Below, piece after piece: positions 1 to 47,125 of a stretch of 47,125 bases of DNA (within the stretch, counting starts at the first letter, position 1; every line of letters begins with the position of its first letter). The stretch spans positions 1-47,125 of the forward strand of contig NZ_BJYX01000026.1 of assembly GCF_007991735.1 (NCBI RefSeq), given 5' to 3'. The notes below the pieces were generated by a model. It saw nothing but the letters and a program-made list of their open reading frames with translations. It made no database searches and was not told the origin of the DNA. A program made the translations under genes and the position numbers. The DNA is from Terrabacter aerolatus. Lineage in GTDB: Bacteria > Actinomycetota > Actinomycetes > Actinomycetales > Dermatophilaceae.

Positions 1-37
1 CGGGCCGCGCGGGGGGGGGCATCCCTCGCGCGGCCCG
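1..37 (-). terminator. GC-rich hairpin downstream of the multicopper oxidase gene
   Basis: Perfect 11-bp inverted repeat: bases 1-11 pair with 27-37 around a 15-base loop containing a G-run. It lies 18 bases beyond the stop codon of the minus-strand oxidase gene, where a terminator is expected. No U-tract is visible, which is usual in high-GC actinobacteria. The left edge of the window may cut off part of the structure. Confidence 0.55.
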
Positions 38-55
38 ACCGGTCGAGCGGGTGGG

Positions 56-3000
56 TCAGGGCGCGGTGCGCACCCGGACCACGGTCGACCAGGTGGAGTT
101 CCCGGCCAGGTTCACCGCCGCCGCCCGCACGTAGTACGTCGTCGCCGGTCGCAGGTTGGCCGCGGTGTAGCTGGTCGCGCCCGATGATGCGCTCACCGAC
201 CTCGAGCCCGCTCCGATGAAGCTCGTCGTACGACTGACCTGCACCAGGTAGCCGTCGGTCGGCACGGTCACCGGGATGCCCGGCGTGAGGGTGACGGGAA
301 GGCTGGTCCTCGTCGGCACGCCCGCCTTCACGCCCGGAGCGACCGGGGCCGCCATCGGCGGTGTCGGCGCGTTGGCCGACGCCGTGATGCCGACGGGTGC
401 GGAGTTGGGCGAGCTGACGGCGCCCACCTGGCCCGAGATCCGGTAGTAGTACGTCCCTCCGGGCGAGACGTTCGAATCCGCAAAGGTGGTGGGCAGTACG
501 CCTCCCCTCGGCGCAGTGAGTCGAGTGCTGTTCAGGTTTCCGACGAAGGCGGCGTTCGTGGCCCGTTGGACCGTGACGGCGGTGTAGGCCGCGGCGTTGG
601 TCCACTTGAGGGTCACGATGCCCCTGCCGGGCGTGCTGGCGAAGGTCGCCGTCAGACCGGTGGGCGCATCGACCGCCGCGGTCCTCACCGTGAACGTGCT
701 GCTCCAGCTGGAGTAGCCGCTCTTGGACTCGGACCGGAGCCGGTAGTAGTAGGTCGTCAGCTTGGTGAGGCTGGTGTCGACGTACGCCGGGCCGCCCGCA
801 GGCACGTTCATCGCCTTCACGCCGACCGTGAACGTCGAGTTCGTCGCCCGCTGCAGCGTCCAGTTGCTGACGACCGGGTTGCCCGATCCCGGCTGAGTCC
901 AGGCCAGTCCGACCGTCGTGGCCTGCACGCCGCCCGGCGAGCTCGTCAGACCGGTCGGCACCGGCGGCGCCGCGTTGACGACCATGGGTCGCATGAAGTC
1001 CATCTCCTCGTGGCTGAGCATGTGGCAGTGCCAGACGTACTCCCAGCCGTAGTCCTTCACCGAGTTCGGGACCGTGAGGGCCTGTCCGGTCAGCGGGTCG
1101 AACGTGCTGATCGGTGAGCCGATGGGCATGGACGGGTCGATCGGCCGGATCGAGTCGGGGAGCTTGAAGGGCAGGACCGGGATCTGTGGGCGCAGCGCCA
1201 CGATCGTGTCCTCCAGCGGGTGCATGAGGACGGTGTCCTTCCAGCCCACCTCACCCGGCTCCGGCGCGTACTTCGCGCCGTCCCAACCGACCCGGTTGAC
1301 GAGCTGCACGTCGAACAGGTGGAAGTGCACCGGGTGGCTGTCGACACCGTTGTGCGTGATCTTCCAGATCTGTGTGCCGTCACCGAGGGTTCCGATCTGC
1401 GCGCCGACCTGGTGTGGGTCGAGGACCTCGGTGGCCGGCTCGGCATAGCCGAAGGGCACCGTGGTCTGCACGTTGGCATTGGTGTTGGGCATCTCCGCAC
1501 CGAGCGTGGCGTTCATCCGACCCCAGGTGGGGTCGAACTCCTCCACGATCGCCTTGGGCTGCATGCCCATCGTCACCGCGCTGGTGCCCCCGACCGGGGT
1601 GAAGGTCTTCGTCGTGTCGGCGAGGTTGGTGTAGTTGTTCGAGGTCGTGCTGACGGTCGAGGTGCCGACCGCGGTCGGGGTCGTGACGCCGTTGCCGCTC
1701 GGGTCGAGCGACCAGTCGTAGCCCTGGGGAAGGCTCAGGCCGTTGTAGGCCAGCTGCGGGACGATCGGCGCCGGCTGGTCGGCCTGGTAGGCCGTCTTCA
1801 GCGCCGCCGCCACCGCTTCCGTGGTGGTGCCACCGCTCTTCCCGAGGGTGGAGTCCACCTGGAACTGCAGGACGGTACGGGTGTTCGGGCCGTAGCCGGG
1901 CTGCGTGGTGGGCGCGCCGCCGGAGGTCGTCTGGTCCGGGTCACCGGTGTAGTAGTCGTTGCGCGGGTCGATCGCCGGGTCGGCTGCCGGGGCGTCGTTG
2001 TAGAGCACCAGCTTGGCGCCGTCGGGCACCTTGCTGAAGTCGACGAGGACGTCGGCGCGCTCGGCCGGGGCCAGCATCAGGCCGTGGTGCAGCACGTCCA
2101 GCACGATGATGTTGCGCCGGTTGTACTCGTAGTCCAGCGGCTGCGCGCTGATCGTCGCCGGCGTCGGCAGGAACCCGCCGTCGTTGCCGATCTGCAGCAT
2201 GTCCGGTCCCGCGGCGTTGCACGCAGGAACGCCACCGTCGCGTCCGTCGTGTGGCCACGTGGCCTGCTGGGCCGCGGTGCAGCCGTTCGCCGGGTCCTTG
2301 AGAGCCGTCGGGGACGCGTCCATCATCGGCACCTCTCCGGCGTTCGCGTCGTTGAGGACGAGCCTGCCGGTGGTGGGGTCCTTCTTCCACATGTCCGCGT
2401 TGCTCTTGGCGTAGAACAGCGACAGGCTCAGGTGCCGGTCGTTGCTGCCGTTGAGGATCCGCAGCCGGTAGACCTTCTGTCCGACCTTCTGCGTCGGGTA
2501 GGGCGTGCCGTTGACCAGCATCGTGTCGAAGAACGACTCCATGGTCTGGGAGACGTTGCCGTCGGTCCCGTCGGCGTTCGGCCGGTCGAAGCCGGGGTTC
2601 TGGGCGTTCTCACAGGCGTTGCTCGCCGGGTCGCAGCTCGGGTCGGAGAGCGGGTTGGCGACCGGGTCGTTCTTCAGGCCGGTGAACGGCGGCCAGAACC
2701 AGGGTCCGTAGTCCCAGCGGCCCATCGCGTTCGCACCGTTGTCGTTGGTGGGGTTCTGGTTGGTCATGTAGACGTGCGGCATCCACAGGTTGCCCTTGCC
2801 GCCCCACTTGCTCTTCTGCCAGGTCGGGTCCTCGGCGGCCAGCTGGCTGTCGTTCGGGACGAAGGTCTTGTCCTGCAGGACCAGTGGAATGGTGTCCGCG
2901 CCGTCCTGGATGTCAGCCGTGGCCGACTCGAACGCCTTCTCCGCCGCGTCGTGGATGATGTACGGCGCCTCCTCGCCGGCATACACGTTCAGTCGCGTGA

Positions 3001-4735
3001 TGCCGTACGAGTGGTCGTGGAAGAACATCATCCGGGCGGACTGCTGGTTGGTGTAGTAGAAGGTCTCGGAACCGTCGCCGGGGTTGTTCGACGTGTGGGT
3101 GGCGTCCTGCTTCGCGGACGCGTTCCCGTTCTGGTCGAACCACATGTCCGGCACGTAGGAGACCGAGACGCCCTTGGGGTAGGCGGTGTTCTCGCCGGTC
3201 GGGGTGATCCACTGGTGCGGCGTGCCGTCGCTGATCCACGGCGTCTTGCCGCCGTGCAGGTGGATGGTCGCGCGGTTCTGGGCGTAGTCCATGGGCTTGC
3301 CGTTGGTGTTCATGCCCAGCGGACCCATGCCGGCGCCCATGACGTTGGTGTCGACCGGCAGGAAGAGGTCGCCGCAGCCGGCGGTGGTGTTGATGGCGGT
3401 GCCGTTGATGGTGCCGTTCTGCTGCGGAAGGGTCGTGCGGTCGCAGGAGGCACCCTGCGACTGGGGCAGCATGTTGACGAACTTGACGCGGACCGGGTGG
3501 CCGGCCGTCGCCTCGATCATCGGGCCCATGTACTGCGGTGCGTCCGGGGCGACGTCGTTGACGCCACCCGCGTCCGTGCCCTTGTTGAGCTGGACGTAGA
3601 GCCGCAGCGTGGTCGGTGGCAGGTCCTTGTGCAGCTGCTTCTGCACCTCGACCAGGCCGATCTCGTAGTAGTCGCTGCCCGGGAAGGTCTTCGTGTCCGG
3701 GTGTGCGACGGAGATGTACTGCCCCAGGTCGTTGGCGTTCGCGCTGCCGACGCCCGGCAGGCTGTCGACGAACTTGCGGATGCCGCTGCCGTCCAGGAAG
3801 TAGCCCGCACCGCCGCCGTCGACGGTGATGCTGTCGATGGTCCCGGAGACCGATGCGGTCGCGGCCGCGCCACTGCCGGAGGTGGTGCTGCCGAAGGCGA
3901 CCGTCACGGGGTGCGATGCGTCGTAGCCCGAGCCCGCGTGGTCGATGGAGATGCCTGAGACGGCGCCCGTGCTGTCGATCATGACGGTGCCGGTGGCGAG
4001 GTCGGTGCCGGTGGCGGGTGCGCTGAAGGTCACGGTGGGCGGGTTGGCCGGGTCGTAGCCCGTGCCCCCGTGCGTCACCGACACGCCGGTGACGCCGCCG
4101 ACGACGGTCGCGTGCGCGGTTGCGCCGCTCCCTCCGCCGTCGAAGGTGATCGTCGGGTTCGGACCGTAGCCGGAGCCCCCGTCCGCCACCGTCACGCCGG
4201 TGACGACGCCGTTCTCGACCACCGCGCTCGCCGTGGCTCCCGTGCCCGTGGGGTCGGTGACCGCGACGCTCGCACCGCCGGTGGGCAAGGGGCTGTCGGC
4301 GTAGTTGGGGGTGTTGCCGAAGTAGTCCGGCTTGCCGCCCGGGTCCAGTGCCGGCGCCGCAGCGGCAGCGGCAGCCGCGGTGGCCGGCGCCGCAGCCGCG
4401 GTAGCGGTGCTCTGCGCCGCAGCGGGGGCGAGCCCGGCAACGGCCGCTGCTCGCTTCGTGCCCTTCGCGGCGGCAGCCTGGACCTGCAGCGCCGAGGCCT
4501 GGCCATGAGCTGCGTGCTTGCGGGTGTTGCCGGTGACAGCGCGCTTGGCGTAGTCGGCCGCGGTGACGGTGCCGCCGTGGCCAGAGCTCGACGTGCCGCG
4601 GTGCGGGGCAGTCGACGCGGCGAGCACCGGCGCTGCCGTCAGCGCCAGCGACGCCGGCGACGACGACAACGTCGTCGCCGCGGCGACCGCGAGCAGCCCT
4701 CCGCTCAGCGTCAGGGATCTGAACTTTCCGTGCAT
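56..4735 (-). CDS. Giant secreted multicopper oxidase with GSGY-type repeats and C-terminal fibronectin III domains
   Basis: Predicted 1559-residue exported copper oxidase; such enzymes oxidise a phenol, metal ion or similar donor and reduce O2 to water. All four copper motifs are visible: HLHGG near residue 490, HDHSYG near 572, HPVHFH near 1135 and HCHMLSHEEMDFM near 1238. The spacing between the second and third motifs, about 560 residues, is much wider than in a typical 500-residue laccase. The N-terminus has a signal peptide, then an Ala-rich stretch, then about four degenerate repeats of the form GGxGY...PTVTF (roughly residues 170-330). About three fibronectin III-like modules fill residues 1258-1559. 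I chose the ATG at 4735 because AGGAGG lies five bases upstream; the frame stays open to 4864 but would bury the signal peptide. Mn(II) oxidation is one possible role, suggested only by size. Only one copy of the window's dispersed 8-mer falls here. Confidence 0.9.
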   Translation of the reverse strand: MHGKFRSLTLSGGLLAVAAATTLSSSPASLALTAAPVLAASTAPHRGTSSSGHGGTVTAADYAKRAVTGNTRKHAAHGQASALQVQAAAAKGTKRAAAVAGLAPAAAQSTATAAAAPATAAAAAAAAPALDPGGKPDYFGNTPNYADSPLPTGGASVAVTDPTGTGATASAVVENGVVTGVTVADGGSGYGPNPTITFDGGGSGATAHATVVGGVTGVSVTHGGTGYDPANPPTVTFSAPATGTDLATGTVMIDSTGAVSGISIDHAGSGYDASHPVTVAFGSTTSGSGAAATASVSGTIDSITVDGGGAGYFLDGSGIRKFVDSLPGVGSANANDLGQYISVAHPDTKTFPGSDYYEIGLVEVQKQLHKDLPPTTLRLYVQLNKGTDAGGVNDVAPDAPQYMGPMIEATAGHPVRVKFVNMLPQSQGASCDRTTLPQQNGTINGTAINTTAGCGDLFLPVDTNVMGAGMGPLGMNTNGKPMDYAQNRATIHLHGGKTPWISDGTPHQWITPTGENTAYPKGVSVSYVPDMWFDQNGNASAKQDATHTSNNPGDGSETFYYTNQQSARMMFFHDHSYGITRLNVYAGEEAPYIIHDAAEKAFESATADIQDGADTIPLVLQDKTFVPNDSQLAAEDPTWQKSKWGGKGNLWMPHVYMTNQNPTNDNGANAMGRWDYGPWFWPPFTGLKNDPVANPLSDPSCDPASNACENAQNPGFDRPNADGTDGNVSQTMESFFDTMLVNGTPYPTQKVGQKVYRLRILNGSNDRHLSLSLFYAKSNADMWKKDPTTGRLVLNDANAGEVPMMDASPTALKDPANGCTAAQQATWPHDGRDGGVPACNAAGPDMLQIGNDGGFLPTPATISAQPLDYEYNRRNIIVLDVLHHGLMLAPAERADVLVDFSKVPDGAKLVLYNDAPAADPAIDPRNDYYTGDPDQTTSGGAPTTQPGYGPNTRTVLQFQVDSTLGKSGGTTTEAVAAALKTAYQADQPAPIVPQLAYNGLSLPQGYDWSLDPSGNGVTTPTAVGTSTVSTTSNNYTNLADTTKTFTPVGGTSAVTMGMQPKAIVEEFDPTWGRMNATLGAEMPNTNANVQTTVPFGYAEPATEVLDPHQVGAQIGTLGDGTQIWKITHNGVDSHPVHFHLFDVQLVNRVGWDGAKYAPEPGEVGWKDTVLMHPLEDTIVALRPQIPVLPFKLPDSIRPIDPSMPIGSPISTFDPLTGQALTVPNSVKDYGWEYVWHCHMLSHEEMDFMRPMVVNAAPPVPTGLTSSPGGVQATTVGLAWTQPGSGNPVVSNWTLQRATNSTFTVGVKAMNVPAGGPAYVDTSLTKLTTYYYRLRSESKSGYSSWSSTFTVRTAAVDAPTGLTATFASTPGRGIVTLKWTNAAAYTAVTVQRATNAAFVGNLNSTRLTAPRGGVLPTTFADSNVSPGGTYYYRISGQVGAVSSPNSAPVGITASANAPTPPMAAPVAPGVKAGVPTRTSLPVTLTPGIPVTVPTDGYLVQVSRTTSFIGAGSRSVSASSGATSYTAANLRPATTYYVRAAAVNLAGNSTWSTVVRVRTAP

Positions 4736-5230
4736 CTGTGCCTCCTGCTGTGAACGAGTGCGCATCTCGAGCAGCGCCGCGCCCGGAAGAGGGCGTGAGG
4801 TAGCGCGGGATGTGCTGAAGGGCCGTGCTCGGCTGCCGATGTGGTGCCGGGGCGGGTGGGCCACGCGGACCCCGGACGTCTGCCGTGCGAATGTCCGCGA
4901 GATGACGCCGGCGCCGGCCCTTAGCTGATCCAGCGTGGTAACGGCGTCATCAGTGACCTCCGTGACGGAGGTGTTTGTGGAATGCTTGAACTGTGCGCGC
5001 CGCCCTCACGCCGCGACCTCCAGTTCGCCGTAGCCGTCATTTAGCCCTCATCCGGCCGTCATGTCCGGCTCACCGTTCCGACCAGACCGCCCGCAACGCC
5101 GCGTGACGACCGCATGCCGAGGCCCTGGGGTCGCTCTCTGTGGGACTCGGCGTTCGTCGCCGCACGAAGGAGATTCGCGCTGTACTGGGAGACGTGGGCG
5201 GCAGCGGGCCGTCCGGAGAAGGGACTCGAC
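4736..5230. promoter_or_regulatory. Divergent intergenic region with an operator-like dyad
   Basis: About 495 bases separate the oxidase and transglycosylase genes. The clearest element is a perfect dyad at 4956-4972, with arms ACCTCCGT and ACGGAGGT around one central G. It is about 220 bases upstream of the oxidase start, so it could be an operator for either gene. I looked for a ydaO-type riboswitch, common before actinobacterial wall hydrolases, and did not see one. No convincing gene is visible in the region. Confidence 0.35.
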
Positions 5231-6187
5231 GTGCACGGGCGGACACGGCGGAGGCTCAGCGCGGCGCGCGCCGCGACCACCGCGTTCGCCGTCGGTGGCC
5301 TGCTGCTGGGCTCGGCGGCCGGAGCCGTGGCGGCGGGGCCGCCGACCCCGACACCGACTCCCGCCCCCCTGCTCTCACCCCTGGTCCCGGGAGCGAGCAG
5401 CCCCTCCAGCGCGGCCGCAGCGTCCGGGCCCTCCGGCTCGCAGACACCGATCGGGCCGGGGTTCGGTTCGGTGGCCGGGGACCTCGTGCTCCCGGTCTTC
5501 GACGAGATCCGGGTCGCGGCCACCCTCTCGGTCGAGAACTCGTCCCCCGTGCCGGCGGCGGCGCTCGAGCCCGGAGGTGGGACGAGCAGCAACCCGACGC
5601 CGTGGACGCCGCGCGCGGTCGTCAAGATCCCCATCGCGGTGCCGCTGCCACGCAAGACCACGGGCGCCAGGAGCACCCTGACCAAGGACGAGATCATCTG
5701 GACGGCCTACGTGTCCGCGGCCCAGCGCCAGCGCAGCTGCCACATCCCCGTCATGCTGCTCGCCGCCATCGGCGAGGTCGAGTCGTCGTCGCTGCGCGGG
5801 CGCGCCCTCGACGCGTCGCACGACGCCACGCCGCCGGTGATCGGCCCCGCGCTGTCCGGTGGCGGATTCTCGGCGATCCGTGACACCGACGGCGGCCGCT
5901 GGGACGGGGACCCCGTCTGGGACCACGCCGTCGGCCCGATGCAGTTCATCCCCGCCACGTGGCGCATCTGGGGCGCGGACGGCAACGGTGACGGGGTCGC
6001 CGACCCGCAGAACATCGAGGATGCGGCGCTGGCCGCGGCGAACTACCTGTGCGCCGGTGGCCGCGACCTGTCCCGGCCCGCCGACCTCCAGGCCGCGATC
6101 CTGTCCTACAACCACTCGCAGCAGTACCTCGCGACGGTGCTCGGCATCGTCCAGGCGGTCGACTCGGGCCAGCTCGCAGGCCCCTGA
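5231..6187 (+). CDS. Secreted lytic transglycosylase (SLT-fold)
   Basis: Predicted 318-residue exported peptidoglycan lytic transglycosylase. It has a basic N-terminus and hydrophobic signal segment ending in an Ala-rich cleavage site near residue 35, then a Pro/Thr/Ser-rich linker. The catalytic domain begins near residue 155. It shows the GEVESSSL motif with probable catalytic Glu184, then GPMQFIPATWRIWG and DGNGDGVADPQNIEDAALAAANYLC, a run typical of actinobacterial transglycosylases, and a closing AILSYNHSQQYLATVL. I chose GTG at 5231 because GGAGAAGG sits about seven bases upstream and the signal peptide then starts at residue 1. An in-frame ATG at 5114 would add 39 residues that do not look like a leader. 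The gene stands alone, followed by a hairpin. Confidence 0.85.
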   Translation: MHGRTRRRLSAARAATTAFAVGGLLLGSAAGAVAAGPPTPTPTPAPLLSPLVPGASSPSSAAAASGPSGSQTPIGPGFGSVAGDLVLPVFDEIRVAATLSVENSSPVPAAALEPGGGTSSNPTPWTPRAVVKIPIAVPLPRKTTGARSTLTKDEIIWTAYVSAAQRQRSCHIPVMLLAAIGEVESSSLRGRALDASHDATPPVIGPALSGGGFSAIRDTDGGRWDGDPVWDHAVGPMQFIPATWRIWGADGNGDGVADPQNIEDAALAAANYLCAGGRDLSRPADLQAAILSYNHSQQYLATVLGIVQAVDSGQLAGP

Positions 6188-6211
6188 CCCGGCCCGACGG
6201 CATACGCGCAT

Positions 6212-6230
6212 TCCCACCGGTTCGGTGGGA
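6212..6230 (+). terminator. Short hairpin after the transglycosylase gene
   Basis: Arms TCCCACCG and CGGTGGGA are perfectly complementary around a 3-base loop, 25 bases past the transglycosylase stop. It is best read as a terminator, but it also lies upstream of the sulfur operon promoter and could be an operator. Confidence 0.45.
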
Positions 6231-6274
6231 TAGGGCCGCACTCTGGACCCGTTTGGGCAGTGATAAGTGCTGGT

Positions 6275-6289
6275 TATACATTCGATTAC
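6275..6289 (+). promoter_or_regulatory. Leaderless-type -10 element of the sulfate assimilation operon
   Basis: An AT-rich island stands out in GC-rich DNA. TATACA (6275-6280) or the overlapping TACATT (6277-6282) fits a -10 box and ends 7-9 bases before the ATG at 6290. There is no Shine-Dalgarno sequence, so transcription probably begins at or next to the start codon. Confidence 0.5.
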
Positions 6290-8014
6290 ATGACCGTCAC
6301 CGACTCCGCGACCGACACGGCCCCGGTGCGCCCCGGCACCCGACCGCCCCGAGCCGGCCGCTCCAACGGGCAGTGGAAGGTCGACGGCACCGAGCCGCTC
6401 AACGCCAACGAGACATGGAAGCAGGAGGAGGGTGGCCTCGGCGTCCGCGAGCGGATCGAGCAGGTCTACTCGCGCGAGGGCTTCGCCTCGATCCCGCCGC
6501 AGGACCTCTCCGGACGGTTCCGCTGGTGGGGGCTCTACACGCAGCGCCGGCCCGGCATCGACGGAGGCCGCACGGCCCAGCTCGACGACACCGAGCTGTC
6601 CGACGAGTACTTCATGCTCCGCGTGCGCCTCGACGGCGGCGCGATCAGCCTCGCCCAGCTGCGCGTCCTCGCCGACATCAGCCACGAGTTCGCCCGCGGC
6701 ACCGCCGACATCAGCGACCGCCAGAACATCCAGTACCACTGGATCCGGGTCGAGGACGTGCCCGAGATCTGGCGGCGGCTCGAGGCCGTCGGCCTGCAGA
6801 CGACCGAGGCCTGCGGCGACACCCCGCGCGTCATCCTCGGCAGCCCGCTGGCCGGCGTCGCCGACGACGAGATCATCGACCCGACGCCCGTCATCGACGA
6901 GATCCTCGACCGCTACGTCGGCGACCCCGAGCTCGCCAACCTGCCGCGCAAGTTCAAGTCGGCGATCACCGGCCACCCGAGCCTCGACGTCGTCCACGAG
7001 ATCAACGACATCTCCCTCGTCGGGGTCGTCCACCCCGAGCTCGGCGCCGGCTACGACCTCTGGGTCGGTGGCGGCCTCTCGACGAGCCCTCGCCTCGCCG
7101 AGCGCGTCGGGGTCTTCGTCCGGCCCGAGGAGGCCGCCGAGGTCTGGCACGGCGTCATCCGGATCTTCCGCGACTACGGCTACCGGCGCCTGCGCAACAA
7201 GGCCCGCCTCAAGTTCCTCCTCGCCGAGTGGGGGCCCGAGAAGTTCCGCCAGGTCCTCCAGGACGAGTACCTCGGCCGCGAGCTGCCCGACGGTCCGCCG
7301 CCTGCACCGGCGAGCGGCCCCGGCGACCACGTCGGCGTGCACCTCCAGAAGGACGGCAGGCGCTACATCGGCGCGGCCCCGACCGTCGGGCGCATCAGCG
7401 GCGACGTGCTCACCGGTCTCGCCGACCTCATGGAGCACGTCGGCTCCGACCGGCTGCGCCTGACCCCGCACCAGAAGCTCGTCGTCCTCGACGTCCCGGG
7501 CCGCCTCGTGCGCGGCGCCGTCACCCGCCTCGACAGGCTCGGGCTCAGCACGGCGCCGAGCCCCTTCCGCCGCCACACCATGGCGTGCACCGGCATCGAG
7601 TTCTGCAAGCTCGCCATCGTCGAGACCAAGGCGACGGCGGCGAGGACGATCGCCGCGCTCGAGCAGCGCCTCGCCGACGTCACCGAGCAGCTCGACACCC
7701 CGATCAGCCTCAACGTCAACGGCTGCCCGAACTCGTGCGCCCGCATCCAGGTCGCCGACATCGGGCTCAAGGGCCAGCTCGTGACGATCGACGGCGAGCA
7801 GGTGCCCGGCTTCCAGGTGCACCTCGGCGGCGGCCTCGCCTCCGTCGACCGCGACGAGGCCGGCCTCGGACGCACCGTCCGGGGCCTCAAGGTGACGGCC
7901 GACGACCTGCCCGACTACGTCGAGCGCGTCGTGCGGACCTTCCTCGACCAGCGCGAGACCGGCGAGAGCTTCTCGTCGTGGACCCGCCGAGCAGACGAAG
8001 GAGCACTCCTGTGA
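6290..8014 (+). CDS. sir: Ferredoxin-dependent nitrite/sulfite reductase, sulfite-reducing type
   Basis: Predicted 574-residue cytoplasmic sirohaem/[4Fe-4S] enzyme that reduces sulfite to sulfide with six electrons from ferredoxin. The cluster- and sirohaem-binding cysteines are visible as ACTGIEFC (Cys near 433 and 439) and NGCPNSC (near 478-483). Two ferredoxin-like repeats precede the two catalytic halves, and the length matches the Sir/NirA family. First gene of the sulfur operon; its stop overlaps the cysH start by four bases (GTGA). Neighbouring cysH, cysD and cysN argue for sulfite rather than nitrite as substrate. An upstream in-frame GTG at 6260 is possible, but the -10-like box just before 6290 favours the ATG. 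Confidence 0.93.
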   Translation: MTVTDSATDTAPVRPGTRPPRAGRSNGQWKVDGTEPLNANETWKQEEGGLGVRERIEQVYSREGFASIPPQDLSGRFRWWGLYTQRRPGIDGGRTAQLDDTELSDEYFMLRVRLDGGAISLAQLRVLADISHEFARGTADISDRQNIQYHWIRVEDVPEIWRRLEAVGLQTTEACGDTPRVILGSPLAGVADDEIIDPTPVIDEILDRYVGDPELANLPRKFKSAITGHPSLDVVHEINDISLVGVVHPELGAGYDLWVGGGLSTSPRLAERVGVFVRPEEAAEVWHGVIRIFRDYGYRRLRNKARLKFLLAEWGPEKFRQVLQDEYLGRELPDGPPPAPASGPGDHVGVHLQKDGRRYIGAAPTVGRISGDVLTGLADLMEHVGSDRLRLTPHQKLVVLDVPGRLVRGAVTRLDRLGLSTAPSPFRRHTMACTGIEFCKLAIVETKATAARTIAALEQRLADVTEQLDTPISLNVNGCPNSCARIQVADIGLKGQLVTIDGEQVPGFQVHLGGGLASVDRDEAGLGRTVRGLKVTADDLPDYVERVVRTFLDQRETGESFSSWTRRADEGALL

Positions 8015-8760
8015 CCGCAGTCCCCCTCGCCACCCCCCGGGTCCCGCGCAAGCGGCGCACGGACGCCGAGCTCAAGGCGATCGTCGACGACTTCAACGCC
8101 ACCCTCGCCGCGGACCCCGATCGCGAGCCGACGGCCGACGAGGTCGCGGCCTGGGCGGCCTTCCACTTCGACGGCACCCTCGCGGTGGCCTGCTCGATGG
8201 CCGATGCCGTGCTGCCGCACGTGGTCTCGCGCTTCGCCCCCGGCGTCGACGTGCTCTTCCTCGAGACCGGCTACCACTTCTCCGACACGATCGTCACCCG
8301 CGACATCGTCGCCGAGGACCTGCCGATCACCCTCGTCAACGTCATGCCCGAGCTGACCGTCGCCGAGCAGGACGAGAAGTACGGCGCGCGGCTCTACGAG
8401 CGCGACCCGGCCCTCTGCTGCCAGATGCGCAAGGTCGAGCCGCTCGCCCGGACCCTCCCGCTCTACGAGGCGTGGGTGACCGGGGTGCGCCGTGAGGAGT
8501 CGCCGACGCGGACCGACACCCCCCTCGTCACCTGGGACGACAAGAACGGCCTCGTCAAGATCAACCCGCTCGCCGCCTGGACGTTCGACGAGCTCCTGGC
8601 GTATGCCGGTGAGCACCAGGTCGAGGTCAACTCCCTTCTCTCCGACGGCTACCCGTCCATCGGCTGCGAGCCGTGCACCCGCCGGGTCGAGCCCGGCGAG
8701 GACCCCCGCGCCGGCCGCTGGGCCGGCTTCGCCAAGACCGAGTGCGGACTCCACACATGA
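8011..8760 (+). CDS. cysH: Adenylylsulfate (APS) reductase
   Basis: Predicted 249-residue thioredoxin-dependent reductase converting APS to sulfite and AMP. The [4Fe-4S] cysteines that mark the APS-reducing type are present: Cys136-Cys137 (CCQMRKVEPL) and Cys219/Cys222 (IGCEPC). The C-terminal ECGLH carries catalytic Cys245. RRxE-type and TGVRREES substrate-binding segments are visible. GTG start, with GAAGGAG eight bases upstream, overlapping the sulfite reductase stop by four bases. An APS-type enzyme explains why no cysC (APS kinase) is present. Its stop overlaps cysD by four bases. Confidence 0.94.
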   Translation: MTAVPLATPRVPRKRRTDAELKAIVDDFNATLAADPDREPTADEVAAWAAFHFDGTLAVACSMADAVLPHVVSRFAPGVDVLFLETGYHFSDTIVTRDIVAEDLPITLVNVMPELTVAEQDEKYGARLYERDPALCCQMRKVEPLARTLPLYEAWVTGVRREESPTRTDTPLVTWDDKNGLVKINPLAAWTFDELLAYAGEHQVEVNSLLSDGYPSIGCEPCTRRVEPGEDPRAGRWAGFAKTECGLHT

Positions 8761-9746
8761 CGACCACCACCCCGACCACCCGGATTCCTGCCGACGACGG
8801 CGCCACGGGTGACACGGCATACGCCCGCTCCGGCGCGAAGAGCGCCGACGACCGGCGCCTGACCCACCTCGACGCGCTCGAGGCGGAGGCGATCCTCGTC
8901 ATCCGCGAGATGGCCGGCGAGCTCGAGCGCCCGGCGCTGCTCTTCAGCGGCGGCAAGGACTCCGTCGTCATGCTCCACCTCGCGACGAAGGCCTTCTGGC
9001 CGGCGCCGATCCCGTTCCCGGTGCTGCACGTCGACACGGGGCACAACTTCCCCGAGGTGCTCGCCTACCGCGACGAGACGGTCGAGCGGCTCGGCCTGCG
9101 GCTCGTCGTCGCGAGCGTGCAGGACTACATCGACGACGGCCGGCTCCGTGAGCGCGCCGACGGCACCCGCAACCCGCTGCAGACCGTGCCGCTGCTCGAC
9201 GCCATCAACGACAACCGTTTCGACGGCGTCTTCGGCGGCGGCCGGCGCGACGAGGAGAAGGCGCGCGCCAAGGAGCGCATCGTCAGCCTCCGCGACGAGT
9301 TCGGCCAGTGGGACCCCAAGAACCAGCGGCCCGAGCTGTGGAACCTCTTCAACCCCAAGCACCGTCCGGGCGAGCACGTGCGCGTCTTCCCGATCAGCAA
9401 CTGGACCGAGGTCGACATCTGGCGCTACATCGACCGCGAGGACATCCCGCTCGCACCGCTCTACTACGCCCACGAGCGCGAGGTCTTCCGGCGCGACGGC
9501 ATGTGGCTCGCCGTCGGTCCCGTGAGCCGGCCGCGTGACGACGAGCCGGTCGAGACACGGCTCGTGCGCTACCGCACCGTCGGCGACATGTCGTGCACGG
9601 GGGCCGTCGAGTCCCCGGCCACGACCAACGCCGAGATCGTCGTCGAGGTCGCCGCCTCGACCCTGACCGAGCGCGGCGCCACGCGCGCCGACGACCGGAT
9701 CTCCGAGGCCGCCATGGAGGACCGCAAGAAGGAGGGATATTTCTGA
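8757..9746 (+). CDS. cysD: Sulfate adenylyltransferase small subunit
   Basis: Predicted 329-residue ATP pyrophosphatase-family subunit which, with CysN, activates sulfate to APS. The PP-loop SGGKDS is near residues 63-68, followed by LHVDTGHNFPE and the late block RRDEEKARAKER typical of CysD. The first 25 residues are a variable, Thr-rich extension. The ATG overlaps the cysH stop (ATGA), and the cysD stop overlaps the cysN start by one base (TGATG), so the subunits are translationally coupled in the usual D-N order. GGAGGG before 9746 serves cysN. Confidence 0.95.
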   Translation: MTTTTPTTRIPADDGATGDTAYARSGAKSADDRRLTHLDALEAEAILVIREMAGELERPALLFSGGKDSVVMLHLATKAFWPAPIPFPVLHVDTGHNFPEVLAYRDETVERLGLRLVVASVQDYIDDGRLRERADGTRNPLQTVPLLDAINDNRFDGVFGGGRRDEEKARAKERIVSLRDEFGQWDPKNQRPELWNLFNPKHRPGEHVRVFPISNWTEVDIWRYIDREDIPLAPLYYAHEREVFRRDGMWLAVGPVSRPRDDEPVETRLVRYRTVGDMSCTGAVESPATTNAEIVVEVAASTLTERGATRADDRISEAAMEDRKKEGYF

Positions 9747-11113
9747 TGTCCACCACCACGCCGCTCCTCGACCCGGCGGCTGTCGCCGGTGCCGCTCGCG
9801 GCACCCTGCTGCGGCTCGCGACCGCCGGCTCGGTCGACGACGGCAAGTCGACCCTCGTCGGCCGCCTGCTCCACGACACGAAGTCGGTGCTGTCCGACCA
9901 GCTCGCGGCCGTCGAGCGCGTCTCGCGGGACCGCGGCCTCACGGCGGCCGACCTGGCCCTCCTCACCGACGGCCTGCGCGCCGAGCGCGAGCAGGGCATC
10001 ACCATCGACGTCGCCTACCGCTACTTCGCGACGGCGAACCGCTCGTTCGTCCTCGCCGACTGCCCCGGGCACGTGCAGTACACGCGCAACACCGTCACCG
10101 GCAGCTCGACGGCCGACGTCGTCGTGCTCCTCGTCGACGCCCGCAAGGGCGTGCTCGAGCAGACCCGTCGCCACCTCGCCGTGACGGCGCTGCTCCGGGT
10201 GCCGCACGTCGTCGTCGCGGTCAACAAGATCGACCTCGTCGACTTCTCGCAGGAGGTCTACGACCGCGTCGAGGCCGAGGTGCAGGCGGTGGCCCGCGAG
10301 CTCGGCGTCGTCGATGCCACCGCCATCCCGGTCAGCGCCCTCGACGGCGACAACGTCGCAGCGCGTTCGCCGCGCACCCCGTGGTACGACGGGCCCAGCC
10401 TCCTCGAGCTGCTCGAGGCGCTGCCCCCGTCGGACGACCCCGCGAACGAGTCCTTCCGCCTACCGGTGCAGCTCGTCATCCGCCCCCAGGGTGCGGCCCG
10501 TGACGAGGCCCATCGCGACTACCGGGGGTATGCCGGCCAGGTGGCCTCGGGCGTCGTGCGCGTCGGTGACGAGGTCGTGGCCCTTCCCTCGGGTCGCCGC
10601 ACGACCGTCACCGGCATCGACCTCGGCGAGCGGTCGCTCGACGAGGCGTTCGCGCCGCAGTCGGTGACGCTGCGCCTCGCCGACGAGATCGACATCTCGC
10701 GCGGTGACGTCATCGCCTCGGCCGACGACGCGCCGGAGCCGACCCAGGACATCAAGGCCGTCGTCTGCTGGCTCGGTGACGCGCCGCTGCGCCCGGGTCA
10801 GCGGCTGCTCCTCAAGCACGGGTCCCGCACGGTGCAGACGGCGGTCCGCACGCTCGACGGGGTGCTCGACCTCGACGACCTGCACACCGTCCCGTCAGAA
10901 GCCTTGTCCCTCAACGACATCGGTCTGGTGACCCTGCGCCTCGCTGCGCCGGTCCCGGTCGAGAACTACTCGACCTCCCGTCGCGGCGGTTCCTTCCTGC
11001 TCATCGACGCCCACGACGGTCGCACCGTCGCCGCCGGCATGGTGGGCGCGACGCTGCCCACCGCGGCGCCGGCCCCCACCGAGCCCGAGGGTGACGAGGT
11101 ATGGGAGATCTGA
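9746..11113 (+). CDS. cysN: Sulfate adenylyltransferase large subunit (GTPase)
   Basis: Predicted 455-residue EF-Tu-like GTPase that couples GTP hydrolysis to APS formation by CysD. Motifs: P-loop GSVDDGKST at about residues 28-36, DCPGH near 105 and NKID near 160, followed by the two beta-barrel domains. It ends after domain III with no C-terminal APS-kinase (CysC) fusion, which agrees with the APS reductase upstream. The final bases overlap the next gene by 13. Confidence 0.94.
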   Translation: MSTTTPLLDPAAVAGAARGTLLRLATAGSVDDGKSTLVGRLLHDTKSVLSDQLAAVERVSRDRGLTAADLALLTDGLRAEREQGITIDVAYRYFATANRSFVLADCPGHVQYTRNTVTGSSTADVVVLLVDARKGVLEQTRRHLAVTALLRVPHVVVAVNKIDLVDFSQEVYDRVEAEVQAVARELGVVDATAIPVSALDGDNVAARSPRTPWYDGPSLLELLEALPPSDDPANESFRLPVQLVIRPQGAARDEAHRDYRGYAGQVASGVVRVGDEVVALPSGRRTTVTGIDLGERSLDEAFAPQSVTLRLADEIDISRGDVIASADDAPEPTQDIKAVVCWLGDAPLRPGQRLLLKHGSRTVQTAVRTLDGVLDLDDLHTVPSEALSLNDIGLVTLRLAAPVPVENYSTSRRGGSFLLIDAHDGRTVAAGMVGATLPTAAPAPTEPEGDEVWEI

Positions 11114-12324
11114 AACCGGCCCTGCCGGTCGTCCTCGACCTGACCGGCCGGCTCGTCGTCGCCGTCGGGGGCGGCCCGGTGTCCGCGCGGCGCGTCCGGG
11201 CCTTCCTCGACGAAGGCGCGGTCGTGCGCGTCGTCGCCCCCTGGCTGTGCGAGGACCTGCGCGACCTGGCCGTGGCCGGCCGGGTCGAGTGGCTCGAGCG
11301 TGACTACGCCGGGCCCGCCGACCTCGACGGTGCGTGGTTCGCCCACACCGCGACGGGCAAGCCGTCCGTCGACCGCGAGGTCGCCGCGGACGCCGAGGCG
11401 CTCCGCGTCTGGTGCGTCGACGCCACCGAGGCCGCCGGCACCACGGCGAGTGTCACCGCCCGCGCCGACGTGACGACCCCCGACGGCCGGGTCACCGTGG
11501 CCACGTATGCCGCGGGCGACCCCGGCCTCGCCGTGACGGTCCGCGACGGGGTCGAGCGGGCGCTCGTGTCGGGCACGCTCGACCTGCGCCGCACCCGCAC
11601 GCACGGGCGTCGCGGCTGGGTGGCGCTCGTCGGTGGCGGCCCCGGCATCGACGGTCTGCTCACCGCCCGCGGCCACGAGCTGCTCGCCTCGGCCGACGTC
11701 GTCGTCGTCGACCGCCTCGCCCCCCGGTCGGTCGTCGACCGGCTGCCCGCCTCGGTCCGGGTCATCGACGTCGGCAAGACGCCCGGCCACCACCCGGTGC
11801 CCCAGTCGCGGATCAACGACATCCTCGTCGAGGAGGCGCAGCGGGGCCTCGGCGTCGTCCGGCTCAAGGGCGGTGACCCCTACGTGCTCGGTCGCGGAGG
11901 CGAGGAGCGCGACGCGTGCGAGGCACACGGCATACGCGTCGAGGTCGTGCCCGGCGTGACGAGCGCGGTGAGCGTGCCTGCGGCTGCAGGGATCCCGGTC
12001 ACCCACCGTGGCGTCGCGAGAGGCTTCACGGTCGTCACGGGCCACGAGGACATCCCGGTGCTGCCGACCGGCGGCGACCACACGCTCGTGCTGCTCATGG
12101 GGGTGACGCAGCTGGCGCGCACGACCGAGCTGCTCGCCCTGCACGGCCGCTCGCCCGACTGCCCCGTCGCGGTGGTCGAGCGCGGCTTCGCCCCCGACCA
12201 GCGCACCACGGTCGGCACGGTCGCCACGATCGCCGACCTCGCGCGGGAGCGCGGCGTCAGAGCCCCGGCCGTCGTGGTCGTCGGCGACGTCGTGCGGCTG
12301 GGCCCCGACTGGCAGCAGCGCTGA
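11101..12324 (+). CDS. cysG: Sirohaem synthase-like: precorrin-2 dehydrogenase fused to uroporphyrinogen-III C-methyltransferase
   Basis: Predicted 407-residue bifunctional enzyme supplying sirohaem for the sulfite reductase at the head of the operon. The N-terminal NAD-binding part (about 1-160) has VVAVGGGPVSARR near residue 20. The C-terminal SAM-dependent methyltransferase starts near 175 with VALVGGGPG and includes RLKGGDPYVLGRGGEE near 253 and PGVTSAVSVPAAAGIPVTHR, both diagnostic. The N-terminal part is somewhat shorter than in enterobacterial CysG, so ferrochelatase activity should not be assumed. The ATG at 11101 lies 13 bases inside cysN. Last gene of the operon. Confidence 0.9.
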   Translation: MGDLKPALPVVLDLTGRLVVAVGGGPVSARRVRAFLDEGAVVRVVAPWLCEDLRDLAVAGRVEWLERDYAGPADLDGAWFAHTATGKPSVDREVAADAEALRVWCVDATEAAGTTASVTARADVTTPDGRVTVATYAAGDPGLAVTVRDGVERALVSGTLDLRRTRTHGRRGWVALVGGGPGIDGLLTARGHELLASADVVVVDRLAPRSVVDRLPASVRVIDVGKTPGHHPVPQSRINDILVEEAQRGLGVVRLKGGDPYVLGRGGEERDACEAHGIRVEVVPGVTSAVSVPAAAGIPVTHRGVARGFTVVTGHEDIPVLPTGGDHTLVLLMGVTQLARTTELLALHGRSPDCPVAVVERGFAPDQRTTVGTVATIADLARERGVRAPAVVVVGDVVRLGPDWQQR

Positions 12325-12419
12325 CCCGTCCCGCTCAGCAGCGCCCGTCCCGCTCAGCAGCGCCGGAGCGCTCCACCGCCCCTGAGCCGAACCACCGCCG
12401 CTGAGCCGAACCGCCGTCG
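12325..12419. repeat. Two pairs of 19-bp intergenic tandem repeats
   Basis: Directly after the cysG stop, a 19-bp unit (CCCGTCCCGCTCAGCAGCG) is perfectly duplicated at 12325-12343 and 12344-12362. A second 19-bp unit beginning CTGAGCCGAACC occurs at 12382-12400 and 12401-12419 with a few mismatches, followed by a partial TTGAGCGGG. The two units share GCTCAG/CTGAGC in opposite orientation, so several alternative hairpins are possible. They may terminate the sulfur operon. Confidence 0.7.
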
Positions 12420-12429
12420 TTGAGCGGGC

Positions 12430-12484
12430 TTGGCCCGCACGGCCACCGTCGGCTACTCTCGTGGAGACATACCCCCATGGGTAT
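12430..12484 (+). promoter_or_regulatory. Promoter with a CsoR/CstR/RicR-type operator
   Basis: The near-perfect palindrome ATACCCCCATGGGTAT spans 12469-12484. Poly-C/poly-G half-sites inside an AT...AT frame are the recognisable pattern of CsoR-family operators (copper or persulfide sensors). A candidate promoter overlaps it: TTGGCC (12430-12435), 18-base spacer, TACTCT (12454-12459). The operator would cover the start of transcription. No CsoR-family gene is in the window. Confidence 0.6.
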
Positions 12485-12506
12485 CAAGACGTGAGGAGAG
12501 ACCACC

Positions 12507-12689
12507 ATGTGCCGTGCCGCCACCTGCAAGACCTGTGGCAAGACGACGTGGGCCGGCTGCGGCCAGCACGTCGACCAGGTCATGCGCAACGTGCCCGCGG
12601 GCCAGCGCTGCCCCGGACACGCCCCGACGGAGCAGTCCTCGTCCGGCTCGGGCTCCGGCTTCCTCGGCCGCTTCTTCGGCCGCGGCTGA
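12507..12689 (+). CDS. Cys-rich conserved microprotein
   Basis: A 60-residue protein starting MCRAATCKTCGKTTWAGCGQHVDQVM. Five cysteines lie at positions 2, 7, 10, 18 and 35, including a CxxC, followed by a Ser/Gly-rich linker and a basic Phe/Arg tail. GAGGAG sits about ten bases before the ATG. I recognise the N-terminal block as widespread in actinobacteria but know no assigned function. The CsoR-type operator immediately upstream suggests expression in response to copper or reactive sulfur species, and the cysteines could bind a metal or react with persulfide. That role is inferred. Confidence 0.8.
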   Translation: MCRAATCKTCGKTTWAGCGQHVDQVMRNVPAGQRCPGHAPTEQSSSGSGSGFLGRFFGRG

Positions 12690-12703
12690 CAGCTCGCCGG
12701 GCG

Positions 12704-13258
12704 TCAGCCGAGAGAGGCGACCTGCGCCTCGACGATCTCGGCGAGCTGGGGCCACCGGACCGCCTCGGCGCGACCGCCCAGGGCCCCCACGACGACGGTC
12801 TGCCCCGCCGCGCACCACAGGGTGAGCTGGCGGGCGTGCTCGCCGTCGAGGACGAAGGGCAGCTCGGCGGCCTCGACGTGGCCCGCGCCGGTCACGGGCG
12901 GCGGTGTCACCGTGCGCATCTCCCCGACATCCGACACCCCCTTGCTCTTCGGCATCGTCCGCGGCAGGGACCGCAGCTCGGTGACGGCTGCGCGCGCGTC
13001 CTCGGGTGACGCGAACGGGATGACCTGGAGGAAGAGGTCCGCGCGGCCGACCTCCTGGTAGCCGCGCAGGCTCGTGACCGAGCGCACCGCCCGGGCCCGG
13101 GTGATGGCCTCGCTCGTGCTCCCGCTCGCGCCCGTGCGGTAGGTCCGGCCGCCACGTGCCACCCACGGGCCTCCGGGCACGGCACCTGCCGGGAGGCAGA
13201 CGTTGCGCGACCCGATCGACCTCAGCTGCGCCAGCATGACCCGTCCGATGTTCGTCAC
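12704..13258 (-). CDS. Hypothetical protein
   Basis: A 184-residue protein I do not recognise. It has no clear signal peptide or membrane segment. Several Arg/Thr patches and two PP motifs are present, and the last 40 residues form an amphipathic region ending VEAQVASLG. I chose GTG at 13258 because TATCGT stands six bases upstream in the window's leaderless pattern; the frame continues to 13405, but the extra residues are low-complexity and overlap the upstream region of the isomerase gene. It is convergent with the microprotein gene. Confidence 0.55.
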   Translation of the reverse strand: MTNIGRVMLAQLRSIGSRNVCLPAGAVPGGPWVARGGRTYRTGASGSTSEAITRARAVRSVTSLRGYQEVGRADLFLQVIPFASPEDARAAVTELRSLPRTMPKSKGVSDVGEMRTVTPPPVTGAGHVEAAELPFVLDGEHARQLTLWCAAGQTVVVGALGGRAEAVRWPQLAEIVEAQVASLG

Positions 13259-13389
13259 GCGGTCACGATATGCCGCGGAAGCCGCAACGTCCGGACGTGG
13301 GACGGGAGGGTGCGACAGGATGTCAGGGGCCGCAGCACGGAGCGCACGCGCCGGCGACCAGCCACCCGCCCGACCTGACGAGGACGACG

Positions 13390-14622
13390 ATGCCCGAGAC
13401 GCCACACCCCGAGAGTGCCCCCCGCCTCCCGGAGACCGAGGCCCGACGCCTCGATGACGCGGCGACCCGGCTCGTCGACGTCGCCGCCCACTCGCTCGAC
13501 CCGGCGGGCGGCTTCGGCTGGCTCGACGACGCGGGACGGCTCACGCCGGGGCGCCCCGCCGAGACGTGGGTGACGTGCCGCATGACGCACACCTTCGCCC
13601 TGGCCCACCTGCACGGCGACGCCCGCGCCGCCGACCTCGTCGACCACGGCGTGCAGGCGCTGCGCACGACGCTGCACGACGACCGCCACGGTGGCTGGAT
13701 GTCCGTCGCCGGCCGGCCGGACGGCGGCAAGGAGGCGTATGCGCACGCGTTCGTCGTCCTGGCCGCGGCCTCCGCCACGGGGACGGGCCACCCCGACGGA
13801 CGGGCGTTGCTCGACGACGCGCTCGGCGTCATGGTCGACCACTTCTGGGACGAGGACGAGGGCCTCGTCGTCGACCAGTGGGACGCGTCGTGGACCCGGC
13901 TCGACCCCTACCGCGGCGTCAACGCCAACATGCACACGGTGGAGTCGTTCCTCGCCGCGGCGGACGCGACGGGCGATCGCGTCTGGCTCGACCGCGCGAC
14001 ACGGGTGCTGACCCGCGTCGTCGACGGCTTCGCGCGGTCGCACGACTGGCGCCTGCCCGAGCACTTCGACGAGCAGTGGCGGCCCATGCTCGACCACAAC
14101 GTCGACAACCCGGGGCACCCGTTCCAGCCGTACGGCGTGACGATCGGCCACCTCATCGAGTGGTCGCGCCTGTCGCTGCACGTCGCGACGGCGCTCGGCG
14201 ACGCGGCGCCGGCCTGGCTGCCCGGGGCGGCGCGCGACCTCTACGCGGCCGGCGTGCAGCGCGGCTGGGACGTCGACGGCGCCCCCGGCTTCGTCTACAC
14301 GACCGACTTCCACGACCGTCCGGTCGTGCGCGAGCGCATGCACTGGGTCGTCGCCGAGGCGATCGCGGCCGCCTGGACGCTGCACCGGGCGACGGGTGAG
14401 GCCGCCTACGCCGAGGACTACGACCGCTGGTGGGCGTATGCCGTCCGCCACCTCGTCGACGCCCGTGACGGTTCGTGGGTCCACGAGCTCGACGCGCACA
14501 ACGAGCCGTCGAGCGTCGTGTGGTCCGGCCGGCCCGACGTCTACCACGCCTACGAGGCCACGGTGCTGCCGCTGATGCCGGAGGCGGCGAGCTTCATCGG
14601 GGCGGCGCGCGGCGGCTGGTGA
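13390..14622 (+). CDS. AGE-family aldose-ketose isomerase/epimerase, probably D-mannose isomerase
   Basis: A 410-residue (alpha/alpha)6-barrel protein of the N-acylglucosamine 2-epimerase family, which includes mannose isomerases and YihS. Family blocks are visible: TCRMTHTFALAHLHG near residue 60, NANMHTVESFLAA near 178, PYGVTIGHLIEWSRL near 245, HWVVAEAIAAAWTLHRATG near 318 and VWSGRPDVYHAYEATVLPL near the end. The conserved His and Arg residues expected in the barrel are present. The alpha-mannosidase gene begins 59 bases downstream, so mannose-to-fructose conversion is the most economical role. Sulfoquinovose isomerase is an alternative, but no sulfoglycolysis gene is nearby. GAGG precedes the ATG. 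Confidence 0.85.
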   Translation: MPETPHPESAPRLPETEARRLDDAATRLVDVAAHSLDPAGGFGWLDDAGRLTPGRPAETWVTCRMTHTFALAHLHGDARAADLVDHGVQALRTTLHDDRHGGWMSVAGRPDGGKEAYAHAFVVLAAASATGTGHPDGRALLDDALGVMVDHFWDEDEGLVVDQWDASWTRLDPYRGVNANMHTVESFLAAADATGDRVWLDRATRVLTRVVDGFARSHDWRLPEHFDEQWRPMLDHNVDNPGHPFQPYGVTIGHLIEWSRLSLHVATALGDAAPAWLPGAARDLYAAGVQRGWDVDGAPGFVYTTDFHDRPVVRERMHWVVAEAIAAAWTLHRATGEAAYAEDYDRWWAYAVRHLVDARDGSWVHELDAHNEPSSVVWSGRPDVYHAYEATVLPLMPEAASFIGAARGGW

Positions 14623-14681
14623 GGTCGGGTACGCACCGGGTGCACGACTCCACCGAGCCCGAGAACCGCTGAAAGGCAGTC

Positions 14682-17600
14682 ATGCACGACGAGATCCCCC
14701 TGACCGTGGGGCGCGTGACGCGCGTCCTGCACGAGCGTCTCCTCCCGGCCGTGCACTCCGAGTCGGTGCCGCTCACCGTGGAGTGGCACGAGCTGCCCGG
14801 CGAGCCGATCGCACCCGCGGAGGGTCTGCGGCTCGACTTCACGCCCTACGAGGCGGGCACGCCGTGGGGTGCGGCGTGGGGCACGACGTGGTTCCGGCTC
14901 ACCGGTCGCGTGCCGGCGGAGTGGGCCGGCCGGCGCGTCGAGGTGGTGGCCGACCTCGGCTTCGACCGCGACATGACCGGCTTCCAGTGCGAGGGCCTCG
15001 TCCACCGTGCCGACGGCACCCCGGTGAAGTCGCTCAACCCCCGCAACCAGTGGGTGCTCGTCGCCGACGAGGCCGAGGCGGGGCAGGCCGTCGAGCTCTA
15101 CGTCGAGGCGGCCTCGAACCCGATCCTCGTCGAGGGCCACCCGTTCCGGCCCACGAGCGAGGGCGACATCGTCACGAGCTCGTCCCGGCGGCTCTACACG
15201 ACGGGCCGGCTCGACCTCGCCGTCTTCGAGCCGGAGGTCTTCGAGCTGGCGCTCGACGTCGAGGTGCTGCTCGAGCTGCAGGCCGAGCTCCCCGCCGGTC
15301 CGCGCCGCATGCAGGTGCTCCAGGCCCTCGACGACGCCATGGACCGCATCGACCTGCAGCACATCGCGGAGACGGCTGCCGACGCCCGCGCGGCGCTCGC
15401 CGACGTGCTCGCCCGCCCGGCCGAGGCGAGCGCGCACGAGATCTCGGCGGTCGGCCACGCCCACATCGACTCGGCCTGGCTGTGGCCGGTGCGCGAGACG
15501 ATCCGCAAGGTCGCCCGCACCACCTCATCCATGACGACCCTCATCGACGAGACCGACGACTTCGTCTACGGCATGTCGAGCGCGCAGCAGTACGCCTGGC
15601 TCGAGGAGCACCGGCCCGAGGTGTGGGAGCGGGTCAAGGCCGCGGTCGAGGCAGGCCGGTTCCTCCCGCTCGGCGGCATGTGGGTCGAGAGCGACACCGT
15701 CATGCCGTCCGGTGAGTCCCTGGTGCGCCAGTTCCTCTACGGCCAGCGCTTCTTCGAGACCGAGCTCGGCGTCCGGTGCCACGGGGTCTGGCTGCCCGAC
15801 AGCTTCGGCTACTCGCCGGCGCTGCCGCAGCTGATGCGCCGGGCGGGCTTCGACTGGTTCTTCACGCAGAAGATCTCGTGGAACCAGGTCAACACGTTCC
15901 CGCACCACACCTTCCTCTGGGAGGGCATCGACGGCTCCCGGGTGCTCAGCCACTTCCCGCCGATGGACACCTACAACTCCCAGCTCTCGGGTGCGGAGGT
16001 GGCGAGGGCCTCACGCCGGTTCCGCGAGAGCCGCGTCGCGACCGGCTCCATCGCGCCCGTCGGGTACGGCGACGGTGGCGGCGGCACGACCCGCGAGATG
16101 ACGGGCAGGGCGCGCCGGCTCGCCGACCTCGAGGGCAGCGCCACGGTGCGCTGGGAGCACCCCGATGCCTTCTTCGACCGGGCTCGGGAGCAGCTCCGGC
16201 CGGCCCCGGTGTGGGTCGGTGAGCTCTACCTCGAGCTGCACCGTGCGACGCTGACCTCGCAGCACCGGACCAAGCAGGGCAACCGGCGCACCGAGCACCT
16301 CCTCGTCGAGGCGGAGCTGTGGGCGGCCACGGCCGCTGTCAGGGCGGGGACGGCATACCCCCACGACGAGCTCGACGCGCTGTGGAAGCAGGTGCTGCTC
16401 CAGCAGTTCCACGACATCCTGCCGGGCACCTCGATCGCGTGGGTGCACCGCGAGGCCGTCGAGCAGTACGCCCGCGTCACCGAGGCCGCCGAGGCCCTCG
16501 TGGCGCGCTCGCTCGCCGCGCTCGTCGGCGACGGCGACCTGGCCGTCGAGGCCAGTGCCGCCCCCTTCGAGCGTGCGGGCGTGCCGGCAGGAGGAGCGGT
16601 CGTGCGCGTGGCCGCCACGACGCCGAGGACGTATGCCGTGTCCCTGGCCGAGCGCGACGGCGGCTGGGTGCTCGACAACGGCGTCGTCACGGTCACCGTC
16701 TCGGACGAGGGCCTCATCACGTCGGCCGTCGACGCGGCGACGGGCCGTGACGCCATCGCACCGGGGCGCGAGGGCAACCTGCTCCAGCTCCACCAGGACC
16801 TGCCGAACATGTGGGACGCCTGGGACGTCGACCGCCACTACCGCAACCGCGTGACCGACGTGCGCGACGTCAGCAGCCTGTCGGCGTCCGTCGACGACGA
16901 CGGTGTGGCGCGGGTGGTCGTCGAGCGGCGCATCTCAGCGGAATCGACCGTGCGACAGACGCTTTCGCTCGCTCCGGGTGCCCGTCTGCTCGAGATCGAC
17001 CAGGAGACCGACTGGCACGAGACGGAGAAGTTCCTCAAGGTCTCGTTCCCACTCGACGTCCGCGCCGAGCACGTGGCCGCCGAGACGCAGTTCGGCTTCC
17101 ACCGCCGCGTCACGCACACCAACACGAGCTGGGAGGCGGCGAAGTTCGAGGCGTCGATGCACCGCTACCTGCTCGCCGAGGAGCGGGGCTTCGGCGTCGC
17201 GCTCGTCAACGACTCGATCTACGGTCACGACGTCACGCGGGACGTCTCCGGTGACGACGTCGTCACGACGCTGCGCCTGTCGCTGCTGCGCGCGCCGCGC
17301 TTCCCCGACCCCGCGACCGACCAGGGCGTGCAGACCCACCGCTACGGGCTCGTCGTCGGGGCCGACACCGAGGTCGCCACGCGCGAGGGAGCCCTCCTGG
17401 GCACCCCGGCGCGCGTCGTCACCGGGGGCCACGGCGTCGAGCCCCTCGTCACGGCGGCCGGAGAGGGCATCGTCGTCTCCAGCGTCAAGGAGGCGGCGGA
17501 CCGCTCGGGCGACCTCGTCGTCCGCGTCTACGAGGCACTCGGTGGTCGGGCTCGCGGGTCGCTGCGCGTCGACCTGCCCGTCGCCTCCGTCGCGACGACC

Positions 17601-17711
17601 TCACTCCTCGAGGAGCCGCTCGCCGACGGCGCCGTCGCCCTCGTCGACGGAGCCGTGCCGCTCGAGCTCGGGCCCTTCGAGGTGCGCACGCTGCGGCTCG
17701 TCCGCGCCTGA
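14682..17711 (+). CDS. Glycoside hydrolase family 38 alpha-mannosidase
   Basis: A 1009-residue protein with no signal peptide, so a cytoplasmic exo-alpha-mannosidase. The zinc-site motif GHAHIDSAWLWP (His259, His261, Asp263) opens the catalytic domain. The nucleophile is probably Asp373 in WLPDSFGYSPALPQ. The N-terminal 250 residues form the beta-rich region typical of bacterial GH38 enzymes, and the C-terminal half holds the middle three-helix bundle and beta-domains (QQFHDILPGTSIAWVH near 575). GAAAGG stands before the ATG. With the isomerase upstream it forms a two-gene mannoside-use unit: release mannose, then convert it to fructose. No sugar transporter or regulator is adjacent. Confidence 0.92.
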   Translation: MHDEIPLTVGRVTRVLHERLLPAVHSESVPLTVEWHELPGEPIAPAEGLRLDFTPYEAGTPWGAAWGTTWFRLTGRVPAEWAGRRVEVVADLGFDRDMTGFQCEGLVHRADGTPVKSLNPRNQWVLVADEAEAGQAVELYVEAASNPILVEGHPFRPTSEGDIVTSSSRRLYTTGRLDLAVFEPEVFELALDVEVLLELQAELPAGPRRMQVLQALDDAMDRIDLQHIAETAADARAALADVLARPAEASAHEISAVGHAHIDSAWLWPVRETIRKVARTTSSMTTLIDETDDFVYGMSSAQQYAWLEEHRPEVWERVKAAVEAGRFLPLGGMWVESDTVMPSGESLVRQFLYGQRFFETELGVRCHGVWLPDSFGYSPALPQLMRRAGFDWFFTQKISWNQVNTFPHHTFLWEGIDGSRVLSHFPPMDTYNSQLSGAEVARASRRFRESRVATGSIAPVGYGDGGGGTTREMTGRARRLADLEGSATVRWEHPDAFFDRAREQLRPAPVWVGELYLELHRATLTSQHRTKQGNRRTEHLLVEAELWAATAAVRAGTAYPHDELDALWKQVLLQQFHDILPGTSIAWVHREAVEQYARVTEAAEALVARSLAALVGDGDLAVEASAAPFERAGVPAGGAVVRVAATTPRTYAVSLAERDGGWVLDNGVVTVTVSDEGLITSAVDAATGRDAIAPGREGNLLQLHQDLPNMWDAWDVDRHYRNRVTDVRDVSSLSASVDDDGVARVVVERRISAESTVRQTLSLAPGARLLEIDQETDWHETEKFLKVSFPLDVRAEHVAAETQFGFHRRVTHTNTSWEAAKFEASMHRYLLAEERGFGVALVNDSIYGHDVTRDVSGDDVVTTLRLSLLRAPRFPDPATDQGVQTHRYGLVVGADTEVATREGALLGTPARVVTGGHGVEPLVTAAGEGIVVSSVKEAADRSGDLVVRVYEALGGRARGSLRVDLPVASVATTSLLEEPLADGAVALVDGAVPLELGPFEVRTLRLVRA

Positions 17712-17773
17712 CCACGCCCGACCGCGCCCGACCGCGCCATCGGGCCACGCCGGGTCGCGCAGCCGTCGCTCCG

Positions 17774-18715
17774 TCAGCCGACGGCGGCGAGCACCCGGTC
17801 GATACGCGGCAGCGTCACGGGGTCGTCGGGGATCTCGAGGAACCACCGGGCGAGTCGCTCGCGCTCCGACTCACTGCTGGCCCCGACCCAGCGCGAGCAC
17901 GCGAGCTGGCCGATGTGGGCCTGCTCGGCCACGAGCATCGTGAAGTGCCCGCGACGGGTGACGCGTCCCGGACCACCGGCGTCGCGGTATGCCGTGTGGA
18001 TCCGCCGCGCCCGCGCCGAGTCGTCGTCGCCGAACTCGAAGAGCACCATGGCCAGCTCCTGGCTCGGGTCGGCCGGTCCGAGGTTCTCGAAGTCGACGAC
18101 GCACACCCGTCCGTCCGCCGTGGCGAGGACGTTGTCGGCCCACAGGTCGCGGTGGCAGACGATGGTCGACTCGTGCGGCTCGATGACCGACTCGACGGCG
18201 ACGAGCTCGTCGACGAGCGCGCCGAGCTGACCGGCGAAGGGGGCCTGCTCGTCGAGCACCCGCTGGTGCAGGTCGCGCCACCGCTGCTCGCCGAAGCCCG
18301 TGGCGAACCAGTTGTCGACCGGCTCGTCGGTCGCCGGCGCAGCCCGGTGCAGGGCCGCGAGGGTGACCCCGACGGCAGCCGGGTCGAGCCGGCGGGTCCG
18401 GCCGCGCAGGTCGACCCACTCGAAGACCCGGACGGCGGTGTCCGCGACCGTGGTCGCGACGGCACCCGAGGTGGTCCGGACGACTCCCGGCGTGACGACG
18501 CCCTCGGTCCGGGCGGCCTCGACGAGGTCGGCGTCCCGCGACACGTCGTCGAGGTCCGGGGTGGCGAACCACTCCTTGACCGCGTGGCTGCCCTGCCCGG
18601 TGTCGAGCCGCCACACCTGACCGAGCTGGCCGCGCGCCACCGGACCGGTCAGGACGGCCGTCCCGCCCAGACCGTAGGCGTCGGCGACCTCCTGCGCGTC
18701 CCCCGGGGCCAGCAC
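17774..18715 (-). CDS. Aminoglycoside phosphotransferase/choline kinase-like protein
   Basis: A 313-residue protein-kinase-fold enzyme. The catalytic loop VCHRDLWADNVL (about 187-198) and the metal-binding VVDFENLG (about 207-214) match the APH family. The N-lobe lysine appears in SHAVKEWF near residue 47. The substrate is unknown: members phosphorylate antibiotics, homoserine, fructosamine, methylthioribose and others, so antibiotic resistance should not be assumed. GTG start; no strong ribosome-binding site. The membrane-protein gene lies 30 bases upstream on the same strand, so the two are probably co-transcribed. Convergent with the mannosidase gene; the 62-base gap contains short CGCCCGACCG repeats. 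Confidence 0.82.
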   Translation of the reverse strand: MLAPGDAQEVADAYGLGGTAVLTGPVARGQLGQVWRLDTGQGSHAVKEWFATPDLDDVSRDADLVEAARTEGVVTPGVVRTTSGAVATTVADTAVRVFEWVDLRGRTRRLDPAAVGVTLAALHRAAPATDEPVDNWFATGFGEQRWRDLHQRVLDEQAPFAGQLGALVDELVAVESVIEPHESTIVCHRDLWADNVLATADGRVCVVDFENLGPADPSQELAMVLFEFGDDDSARARRIHTAYRDAGGPGRVTRRGHFTMLVAEQAHIGQLACSRWVGASSESERERLARWFLEIPDDPVTLPRIDRVLAAVG

Positions 18716-18745
18716 CGGATGCCGTCCGGTCTCAGGAGTGCCGGT

Positions 18746-19348
18746 TCACGGCAGCAGGCGCCAGACGGCGACGCCCACCGTGACGACGGCGAGGACGAGG
18801 GAGGCCCACCCGAGCGGGGAGCGCCCGGCCCGGCCGCGGCCGAGGAGGAGCAGCAGGGCGGCGAGCACCGACAGCACCGCCGCGAGGACGGTCTCCTCGG
18901 CGCCGAGGTCGATGGTCCGGATGAGGATCGTGTCGGTGAGGCCGTGGCGGGTGAGGTAGCCGAGCACCCGGATGAGGAAGAAGGCCCACCAGCCGACGGT
19001 GATCCAGAAGAGCGCGACGCCGATCTGGCCGAGCAGCGGGTCGATCGGCTCCTCGTCGACCCACTCCCCGTGGAGACCTGCGCCGGGCTGCGCGGTGCCC
19101 GTGGACGTGGCGGGGCTCCCCGGCCAGACCGGCTGCCCGGCATACGGGTTCGGCGGCACGGGCAGCTCGCGGGTCGGGTCGAAGAGCGGGAGCGCCTGCG
19201 TCCGCGCGGCCGGAGCAGTGGCCAAGGCGGCCGTCTGGGGCGCCGCGGGGACTCCCTCGCCGCGCGGCGTGCTGGGGATGGGCACGGTGAACTGCTGCTC
19301 CGGTGCGGCCGACCCGCTGGACCCGCCCGCCGCGGGGGTGTCGCTCAT
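18746..19348 (-). CDS. Small membrane protein with a Pro/Ala-rich cytoplasmic N-terminus
   Basis: A 200-residue protein. The first 110 residues are disordered and rich in Pro, Ala and Thr. Three hydrophobic segments follow: LGQIGVALFWITVGWWAFFLIRVL, TVLAAVLSVLAALLLLLG and LGWASLVLAVVTVGVAVWRLL. I recognise no family. The ATG at 19348 follows TACGTT by six bases, matching the leaderless pattern, and a GAGGT is 11 bases upstream. The 5' region is shared divergently with the DGPF/ECF operon. Confidence 0.7.
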   Translation of the reverse strand: MSDTPAAGGSSGSAAPEQQFTVPIPSTPRGEGVPAAPQTAALATAPAARTQALPLFDPTRELPVPPNPYAGQPVWPGSPATSTGTAQPGAGLHGEWVDEEPIDPLLGQIGVALFWITVGWWAFFLIRVLGYLTRHGLTDTILIRTIDLGAEETVLAAVLSVLAALLLLLGRGRAGRSPLGWASLVLAVVTVGVAVWRLLP

Positions 19349-19423
19349 GGCGACAACGTACCTCGCGGCACGCGGCACGCGGCCCGAGGTTGATGCTGCC
19401 CCGGCGAGGATTTTCCGGAAGGG

Positions 19424-19450
19424 TGTCGTATCAGGGCGGGCCCGTTCGTG
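19424..19450 (+). promoter_or_regulatory. Candidate ECF42-type promoter before the DGPF-ECF operon
   Basis: TGTCGT (19424-19429), 17-base spacer, CGTG (19447-19450). From memory, ECF42 sigma factors use a TGTCGA-like -35 and a CGA/CGT-like -10. The same layout occurs before the third DGPF gene (35610-35636). The implied leader before the ATG at 19529 is about 70 bases. Confidence 0.5.
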
Positions 19451-19528
19451 GAACCAGTGTGAGGAGGCCGCACCGGCCGCCCGCGCGAGGGCCGGACCGG
19501 CCACGCCCAGGACCAGGAGGAGACGAGC

Positions 19529-19936
19529 ATGACCGAGTACCTGATCACCTTCAACGACGAGTGGGTGCAGGAGCACACCCAGGACGAGATCGGCGCCAAG
19601 GCCGCAGCGGCGCGGGTCGTCCTCGAGGAGATGCAGGCCCAGGACGTCCTGATCTTCACCAACGGCGGCCTCGACCGCGAGACCGCGATCTGCAGCGTCG
19701 TGGCGGTCGACGGCGAGCCGGTCTTCACCGACGGGCCCTACGTCGAGACCAAGGAGCACCTCGGCGGGTTCTGCGTCGTCGAGGTCGCGGACGACGAGGC
19801 GGCGCGCTACTGGGCGGCGCGCCTCGCGACCGCGCTCGACTGGCCGCAGGAGGTCCACCGGTTCCGGGGGCCGGGGCACGAGCGCCGCCGCCGCCGTTCC
19901 GCCGAGGCCACCGCGTCCGGCTCCGGTTCGGTGTGA
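19529..19936 (+). CDS. DGPF/YCII-family protein 1
   Basis: A 135-residue protein of the DGPF (YCII-related) family, a ferredoxin-like alpha/beta fold. The signature TDGPYVETKEHLGGFCVVEV lies at about residues 68-87. The C-terminus has a basic run (RRRRR) and a Ser/Gly tail. AGGAGGAG lies before the ATG. Biochemical function is unknown. Genes of this family characteristically accompany ECF42 sigma factors and are their main targets, and the sigma gene is two genes downstream here. Its stop overlaps the possible GTG start of the next gene (GTGA). Confidence 0.88.
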   Translation: MTEYLITFNDEWVQEHTQDEIGAKAAAARVVLEEMQAQDVLIFTNGGLDRETAICSVVAVDGEPVFTDGPYVETKEHLGGFCVVEVADDEAARYWAARLATALDWPQEVHRFRGPGHERRRRRSAEATASGSGSV

Positions 19937-20328
19937 CCGCGATGCCGCGCTACCTGCTCTCCGTCTTCGGGCCCGCCGACCCCACCGAGTTCGGCACCTA
20001 CCCCTCGCGCGAGGAGATGCTCGACGCGTTCGCCGCGACCGGGGCCTTCAACGACCGGCTGCGGGACGAGGGGCGCCTCGTCTTCGCCGACGGCCTCGAG
20101 CCGGCCTCGACGGCCACGACCGTCGACGGGCAGGCCGAGCGCCCGACCTTCACCGACGGCCCCTACCTCGAGACGAAGGAGCACCTCGGTGGCTTCTGGG
20201 TCATCGAGGCGGCCGACCTCGACGAGGCCCTGGCGCTCGCGGCCGAGGGCTCCAGGGCGTGCCGCGGCACGGTCGAGGTGCGGCCGTTCCGCACCGAGGA
20301 GTCCGTGCGCGCCCTGACGGAGGACTGA
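19933..20328 (+). CDS. DGPF/YCII-family protein 2
   Basis: A 131-residue paralogue of the preceding protein, with TDGPYLETKEHLGGFWVIEA at about residues 76-95. I start it at the coupled GTG 19933, which overlaps the upstream stop by four bases; the in-frame ATG at 19942 is an equally reasonable start, and neither has a clear Shine-Dalgarno. It ends seven bases before the sigma factor start, so DGPF1-DGPF2-sigma form one transcript. Confidence 0.85.
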   Translation: MTAMPRYLLSVFGPADPTEFGTYPSREEMLDAFAATGAFNDRLRDEGRLVFADGLEPASTATTVDGQAERPTFTDGPYLETKEHLGGFWVIEAADLDEALALAAEGSRACRGTVEVRPFRTEESVRALTED

Positions 20329-20335
20329 GCCGCAC

Positions 20336-21604
20336 GTGCACGCCGCCGGCGTCGAGGAGGCGATCACCAGGGTCCACCGTGAGGAGTGGGCCCGGGTGGT
20401 CGCCGCCCTCGCCCGGCGCTTCGCCGACCTCGACGTCGCCGAGGAGGCCGCCGCCGAGGCGTTCGCCGCGGCCGCCGAGCGCTGGCCGCGTGACGGCGTG
20501 CCGCCCAACCCCGGCGGGTGGATCACCACCACCGCCACCCGCAAGGCGATCGACCGGTTCCGTCGCGAGTCCCAGCGCGACGCCAGGCACCAGGCGGCCC
20601 TCATGATCCAGGACGACACCCCGGCCGAGGTCCTCGGTCCGGTCGAGGACGACCGGCTGCGCCTCGTCTTCACCTGCTGCCACCCGGCCCTGTCGATGGA
20701 GGCTCGCGTCGCCCTGACGCTGCGCCTCCTCGGTGGGCTCACGGTCGGCGAGATCGCCCGCGCCTTCTTCGTCCAGGAGTCGACGATGGCGCAGCGGATC
20801 ACCCGGGCGAAGGCCAAGATCGCCGCGGCGCACATCCCCTACCGCGTCCCGTCCGCGGCCGACCTGCGTGAGCGGGTGACCGGCGTGCTTGCCGTCGTCT
20901 ACCTCGTCTTCAACGAGGGCTACCTCGCCGGGGAGGGTGACGACGCCGTGCGGGTCGACCTGACCGACGAGGCGATCCGTCTCGGCCGCCTGCTCCGGAG
21001 TCTGCTCCCGGACGACGGGGAGGTCACCGGCCTGCTCGCCCTGATGCTCCTGACCGACGCCCGCCGCGCTGCCCGCGTCTCGCGCACGGGCGAGCTCGTC
21101 ACCCTCGAGGAGCAGGACCGGAGCGCCTGGGACCGTGCCCTCGTCGCCGAGGGCCGCGCGCTCGTCGACGAGCGGCTGCGGGTCGTCGCGGCCGGCGGCG
21201 AGCGCCCGGGCCGCTACCAGCTGCTGGCCGCCGTCAACGTCGTGCACACCGATGCCCCGTCGGCCCGCGACACCGACTGGTCCCGGGTCGTCGCCCTCTA
21301 CGACGCGCTGCTGCGCCTCGACCCGTCACCCGTGGTGCGGCTCAACCGGGCCGTCGCGCTCGCCGAGCTCGACGGTCCCCTCGTCGGTCTGGCCGAGGTC
21401 GACCGCCTCGGCGACGTCCTCGGGGGCTACCACGCCCTGCACGTCGCCCGGGCCGACCTGCTGCGTCGGCTCGGTCGCAGCGCCGAGGCGCGGACGGCAT
21501 ACGACCGCGCCATCGAGCTGACCGGCAACCCGGCGGAGCGGGCCCACCTCGCCCGGCGGCGCGACCAGCTCGTCAGCGCAGGTCCTCCGACAGGGCCACG
21601 ATGA
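20336..21604 (+). CDS. ECF42-type RNA polymerase sigma factor with C-terminal TPR-like extension
   Basis: A 422-residue sigma factor, twice the usual ECF length. Sigma region 2 covers about residues 14-80 (RFADLDVAEEAAAEAFAAAAERWP) and region 4 about 115-165 (LTVGEIARAFFVQESTMAQRITRAK). The block LVFTCCHPAL near 106 and the long helical C-terminus ending RRLGRSAEARTAYDRAIEL are characteristic of the group paired with DGPF proteins. There is no anti-sigma gene next to it; in this group the C-terminal extension is thought to control activity. GTG start seven bases after DGPF2. The 3' end overlaps the convergent VOC gene by 32 bases. Confidence 0.88.
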   Translation: MHAAGVEEAITRVHREEWARVVAALARRFADLDVAEEAAAEAFAAAAERWPRDGVPPNPGGWITTTATRKAIDRFRRESQRDARHQAALMIQDDTPAEVLGPVEDDRLRLVFTCCHPALSMEARVALTLRLLGGLTVGEIARAFFVQESTMAQRITRAKAKIAAAHIPYRVPSAADLRERVTGVLAVVYLVFNEGYLAGEGDDAVRVDLTDEAIRLGRLLRSLLPDDGEVTGLLALMLLTDARRAARVSRTGELVTLEEQDRSAWDRALVAEGRALVDERLRVVAAGGERPGRYQLLAAVNVVHTDAPSARDTDWSRVVALYDALLRLDPSPVVRLNRAVALAELDGPLVGLAEVDRLGDVLGGYHALHVARADLLRRLGRSAEARTAYDRAIELTGNPAERAHLARRRDQLVSAGPPTGPR

Positions 21605-22013
21605 CGCCCTGGGGTGCGCGGACGTAGCAGAGCCGGTAGACGTCCTCGTAGCGCACGACCTCACCGACGAGCTCGCCCCCGTGGGCCCGCGCCGCCTCGA
21701 CGGCGGCGTCGACGTCGTCGACCTCGAACATGACGCTCCGCAGCCCGAACGTGTTGCTCGGCGCCGGCTGCGGCCCCTCGGCCACCGCCGCCGGGGAGTG
21801 GAACTTCGTCAGCTCGAGCCGGCCGTGGCCGTCGCGCGTGCGCATCATCGCGATCTCGACCCGGACGCCGTCGAGGTGGTTGATCCGGTCGACCCACGTG
21901 CCCTCGACGGGCGTCTCGCCCTCGAGCTCGAGGCCGAGCGCGGTGAAGAAGGCCTTGGCCGAGGCGAGATCGTCGACGACGACGCTGACGTGGTGCATGC
22001 TCCGGATGCTCAT
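21573..22013 (-). CDS. VOC (glyoxalase/bleomycin-resistance) superfamily protein
   Basis: A 146-residue two-repeat protein: MHHVSVVVDDLASAKAFFTALGLELEGE opens the first beta-alpha-beta-beta-beta unit and SVMFEVDDVDAAVEAARAHGGELVGE the second. His8, Glu73 and Glu142 are candidate metal ligands. The substrate is unknown. AAGGAG lies seven bases before the ATG. It lies 43 bases downstream of the XRE-cupin regulator gene on the same strand, so it is probably co-transcribed. The last 32 bases run under the end of the sigma gene. Confidence 0.85.
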   Translation of the reverse strand: MSIRSMHHVSVVVDDLASAKAFFTALGLELEGETPVEGTWVDRINHLDGVRVEIAMMRTRDGHGRLELTKFHSPAAVAEGPQPAPSNTFGLRSVMFEVDDVDAAVEAARAHGGELVGEVVRYEDVYRLCYVRAPQGVIVALSEDLR

Positions 22014-22056
22014 CGGGTGTCTCCTTCGGTCGGTGGCGACGAGGGGGCCGCGGCGG

Positions 22057-22650
22057 TCACGTCGTCGTCGGCCCAGCGTGCCCCTTCTCGGGGTCGAGGT
22101 GGGCGCGGCGGCCTTCCCGGTCGAAGACGACGATGATCTCGAGCGGACCGTCCAGCGCGGTGAGCGCGTGGGGCACCATCGTCGAGAACTGCGCCGACTG
22201 ACCCTCCTCGACGACGAGCACCCGTTCGCCGAGCTGGAGCCGGGCGGTGCCCGACAGCACGGTGAACCACTCGTGCCCGGGGTGCACCCCGGGTCGGGCT
22301 GCCGGGCGTCTGGCGGTGATGCGCATCTTCGCGACCACGAGTCCGTTCGGCTCGTCCTCGCGGGTGAGCAGCCAGGTCGTGTGGCCGTGGGCGGCGTTGC
22401 GCCGTGGGTGGATGACGACGTCCTCGTCGCTCGTCAGCTCGACGAGCTCGTCGATGCTCGTGCCGAGCGCGCGGGCGATGGGGCTCAGCTGGTCGATGGC
22501 GATCCGCCGGTGACCGGTCTCGATCCGGCTGAGGGTCGACGCGCTGAGACCGCAGCGCCCGGCGAGGGCGTCGAGGGACCAGCCGCGCGCCAGGCGCAGC
22601 CCGCGAATGCGGGCGCGGATCACGGTCTCGAGGTCGATGTCTTGCGTCAT
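22057..22650 (-). CDS. XRE-family regulator with C-terminal cupin domain
   Basis: A 197-residue regulator. The helix-turn-helix is at about residues 12-66 (RGLRLARGWSLDALAGRCGLSASTLSRIETG) and the cupin sensor at about 110-185 (PGVHPGHEWFTVLSGTARLQLGERVLVVEEGQSAQF). Regulators of this layout bind small effectors in the cupin and often control the adjacent divergent gene, here the His-tract methyltransferase 48 bases away. The VOC gene is downstream on the same strand. Start chosen at ATG 22650, seven bases after TACGAT; no Shine-Dalgarno. Confidence 0.87.
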   Translation of the reverse strand: MTQDIDLETVIRARIRGLRLARGWSLDALAGRCGLSASTLSRIETGHRRIAIDQLSPIARALGTSIDELVELTSDEDVVIHPRRNAAHGHTTWLLTREDEPNGLVVAKMRITARRPAARPGVHPGHEWFTVLSGTARLQLGERVLVVEEGQSAQFSTMVPHALTALDGPLEIIVVFDREGRRAHLDPEKGHAGPTTT

Positions 22651-22698
22651 CGGCAAGATCGTATGCCGTGTGCGCACGACCTTCGTAGCGTGGCCGTC
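22651..22698. promoter_or_regulatory. Compact divergent leaderless promoter pair
   Basis: Only 48 bases separate the regulator and methyltransferase starts. A minus-strand -10 (TACGAT, complement of 22658-22663) lies seven bases from the regulator ATG, and a plus-strand -10 (TAGCGT, 22686-22691) lies seven bases from the methyltransferase ATG. The palindrome GTGCGCAC and one copy of the dispersed 8-mer (22661) lie between them, in the shared -35 space, where the regulator could act on both genes. Confidence 0.55.
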
Positions 22699-23685
22699 AT
22701 GGCGCAGCTCCCTTCCCACGACCGGCAGCACTCCGAACCCGCGACGACCCACGGCCACGGGCATGGCCACGGCCACGGCCACGGCCACAGCCACGGGCAC
22801 GGGCACGGGCACGTTGGTGGACTCGACGTCCACGACGCGGGTGCCGGCGGTGACGACCTGCTCGACCTCGACGGCCAGGTGCTCGAGACGTCCTGGGGCG
22901 AGGCGCTCGACCGTGTCGTGGCCGTCTTGGGCGGCGTCGGGGTCAGCGGCGCGGTCAGCGGCGGGGTCAGCGGCGGTCCGATCCGGGTCGTCGACCTCGG
23001 GGCCGGCACCGGCACCGGCACGGTCGGCCTGGCGCGGAGGATCCCGGCGGCGCACGTCGTGGCCGTCGACGTCGTCGAACGCTCGCTGTCGCGCCTGGCC
23101 GCCAAGGCGCAGACCGCCGGAGTCGGGGACCGGGTGAGCACGCTGGTGGCCGACCTCGACGACGGCTGGCCCGATCTCGGCCCCGTCGACCTCACGTGGG
23201 CCTCGATGTCGCTGCACCACCTCGCCGACCCCGTGCGCTCGCTGTCCGAGCTGCGGCGCATCACCGCGCCGGGTGGGCTCGTCGCGGTCTCGGAGTTCGA
23301 CGAGCCGGTGCGTTTCCTGCCCGACGACCTCGGGGTCGGCCGACCCGGCTTCGAGGACCGGGCGATGGCCGCGCTCTCCGCGGTGCACGCCGACGCGGTG
23401 CCGCACCTCGGGGCAGCCTGGGCCGACGTGCTCGCCGCCGCCGGCTGGACCGTCGTCGACGGGCACGAGGTCGTCATCGACGAGCGTTCGCCCGAGCACC
23501 CGCTCGCGGGCCGCTACGCCCGGGCGCGGTTCGAACGGCTCGCCCAGGGTATCGACGGAGGCCTCGACCCCGAGGACGCACAGACCCTGGCCGCGCTGCT
23601 CGACGACGACGGTCCGCACGCGCTGCTGAGCCGCACCGACCTCCACCTGCGCGGCATACGCTCCCTCACCGTCGCGCGGGCCTGA
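22699..23685 (+). CDS. Class I SAM-dependent methyltransferase with N-terminal His tract
   Basis: A 328-residue protein. SAM-binding motif I is VVDLGAGTGTGTVGLARR near residue 95, followed by the acidic VVAVDVVERSLSRLA, then DLTWASMSLHHLADP and LRRITAPGGLVAVSEFD, as in UbiE/COQ5-like enzymes. Unusually, residues 18-38 form a run with 11 alternating histidines (His-Gly/Ser repeats), the pattern of Ni/Zn/Co-binding tails. Next comes a GAVSGGVSGG repeat. The substrate is unknown. The ATG follows TAGCGT by seven bases; an in-frame GTG three codons upstream is also possible. Convergent with the metal exporter gene, which has its own His tract. Confidence 0.85.
   Translation: MAQLPSHDRQHSEPATTHGHGHGHGHGHGHSHGHGHGHVGGLDVHDAGAGGDDLLDLDGQVLETSWGEALDRVVAVLGGVGVSGAVSGGVSGGPIRVVDLGAGTGTGTVGLARRIPAAHVVAVDVVERSLSRLAAKAQTAGVGDRVSTLVADLDDGWPDLGPVDLTWASMSLHHLADPVRSLSELRRITAPGGLVAVSEFDEPVRFLPDDLGVGRPGFEDRAMAALSAVHADAVPHLGAAWADVLAAAGWTVVDGHEVVIDERSPEHPLAGRYARARFERLAQGIDGGLDPEDAQTLAALLDDDGPHALLSRTDLHLRGIRSLTVARA
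22750..22812 (+). repeat. 6-bp repeat encoding the His-Gly tract
   Basis: About ten tandem copies of GGCCAC-like hexamers (with GGGCAC and AGCCAC variants) encode alternating His and Gly/Ser. Length changes in six-base steps would stay in frame. Confidence 0.85.
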
Positions 23686-23724
23686 CCGAAGGCGCCCGAC
23701 CGCCGGGGCGGTGGGACGGCCCGG

Positions 23725-24852
23725 CTAGGAGACGACCGGGGTGACGCGAGGCCGGACGCGCACCACGGCGCGGGTCAGGCGCGGGACCGCCACGGGCAGC
23801 CGCTCCTCGGCCGCGACGACGATGGCGTCCGCGGCGGCGAGGCTGAGGTCGGCGCCGACCTCGACGACGGCCTCGCCGTGGATCTCGTGGCCGACCCAGC
23901 GCAGCCGCACGTCGTCGACGGCGACGACCCCGGGCACCACCGCGAGCGCGGCCTCCGCGGCCTCGACGAGGTCGGGCTCGATGCCGTCCATGAGTCGGCG
24001 GAAGACGTCCCGGGTGGCAGTGCGCAGCACGAGCAGGATCGCGACGGTGATGAGCAGCCCCACGACGGGGTCCGCCCAGGTCCAGCCGAGCGCGACGCCG
24101 CCCGCGCCGACGAGGACGGCGAGCGAGGTGAGCCCGTCGGTGCGCGCGTGGTGACCGTCGGCGACGAGGGCCGCCGACCCGATGGCGCGGCCCTCGCGGA
24201 TGCGGAAGACCGCGACGGCCTCGTTGCCGAGGAACCCGACGAAACCCGCGACGGCCACCCAGGCGAGGTGGTGCACCGGTGTCGGGGCGAGGAGCCGGTC
24301 GACGGCCTGCCAGGCGGCGACCACCGCGGAGAGCGCGATCATGGCGAGCACGAAGAGCCCGGCGAGGTCCTCGGCGCGACTGTAGCCGTGCGTGTAGCGG
24401 CGGTTCGTGGCGCGACGTCCGATGACGAAGGCGATCCACAGCGGGATGGCCGTCAGCGCGTCGGAGAAGTTGTGGATCGTGTCGGCCAGCAGCGCCACCG
24501 AGCCCGAGGCCACGACGACGAGCAGCTGCAGCACGGCCGTCGCACCGAGCCCGACGAGGCTGATCCGCACGGCGCGGATGCCGCGGGCGCTCGACTCGAG
24601 GGCGGCGTCCAGCGAGTCGGCGACCTCGTGCGAGTGCGGCGTGACCGCGTGGCGCACCCGGGCCCACCGGCCGGAGCCGTGGTCGTGCGGATGGTCATGG
24701 TCGTGCGCGTGGTCGTGCGCGTGGTCGTGCGCGTGGTCGTGCGCGTGGTCGTGCGCGTGGTCGTCCGGTGGGTCGGCGAGACCGTGGTGGTGGGGGACGG
24801 CCCGCTGGGCGGTCGCGTCGGATGCCGAGACCGGGCCGTGGGGTGAGGACAT
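23725..24852 (-). CDS. Cation diffusion facilitator (CDF) metal exporter with His/Asp-rich N-terminus
   Basis: A 375-residue transporter that exports Zn2+, Co2+ or similar ions in exchange for protons. After a His/Asp-rich N-terminus (about residues 30-60, repeated HDHA) come six membrane segments. The transport-site motifs are ADTIHNFSDAL (His and Asp, TM2) and DGHHARTDGLTS (His and Asp, TM5). The C-terminal cytoplasmic metal-binding domain follows from about 290. The start at 24852 follows TAGTCT by six bases, a leaderless arrangement. It is divergent from an ArsR/SmtB-type sensor with a zinc site, which supports zinc as a main substrate. Confidence 0.92.
   Translation of the reverse strand: MSSPHGPVSASDATAQRAVPHHHGLADPPDDHAHDHAHDHAHDHAHDHAHDHDHPHDHGSGRWARVRHAVTPHSHEVADSLDAALESSARGIRAVRISLVGLGATAVLQLLVVVASGSVALLADTIHNFSDALTAIPLWIAFVIGRRATNRRYTHGYSRAEDLAGLFVLAMIALSAVVAAWQAVDRLLAPTPVHHLAWVAVAGFVGFLGNEAVAVFRIREGRAIGSAALVADGHHARTDGLTSLAVLVGAGGVALGWTWADPVVGLLITVAILLVLRTATRDVFRRLMDGIEPDLVEAAEAALAVVPGVVAVDDVRLRWVGHEIHGEAVVEVGADLSLAAADAIVVAAEERLPVAVPRLTRAVVRVRPRVTPVVS
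24697..24768 (-). repeat. 12-bp minisatellite in the CDF gene
   Basis: The 12-bp unit GTGGTCGTGCGC is repeated perfectly four times at 24709-24756, with imperfect flanking copies on both sides. On the coding strand it encodes repeated His-Asp-His-Ala. Unit gain or loss keeps the frame, so the number of metal-binding residues could vary among strains. Confidence 0.85.
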
Positions 24853-24906
24853 GGGTCGAGACTATCTGCACACCTGCGAAGGTACGAAGTCACGTAGGCT
24901 TGCGGC
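24853..24906. promoter_or_regulatory. Divergent CDF/ArsR promoter region
   Basis: Both genes have -10-like boxes six bases from the start codon: TAGTCT on the minus strand (complement of 24859-24864) and TAGGCT on the plus strand (24895-24900). A short dyad, ACCT-GCGA-AGGT, lies between them and is the best candidate operator for the ArsR-family sensor. Confidence 0.5.
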
Positions 24907-25299
24907 ATGCACGACGGACTCCCGGACCTGTCCATGCCCGACGACGAGCAGACGCACCTGGCCGCCGAGACCTTCCGCATGCTCGCCGACCCGACCCGGA
25001 TCAAGCTCCTCTGGGCCCTGCTGCAGGGCGAGTCGTCGGTGACCTGCCTCGCCGACCTCGCCGGCGTCAGTCCCACCTCGGTGAGCCAGCACCTGGCCAA
25101 GCTCCGCCTCGCCGGCCTCGTGCGCGGGCGCCGCGAGGGGACCTTCATCTACTACACCGCGGCCGACACCCACGTGCACGCCCTCCTGGCCGAGGCGCTC
25201 TTCCACGCCGACCACACCGACCGCGACCTCGGCACCGAGGCCGACCACGAGCACCGGTTGCCGGCCGTCCGGTCCGGCGACGTCAGCCCGAGCGCCTGA
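24907..25299 (+). CDS. ArsR/SmtB-family metal-sensing repressor, zinc-site type
   Basis: A 130-residue winged-helix repressor. The DNA-binding helix region is LADLAGVSPTSVSQHLAKLRLAGLVRGRREG (about residues 48-78). The C-terminal helix has Asp, His at +2, His at +13 and His at +16 (DTHVHALLAEALFHADH). That is the spacing of the alpha5 zinc site of SmtB/CzrA, with His in place of the final Glu. There is no alpha3 CxC arsenic site. It probably represses the divergent CDF exporter until zinc or a similar metal binds. Leaderless-type start. Confidence 0.9.
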   Translation: MHDGLPDLSMPDDEQTHLAAETFRMLADPTRIKLLWALLQGESSVTCLADLAGVSPTSVSQHLAKLRLAGLVRGRREGTFIYYTAADTHVHALLAEALFHADHTDRDLGTEADHEHRLPAVRSGDVSPSA

Positions 25300-25356
25300 A
25301 CCGGCGACGCCGACGACGGCATACGACGGGTGGGCCGGGCGCGGCTCGGCCGACCG

Positions 25357-26397
25357 TCATCCGACGGGGTCAGCCAGTCGCCAGCCCTCGGCGACGACCT
25401 CGTCGACCGCGGCCACGGCCGCGGCGAGGCGCTCCTCGTGAGTGCCACGCACCTCGACCCACCCCACGTCGCGGGTCGCCAGCTCCTCGCGCAGGCGGCG
25501 CCGTCCCCCGCGTGGGTCGTCCTCGGCGCCGTTATCCAGGTCCGGTGCACCAGGGGCTTCGTCCGCGATGAGGACGTAGAGCGCGGGCGCTCGACGCTGC
25601 GCGGCACGTCGGAGCTCCGTCGGGGACGGCCGTGGCCCGGGGTGCGCCAGCCACGGGGCCGACGTCAGCACGTCGGTCTCGCAGAGGACGAGGGGCCGGG
25701 GTGCCGCGGCTGCTGCGGCGTCCTCGAGCGCCGCCTGCTGACGGGCAACGAGGTCGAGCTCCGCCGCGTGCCAGGGGTCGGCCGGGCCTCCGGGTCGCTG
25801 CTCGATCCACTCGCGCCGGAGGTCGGGAACCACCGTCGTCCCGTAGTGGGCGCCGAGCGCCTCGGCCAGGGGCGTGGCACCTGCCGGCCGCGTGCCGACG
25901 ACGACGATCCGCTTCGCGAACCAGGCGCGCACCGGTGTGGGCAGCGCCCACCACGACCCGGCGACGTCGGCACGGACGGCGGTGCCGGAGATGGGCGTCG
26001 AGGCTCGTCCCGGGTCGACTTGCACCCAGGTGGCGCCGAGCCGGCGGGCCAGCTCCTCGCCGTAGGCGTCACTGGTGAAGACCGCGTCGACCGGACCGTC
26101 GAGGTGGGAGCCGATGATCTCGAGGTGCAGGTCCCAGACGGCGGGAGAGTCGAAGTCCACCTCGTGGTCGTCCGGCGCCGCGACCACCCGTGCCGTCGGG
26201 TGCTCGGCCTGCACCCAGCCGACCCGCACGTCGACGGGGATCGACTCGACGCTGTGGGCCATGACCTCCACGGTGACCCGGTCGCACGAGCTCGTGGCCG
26301 CCCTCACGAGCGCCTGGTGCCCGGCATGGAACGGGTAGAACTTGCCGATCACGAGCCCGTGCCCGTGCCGCGCGCTCGACGCCTCGGTCCGGTCCAT
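25357..26397 (-). CDS. NadR-like protein: NMN adenylyltransferase plus degenerate ribosylnicotinamide kinase domain
   Basis: A 346-residue protein. The N-terminal nucleotidyltransferase domain has GKFYPFHAGH near residue 20 (the GxFxPxHxGH motif) and STPISGTAVR near 135 (ISxTxxR), consistent with NAD synthesis from NMN. The second domain resembles the NadR ribosylnicotinamide kinase, but its P-loop reads GTRPAGATPLAEA near 170, lacking the Walker A lysine. I recall actinobacterial relatives that also lack it, so this may be a family trait. There is no N-terminal DNA-binding domain. ATG at 26397, seven bases after TACCTT; a TTG three codons upstream is less likely. Confidence 0.82.
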   Translation of the reverse strand: MDRTEASSARHGHGLVIGKFYPFHAGHQALVRAATSSCDRVTVEVMAHSVESIPVDVRVGWVQAEHPTARVVAAPDDHEVDFDSPAVWDLHLEIIGSHLDGPVDAVFTSDAYGEELARRLGATWVQVDPGRASTPISGTAVRADVAGSWWALPTPVRAWFAKRIVVVGTRPAGATPLAEALGAHYGTTVVPDLRREWIEQRPGGPADPWHAAELDLVARQQAALEDAAAAAAPRPLVLCETDVLTSAPWLAHPGPRPSPTELRRAAQRRAPALYVLIADEAPGAPDLDNGAEDDPRGGRRRLREELATRDVGWVEVRGTHEERLAAAVAAVDEVVAEGWRLADPVG

Positions 26398-26446
26398 GAC
26401 GCGCAAGGTACAACGCGGGAGGGGCGGAAGGGGCCGGGACGACGAG

Positions 26447-26504
26447 GTCGGGCGGTCACGAGCCTCAGGCGGGGAAGCCGGGAGCGGGCTCGTGACCGCC
26501 CGAC
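26447..26504 (-). terminator. Perfect 18-bp stem hairpin after the sigK-rskA operon
   Basis: Bases 26447-26464 and 26487-26504 are perfectly complementary over 18 bp (beginning GTCGGGCGGTCACGAG) around a 22-base loop. It lies 26 bases past the anti-sigma stop and before the NadR-like gene, so it probably insulates the two units. Confidence 0.7.
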
Positions 26505-26529
26505 GTTCGAGCGACCGGTCGTGAAGGTG

Positions 26530-27369
26530 TCAGGCGAAGGGGATGAGGGCCACCGGAGCCGATGTCGGCTGGTCGGAGCCGCCGGGCGGCTCGACCGTGA
26601 CGCCGGCAGCCTTGGAGTGCGTGGCGTCCCCGGCGAGCACGACGACCTGGTCGCCACCGGCCGGCATGAGACCGGCCGAGGCCATGTGCCCGGTCGCGTC
26701 CTCGAGCCAGAGCTGGAAGACCTTGCCGGACGGCGGCTGGGACATGCCCGACGTGATGAGCACGGCCTTCTGCAGCGACGTGGAACGCACGACGGTCGCC
26801 GTCGAGCCGTCCTGCAGCCGCTTGCCGAAACGCATGGCGTCGGGGGCCGCGAGCACCTGGTCGGCGATCGCCTGCTGCGGGTCCTTCTCGACCTGGCGCC
26901 ACACGGTGAACCCGCCGATGGCGAGCACTGCCACGGTGGCGGCCGCGACGACGAGCCTCCAGCCGCGGGCAAACCCGCGGGCGGAGCGGGACCGGCGCCG
27001 GTCGGCGAGCTCGTCGCCACGCTCGACGCGCGGTTCGGCGGCCGCCGGGGCCGGGAGCGACGGGGTCGGAGCCGGGGCGGTGGCCGGTGGGGTGGACGTG
27101 ACGCCCTCGTCGGCCGGCTGCTCCTGCGGAGCGGCCAGCGGCGGCAGGGGACGCACGGTCGCGATCTCGGCGAGCACCTTGGCCCGCAGCGAGGCCGGCG
27201 GACCGACCTCGGTGAGAACCGACAGCTCGTTCGCCGCGGCGACGAGGCTCTGGACCTCGGCCTGGCAGACCGGGCAGCCGGCCAGGTGGCGCTCGAACCG
27301 CGCCCGCTCGATCTCGTCGAGGGCGTCGACGGCATACGCGCCGGAGAGCGCGTGGATGTCCTCGCTCAC
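26530..27369 (-). CDS. rskA: Anti-sigma-K factor (RskA family)
   Basis: A 279-residue membrane anti-sigma factor. The N-terminal zinc anti-sigma domain has His near 6 and RHLAGCPVC near 28-36. A Pro/Ala-rich linker leads to one membrane helix (WRLVVAAATVAVLAIGGF, about residues 139-156), then an extracytoplasmic RskA domain with VFQLWLED and GHMASAGLMP blocks. In mycobacteria RskA holds SigK until regulated proteolysis or redox change releases it. The GTG start overlaps the sigma stop by four bases, so the pair is translationally coupled. Confidence 0.92.
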   Translation of the reverse strand: MSEDIHALSGAYAVDALDEIERARFERHLAGCPVCQAEVQSLVAAANELSVLTEVGPPASLRAKVLAEIATVRPLPPLAAPQEQPADEGVTSTPPATAPAPTPSLPAPAAAEPRVERGDELADRRRSRSARGFARGWRLVVAAATVAVLAIGGFTVWRQVEKDPQQAIADQVLAAPDAMRFGKRLQDGSTATVVRSTSLQKAVLITSGMSQPPSGKVFQLWLEDATGHMASAGLMPAGGDQVVVLAGDATHSKAAGVTVEPPGGSDQPTSAPVALIPFA

Positions 27370-27977
27370 AGGGTCACCCCCAACGTGTCTCGTAGTCTGA
27401 TGAGTCCATCTCGGATGCGTGTCTTGGCGGTCCCGAGCGGTAGGTCGAGCATGGTCGCTACCTCCGTGTGCGTGTATCCCGAGAGGTAGGCCAGCTCCAA
27501 CGCCTGCCGTTGGACCGGGGTGAGCGTCTCCAACGCCCGATGAACCCGCTCCGCATCGAGCCGTTCGACGACGGCCTCCGCAGTCGAGTCGTGGGTGACG
27601 TCCTGGTTGCTGGCGCCATAGCCCTCGTCGCGGTTGCGGGCCGCCTCCGCCGACCGGACCCGGTCGACGGCCTTGCGGTGGGCGATCGTGAGCATCCACG
27701 ACATCGCCGCACCCTTGCTCGGATCGAAGCGGGCGCTGTGCCGCCAGATCTCGAGGAAGACCTCCTGGGTGACCTCCTCGGACTGTGCGGGGTCGCGCAC
27801 GACCCGACGGACGAGACCGAAGAGCCGGGAGGAGACCGCGTCGTAGAGATCTGCGAACGCCGTCTCGTCCCCGGTCGCCGCTCGGTGGAGCAGCTGCTCC
27901 AGCTGGACTGGGCGGGCGGGCCCCTCCGGCGACTCATCGCCGGAGGGGACCACCGAGAACCGTGACATGGGGTCCAT
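27366..27977 (-). CDS. sigK: ECF sigma factor SigK
   Basis: A 203-residue sigma factor. Region 2 is LYDAVSSRLFGLVRRVVRDPAQSEEVTQEVFLEIWRHSARFDPSKGAAMSWMLTIAHRKAVDRVR (about residues 44-108) and region 4 is LTPVQRQALELAYLSGYTHTEVATMLDLPLGTAKTRIRDGLIRLR (about 150-195). The RskA-type anti-sigma downstream and the MPT70/83-like fasciclin gene upstream point to SigK, whose mycobacterial regulon includes such fasciclins. An alternative start is the ATG at 27968; neither start has a good ribosome-binding site. Confidence 0.9.
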   Translation of the reverse strand: MDPMSRFSVVPSGDESPEGPARPVQLEQLLHRAATGDETAFADLYDAVSSRLFGLVRRVVRDPAQSEEVTQEVFLEIWRHSARFDPSKGAAMSWMLTIAHRKAVDRVRSAEAARNRDEGYGASNQDVTHDSTAEAVVERLDAERVHRALETLTPVQRQALELAYLSGYTHTEVATMLDLPLGTAKTRIRDGLIRLRDTLGVTL

Positions 27978-28023
27978 TGTGTCGCCCGTCGTCGCTTTCT
28001 GCGTCAGCCTGGTCGGCAGACGA

Positions 28024-28689
28024 TCAGGGCATCAGCACGCCGTCGATGATGTAGACCGTGGCGTTGGCCGTCGGGACGTTGCCGCAGATGATCTTCGCGT
28101 CGGCCTTGCCGACGGTGAAGTTCTGGCCCGAGCCCTTGACGGTGATGGTCGTGCCGGCGAGCGTCTTGTGGTCGCCCGCGAGCTGGTCCGGCGACAGCTT
28201 GCCGGCCACGACGTGGTTGGTGAGGATCTTGGTGAGGGTCGGCTTGTCGGCCAGGACCTTCTTGAGGTCGGCGGCCGGGATCTTGGCGAACGCGTCGTTG
28301 ACGGGCGCGAAGACCGTGATCTCGGGGGCCGAGTTCAGGGTGTCGACGAGGCCGGCCTGCTTGACGGCGGTGACGAGGGTCGAGAGCAGCGGGTTGTTGC
28401 TCGCGGCGGTCGCGACCGGGTCGGTGGCCATGCCGTTGAACGAGCCCTTGCCGTCCTTCGGCACGGCCGCACAGCCCTCACCGAAGACGGCCGAGGAGGC
28501 GTCCATCGAGGTGGACGAGGACATCGTGTCGGACGGCGTGCTCGTCATCGAGTCCGAGGACGTGGCGGCAGGGGTGCTGCCGGCGCCTGCGGAGGCGGTG
28601 TTGTCGCTCGAGCTGCCACAGGCCGCGAGGCTCAGGGGCAGGGCGATGGCGAGGGCGACGAGGCCGGTACGGGTCTTCATGCTCTTCAT
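28024..28689 (-). CDS. Secreted fasciclin-domain lipoprotein (MPT83-like)
   Basis: A 221-residue lipoprotein. The signal peptide ends in lipobox LAAC with Cys24, followed by a Ser/Thr-rich linker to about residue 70. One fasciclin (FAS1) domain fills the rest: LVDTLNSAPEITVFAPVNDAFAKIP, LTNHVVAGKLSPDQL and ATVYIIDGVLMP are its conserved H1 and H2-like blocks. FAS1 proteins mediate adhesion or matrix contact. AAGGAG lies eight bases before the ATG. It sits between the molybdoenzyme and sigK genes on the same strand, with a candidate SigK promoter upstream. Confidence 0.92.
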   Translation of the reverse strand: MKSMKTRTGLVALAIALPLSLAACGSSSDNTASAGAGSTPAATSSDSMTSTPSDTMSSSTSMDASSAVFGEGCAAVPKDGKGSFNGMATDPVATAASNNPLLSTLVTAVKQAGLVDTLNSAPEITVFAPVNDAFAKIPAADLKKVLADKPTLTKILTNHVVAGKLSPDQLAGDHKTLAGTTITVKGSGQNFTVGKADAKIICGNVPTANATVYIIDGVLMP

Positions 28690-28740
28690 GTCATTCACTC
28701 CTTGTGAGGGGGGCGTCTCTTGGTGCACGGTCATGAGGGG

Positions 28741-28766
28741 TTCGGGGCCGCTGTGGCTCCGGATTG
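28741..28766 (-). promoter_or_regulatory. Candidate SigK-type promoter of the fasciclin gene
   Basis: Read on the minus strand: CAATCC (complement of 28761-28766), 16-base spacer, CGAA (complement of 28741-28744). This resembles the mycobacterial SigK pattern as I recall it (CCATCC and CCGAAT). The leader to the ATG at 28689 is about 45 bases. A near-identical pair precedes the molybdoenzyme gene. Confidence 0.5.
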
Positions 28767-28808
28767 CTTGTCGGGCAAGTTTTTTCGCGGAGTTCTGGCC
28801 GTAGGCGT

Positions 28809-30377
28809 TCACGCGACGGTCACCACCACCTCCTGGATGCCGCTCGACCCGCTGGGGAACGGCGTGGCTCGCGCAGTGATCTGCGCCTGACCCTTGAGGT
28901 CGGTCGCACGCACCGAGATCCGGTGCAGTCCGGGCTTGGCGTCCCACGGGAGGTACCACTGGCGCCAGTAGTCGATGCCGACGTCGGGCCCGAGCTTGGT
29001 CTCCTGCCAGGCGCCGTCATCGATCTTGACCTCGACCTTGCCGACGCCGCGGTGCTGGGCCCAGGCGACGCCGCCGATGGCGGTCATGCCGGCCTGGATC
29101 GTCGACAGCGGTGCCGGGGTGTCGATGCGGGCGCTCGTCTTGATGGGGGCGTCGGTCGCCCACTGCCGCTTGGTCCAGTAGGACTGGTCCGCGGCATACG
29201 TCGTCAGGGTGAGCTTGGTCAGCCACTTCGTCGCTCCGACGAAGCCGTAGAGGCCGGGTGTGATGAGGCGGGCCGGGAAGCCATGGGTGTCGGTGAGCTG
29301 CGCACCGTTCATGCCGATGGCGATCATCGCGTCGCGTCCGTCGCGCACGACCCCGAGCGGGGTGCTGATGGTGAAGCCGTCGACGGCGGTGCTCAGCACC
29401 TGGTCGGGGTTGCCCTTGATGCCGGCCTTGTCGAGGACGTCGGTCAGGCGCACCCCGAGCCAGCGGGCGGCGCCGATGTAGCCGCCGCCGACCTCGTTGG
29501 AGACGCAGGTCATGGTGATGTCGCGCTCGATGAGCGGCATGGCGGCCAGCTCGGCGAAGGTCAGGGTGAAGGGCTTGTCGACCATGCCCCCGACCTCGAG
29601 GGTCCAGCTGTCGACGTCGACCTTGGGCACGGTGAGGTTGGTGTCGACGCGGTAGAACTTCTCGGTCGGGGTGCGCAGGGGCGAGATGCCCGAGACCTTC
29701 GTCTCGAGCCCGGTCGGCAGGGCCTTGGCCTTGTCGGCGGCGGCGGGCAGCACGACCTTCTTGATCGTCTGGGCCCCGCTGCGCAGCTGGCCGCCGACGG
29801 CGGCGAGCACCGAGACGGCGGTGACGCCGAGGGCGGCCCCGAGGAAGCGACGGCGGCCGGTGACGCTGCCCTCGCCCTTCCGCGGTTCTGCGTCGGTGTC
29901 GGAGCTCGAGTCGGCCTCGTGGCCGGCGCGCGCGCCGGCTGAGGTGGCGGCTGAGGTGGCGGCCAGGCGGGCCAGCCACACGAGGGTGGCGACGCCGGCG
30001 GCCATCGCGGCGAGCGAGGGCAGCGCGTCGAGCGGGCGGGCCGCGGGCCGCAGCAGCGCGGCGGCGCCGGCCAGCCCGGTGAGCAGCACGATGAAGCCGA
30101 CGGCCACGGGCAGTCGGCGTCGAGCGAGCAGGCCGGCCACCGCGGCGAGGACGAGCGTCACGACGAGCACCGACCCCTGGAGGATCAGCTTGTCGTTGGT
30201 GCCAAAGGTCGCGATCGCCCACTCCTTGACAGGGGTGGGGGTCAGGTCGATCACGGTCGACCCGATGGCGAGCACCGGCGACGATGCTGGAGCGAGGAAG
30301 CCCGCGACGAGGTGACCGGCAGCGATCCCGGCAACCGCGGCGAGGATCCCGCTGAGGGCAAGTCGTAGGCGCATCAT
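28809..30377 (-). CDS. Membrane-anchored molybdopterin oxidoreductase, sulfite oxidase fold
   Basis: A 522-residue protein. About four or five membrane segments occupy residues 1-200, the last preceded by a twin-arginine-like GRRRFLG. A sulfite-oxidase-type molybdopterin domain follows: PLIERDITMTCVSNEVGGGYIGAARWLGVRL with the probable Mo-ligand Cys near residue 295, then DTHGFPARLITPGLYGFVGATKWL, and a C-terminal Ig-like dimerisation domain. The substrate is unknown; relatives include YedY-like methionine sulfoxide reductases and sulfite oxidases. SigK regulons in other actinobacteria can include oxidoreductases, which suits the position here. Confidence 0.88.
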   Translation of the reverse strand: MMRLRLALSGILAAVAGIAAGHLVAGFLAPASSPVLAIGSTVIDLTPTPVKEWAIATFGTNDKLILQGSVLVVTLVLAAVAGLLARRRLPVAVGFIVLLTGLAGAAALLRPAARPLDALPSLAAMAAGVATLVWLARLAATSAATSAGARAGHEADSSSDTDAEPRKGEGSVTGRRRFLGAALGVTAVSVLAAVGGQLRSGAQTIKKVVLPAAADKAKALPTGLETKVSGISPLRTPTEKFYRVDTNLTVPKVDVDSWTLEVGGMVDKPFTLTFAELAAMPLIERDITMTCVSNEVGGGYIGAARWLGVRLTDVLDKAGIKGNPDQVLSTAVDGFTISTPLGVVRDGRDAMIAIGMNGAQLTDTHGFPARLITPGLYGFVGATKWLTKLTLTTYAADQSYWTKRQWATDAPIKTSARIDTPAPLSTIQAGMTAIGGVAWAQHRGVGKVEVKIDDGAWQETKLGPDVGIDYWRQWYLPWDAKPGLHRISVRATDLKGQAQITARATPFPSGSSGIQEVVVTVA

Positions 30378-30386
30378 GGGAGGTGC

Positions 30387-30413
30387 TTCGACGCCGACGG
30401 CCCGGACGGATTG
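30387..30413 (-). promoter_or_regulatory. Candidate SigK-type promoter of the molybdoenzyme gene
   Basis: On the minus strand: CAATCC (complement of 30408-30413), 17-base spacer, CGAA (complement of 30387-30390). Transcription would start at or just before the ATG at 30377. A CCGGAC...GTCCGG dyad (30402-30418) overlaps the -35. Confidence 0.45.
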
Positions 30414-30504
30414 TCCGGAACGCGCGAGGGACGTGCCGACGGGGTGCGGTTCGCGTGCCGGCGAGGTGCGGGAAGAGCGCCGGCACTGCGGGTGTTGACC
30501 GCAC

Positions 30505-31521
30505 GTGAAGAAGATCGGATTCCTCTCCTTCGGTCACTGGAACCCCTCCCCGCACTCGGGGACGCGGTCGGCGGCCGACGCCCTGCTCCAGTCCATCGAC
30601 CTCGCGGTCGCCGCCGAGGAGCTCGGTGCCGACGGGGCCTACTTCCGGGTGCACCACTTCGCCCGCCAGCTCGCGTCGCCGTTCCCGCTGCTTGCCGCGG
30701 TCGGCGCTCGCACGAGCCGCATCGAGATCGGCACCGGGGTCATCGACATGCGCTACGAGAACCCGCTCTACATGGCCGAGGACGCCGGCGCCGCCGACCT
30801 CATCTCCGGTGGACGACTCCAGCTCGGCATCAGCCGTGGGTCACCCGAGCAGGTCGTCGACGGCTTCCGCTACTTCGGCTACGAGCCGACCGACGGCGAC
30901 CACGCAGCCATGGCGCGCCAGCACACCGAGGTCTTCCTCGAGGTCCTGTCCGGCAAGGGCTTCGCCGAGCCGAACCCGCGCCCGATGTTCCCCAACCCGC
31001 CCGGCCTGCTCCGCATCGAGCCGCACGCGCCGGGGCTGCGCGACCGCATCTGGTGGGGCGCCGGCAGCCGGGCCACGGCCGAGTGGACGGCCGAGCAGGG
31101 GATGAACCTCATGAGCTCGACCCTCCTCACCGAGGACACCGGGGTCCCCTTCCACCAGCTGCAGGCCGAGCAGATCCAGCGCTTCCGCGACGCGTGGACG
31201 GCCGCCGGCCACGAGCGCGAGCCGCGGGTGTCGGTGAGCCGCAGCGTCTTCCCCATCGTCAGCGACACCGACCGCGCCTACTTCGGCCGCGAGTCGGCGA
31301 GCCAGGACCAGGTCGGCATCATCGACGGTGGCACCGCCCGCTTCGGCAAGACGTATGCCGGTGAGCCCGACCAGCTCGTCCGTGACCTCGCGGAGGACGA
31401 GGCGGTCGCCGCCGCCGACACCCTGCTCATCACCGTGCCCAACCAGCTCGGCGTCGACTACAACGCCCACGTCATGGAGAGCCTCCTGACGCACGTGGCC
31501 CCCGAGCTCGGCTGGCGCTGA
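30505..31521 (+). CDS. LLM-class flavin-dependent oxidoreductase
   Basis: A 338-residue luciferase-like TIM-barrel protein using FMN or F420. Family blocks: MKKIGFLSFGHW at the start, ADGAYFRVHHFARQLASPFPLLAAVGARTSRIEIGTGVIDMRYENPLYMAEDAGAADLISGGRLQLGISRG (about residues 43-113) and WWGAGSRATAEWTAEQGMNL (about 183-202). The substrate is unknown. GTG start without a clear ribosome-binding site. It is divergent from the molybdoenzyme gene and ends at a convergent hairpin. Confidence 0.88.
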   Translation: MKKIGFLSFGHWNPSPHSGTRSAADALLQSIDLAVAAEELGADGAYFRVHHFARQLASPFPLLAAVGARTSRIEIGTGVIDMRYENPLYMAEDAGAADLISGGRLQLGISRGSPEQVVDGFRYFGYEPTDGDHAAMARQHTEVFLEVLSGKGFAEPNPRPMFPNPPGLLRIEPHAPGLRDRIWWGAGSRATAEWTAEQGMNLMSSTLLTEDTGVPFHQLQAEQIQRFRDAWTAAGHEREPRVSVSRSVFPIVSDTDRAYFGRESASQDQVGIIDGGTARFGKTYAGEPDQLVRDLAEDEAVAAADTLLITVPNQLGVDYNAHVMESLLTHVAPELGWR

Positions 31522-31552
31522 CCCCAGCCTCCCGACAACCCCCACCGCAAGG

Positions 31553-31609
31553 CGAGTGGGCACTGTGATGCACCGAGGTGCCCACTCGACGTTGCGAAGT
31601 GCCCACTCG
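31553..31609. terminator. Convergent three-arm inverted repeat
   Basis: One left arm, CGAGTGGGCACT (31553-31564), can pair with either of two right arms. These are GTGCCCACTCG at 31578-31588 (11 bp) or AGTGCCCACTCG at 31598-31609 (12 bp). It lies between the convergent flavoprotein and SRPBCC genes and would act as a terminator in both directions. Confidence 0.65.
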
Positions 31610-31615
31610 ACTGGG

Positions 31616-32059
31616 TCAGGGGCGGGCGAGCAGGCGCCTCAGGGTCGAGCCGTAGGCGGCGCCGGCGACCCTCGACACGAGGGGGTCGAGGATCGCCGGC
31701 ACGCCCCGCACGCCGATCTGCTGCGTCCACCGGACGCTCGACCCGGCGGCGGTCGGTGTCACGACGAGGTCGATGGACCCGCGGACGACCTTGCCCTCCT
31801 TGCGGATCCGCGCGTGCCCGGCTGAGGTCGTCGTCGGGGCGACGATGGAGTCGACGACCATGACGTCGTCGAAGCCGATCGGCCCGACCGCCGTGCGGGC
31901 GACGAAGCGCGAGCCGTCGACGAGGTCGGCGGCGGTCATGGCGTCGCCGGTGACCGTGGTGAGCGGGATGACGGCCGTGTGTGCCGTGAGGTCGAGGATC
32001 CGCCTCCACGCCTCGGGTGCGGACAGGGGTGGGGCGAGGTGCACCTCGAAGTCGGCCAT
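31616..32059 (-). CDS. SRPBCC-fold protein
   Basis: A 147-residue START/Bet v1-like protein opening ADFEVHLAPPLSAPEAWRRILDLTAHTAVIPLT, with the usual long C-terminal helix (DPLVSRVAGAAYGSTLRRLLA). The GSIDLVVTPTAAGSSVRWTQQIG segment is the late beta-hairpin of the fold. It probably binds a hydrophobic ligand; none can be assigned. Start at ATG 32059; a frame extension to 32104 is unlikely. A -10-like CAGACT lies six bases upstream. Divergent from the ABC exporter operon. Confidence 0.75.
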   Translation of the reverse strand: MADFEVHLAPPLSAPEAWRRILDLTAHTAVIPLTTVTGDAMTAADLVDGSRFVARTAVGPIGFDDVMVVDSIVAPTTTSAGHARIRKEGKVVRGSIDLVVTPTAAGSSVRWTQQIGVRGVPAILDPLVSRVAGAAYGSTLRRLLARP

Positions 32060-32094
32060 GGCCACAGTCTGTCCGGTCCGGCTCCGGGTGACAG

Positions 32095-32114
32095 CCCGTG
32101 ACACCTGTCACGGG
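32095..32114. promoter_or_regulatory. Perfect 20-bp palindrome in a divergent promoter
   Basis: Arms CCCGTGACA and TGTCACGGG are separated by CC. Further TGAC copies flank it on both sides. It lies 36 bases from the SRPBCC start and 55 bases from the ABC ATPase start, an operator-like position. The response regulator encoded at 34993 is a natural candidate to bind it. Confidence 0.6.
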
Positions 32115-32169
32115 CAGGAGGTGACGCCTGCTGCTGCCGGCTCGTGCCCTGCCGCGGGAGAGTGGAGCC

Positions 32170-33168
32170 ATGACCACCTCCCACTCCTCGACCGCCGGTG
32201 CCTCGGGGGCGCCGGCGGTCGAGCTGCGTTCGCTCGTCAAGACCTTCCCTCCCCGACGCGGCTCGCACGACTCCGAGGTCCGTGCCGTCGACGGCGTCGA
32301 CCTGCGCATCGAGCCCGGCGAGGTCGTCGCCTTCCTCGGCCCCAACGGGGCCGGCAAGACGACGACGCTCGACATGGTCCTGGGGCTCACCGACCCGACG
32401 AGCGGCTCGGCCGAGGTCTTCGGCCGCCGTCCGCGACAGGCGGTCGTCACCGGGTCCGTCTCGGCGGTGCTCCAGACGGGGGGCCTGCTGCGCGACCTCA
32501 CGGTCCGCGAGACCGTGCGCATGATCGCCTCGACGTATGCCGTCAGCTCCCCGGTCGACGAGGTCATCGACCGCGCCGGGCTGAGGTCGCTCGCCGACCG
32601 TCGCGTGTCCAAGTGCTCCGGCGGTGAGCAGCAGCGTCTGCGCTTCGCCCTGGCGCTGCTGCCCGACCCGCGGCTGCTCGTCCTCGACGAGCCGACGGCG
32701 GGCATGGACGTGTCGGCGCGCCGGGACTTCTGGGACACGATGCACGCCGACGCGAGCGCGGGCCGCACCGTCGTCTTCGCGACGCACTACCTCGAGGAGG
32801 CCGACGCCTTCGCCGACCGGATCGTGCTCATCGCCGGGGGCCGCATCGTCGCGGACGGGACGACGGCCGAGATCCGGGCGCAGGCCAGTGGCCGCACCGT
32901 CTCGGCGACCCTGCCGCCCGGGTCGGTGGCCGAGTCCGTCGCGCGGCTGCGGGTCGTCGACGGCGTCCGGGACGTCGAGGAGCGCGGCAGCCGGGTCGTC
33001 GTGACGGCGGCCGACTCCGACGCGGTCGCCCGGCTGCTCCTCCTCGATCTCGGCGGCACCGACCTCGAGATCGTCACCGCCGGCCTCGAGCAGGCCTTCA
33101 TGACCCTGACCGGCGACTCCCGCGACGCGGGCGTCGTCCTGGCCCACGACGAGGAGCTCGCCCGATGA
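32170..33168 (+). CDS. ABC-2 type exporter, ATP-binding protein
   Basis: A 332-residue ATPase. Walker A GPNGAGKTTT is near residues 57-66, the Q-loop is VLQTGG, the signature CSGGEQQRLRFA is near 152, Walker B is LLVLDEPTAGMD and the switch His is in FATHYLEEAD. The C-terminal 100 residues are an accessory domain typical of DrrA/NatA-like exporters. GGAGAGTGGAG precedes the ATG. It forms a four-gene operon with permease, histidine kinase and response regulator, each overlapping the next by four bases. Confidence 0.93.
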   Translation: MTTSHSSTAGASGAPAVELRSLVKTFPPRRGSHDSEVRAVDGVDLRIEPGEVVAFLGPNGAGKTTTLDMVLGLTDPTSGSAEVFGRRPRQAVVTGSVSAVLQTGGLLRDLTVRETVRMIASTYAVSSPVDEVIDRAGLRSLADRRVSKCSGGEQQRLRFALALLPDPRLLVLDEPTAGMDVSARRDFWDTMHADASAGRTVVFATHYLEEADAFADRIVLIAGGRIVADGTTAEIRAQASGRTVSATLPPGSVAESVARLRVVDGVRDVEERGSRVVVTAADSDAVARLLLLDLGGTDLEIVTAGLEQAFMTLTGDSRDAGVVLAHDEELAR

Positions 33169-33911
33169 ACGCCACCTTCACGATGCTCGAGATGCGCCGC
33201 ATCACCCGGGACTGGGCCGGCATGTTCTTCACGGCCGTCCTGCCGGCCTTCTTCTACCTCATCTTCGGTGCGACGGTCAGTGCCAAGGACGCCAGCATCG
33301 GCAACGGCAACGTCGCGATGTACGTCATGATCAGCATGGCGGCCTACGGCGCCGTCACGGCCACGACGAGCATCGGCGGCAACGCCGCGGTCGAGCGTCA
33401 GCAGGGCTGGGGTCGCCAGCTCGGCCTCACGCCGCTGGCCGACTCCTCCTACATCGCCATGAAGGCCCTGATCGCGATGACCGTGGCCGCGGTGCCCGTC
33501 GTGCTGACCTTCACGCTCGGGGTCCTCACTGGGGCGCGGGGCTCCGCACAGGCGTGGGCCCTCAGCGCCGTGCTCGTGCTCGTCGGCTCGTCGGTCTTCG
33601 CGCTCTACGGCCTGCTCATCGGCACGGCGTTCCGCTCCGAGGCGGCCGTGGGTGCGGCGGCGGGCACGCTCGTCATCTTCGCCTTCCTCGGCAACCTCTT
33701 CATCCCGCTGTCGGGCGCGCTGCTCTCCTTCGCGAAGCTGACCCCGCTCTACGGGTATGCCGCCCTCGCCCGGTACCCGCTCACGGAGGGCTTCCTCCCC
33801 GACGGATCGCGCGACCCGCTGTGGCTGCCGATCGTCAACGTGCTGGCCTGGCTCGCGATCTTCGGCGCGCTCGCCGTGGTGCTCGTACGCCGCGGCCGGG
33901 AACGCCAGTGA
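33165..33911 (+). CDS. ABC-2 type exporter, permease
   Basis: A 248-residue membrane protein with about six hydrophobic segments, including AGMFFTAVLPAFFYLIFGA, MYVMISMAAYGAVTAT, LIAMTVAAVPVVLTFTLGVLTG, SAVLVLVGSSVFALYGLLIG, AAAGTLVIFAFLGNLFIPLSG and NVLAWLAIFGALAVVLV. The layout fits the ABC2_membrane family (NatB/YhaP/DrrB-like). ATGA overlap with the ATPase gene and GTGA overlap with the kinase gene. The substrate is unknown; the DesK/DesR-type pair suggests membrane or antimicrobial-lipid stress. Confidence 0.9.
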   Translation: MNATFTMLEMRRITRDWAGMFFTAVLPAFFYLIFGATVSAKDASIGNGNVAMYVMISMAAYGAVTATTSIGGNAAVERQQGWGRQLGLTPLADSSYIAMKALIAMTVAAVPVVLTFTLGVLTGARGSAQAWALSAVLVLVGSSVFALYGLLIGTAFRSEAAVGAAAGTLVIFAFLGNLFIPLSGALLSFAKLTPLYGYAALARYPLTEGFLPDGSRDPLWLPIVNVLAWLAIFGALAVVLVRRGRERQ

Positions 33912-34996
33912 CCGAGTCACCGGGACGCAACCCGTGGGAGCGCTACGGGTGGGTGGTGCGGGGCGTCTGGCTCGTCTTCCTCGTCTTCCCCGTCCTCGAC
34001 CTCGTCACGACGCCACGCCCGGTGTGGCAGGTCGTCGTGGGCCTGGCGCTCGTCGTCGTCTTCGCCGTCGCCTACGTCCGGGGCTCCTCGCACCTCGAGC
34101 GCACCTCCCGCCGCGGACTGCCCACGGTGCGCGGGGCCACGGTCTGTCTCGCGGTCCTGCTCGGCTGCACGGTCGGCTCCGCGCTGCTCATCGGGGCGGG
34201 AAGCCTCGGCTTCCTCCCCTTCGTCGTGGCGTTCGGGATGTTCGCGCTGCCGATCCTCCCGGCGATCGGCATCGGCGTGGCAGCGACGCTCGTGGCCGGG
34301 GCGGCCGCTGTCGTCACCGACCCGGGCGAGGGCACGTGGAGCGTCGCGATCATCGTCTTCGCCGTCGGGGTCATGACCGGTGGCGTCCGGCTCGTCGCCG
34401 ACCGCGGCGAGCAGTACGAGCGGATGTCACGCGACCTCGCCATCGTCGAGGAGCGCGAGCGCGTGGCGCGCGACGTGCACGACGTGCTGGGCCACTCGCT
34501 CACGGTCGTCACCGTCAAGGCCGAGCTCGCCGAGCGCCTCGTCGACCTCGACCCGGAGCGCGCCAAGGCCGAGCTGGCGGAGATCCAGGCGCTGAGCCGC
34601 CAGGCGCTCGCCGAGATCAGGGCGACCGTCGGAGGCCTGCGGGTGGCTCGTCTCGGCGACGAGCTGGCCTCTGCCAGGACGGCGCTCGCCGGGGCGGGCA
34701 TCGAGGCCCACGTGCCGGACGACCCCGGGGCCGTCGACCCCCGCCACCGCACGGTGCTGGCCTGGGTGCTGCGCGAGGCGACGACCAACGTGGTACGCCA
34801 CAGCGACGCCGACACGTGCTGGGTCGAGGTCGGGACGAACCGCCTCACGGTGCGCGACGACGGACGCGGCATCGACGGGCGACCCGAGGGAAACGGCATA
34901 CGCGGGCTGCGTGAGAGAGTCGGTGCCGCGGGAGGCCGGCTCTCGCTCGAGACCGGCCCCGAGGGCCATGGGACCGTCCTGGAGGTGACGCTGTGA
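33908..34996 (+). CDS. Sensor histidine kinase, DesK/NarX-like (HisKA_3)
   Basis: A 362-residue kinase. About five or six membrane segments fill residues 15-165 with almost no extracytoplasmic domain, suggesting sensing within the membrane. The phosphoacceptor is His191 in RERVARDVHDVLGHSLT. The ATPase domain has REATTNVVRHSDAD and VRDDGRGIDG, then GIRGLRERVGAAGGRL. GTG start overlaps the permease stop. It pairs with the next gene. Confidence 0.92.
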   Translation: MTESPGRNPWERYGWVVRGVWLVFLVFPVLDLVTTPRPVWQVVVGLALVVVFAVAYVRGSSHLERTSRRGLPTVRGATVCLAVLLGCTVGSALLIGAGSLGFLPFVVAFGMFALPILPAIGIGVAATLVAGAAAVVTDPGEGTWSVAIIVFAVGVMTGGVRLVADRGEQYERMSRDLAIVEERERVARDVHDVLGHSLTVVTVKAELAERLVDLDPERAKAELAEIQALSRQALAEIRATVGGLRVARLGDELASARTALAGAGIEAHVPDDPGAVDPRHRTVLAWVLREATTNVVRHSDADTCWVEVGTNRLTVRDDGRGIDGRPEGNGIRGLRERVGAAGGRLSLETGPEGHGTVLEVTL

Positions 34997-35607
34997 GCGA
35001 GACGATCAAGGTGCTCCTCGCCGACGACCAGGCCCTCGTGCGTGGGGCGCTCGCGGCGCTGCTCGCCCTCGAGCCAGACCTCGAGGTCGTCGCCGAGGTG
35101 GGCCGCGGCGACGAGGTCGTCGAGGCGGCGCGCGCCTCGGGGGCCCAGGTGTGCCTGCTCGACATCGAGATGCCGGGCATCGACGGCATCGCCGCCGCCG
35201 CCGAGGTCCGCGCCGCGCTGCCCGGCGTGCGCACGCTCGTCGTGACGACCTTCGGCCGGCCCGGCTACCTGCGTCGCGCGCTCGAGGCGGGCGCGTCGGG
35301 CTTCGTCGTCAAGGACACGCCGGCGCGCCAGCTCGCCGAGGCCGTCCGCCGCGTGCACGCCGGGCTGCGCGTCGTCGACCCCTCCCTCGCCACCGAGTCG
35401 CTCGTCGACGGAGCCAACCCGCTCACCGAGCGCGAGCGCGAGGTGCTCTCGGTCGCGCTGCGCGGGGGCACCGTCGCCGCGATCGCCGGGGTCGTCCACC
35501 TCTCGCAGGGCACGGTGCGCAACCACCTCAGCTCGGCCATCGGCAAGACCGGCACGTCGACCCGCGCCGAGGCCGCCCGCGTCGCCCAGGACCGAGGCTG
35601 GCTCTGA
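34993..35607 (+). CDS. Response regulator, NarL/DesR-like
   Basis: A 204-residue regulator. The receiver domain has the acidic pair in LADDQ, phosphoacceptor Asp57 in CLLDIEMPG and Lys near 105 (VVKDTP). The C-terminal LuxR-type helix-turn-helix is LTEREREVLSVALRGGTVAAIAGVVHLSQGTVRNHLSSAIGKTG. GTG start overlaps the kinase stop by four bases. It probably controls its own operon, perhaps through the palindrome at 32095-32114. Confidence 0.93.
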   Translation: MSETIKVLLADDQALVRGALAALLALEPDLEVVAEVGRGDEVVEAARASGAQVCLLDIEMPGIDGIAAAAEVRAALPGVRTLVVTTFGRPGYLRRALEAGASGFVVKDTPARQLAEAVRRVHAGLRVVDPSLATESLVDGANPLTEREREVLSVALRGGTVAAIAGVVHLSQGTVRNHLSSAIGKTGTSTRAEAARVAQDRGWL

Positions 35608-35609
35608 CC

Positions 35610-35636
35610 TGTCGATCCGGCGCGCCACCGATCGAC
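35610..35636 (+). promoter_or_regulatory. Candidate ECF42-type promoter before the third DGPF gene
   Basis: TGTCGA (35610-35615), 17-base spacer, CGAC (35633-35636). The spacing and bases match the pair before the DGPF operon at 19424. It starts three bases after the response regulator stop and gives a leader of about 43 bases before the ATG at 35686. Confidence 0.55.
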
Positions 35637-35685
35637 GTGGTGGTGGAGGCTGGGACCGACCCGGCACACGACGCAAGGAGCAGCC

Positions 35686-36051
35686 ATGCGCTACCTCATG
35701 GTGCACAAGATCGACGAGTCCCGCCCCGAGGCCTCGAACCCCAGTCCCGAGTTCCAGGCCGCCATGGGCGCCTTCATGACCGAGTGCGCCGAGACCGGCG
35801 TGCTGCTCGCCGCCGAGGGCGTGACGCAGAGCAGGGACGGCGCGGTGCTCCGCAAGACCGAGGGCGGCGGGGTCACCGTCACCGACGGTCCCTTCACCGA
35901 GGCCCGTGAGGTCATCGGCGGCTTCGCGCTCGTCAACGTCGAGAGCAAGGAGCAGGCGCTCGAGCTGGCCGGACGCTTCGCCTCGCTCTTCGACGAGGTG
36001 TCGGTCGAGGTGCGCCGCGTCCACGAGTTCGAGGACCTGCCGCAGGGCTGA
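35686..36051 (+). CDS. DGPF/YCII-family protein 3
   Basis: A 121-residue protein of the same family as the two at 19.5-20.3 kb: MRYLMVHKIDES opens it and VTDGPFTEAREVIGGFALVNV (about residues 65-85) is the signature, here with the literal DGPF. AAGGAG lies seven bases before the ATG. It follows a two-component system but carries its own ECF42-like promoter and probably belongs to that sigma factor's regulon. Confidence 0.9.
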   Translation: MRYLMVHKIDESRPEASNPSPEFQAAMGAFMTECAETGVLLAAEGVTQSRDGAVLRKTEGGGVTVTDGPFTEAREVIGGFALVNVESKEQALELAGRFASLFDEVSVEVRRVHEFEDLPQG

Positions 36052-36062
36052 CGCGGCCGCGC

Positions 36063-36102
36063 CGTGGAGGTTCGCCCCCGTCGAGGGGAGCGGACCTCCA
36101 CG
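36063..36102. terminator. Bidirectional hairpin between convergent genes
   Basis: A 13-bp stem with one G-T pair (36063-36075 with 36090-36102, beginning CGTGGAGG) is continued inward by CCCC/GGGG. It lies between the DGPF3 and HdeD-like genes. One copy of the dispersed 8-mer follows at 36126. Confidence 0.65.
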
Positions 36103-36133
36103 TAGCCGTGCGGGGCCCGGCGGTCGTATGCCG

Positions 36134-36811
36134 TCAGGCCGAGGCGGTCGCCGCCGTGCTGCCCGCGCCCGTGCCCGATCCCGCGGCTCGGCGGGCCATG
36201 AGGGACGTGACGAGCTCGACGACACCGATGACGATGAGCATGATGCCCGCGATCCGGGCGAGCAGCACGAGGGAGGACCCGGGGAAGATCGCGACGACGA
36301 GTCCGCCGAGGATCGAGATGACGCCGCTGACGATGAGGAAGACGCGGGCGCCGGTCGTGCGGTCCGAGCCGAAGCCCTGTGCGAGCGACGCGATGCCCTC
36401 GGCGATCCAGCCGGCCGCGATGAAGATCGCGATGACGAAGAGCGACGTACCCGGGCGGAAGAGGCAGATGATGCCGGCGATGATCGACAGCACGCCGAGC
36501 ACCATCGAGACCGGCCTGAGCCAGCCCGGGTCGGCGGGCAGGTCCCGGCTCACCGAGAGCCGCACGGCCCCGGCGACGATGAGCTGCAGGCCGAAGGTGA
36601 TGGCCACGACGAGCAGCGTCGCCTTGGGCCACAGCAGGACGAGGACGCCCAGGACGACGGACACGATGCCCATGGCGATGAGGGCTCCGGACCAGCCGGT
36701 CGAGGTCGTGGCGCTGGACCAGGCGCTGGCCGCCTCGCGGCGCGTCCTCGGCGTGGTGTCGGGGTGGTCGACCGGATCGGGTGAAGACGGGTTCGGGACG
36801 GTGCTCGACAT
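36134..36811 (-). CDS. HdeD-like (DUF308) membrane protein
   Basis: A 225-residue protein with a 45-residue polar N-terminus and six hydrophobic helices in three DUF308 repeats: ALIAMGIVSVVLGVLVLLWP, ATLLVVAITFGLQLIVAGAVRL, VSMVLGVLSIIAGIICLFRP, SLFVIAIFIAAGWIAEGIASL, VFLIVSGVISILGGLVVAIFP and LVLLARIAGIMLIVIGVVEL. The family includes E. coli HdeD, linked to acid stress, but its role in actinobacteria is unknown. ACGGAG lies six bases before the ATG. Confidence 0.88.
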   Translation of the reverse strand: MSSTVPNPSSPDPVDHPDTTPRTRREAASAWSSATTSTGWSGALIAMGIVSVVLGVLVLLWPKATLLVVAITFGLQLIVAGAVRLSVSRDLPADPGWLRPVSMVLGVLSIIAGIICLFRPGTSLFVIAIFIAAGWIAEGIASLAQGFGSDRTTGARVFLIVSGVISILGGLVVAIFPGSSLVLLARIAGIMLIVIGVVELVTSLMARRAAGSGTGAGSTAATASA

Positions 36812-36950
36812 GTCAATCTCCGTAAGGGGTGAGGTGCTGCCCGAGATGCGACATGTCCAGTCTCGTCCCTCACGCCCGACGGCGCCCGCGTTTCGTCGCG
36901 ACCCGCCCGACGGCATACGCCGGTCCGTGGCACGGCCCGGGGAGGACCGA

Positions 36951-36963
36951 TAGCGTCGGCGGG
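36951..36963 (+). promoter_or_regulatory. Leaderless-type -10 of the ATP-grasp operon
   Basis: TAGCGT (36951-36956) followed by seven bases and the GTG start. The same hexamer and spacing precede the methyltransferase (22686) and the UvrA-like gene (41855). No Shine-Dalgarno is present. Confidence 0.5.
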
Positions 36964-38193
36964 GTGAACATCATCTTCGTGGAGCCGTCGTTCCCCGCGA
37001 ACCAGCGTCGGTTCGTGCACGCGCTCGCCTCGGTGGGCGCGAACGTCTACGGGATCGGCGAGAGCGACGAGGCGCACCTCGGTGACGAGGTGCTCGGTGC
37101 CCTCCGCGGCTACTACCGCGTCGGGTCGGTGACGAACGTCGACCAGATGATCGAGGCCGTCCGCTACTTCCAGGGGAAGGTGTGGATCGACGCGCTCGAG
37201 GCGACCGTCGAGGCCCACACGATGCCGGCGGCCCAGGTGCGCGAGGCGTGCGGCATCCCCGGCACGAGCGTGCGCACGACGTGGCTGTGCCGCGACAAGC
37301 CGTCGATGAAGGAGGCCCTGCGCCAGGCGGGCGTGCCCACCGCGGCGAGCGCGGCCGTCGACTCGGCCGACGAGGCGCGGGCCTTCGCAGAGCGCGAGGG
37401 CTACCCGCTCATCCTCAAGCCGCGCGCGGGCGCCGGCGCGCAGGGCACGGTCCGCGTCGACAGCGACCACGACCTCGAGCAGGCGCTCCAGGGCTATGCG
37501 CGCGAGGGCGCGTCCTCCATCGCCATCGAGGAGTTCGTCGAGGGTCACGAGGGCTTCTACGACACGATCAGCCTCGACGGCCGCGTCGTGCACGACTGGG
37601 CGACGCACTACTACCCCAACGTCCTCGAGGCGATGCGCCACCGCTGGATCTCGCCGCAGTTCGTCACGACCAACCGCATCGACGAGCCGGGCAACGCGTT
37701 CTACGCCGAGGTGCGCGACCTCGGGCGCCGGGTCATCGAGGCTCTCGGCATCGAGACGTCGGCCACGCACATGGAGTGGTTCTACGGCCCGAAGGGCTTG
37801 AAGTTCAGCGAGATCGGGGCGCGGCCGCCCGGCGTCGGCGCGTGGGACGTCTACTCCGCCGCCAACGAGGTCGACGTCTACCGCGAATGGGCGCACGTCA
37901 TCACCCACCGTGCCCCCGAGCAGCAGATGAAGCGGACGTATGCCGCGGGCATCGTCGCGCTGCGCCCTGACCGCGACGGGTCGGTGACCGGCTACTCCGG
38001 CATCGACGAGATCCAGTCCCGCTACGGGGAGTGGGTCATCGACGGCCACTTCCCACCCGTCGGGCACGGCACCCAGGCGGTCGAGGCGGGCTACATGGCC
38101 AACGCGTGGGTGCGGCTGCGCCACCCCGACTTCGACACGGTCCGGGCGATGCTCGACGACGTCGGTCGCACGATCCGCATGCACGCGGGCTGA
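36964..38193 (+). CDS. ATP-grasp ligase of unknown substrate
   Basis: A 409-residue ATP-grasp enzyme; such proteins join a carboxylate to an amine through an acyl phosphate. The N-terminal pre-ATP-grasp domain starts VNIIFVEPSFPANQRRFVHALASVGANVYGIGE. The ATP-binding region has CRDKPSMKEALRQAGVPTA near residue 110 and YPLILKPRAGAGAQGTVRV near 148. EEFVEGHEGFYDTISLDG near 190 follows, and the Mg-binding KFSEIGARPPG is near 281. It resembles carnosine-synthase/PurK-type ligases in layout, but no substrate can be named. First gene of a five-gene cluster with two hydrolase types and an amidotransferase. GTG start with leaderless promoter. Confidence 0.87.
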   Translation: MNIIFVEPSFPANQRRFVHALASVGANVYGIGESDEAHLGDEVLGALRGYYRVGSVTNVDQMIEAVRYFQGKVWIDALEATVEAHTMPAAQVREACGIPGTSVRTTWLCRDKPSMKEALRQAGVPTAASAAVDSADEARAFAEREGYPLILKPRAGAGAQGTVRVDSDHDLEQALQGYAREGASSIAIEEFVEGHEGFYDTISLDGRVVHDWATHYYPNVLEAMRHRWISPQFVTTNRIDEPGNAFYAEVRDLGRRVIEALGIETSATHMEWFYGPKGLKFSEIGARPPGVGAWDVYSAANEVDVYREWAHVITHRAPEQQMKRTYAAGIVALRPDRDGSVTGYSGIDEIQSRYGEWVIDGHFPPVGHGTQAVEAGYMANAWVRLRHPDFDTVRAMLDDVGRTIRMHAG

Positions 38194-38212
38194 GCGCGGC
38201 TGCCTCGCACCG

Positions 38213-39139
38213 ATGTCGACGACGATCCTGCTCGGACCCCAGCGCTTCACCACGACGGTGGGCTCCACCGTGCGCGCCCTCGGCGTGACCGGGCGCATCG
38301 CCATGGTCAACTCCGGCTGGGAGGAGCGCGAGTCCGACGACGCCGAGCTCGCCGGCCATCTCGACGGTCGCGGCGTCAACCTCCGGCTGCACCACCGGAT
38401 GATGGACGTGCTGTCCAAGGACGAGCACTTCGCCGCAGCGGCCCGGGCGTTCCGCGACCGCATGGACGAGCTGCGCACCTTCTACGGCATCCGGCTGCAG
38501 GCGGCGATCGACGCGGTGCAGGCCGTCGCGCACCGCACGTCGATCCACGCCGTCGGGCCGATCGCCGAGGAGTCGGCGATGGAGGCGGTCCGCGAGGTCG
38601 ACCGCTGGTACGCCGCCGAGCTCGACGAGCTGTACCGCTCGGTCCGCGCCACCGCGCCCCCCGACGAGAGCGGCACCATCGGCTGGCACCGGGGCGAGAT
38701 CGGCGCGGTCCTCGACGAGTGCGAGGCGGTCGTCATCGCGGGCGGCAACGTGCGCACGCTCCTGTGGACCCTGCGCGTCTTCGACGTGGAGCTGCGTCCC
38801 GAGCAGTCGGTCGTGGCGTGGTCGGCGGGCGCGATGGCGCTCACCGACGAGGTGGTCCTCTTCCACGACTTCGCGCCCCAGGGCGTCACGGCGGCCGAGC
38901 TCCACGACCGGGGGCTCGGGCGGCTGCCCGGGATCGTCGCGCTGCCGCACGCCAAGCGGCGCCTCCAGCTCGACGACCACGAGCGGATGTCGGTGCTGGC
39001 CAGGCGTTTCGCCGAGCACCGGCTGCTGCTGCTCGACGATGGGGCCGTGGTCCGTTTCCCCGACGGCGCCACCGACCTGCCGGCCGGCGCTCGCGTCCTC
39101 GACCGCACCGGCCACGTCACCGTGGTGGGGGCCGCATGA
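38213..39139 (+). CDS. Peptidase S51/type 1 glutamine amidotransferase-like protein
   Basis: A 308-residue protein with the class I amidotransferase fold. EAVVIAGGNVRTLLWTLRVF (about residues 176-195) is followed by VVAWSAGAMALTDEVV, where the nucleophile is Ser rather than Cys, as in peptidase E and cyanophycinase (S51). These cleave alpha- or isoaspartyl peptides. The first 150 residues are family-specific and include HHRMMDVLSKDEHF. It begins 20 bases after the ATP-grasp gene and overlaps the next gene by four bases (ATGA). A hydrolase beside a ligase suggests turnover of an amide-linked product. Confidence 0.82.
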   Translation: MSTTILLGPQRFTTTVGSTVRALGVTGRIAMVNSGWEERESDDAELAGHLDGRGVNLRLHHRMMDVLSKDEHFAAAARAFRDRMDELRTFYGIRLQAAIDAVQAVAHRTSIHAVGPIAEESAMEAVREVDRWYAAELDELYRSVRATAPPDESGTIGWHRGEIGAVLDECEAVVIAGGNVRTLLWTLRVFDVELRPEQSVVAWSAGAMALTDEVVLFHDFAPQGVTAAELHDRGLGRLPGIVALPHAKRRLQLDDHERMSVLARRFAEHRLLLLDDGAVVRFPDGATDLPAGARVLDRTGHVTVVGAA

Positions 39140-40287
39140 GCGCCATGGAGCGCCTGGCCGTCAACCGGCTGCGCGAGCGGCTGCCGCTCGACGGTCCGAC
39201 GATCGACCGCTTCGTCGAGCGCTACGGCTGCCCGATCATCGAGGGTGAGCGCGCGACCTTCCTCTACCGCGGTGACGTCGACGAGGTGTGGATCCGGCAC
39301 CGGGTGGTCGGGCTGCCGGACCCGTTGCCGCTCAAGCGGATCGGCGAGTCGGACCTGTGGTCCGTGACGACCGTGCTGCCCGAGGGGTCCCGGGTCGAGT
39401 ACCAGGTCGAGATCCGCAAGGGCGAGCACTACGAGCGCTTCAACGACCCGCTCAACCCTCGGCTCGCGCACAGCCCGATGGGGTCGTCGTCGGTGTGCGC
39501 GGCGATCGGCTACCGCGTGCCCGAGTGGGTCGCCTTCGACCCCGAGGCGCGCCAGGGCACCCTCGTCGAGGAGCAGGTGCGCAGCAAGGCCCTGCGCCGT
39601 GACCAGCCGGTGCAGATCTACCTCCCGGCCCGCTTCAACCGGGCCCAGCGCTATCCGCTGCTCGTCGTCCACGACGGTACCGACTACCTCGAGTTCGCGG
39701 CGATGAAGACGGTCCTCGACAACCTCATCCACCGGCTCGACATCGACCCCCTCGTCGCCGTCTTCGTGCCGCCGCGCGACCGGCTCAAGGAGTACCCCAA
39801 CCACGCGCCGCACGCCCGGTTCGTCGCGCGCGAGCTCGTGCCGCTGCTCACCGATCGGCTGCCCCTCGTCGACACGCCGGAGGCGCGCTGCCTCATGGGC
39901 AGCTCGTTCGGCGGCGTCGCCTCGCTCTCGACGGCGGTGCGCTACCCCGGCCTCTTCGGCTCGCTCCTGCTCCAGTCGGCCTCGCTCGTCTTCACCGACA
40001 TCGGCTTCGACCACGGCGGCGGCCCGGCGTTCGACCCGGTCGTGAAGTTCGTCAACCGCTTCCGGGAGAAGCCGTCGGCCGTCGTCGACCGGATCTTCAT
40101 GTCGTGCGGCGTCTACGAGCCGCTCATCACGCCGAACCGGTCGATGGTGCCGGTCTTCCGGCAGACCGGCATGACGGTGCGCTACACGGAGTCGCGCGAC
40201 GGCCACAACTGGGAGAACTGGCGCGACCGTCTCGGCGACGGCCTGTCCTGGCTCTTCCCCGGACCCCAGAAGTTCGTCTACGAGTGA
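39136..40287 (+). CDS. Enterochelin esterase-like hydrolase (esterase D fold) with N-terminal beta-sandwich
   Basis: A 383-residue protein. Residues about 35-140 resemble the immunoglobulin-like N-terminal domain of Fes/IroE esterases (VDEVWIRHRVVGLPDPLPLKRIGESDLWSVTTVLPEGSRVEYQVEI). The alpha/beta hydrolase part starts near 150 (PVQIYLPARFNRAQRYPLLVVHDGTDYLEF). The nucleophile elbow is MGSSFGGVAS near 255, and the late His is in SRDGHNWENW. Siderophore esterases share this layout, but no siderophore gene is in view. It overlaps the S51-type gene and is 25 bases before the next esterase. Confidence 0.85.
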   Translation: MSAMERLAVNRLRERLPLDGPTIDRFVERYGCPIIEGERATFLYRGDVDEVWIRHRVVGLPDPLPLKRIGESDLWSVTTVLPEGSRVEYQVEIRKGEHYERFNDPLNPRLAHSPMGSSSVCAAIGYRVPEWVAFDPEARQGTLVEEQVRSKALRRDQPVQIYLPARFNRAQRYPLLVVHDGTDYLEFAAMKTVLDNLIHRLDIDPLVAVFVPPRDRLKEYPNHAPHARFVARELVPLLTDRLPLVDTPEARCLMGSSFGGVASLSTAVRYPGLFGSLLLQSASLVFTDIGFDHGGGPAFDPVVKFVNRFREKPSAVVDRIFMSCGVYEPLITPNRSMVPVFRQTGMTVRYTESRDGHNWENWRDRLGDGLSWLFPGPQKFVYE

Positions 40288-40312
40288 ATGCAACGGAGAG
40301 GGCAGGCAGCTC

Positions 40313-41041
40313 ATGAAGGTGACCGACCGGTGGTACTCCGACCGTCTGGGCCAGGACATCAGCGTCGCGAGGTGGGGCACCTTCGGCGCGCCCGTGCTCC
40401 TCTTCCCGACCGCGGGCGGTGACGCGGAGGAGGTCGAGCGACACCACCTGATCGCCCACCTCGAGCCCCTCCTCGCCGCGGGCCGCGCCAAGGTCTACTC
40501 GGTCGACAGCGTCGCCGGCCGGGCCCTGGCCCAGCACCGGGGCACCGTCGAGTACCGCCTCGCTCTCTTCAACGCCTACCACGAGACGATCGCGCGGGAG
40601 GTCATCCCCGCCATCCACTCCGACCTCGGCGGGCAGCGCGTCCCCGTCACGGTCGCCGGCTCGTCCATCGGCGCCTTCAACGCGCTCGCGATCACCTGCC
40701 GCTACCCCGAGCTCGTGCACTCGGCGGTGTGCATGAGCGGGACGTACGCCATCGAGCAGTTCCTCGACGGCCACGTCAACGACGACCTCTACTTCAGCTC
40801 GCCGCTGCGTTTCGTGCCGGGGCTCGAGGGGCCGGCCCTCGACGTGCTGCGGACCCGCATGGTCGTGCTCGCCTCGGGCAGCGGCCGCTGGGAGGACGTC
40901 GGCGAGTCCCGTGCCGTCGCCGACGTGCTCGGCAGCAAGGGCATCCCCAACCGGGTCGACGACTGGGGCCCGGGCTACGACCACGACTGGCCGACCTGGT
41001 GGTCCATGCTGCCGCTCTACCTCGACGACCTGCTCCCGTGA
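40313..41041 (+). CDS. Second esterase D-fold hydrolase
   Basis: A 242-residue single-domain alpha/beta hydrolase. The nucleophile elbow AGSSIGAFNALAI is near residue 118, the oxyanion region is FPTAGGDAEEVERHH near 32, and the C-terminal DWGPGYDHDWPTWWSMLP carries the probable catalytic His. It lacks the N-terminal sandwich of its neighbour. GGAGAGGGCAGG lies before the ATG, and its stop overlaps the amidotransferase start by four bases (GTGA). The substrate is unknown; acyl transfer is also possible in this fold. Confidence 0.85.
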   Translation: MKVTDRWYSDRLGQDISVARWGTFGAPVLLFPTAGGDAEEVERHHLIAHLEPLLAAGRAKVYSVDSVAGRALAQHRGTVEYRLALFNAYHETIAREVIPAIHSDLGGQRVPVTVAGSSIGAFNALAITCRYPELVHSAVCMSGTYAIEQFLDGHVNDDLYFSSPLRFVPGLEGPALDVLRTRMVVLASGSGRWEDVGESRAVADVLGSKGIPNRVDDWGPGYDHDWPTWWSMLPLYLDDLLP

Positions 41042-41772
41042 CGGGACGCCCCTTCCTGCTCCTGACCTCGCGGGTCGACGACGCGCTGGCGGCGCAGGAG
41101 CGGGCTGCGTTCCTGCGCCTGACCGGCCTCGGCGACGACGCCGTCGTGCACGTGCGCCTCGAGCAGGGACCCGTCCTGCCCCTCGACGTGACGGCATACG
41201 CCGGGGTCGTGCTGGGCGGCAGCCCGTTCACGGTGAGCGAGCCCGACTCGGCCAAGTCGGCGACCGAGCGCCGCGTCGAGGGCGAGCTGACCGTGCTCGT
41301 GCGCGAGCTCGTCGAGCGGCAGGTGCCCTACCTCGGGCTCTGCTACGGCGTCGGCGCGACGAGCCTGGCCCTCGGCGGGGTCGTCGACCGCACCTACGGC
41401 GAGCCCGTCGGCACGACGACGGTGCGGATCACCGACGCGGGCCGAGACGACCCCGTCTTCGGCGCGCTGCCCGACACCTTCGCGGCCTTCGTCGGGCACA
41501 AGGAGGCCGCGACCGAGCCGCCCCCGGGCGCCGTCGTCGTCGCGACGAGCGACGCCTGCCCGGTGCAGGCCTACCGGGTCGGGTCGTGCGCCTGGGTGAC
41601 GCAGTTCCACCCCGAGCTCGAGGTGGAGACGTTCGTCGAGCGGATCCGGGCGTACGCCCACCTCGGCTACTTCCGACCGGACGAGCAGGACGCGATCATC
41701 GACGTCGTCCGCGCCGCCGACGTCTCGGCGGCCCACGACGTGCTGCGCCGGTTCGTCGCCGCGTTCCGCTGA
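41038..41772 (+). CDS. Class I glutamine amidotransferase
   Basis: A 244-residue GATase1-type protein. The catalytic Cys is in PYLGLCYGVGATSLALGG near residue 103, and the His-Glu pair is in VTQFHPELEVETF near 184. It is free-standing like GuaA-related GATases, so it may release ammonia from glutamine for a partner, or hydrolyse gamma-glutamyl bonds. The ATP-grasp ligase four genes upstream is a natural partner. Last gene of the cluster. Confidence 0.87.
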   Translation: MTGRPFLLLTSRVDDALAAQERAAFLRLTGLGDDAVVHVRLEQGPVLPLDVTAYAGVVLGGSPFTVSEPDSAKSATERRVEGELTVLVRELVERQVPYLGLCYGVGATSLALGGVVDRTYGEPVGTTTVRITDAGRDDPVFGALPDTFAAFVGHKEAATEPPPGAVVVATSDACPVQAYRVGSCAWVTQFHPELEVETFVERIRAYAHLGYFRPDEQDAIIDVVRAADVSAAHDVLRRFVAAFR

Positions 41773-41854
41773 GCCGCTCGGACCACACCTCGGAGAACCC
41801 GCCGGAGCCCGCCGGAGCCCGCCGCGCAGCGCCCCTCCCGTCGCCGCGGCGTCG

Positions 41855-41867
41855 TAGCGTACGTCGC
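41855..41867 (+). promoter_or_regulatory. Leaderless-type -10 of the UvrA-like gene
   Basis: TAGCGT (41855-41860) followed by seven bases and the ATG at 41868, with no Shine-Dalgarno. The roughly 80 bases before it contain a short tandem GCCGGAGCCC repeat and no other clear element. Confidence 0.5.
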
Positions 41868-44258
<2,391 letters not shown>

Positions 44259-44287
44259 GGTCCGCGGGGGTATCACCGCGGCGGGCC

Positions 44288-44310
44288 GGGCCCTCTGACG
44301 GCAAGGGCCC
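44288..44310 (+). terminator. Hairpin after the UvrA-like gene
   Basis: Arms GGGCCCT and AGGGCCC are separated by nine bases, about 30 bases past the stop. A CCGCGG pair just upstream could extend the structure. Confidence 0.5.
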
Positions 44311-44349
44311 GTGGGGTCGGGCCCCTCCCTTCCGGAAGGACCGCCCGTC

Positions 44350-44763
44350 ATGAGCGTCACCGACGTGTTCCCCCTCATCAAGGCCCCCGAGGCCTGGCCG
44401 GTCCCGGTCGTCGCGACGGTCGCGATGGTCTGCCTCGCCGGCCTCGACCTCGCCGGCGCGATCTTCGCCAAGGAGTGGGCGGTCAACGGCAGCGTGCGGG
44501 CCCTCGTGCTCGGCGTGGGCGCCTTCCTCGTCCTCTTCTGGGTGTATGCGTCGTCGCTGAGGTACGCCGAGCTCGCCCTCGTCACGATGGGCTGGGTCGT
44601 CATGCTCCAGGTGGGGCTCGTCCTCGTCGACCGCTGGCGCTACGGCGTGGAGCTGCCGACGGGCAAGTGGGTCGCCATCGCGGTCGTGCTCGCCGCGCAG
44701 GCCTACCTCGTGCTCGCGCCCAGCGCAGCGGAGGCGGGCGCCGCCGCGGGCGCTGGCGGCTAG
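44350..44763 (+). CDS. Small four-helix membrane protein
   Basis: A 137-residue protein with four hydrophobic helices: VVATVAMVCLAGLDLAGAIFA, VRALVLGVGAFLVLFWVYA, LALVTMGWVVMLQVGLVLV and WVAIAVVLAAQAYLVLAP. I recognise no family. GGAAGGA lies nine bases before the ATG. The end of the gene contains TAGACT (44762-44767), a possible -10 for the next gene. Confidence 0.78.
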   Translation: MSVTDVFPLIKAPEAWPVPVVATVAMVCLAGLDLAGAIFAKEWAVNGSVRALVLGVGAFLVLFWVYASSLRYAELALVTMGWVVMLQVGLVLVDRWRYGVELPTGKWVAIAVVLAAQAYLVLAPSAAEAGAAAGAGG

Positions 44764-44892
44764 ACTCCGGAGCACGGACGGGGTGTTCCGGGTCTGCCGT
44801 CGTCCCACCTGCCGTCGTTGTCCGCGTGCCCACGCGCAGTCCCACAGTCCGGCCCGGGTCCACACCCCGGCCGGGTGCCTCGAAGGAAGTCC

Positions 44893-46716
44893 ATGCGTCG
44901 ACGTCTCGTCCGCCCCACGGTGGTGGCGGCGGTCGGCGTGCTCGCGCTGGCCACGGCGGCCTGCACGACCGGCGCCACCGACGCGTCCACGCCCGTGGCC
45001 ACCGACGGGACGACTCCCGGCGTCGCCACGACAGGGCCCACCCCCACGACGCCGGCGGCGCCGCTCGTCGTCGGGGCGGTCTTCGACCACTCGACGCTCG
45101 ACCCGACGCGCCAGTTCGACCGCAGTGGGGCCCTGCTGACGCACTCGCTCTACGAGACGCTGACGACCCTCGACCCCGACGACCCGACGAAGGTCGTGCC
45201 CGGGATGGCCGAGTACACCCTCTCGCCCGAGGGTCGCTGGTTGACGCTGCGGCTGCGCAAGGGGCTCGTGTTCTCCGACGGCACCCCGGTGACGACCGAC
45301 GACGTCATCTTCAGCCTCGAGCGCGCCAAGGGCCTGACGGGGCCGGCGGCGTCGATCATCGGCACGGTCTCGACGACGAAGGTCGACGACCGCACCTTCA
45401 CCCTCAGCTCGACCGGGTCGAACTTCGCGCTGCCCGCGATCCTCGCCAACCCGGCCTTCGGCATCCTCAACTCGGCCGCGGTCAAGGCGCACGGCGGGAC
45501 CATCGGCCCCGGTGACACCGCCGGCGGCTACCTGTCGCAGCACTCGGCGGGGTCCGGTCCCTACGTCATCGAGAGCGTGCGCGGGTCGTCCGAGGTGCGG
45601 CTCAAGGCCAACCCCCTGTGGACGGGGGCCAGGCCGGCCTTCCCCGAGATCGTCCTTCGCAACCTCGACGCCAGGAGCCAGCTCGCCGAGCTGCGGGCCG
45701 GACGCATCGACATCGCCCTCGACCTCTCGCCGAACCAGGCCGAGGGGGTCGACGCCGGCACCCAGACCTCGGCGGTCACGGTGACGACGATGCGCTCGAG
45801 CTCGCTCGTCTACCTCACCCTCGGCCGCGACAAGACCCTCAACGCGTGGACGGCCAACCCCGACTTCGAGGAGTCGGTGCGTCGCGGCCTCGACCGTGAG
45901 GCGCTGTCCCGGGTCGCCGAGGGCTCGACGCCGGCGGCCGGCCTCATCCCGGCCGGCATCGTCGGAGCGCTCGAGGACCTCGCGCCGACGCCCACACCGT
46001 CGGCGACCGGAGGGGCGGCAGGCACCGGGGGCACCGGGGCGACCGGCACGCCGGGTCCCGCGACCTCCCCGCCCACGTCTCCCCCTTCGTCGACGGCCAC
46101 CCCGACGACGCCCGGTCCGTCCATGACGACGGGCGCCAACGGCATACCGACTCCGGTGGTGACCCTGCCGCTCGTGCCGGCCCGCGACCTCGAGGCCGCC
46201 AGGGCGGCGTTGCGCCGGTCGGGCTACCGGGGGCAGCCGATCCCGCTGTCGTATGCCGCCGACCTGCCCATCCAGGGCATCCCGACGACGGCGCTCGCGA
46301 CGGCCGTGCGCTCGCAGCTCGCCCAGGTGGGCATCAAGGTGCAGCTCAACCCGGCGCCGGCGGCCCAGGCGATCGCCGCCTACCGCTCGGGGCGGACTGC
46401 CTTCAGCCTGTGGAGCTGGAGCCCGGACTACCCGGACCCCGAGAACTACCTCGCGTTCGCGCCGGGTGAGCTCGTCGGCTCTCGGGCCGGCTGGGCCCGC
46501 GGCACCGACCAGGTCATCGACGACCTCACCGACGCCGCGCGCTCCTCGGTGGGCGACAACCGGGCCGGGGCGTATGCCGCGTGGCAGCTCGCGATGAACG
46601 AGCGCAGCCCCTTCGTCCCGCTCCTGCAGCCCTCGACCCGTTTCGCGAGCGGCGACCGCGTGACGGCGGTGCCGGGCAACCCGGTCTGGACCCTCGACCT
46701 GGCCCGCATCCGCTGA
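44893..46716 (+). CDS. Peptide/nickel ABC transporter substrate-binding lipoprotein (SBP_bac_5) with internal low-complexity insert
   Basis: A 607-residue lipoprotein with lipobox Cys24 (LATAAC) and a Thr/Pro-rich linker to about residue 55. The family 5 solute-binding fold is clear: LYETLTTLDPDDPTKVVPGMAEYTLSPEGRWLTLRLRKGLVFSDGTPVTTDDVIFSLER (about 93-150), AGGYLSQHSAGSGPYVI, and SLWSWSPDYPDPENYLAF near 500. Residues about 364-424 are an unusual Gly/Thr/Pro/Ser insert inside the binding domain. No permease or ATPase gene is adjacent, so it is an orphan here; it may serve a remote transporter. GAAGGAAG lies before the ATG. Confidence 0.88.
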   Translation: MRRRLVRPTVVAAVGVLALATAACTTGATDASTPVATDGTTPGVATTGPTPTTPAAPLVVGAVFDHSTLDPTRQFDRSGALLTHSLYETLTTLDPDDPTKVVPGMAEYTLSPEGRWLTLRLRKGLVFSDGTPVTTDDVIFSLERAKGLTGPAASIIGTVSTTKVDDRTFTLSSTGSNFALPAILANPAFGILNSAAVKAHGGTIGPGDTAGGYLSQHSAGSGPYVIESVRGSSEVRLKANPLWTGARPAFPEIVLRNLDARSQLAELRAGRIDIALDLSPNQAEGVDAGTQTSAVTVTTMRSSSLVYLTLGRDKTLNAWTANPDFEESVRRGLDREALSRVAEGSTPAAGLIPAGIVGALEDLAPTPTPSATGGAAGTGGTGATGTPGPATSPPTSPPSSTATPTTPGPSMTTGANGIPTPVVTLPLVPARDLEAARAALRRSGYRGQPIPLSYAADLPIQGIPTTALATAVRSQLAQVGIKVQLNPAPAAQAIAAYRSGRTAFSLWSWSPDYPDPENYLAFAPGELVGSRAGWARGTDQVIDDLTDAARSSVGDNRAGAYAAWQLAMNERSPFVPLLQPSTRFASGDRVTAVPGNPVWTLDLARIR

Positions 46717-46769
46717 GGTTCGCCGAGGTCCACTGAGGTCCGCTGGGGTCCACTGGGTCCGCTGGGGTC
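46711..46769 (+). repeat. Decamer tandem repeat overlapping the end of the lipoprotein gene
   Basis: Six head-to-tail copies of a 10-bp unit, consensus CRCTGRGGTC (one copy 9 bp), run from 46711 to 46769. The first copy contains the TGA stop of the lipoprotein gene, so the array begins inside the gene. Confidence 0.8.
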
Positions 46770-46861
46770 CGGCGTCGCCCGTGGGGGTGCTCCGGGTAGG
46801 GCTCCCCAGGGGCGCGCGGAGGGGTGGCTGGGCCGGATTATGCGATCCGGCGAGGCTTCTG

Positions 46862-47125
46862 TAATGTTCTCTTCGTCAGCCCGACAGGGAGGAACGGACG
46901 CCACCGCGGAGCGAGTGATCGCGAGCGAAGTTGGCCGGTCCCGGGGTTGACGAGATGGTCCGAGGCACTCGACTTGATCGGGTAGCCTTGGAGAGTAGGA
47001 ACCGCTGAACCAAGCGGGTCGGAGCCGGGCGATCTGAAGATCGTTTCGCGGCTTTTGACTCCCAAGCTTGAGGCGGGATAACTTTGAAGGGTTGCCCCTG
47101 AGGCTGGCTCATTGAGCCGGGTGAA
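46862..47125 (+). promoter_or_regulatory. Probable rRNA operon promoter and leader
   Basis: This gene-free stretch is less GC-rich than the rest. The best promoter is TTGACT (47055-47060), 18-base spacer, TAACTT (47079-47084), followed by GAAGGGTTGCCCC. From memory, AGGGTTGCCC just after the -10 is typical of actinobacterial rrn leaders. A hairpin GGCTCA-T-TGAGCC follows at 47106-47118. Weaker candidates upstream are TTGACG (46947) and a TAATGT -10-like box (46862-46867), so multiple promoters are likely. The 16S gene would lie beyond the window. Confidence 0.5.

What the first reader, a model, noticed from the sequence alone, without database searches (positions are those of the whole stretch)
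2978..46579. A selected dispersed 8-mer, GTATGCCG, about every 1.6 kb
I count 29 copies on both strands. All 29 instances of the 7-mer carry the same eighth base, and nearly every GTATG or CATAC in the window belongs to the motif. Composition predicts roughly 1.5 copies. It occurs in different reading frames and forces rare codons: ATA isoleucine at 11929, 23653, 34895 and 46141, GCA at 8816, 16352, 21496 and 41193, and TAT elsewhere. It also occurs between genes. This rules out a codon or amino-acid explanation. Density and orientation balance resemble DNA uptake sequences in Neisseria or Haemophilus; other options are a Chi-like recombination site, a methylation target or a nucleoid-protein site. 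I know of no such motif described for actinobacteria. It is sparse at 1-6 kb and absent at 41.2-46.1 kb, possible signs of more recent acquisition.
Basis: partly seen in the sequence, partly recalled or inferred. Interest (0 to 1): 0.82.

Follow-up and report, generated by a model that had tools for sequence, protein, structure and literature searches.

The report
DNA uptake-like words in Dermatophilaceae
A short DNA word scattered about two thousand times through this soil actinobacterium looks like the 'self' tags that a few Gram-negative bacteria use to choose which DNA to take up, and related genera carry different versions of it.

Summary
GTATGCCG occurs 29 times in the window (0.68 expected) and 2,163 times in the 4.42-Mb genome (1,072 and 1,091 per strand; reversed word 195). 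The organism is Terrabacter or very close, family Dermatophilaceae. Of 186 family genomes, 107 in 30 of 53 genera hold at least 390 copies; none of 272 sampled genomes from other families of the order exceeds 177.

Sites show no strand bias, lie in several reading frames, are 1.4 to 3.4 times denser between genes, form inverted pairs often just after stop codons, and are conserved between species.

Some genera without the word carry another: CGAAGGGG in 10 of 10 Janibacter-group genomes counted, GGATGCCG in Humibacillus and two more genera. One genome holds two words. GTACGCCG is a possible fourth, nearly confined to coding DNA.

This is the signature of DNA uptake sequences with dialects. RecC distribution argues against a RecBCD Chi. 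ComEA, ComEC and a Tad/Flp pilus locus are encoded. Uptake itself and the receptor remain unproven; machinery presence does not predict the word.

The parts
2977..2984 (-). GTATGCCG site, in gene 56-4735(-), GTG TAT GCC GGC
6198..6205 (-). GTATGCCG site, intergenic or gene edge
8601..8608 (+). GTATGCCG site, in gene 8011-8760(+), Tyr-Ala
8815..8822 (-). GTATGCCG site, in gene 8757-9746(+), Ala-Tyr (GCA TAC)
10528..10535 (+). GTATGCCG site, in gene 9746-11113(+), Tyr-Ala
11505..11512 (+). GTATGCCG site, in gene 11101-12324(+), Tyr-Ala
11928..11935 (-). GTATGCCG site, in gene 11101-12324(+), Gly-Ile (GGC ATA)
14436..14443 (+). GTATGCCG site, in gene 13390-14622(+), Tyr-Ala
16351..16358 (-). GTATGCCG site, in gene 14682-17711(+), Ala-Tyr
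16631..16638 (+). GTATGCCG site, in gene 14682-17711(+), Tyr-Ala
17987..17994 (+). GTATGCCG site, in gene 17774-18715(-), Ala-Tyr
19138..19145 (-). GTATGCCG site, in gene 18746-19348(-), Tyr-Ala
21495..21502 (-). GTATGCCG site, in gene 20336-21604(+), Ala-Tyr
22661..22668 (+). GTATGCCG site, intergenic or gene edge
23652..23659 (-). GTATGCCG site, in gene 22690-23685(+), Gly-Ile (GGC ATA)
25317..25324 (-). GTATGCCG site, intergenic or gene edge
27330..27337 (-). GTATGCCG site, in gene 26530-27369(-), Tyr-Ala
29192..29199 (-). GTATGCCG site, in gene 28809-30275(-), Tyr-Ala
31353..31360 (+). GTATGCCG site, in gene 30505-31521(+), Tyr-Ala
32535..32542 (+). GTATGCCG site, in gene 32170-33168(+), Tyr-Ala
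33755..33762 (+). GTATGCCG site, in gene 33165-33911(+), Tyr-Ala
34894..34901 (-). GTATGCCG site, in gene 33953-34996(+), Gly-Ile (GGC ATA)
36126..36133 (+). GTATGCCG site, intergenic or gene edge
36911..36918 (-). GTATGCCG site, intergenic or gene edge
37938..37945 (+). GTATGCCG site, in gene 36964-38193(+), Tyr-Ala
41192..41199 (-). GTATGCCG site, in gene 41038-41772(+), Ala-Tyr
46140..46147 (-). GTATGCCG site, in gene 44893-46716(+), Gly-Ile (GGC ATA)
46251..46258 (+). GTATGCCG site, in gene 44893-46716(+), Tyr-Ala
46572..46579 (+). GTATGCCG site, in gene 44893-46716(+), Tyr-Ala

Best explanation
GTATGCCG (in this genus, with preferred flanks, CGTATGCCGT) is the DNA uptake sequence of a family-wide, dialect-forming natural transformation system in the monoderm actinobacterial family Dermatophilaceae. 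Inferred mechanism: a surface component, most likely a minor pilin or tip protein of the Flp/Tad pilus encoded beside the TadA-TadB-TadC-Flp-TadE-TadF genes, binds the word in free double-stranded DNA. The pilus brings the DNA to ComEA, and ComEC passes one strand in for RecA-dependent recombination. Because DNA with the word is taken up preferentially, alleles that gain a copy spread and copies accumulate (molecular drive) wherever protein coding permits. When the receptor's preference changes, the genome-wide word changes with it, giving dialects such as GGATGCCG and CGAAGGGG. Shown here: overrepresentation, family restriction, alternative words, conservation, genomic layout, and presence of ComEA, ComEC and Tad genes. 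Inferred: that the word acts in uptake, and every step of the binding mechanism.
For: Copy number and strand balance as in known DUS: 2,163 copies here, up to 4,724 in G108. Family restriction: 107 of 186 family genomes with at least 390 copies, none of 272 outside above 177. Clustered on a ComEC tree, 8 changes against 22.7 shuffled. Other words: CGAAGGGG 886 to 1,615 per strand in 10 of 10 genomes of g27 and g36 (which include Janibacter anophelis and J. melonis) against 38 to 209 in the other 70 counted; GGATGCCG 1,805 to 2,258 per strand in G025, G026, G042, G043 and G178, and 1,091 to 1,104 in G044, against 111 to 674 in the other 74. G044 also holds GTATGCCG, 609/608. Density between genes over density in genes: GTATGCCG 3.4 (own), 2.4 (G087), 1.4 (G133); GGATGCCG 3.8 (G178), 1.7 (G025); CGAAGGGG 3.8 (G100), 2.6 (G060). 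Neighbouring GTATGCCG sites within 80 bp are inverted in 36 of 40 pairs, often within 150 bp after a stop codon (own 8 of 10, G087 7 of 10); three example pairs fold into hairpins of -28.6 to -45.6 kcal/mol. Conservation in aligned DNA against pooled shuffled words: Knoellia 196 of 246 against 210 of 738; Terrabacter 176 of 220 against 686 of 1,193; Pedococcus 87 of 165 against 257 of 843. No strand bias in 20 stretches of 20 kb. Spacing more even than random, CV 0.84 against 0.99, 4 of 1,000 random sets as low. ComEC in 180 of 186 genomes; own comEA and comEC open frames; Tad locus in the own genome; Flp pilin in 30 of 30 genomes searched, weak in G111. In Micrococcus luteus, another actinobacterium, tad genes, ComEA and ComEC are needed for transformation (PMC8467076, passages).
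Against: I found no transformation assay for this family. ComEC, ComEA and Tad genes are equally present in genomes with no word that I could find, such as Phycicoccus, so machinery presence does not discriminate and no receptor is identified; nothing in the com neighbourhood that favours motif carriers stands out. None of the 24 single-mismatch forms is enriched, whereas Bakkali reports graded enrichment of mismatched forms for neisserial and Haemophilus sequences (PMC1939737, passages). Ornithinimicrobium G133 shows only weak excess between genes (1.4), no close pairs and no convergent-gene excess. In 41 kb of Humibacillus loci the ratio for GGATGCCG is 0.6. In g4 and g18 the reversed control is itself high, so enrichment there is only 2.5 to 3.1-fold (G013, G014, G017, G049, G050). 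Serinicoccus sites are hardly more conserved than controls (10 of 22 against 82 of 213). GTACGCCG is enriched but depleted between genes. Depletion in phages and plasmids was not tested.
Confidence: 0.78

Rival explanations
1. A Chi-like site that regulates a RecBCD, AddAB or AdnAB-type recombination nuclease.
For: 8 bp, non-palindromic, about one per 2 kb, dispersed.
Against: RecC found in 36 of 80 genomes with no relation to the motif: the own genome, G049 (Intrasporangium) and four Knoellia genomes lack it but have the motif; Janibacter G060 and G072 have it but lack the motif. No strand bias by replichore (G087 22/27 and 39/34; G133 31/28 and 24/26) or in any of 20 single stretches (lowest p 0.08). 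Inverted pairs after stop codons and excess between genes are not expected. AddAB and AdnAB were not searched.
Confidence: 0.04
2. A methylation or restriction target kept frequent for epigenetic or protective reasons, like the HIP1 word of cyanobacteria.
For: The cyanobacterial palindrome is another case of thousands of copies (5,648 in Synechocystis, PMC1939737, passages); other words could follow changes of methyltransferase specificity.
Against: The words here are not palindromes. Restriction sites are usually avoided (general knowledge). Inverted pairs at gene ends fit less well. No methylation data were available.
Confidence: 0.07
3. A chromosome-organising site bound by a nucleoid, segregation or DNA-translocase protein (KOPS-, matS- or NBS-like).
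For: Even spacing and conservation.
Against: No orientation bias in two complete genomes sampled at 10 places each; complete change of the word between genera would need thousands of sites of a cellular system to change.
Confidence: 0.05
4. Mainly a transcription-terminator element, or a mobile small repeat.
For: Inverted pairs fold into strong hairpins and often sit after stop codons.
Against: Only 12 close pairs (10 inverted) among 246 sites in the own 447 kb; 178 of 246 sites lie in coding DNA; beyond the flanking base on each side there is no strong conservation.
Confidence: 0.03
5. Codon or amino-acid-pair bias (Tyr-Ala).
For: 145 of 178 coding sites in the own sample are in the two Tyr-Ala/Ala-Tyr frames.
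Against: Density between genes is 3.4 times that in genes; 33 of 178 coding sites use other frames.
Confidence: 0.02

Closest known systems
DNA uptake sequences (DUS) of Neisseriaceae with their dialects (Frye et al. 2013, PMC3630211)
   Same: Thousands of copies of a short non-palindromic word, several dialects in different branches of one family, some family members without any (passages); inverted repeats between genes forming hairpins (PMC2346458, passages).
   Different: Monoderm actinobacteria, 62-77% G+C in the named loci; no T4a-type PilB in most (MshEN domain in 3 of 80), a Tad/Flp locus instead; no invariant CTG core; one word (CGAAGGGG) has no clear relation to the others; no functional test. 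The string ATGCCGT is shared with the neisserial DUS12 (recalled), probably by chance.
Uptake signal sequences (USS) of Pasteurellaceae
   Same: No orientation bias, more copies in non-coding DNA than expected, a minority (about 10%) as inverted repeats (PMC1939737, passages).
   Different: Different word and host; no halo of mismatched forms seen here.
Micrococcus luteus natural transformation (Tad/Flp pilus, ComEA, ComEC; PMC8467076)
   Same: Actinobacterial; the same kinds of machinery genes are found in Dermatophilaceae.
   Different: The passages I read (12 of 44 places) mention no uptake sequence.
Chi, HIP1, KOPS
   Same: Short, highly repeated words.
   Different: See rival explanations.

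Membership tests
DNA uptake sequence (DUS/USS type) | Hundreds to thousands of copies, far above expectation, both strands | tested here: met
   2,163 copies, 1,072/1,091, reversed word 195
DNA uptake sequence (DUS/USS type) | No orientation bias | tested here: met
   G087 and G133, 10 stretches each, by arm and singly; origin position assumed at contig start and not confirmed by GC skew, but no single stretch is biased either
DNA uptake sequence (DUS/USS type) | Shared by related species, with dialects in some branches | tested here: met
DNA uptake sequence (DUS/USS type) | Excess between genes and inverted pairs at gene ends | tested here: met
   weak or absent in G133
DNA uptake sequence (DUS/USS type) | Mismatched forms also overrepresented (reported, not essential to function) | tested here: not met
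   none of 24 single-mismatch forms exceeds the 95th percentile of same-composition words in 447 kb; reported for H. influenzae and N. gonorrhoeae (PMC1939737)
DNA uptake sequence (DUS/USS type) | Competence machinery encoded (ComEA, ComEC, pilus) | tested here: met
   but also present in genomes without the word
DNA uptake sequence (DUS/USS type) | Promotes DNA uptake or transformation | not testable with these tools
   needs an experiment
DNA uptake sequence (DUS/USS type) | Sequence-specific receptor (ComP-like) | tested here: inconclusive
   no gene found that tracks the word
DNA uptake sequence (DUS/USS type) | Depleted in phage, plasmid and newly acquired DNA | tested here: inconclusive
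   the longest gaps of 360 kb are a flagellar cluster and a region of mostly unknown genes, but the longest gap equals random expectation; phages and plasmids not tested
Chi of RecBCD | RecBCD present in carriers | tested here: not met
   no RecC match in the own genome; 36 of 80 have one, no relation to the word
Chi of RecBCD | Bias to one strand per replichore | tested here: not met
HIP1-like methylated word | Palindrome; methylated | tested here: not met
   the words are not palindromes; methylation itself not testable
KOPS/segregation motif | Orientation towards the terminus | tested here: not met

The most novel reading that the evidence does not exclude
Sequence-specific DNA uptake evolved independently in monoderm actinobacteria, recognised by a component of a Flp/Tad pilus rather than a T4a pilus, before the radiation of Dermatophilaceae. 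The receptor's specificity has since switched repeatedly (GTATGCCG, GGATGCCG, CGAAGGGG and perhaps GTACGCCG), rewriting thousands of sites each time and partitioning the family into gene-exchange communities, with genomes of genus g15 caught mid-switch.
Probability: 0.55. Interest if true: 0.93.

Novelty: new variant of a known kind. Interest (0 to 1): 0.88.

Why it matters
Uptake sequences have been described, as far as I could find, only from Neisseriaceae and Pasteurellaceae; my searches gave no actinobacterial case (open-licence papers only, no preprints). A case in Gram-positive actinobacteria, perhaps with a Tad pilus, would show that self-preferring DNA uptake evolved more than once. 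It would give a natural experiment on how such a system changes its code: sister genera with different words, and a genome with two. It would also predict natural competence, and so a route to genetics, in some 30 genera of this family, which also includes wastewater phosphorus accumulators (PMC9123174, abstract in listing). Repeated losses and switches make the old question, drive or function, directly testable.

Tried and rejected
T4a-pilus marker MshEN (PF05157): 3 of 80 genomes, 2 over the cut-off, so a classical T4a pilus is not the common machinery. ComEC presence as a predictor: 180 of 186, with and without the motif. RecC as a predictor: no relation. Gene families near comEC against motif state, 48 positive and 27 negative named loci over 10 kb: the strongest associations are three families (example locus L069, Phycicoccus sonneratiae) found in 6 to 8 negative loci and no positive one; no family marks the carriers. 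Tad loci of positive and negative genomes (13 class-2 loci, 7 class-3 loci): same architecture where my gene caller worked. Flp, TadE and TadF of three word groups read by eye, no diagnostic difference seen. Candidate words GTACGGCG (G092) and CGATGCGG (Kytococcus) not accepted as dialects: depleted between genes. GGATGCCG in Intrasporangium flavum not found enriched (2 in 40.8 kb; 418/417 genome-wide, background). No clear alternative word in samples of Phycicoccus G169, Mobilicoccus G104, G009, G019, G027, G029, G046 and G183. A shared core A3-G5-G8 across all words was considered and dropped: it rests on words not established, and for CGAAGGGG three of eight matches is near chance. Plasmid search with part of the window gave only distant matches (227 records, none over 80% of the query). 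A test of whether GTACGCCG is a relic of GTATGCCG had too little alignable DNA. The gene caller failed on the 64% G+C genomes G019 and G027; those rows were dropped from coding statistics.

Full report
1. The observation. GTATGCCG occurs 29 times in the window, 14 on one strand and 15 on the other; 100 dinucleotide shuffles gave a mean of 0.68 and never more than 3. Every GTATGCC is followed by G, and 29 of 33 GTATG/CATAC belong to the word. In the whole genome (G000, 4.42 Mb, 62 contigs) there are 1,072 and 1,091 copies, against 90 and 105 of the reversed word. In 447 kb taken from the genome, window included, 246 copies were found against 11.6 under an order-3 Markov model. All eight positions are strict: none of the 24 single-mismatch forms exceeds the 95th percentile of words of its composition. 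Flanking preference is C before (150 of 246) and T after (131 of 246).

2. The organism. The family is therefore Dermatophilaceae in the GTDB sense (NCBI families Intrasporangiaceae, Ornithinimicrobiaceae, Dermacoccaceae and others). The window's genus is Terrabacter or its GTDB equivalent. The window itself holds ordinary genes: sulphite reductase, an EF-Tu-like GTPase, alpha-mannosidase, two-component and ABC systems.

3. Distribution. Recounted from the table, 107 of 186 family genomes, in 30 of 53 genera, hold at least 390 copies; 13 are intermediate (153 to 361) and 66 low (149 or fewer). Among the 107 the ratio to the reversed word runs from 2.5 to 70 (median 11.8); the lowest five are g4 and g18 genomes whose reversed control is itself high. 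All 9 genomes of the window's genus are high. In an order-wide sample of 297 genomes, 272 lie outside the family and none exceeds 177 copies (that one has a control of 135; some others reach about three times a low control). On a ComEC tree of 73 named loci plus the own protein the positive state needs 8 changes against 22.7 when shuffled. A positive ancestor with repeated losses or changes is the simplest reading; the root is not fixed.

4. Other words in genomes without it. K-mer counts in Janibacter DNA gave CGAAGGGG/CGAAGGGGG. Counted in 80 chosen genomes, CGAAGGGG is enriched in 7 of 7 g27 genomes (of 16 in the family list) and 3 of 3 g36 genomes (886 to 1,615 per strand, reversed control 48 to 79) and in none of the other 70 (38 to 209). 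GGATGCCG, one base from GTATGCCG, is enriched in g9 (G025, G026), g15 (G042, G043, G044) and g51 (G178), 1,091 to 2,258 per strand, against 111 to 674 in the other 74; the highest of these is the Phycicoccus genome G167. G044 carries both words: GTATGCCG 609/608 and GGATGCCG 1,104/1,091, so this genus looks like a switch in progress; G045, similar in GTATGCCG (566/623), was not counted for GGATGCCG. GTACGCCG is enriched in g35 (3 of 3), g3 (G010, G011; weaker G012), g5 (G020, G021, not G018, G019), G022, G023 and G092, up to 2,125 per strand.

5. What separates uptake-type words from coding bias. For GTATGCCG in the own genome, density is 1.49 per kb between genes and 0.44 in genes; ratios are 3.4 (own), 2.4 (Knoellia genus, G087) and 1.4 (Ornithinimicrobium genus, G133). 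GGATGCCG has 3.8 (G178), 1.7 (G025) and 0.6 (two Humibacillus loci, 41 kb); CGAAGGGG 3.8 (G100) and 2.6 (G060). GTACGCCG has 0.1 to 0.4, so despite enrichment in several frames it is not established as a working dialect; it may be a relic whose copies between genes have decayed, or something else. Over all loci examined 36 of 40 neighbouring GTATGCCG pairs within 80 bp are inverted (a few are at homologous places in related loci). In the own sample 8 of 10 inverted pairs lie within 150 bp after a stop codon, in G087 7 of 10, in G178 3 of 4, in G100 3 of 5, in G060 3 of 10. Density is highest between convergent genes in the own genome (3.12 per kb, tandem 1.64, divergent 0.69) and in G087 (2.11, 1.34, 0.97), not in G133 (0.78, 0.71, 0.83). 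Three example pairs fold into hairpins of -28.6 to -45.6 kcal/mol, better than all 200 shuffles each. This is the layout described for neisserial and Haemophilus sequences (PMC2346458 and PMC1939737, passages).

6. Conservation. In aligned DNA of related species the word is identical in the partner more often than pooled shuffled words: Knoellia 196 of 246 against 210 of 738, Terrabacter 176 of 220 against 686 of 1,193, Pedococcus 87 of 165 against 257 of 843, Flexivirga 10 of 17 against 30 of 108, Ornithinimicrobium 25 of 69 against 76 of 348, Janibacter CGAAGGGG 72 of 143 against 494 of 1,498; Serinicoccus 10 of 22 against 82 of 213 is weak (ordered pairs of species, so comparisons are not independent, and all come from the comEC neighbourhood). 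GTACGCCG is among the commonest changed forms; in the Tyr-Ala frames that change is synonymous.

7. Reading frame and orientation. Of 178 coding sites in the own sample, 105 read TAT-GCC and 40 GCA-TAC; 33 use other frames. In G087 and G133 both arms carry both orientations equally (22/27, 39/34; 31/28, 24/26). I assumed that the contig starts near the origin and the GC skew of the samples does not confirm it, but none of the 20 stretches is biased on its own either (lowest p 0.08). Spacing in 360 kb of contig C1 is more even than random (CV 0.84 against 0.99). The largest gap (10.5 kb, a flagellar gene cluster; Pfam) is not longer than chance would give.

8. Machinery. ComEC was found in 180 of 186 genomes; among 80 named comEC loci comEA was found in 75, with and without the word. 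Every one of 80 genomes has at least two matches to the T2SSE family, which includes TadA, and 30 of 30 genomes have the Flp pilin of one conserved Tad locus, weakly so in G111. A T4a-pilus ATPase domain was found in 3 of 80. In Micrococcus luteus tad genes, ComEA and ComEC are required for transformation (PMC8467076, passages). Presence of this machinery does not predict the word, and no receptor could be singled out. This is the main gap.

9. Rivals. A RecBCD Chi is contradicted by RecC distribution (36 of 80; none in the own genome, present in Janibacter G060 and G072) and by the missing strand bias. A methylated word or a nucleoid-protein site cannot be excluded without experiments, but neither predicts the change of word between genera together with inverted pairs at gene ends. 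Terminator function is at most secondary.

10. Literature. The word itself occurs in 643 papers, of which 20 were listed and none looks relevant by title (623 not seen). Searches for uptake sequences with actinobacteria, this family's genera, Gram-positive or monoderm bacteria, for natural competence with Cellulomonas or ComEC and for the other words listed no paper that describes it. The library lacks most subscription journals and all preprints. Frye et al. (passages) describe eight neisserial dialects with up to 5,918 copies, a conserved CTG core, and family members without any: the closest parallel.

11. Verdict. A real, strong, family-wide signal that most likely marks DNA for uptake in a Gram-positive family, with dialects. 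It is filed as working like a DUS; membership in the functional sense is untested.

Noticed in passing
whole genomes G096-G098, G010, G011, G020-G023, G092; loci L210-L221, L250-L253: GTACGCCG reaches up to 2,125 copies per strand but is depleted between genes; it differs within genera g3, g5 and g33. Relic of an uptake word, a fourth dialect, or something else.
   Followed up: partly
G042-G045 (genus g15): G042 and G043 are rich in GGATGCCG; G044 is rich in both GGATGCCG and GTATGCCG; G045 was counted for GTATGCCG only (566/623). A genus apparently changing its word.
   Followed up: partly
L037-L038 (own contig C1, 128-154 kb): Flagellar gene cluster with few motif copies (gaps of 10.5, 4.6, 5.1 and 5.4 kb), perhaps acquired later.
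   Followed up: partly
L218-L221 (G098, g35): A separate word GGTTGCCCT is repeated (20 against 0.6 expected in 3 of 4 stretches), perhaps a dispersed repeat family.
   Followed up: no
loci around comEC in Terrabacter, Pedococcus, Janibacter and the Kineosphaera/Mobilicoccus/Kytococcus set: Palindrome AAGTACTT occurs about once per locus in these sets, perhaps a conserved regulatory site.
   Followed up: no
L172-L181 (G133): Flank preference differs by genus: G before the word in 71% here, C in 61% in the own genome, so sub-dialects may exist.
   Followed up: partly
L126, L131, L132: In these Janibacter massiliensis, J. terrae and Ornithinimicrobium cerasi loci comEA and the start of comEC were not found by tblastn: possible loss, or divergence.
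   Followed up: no
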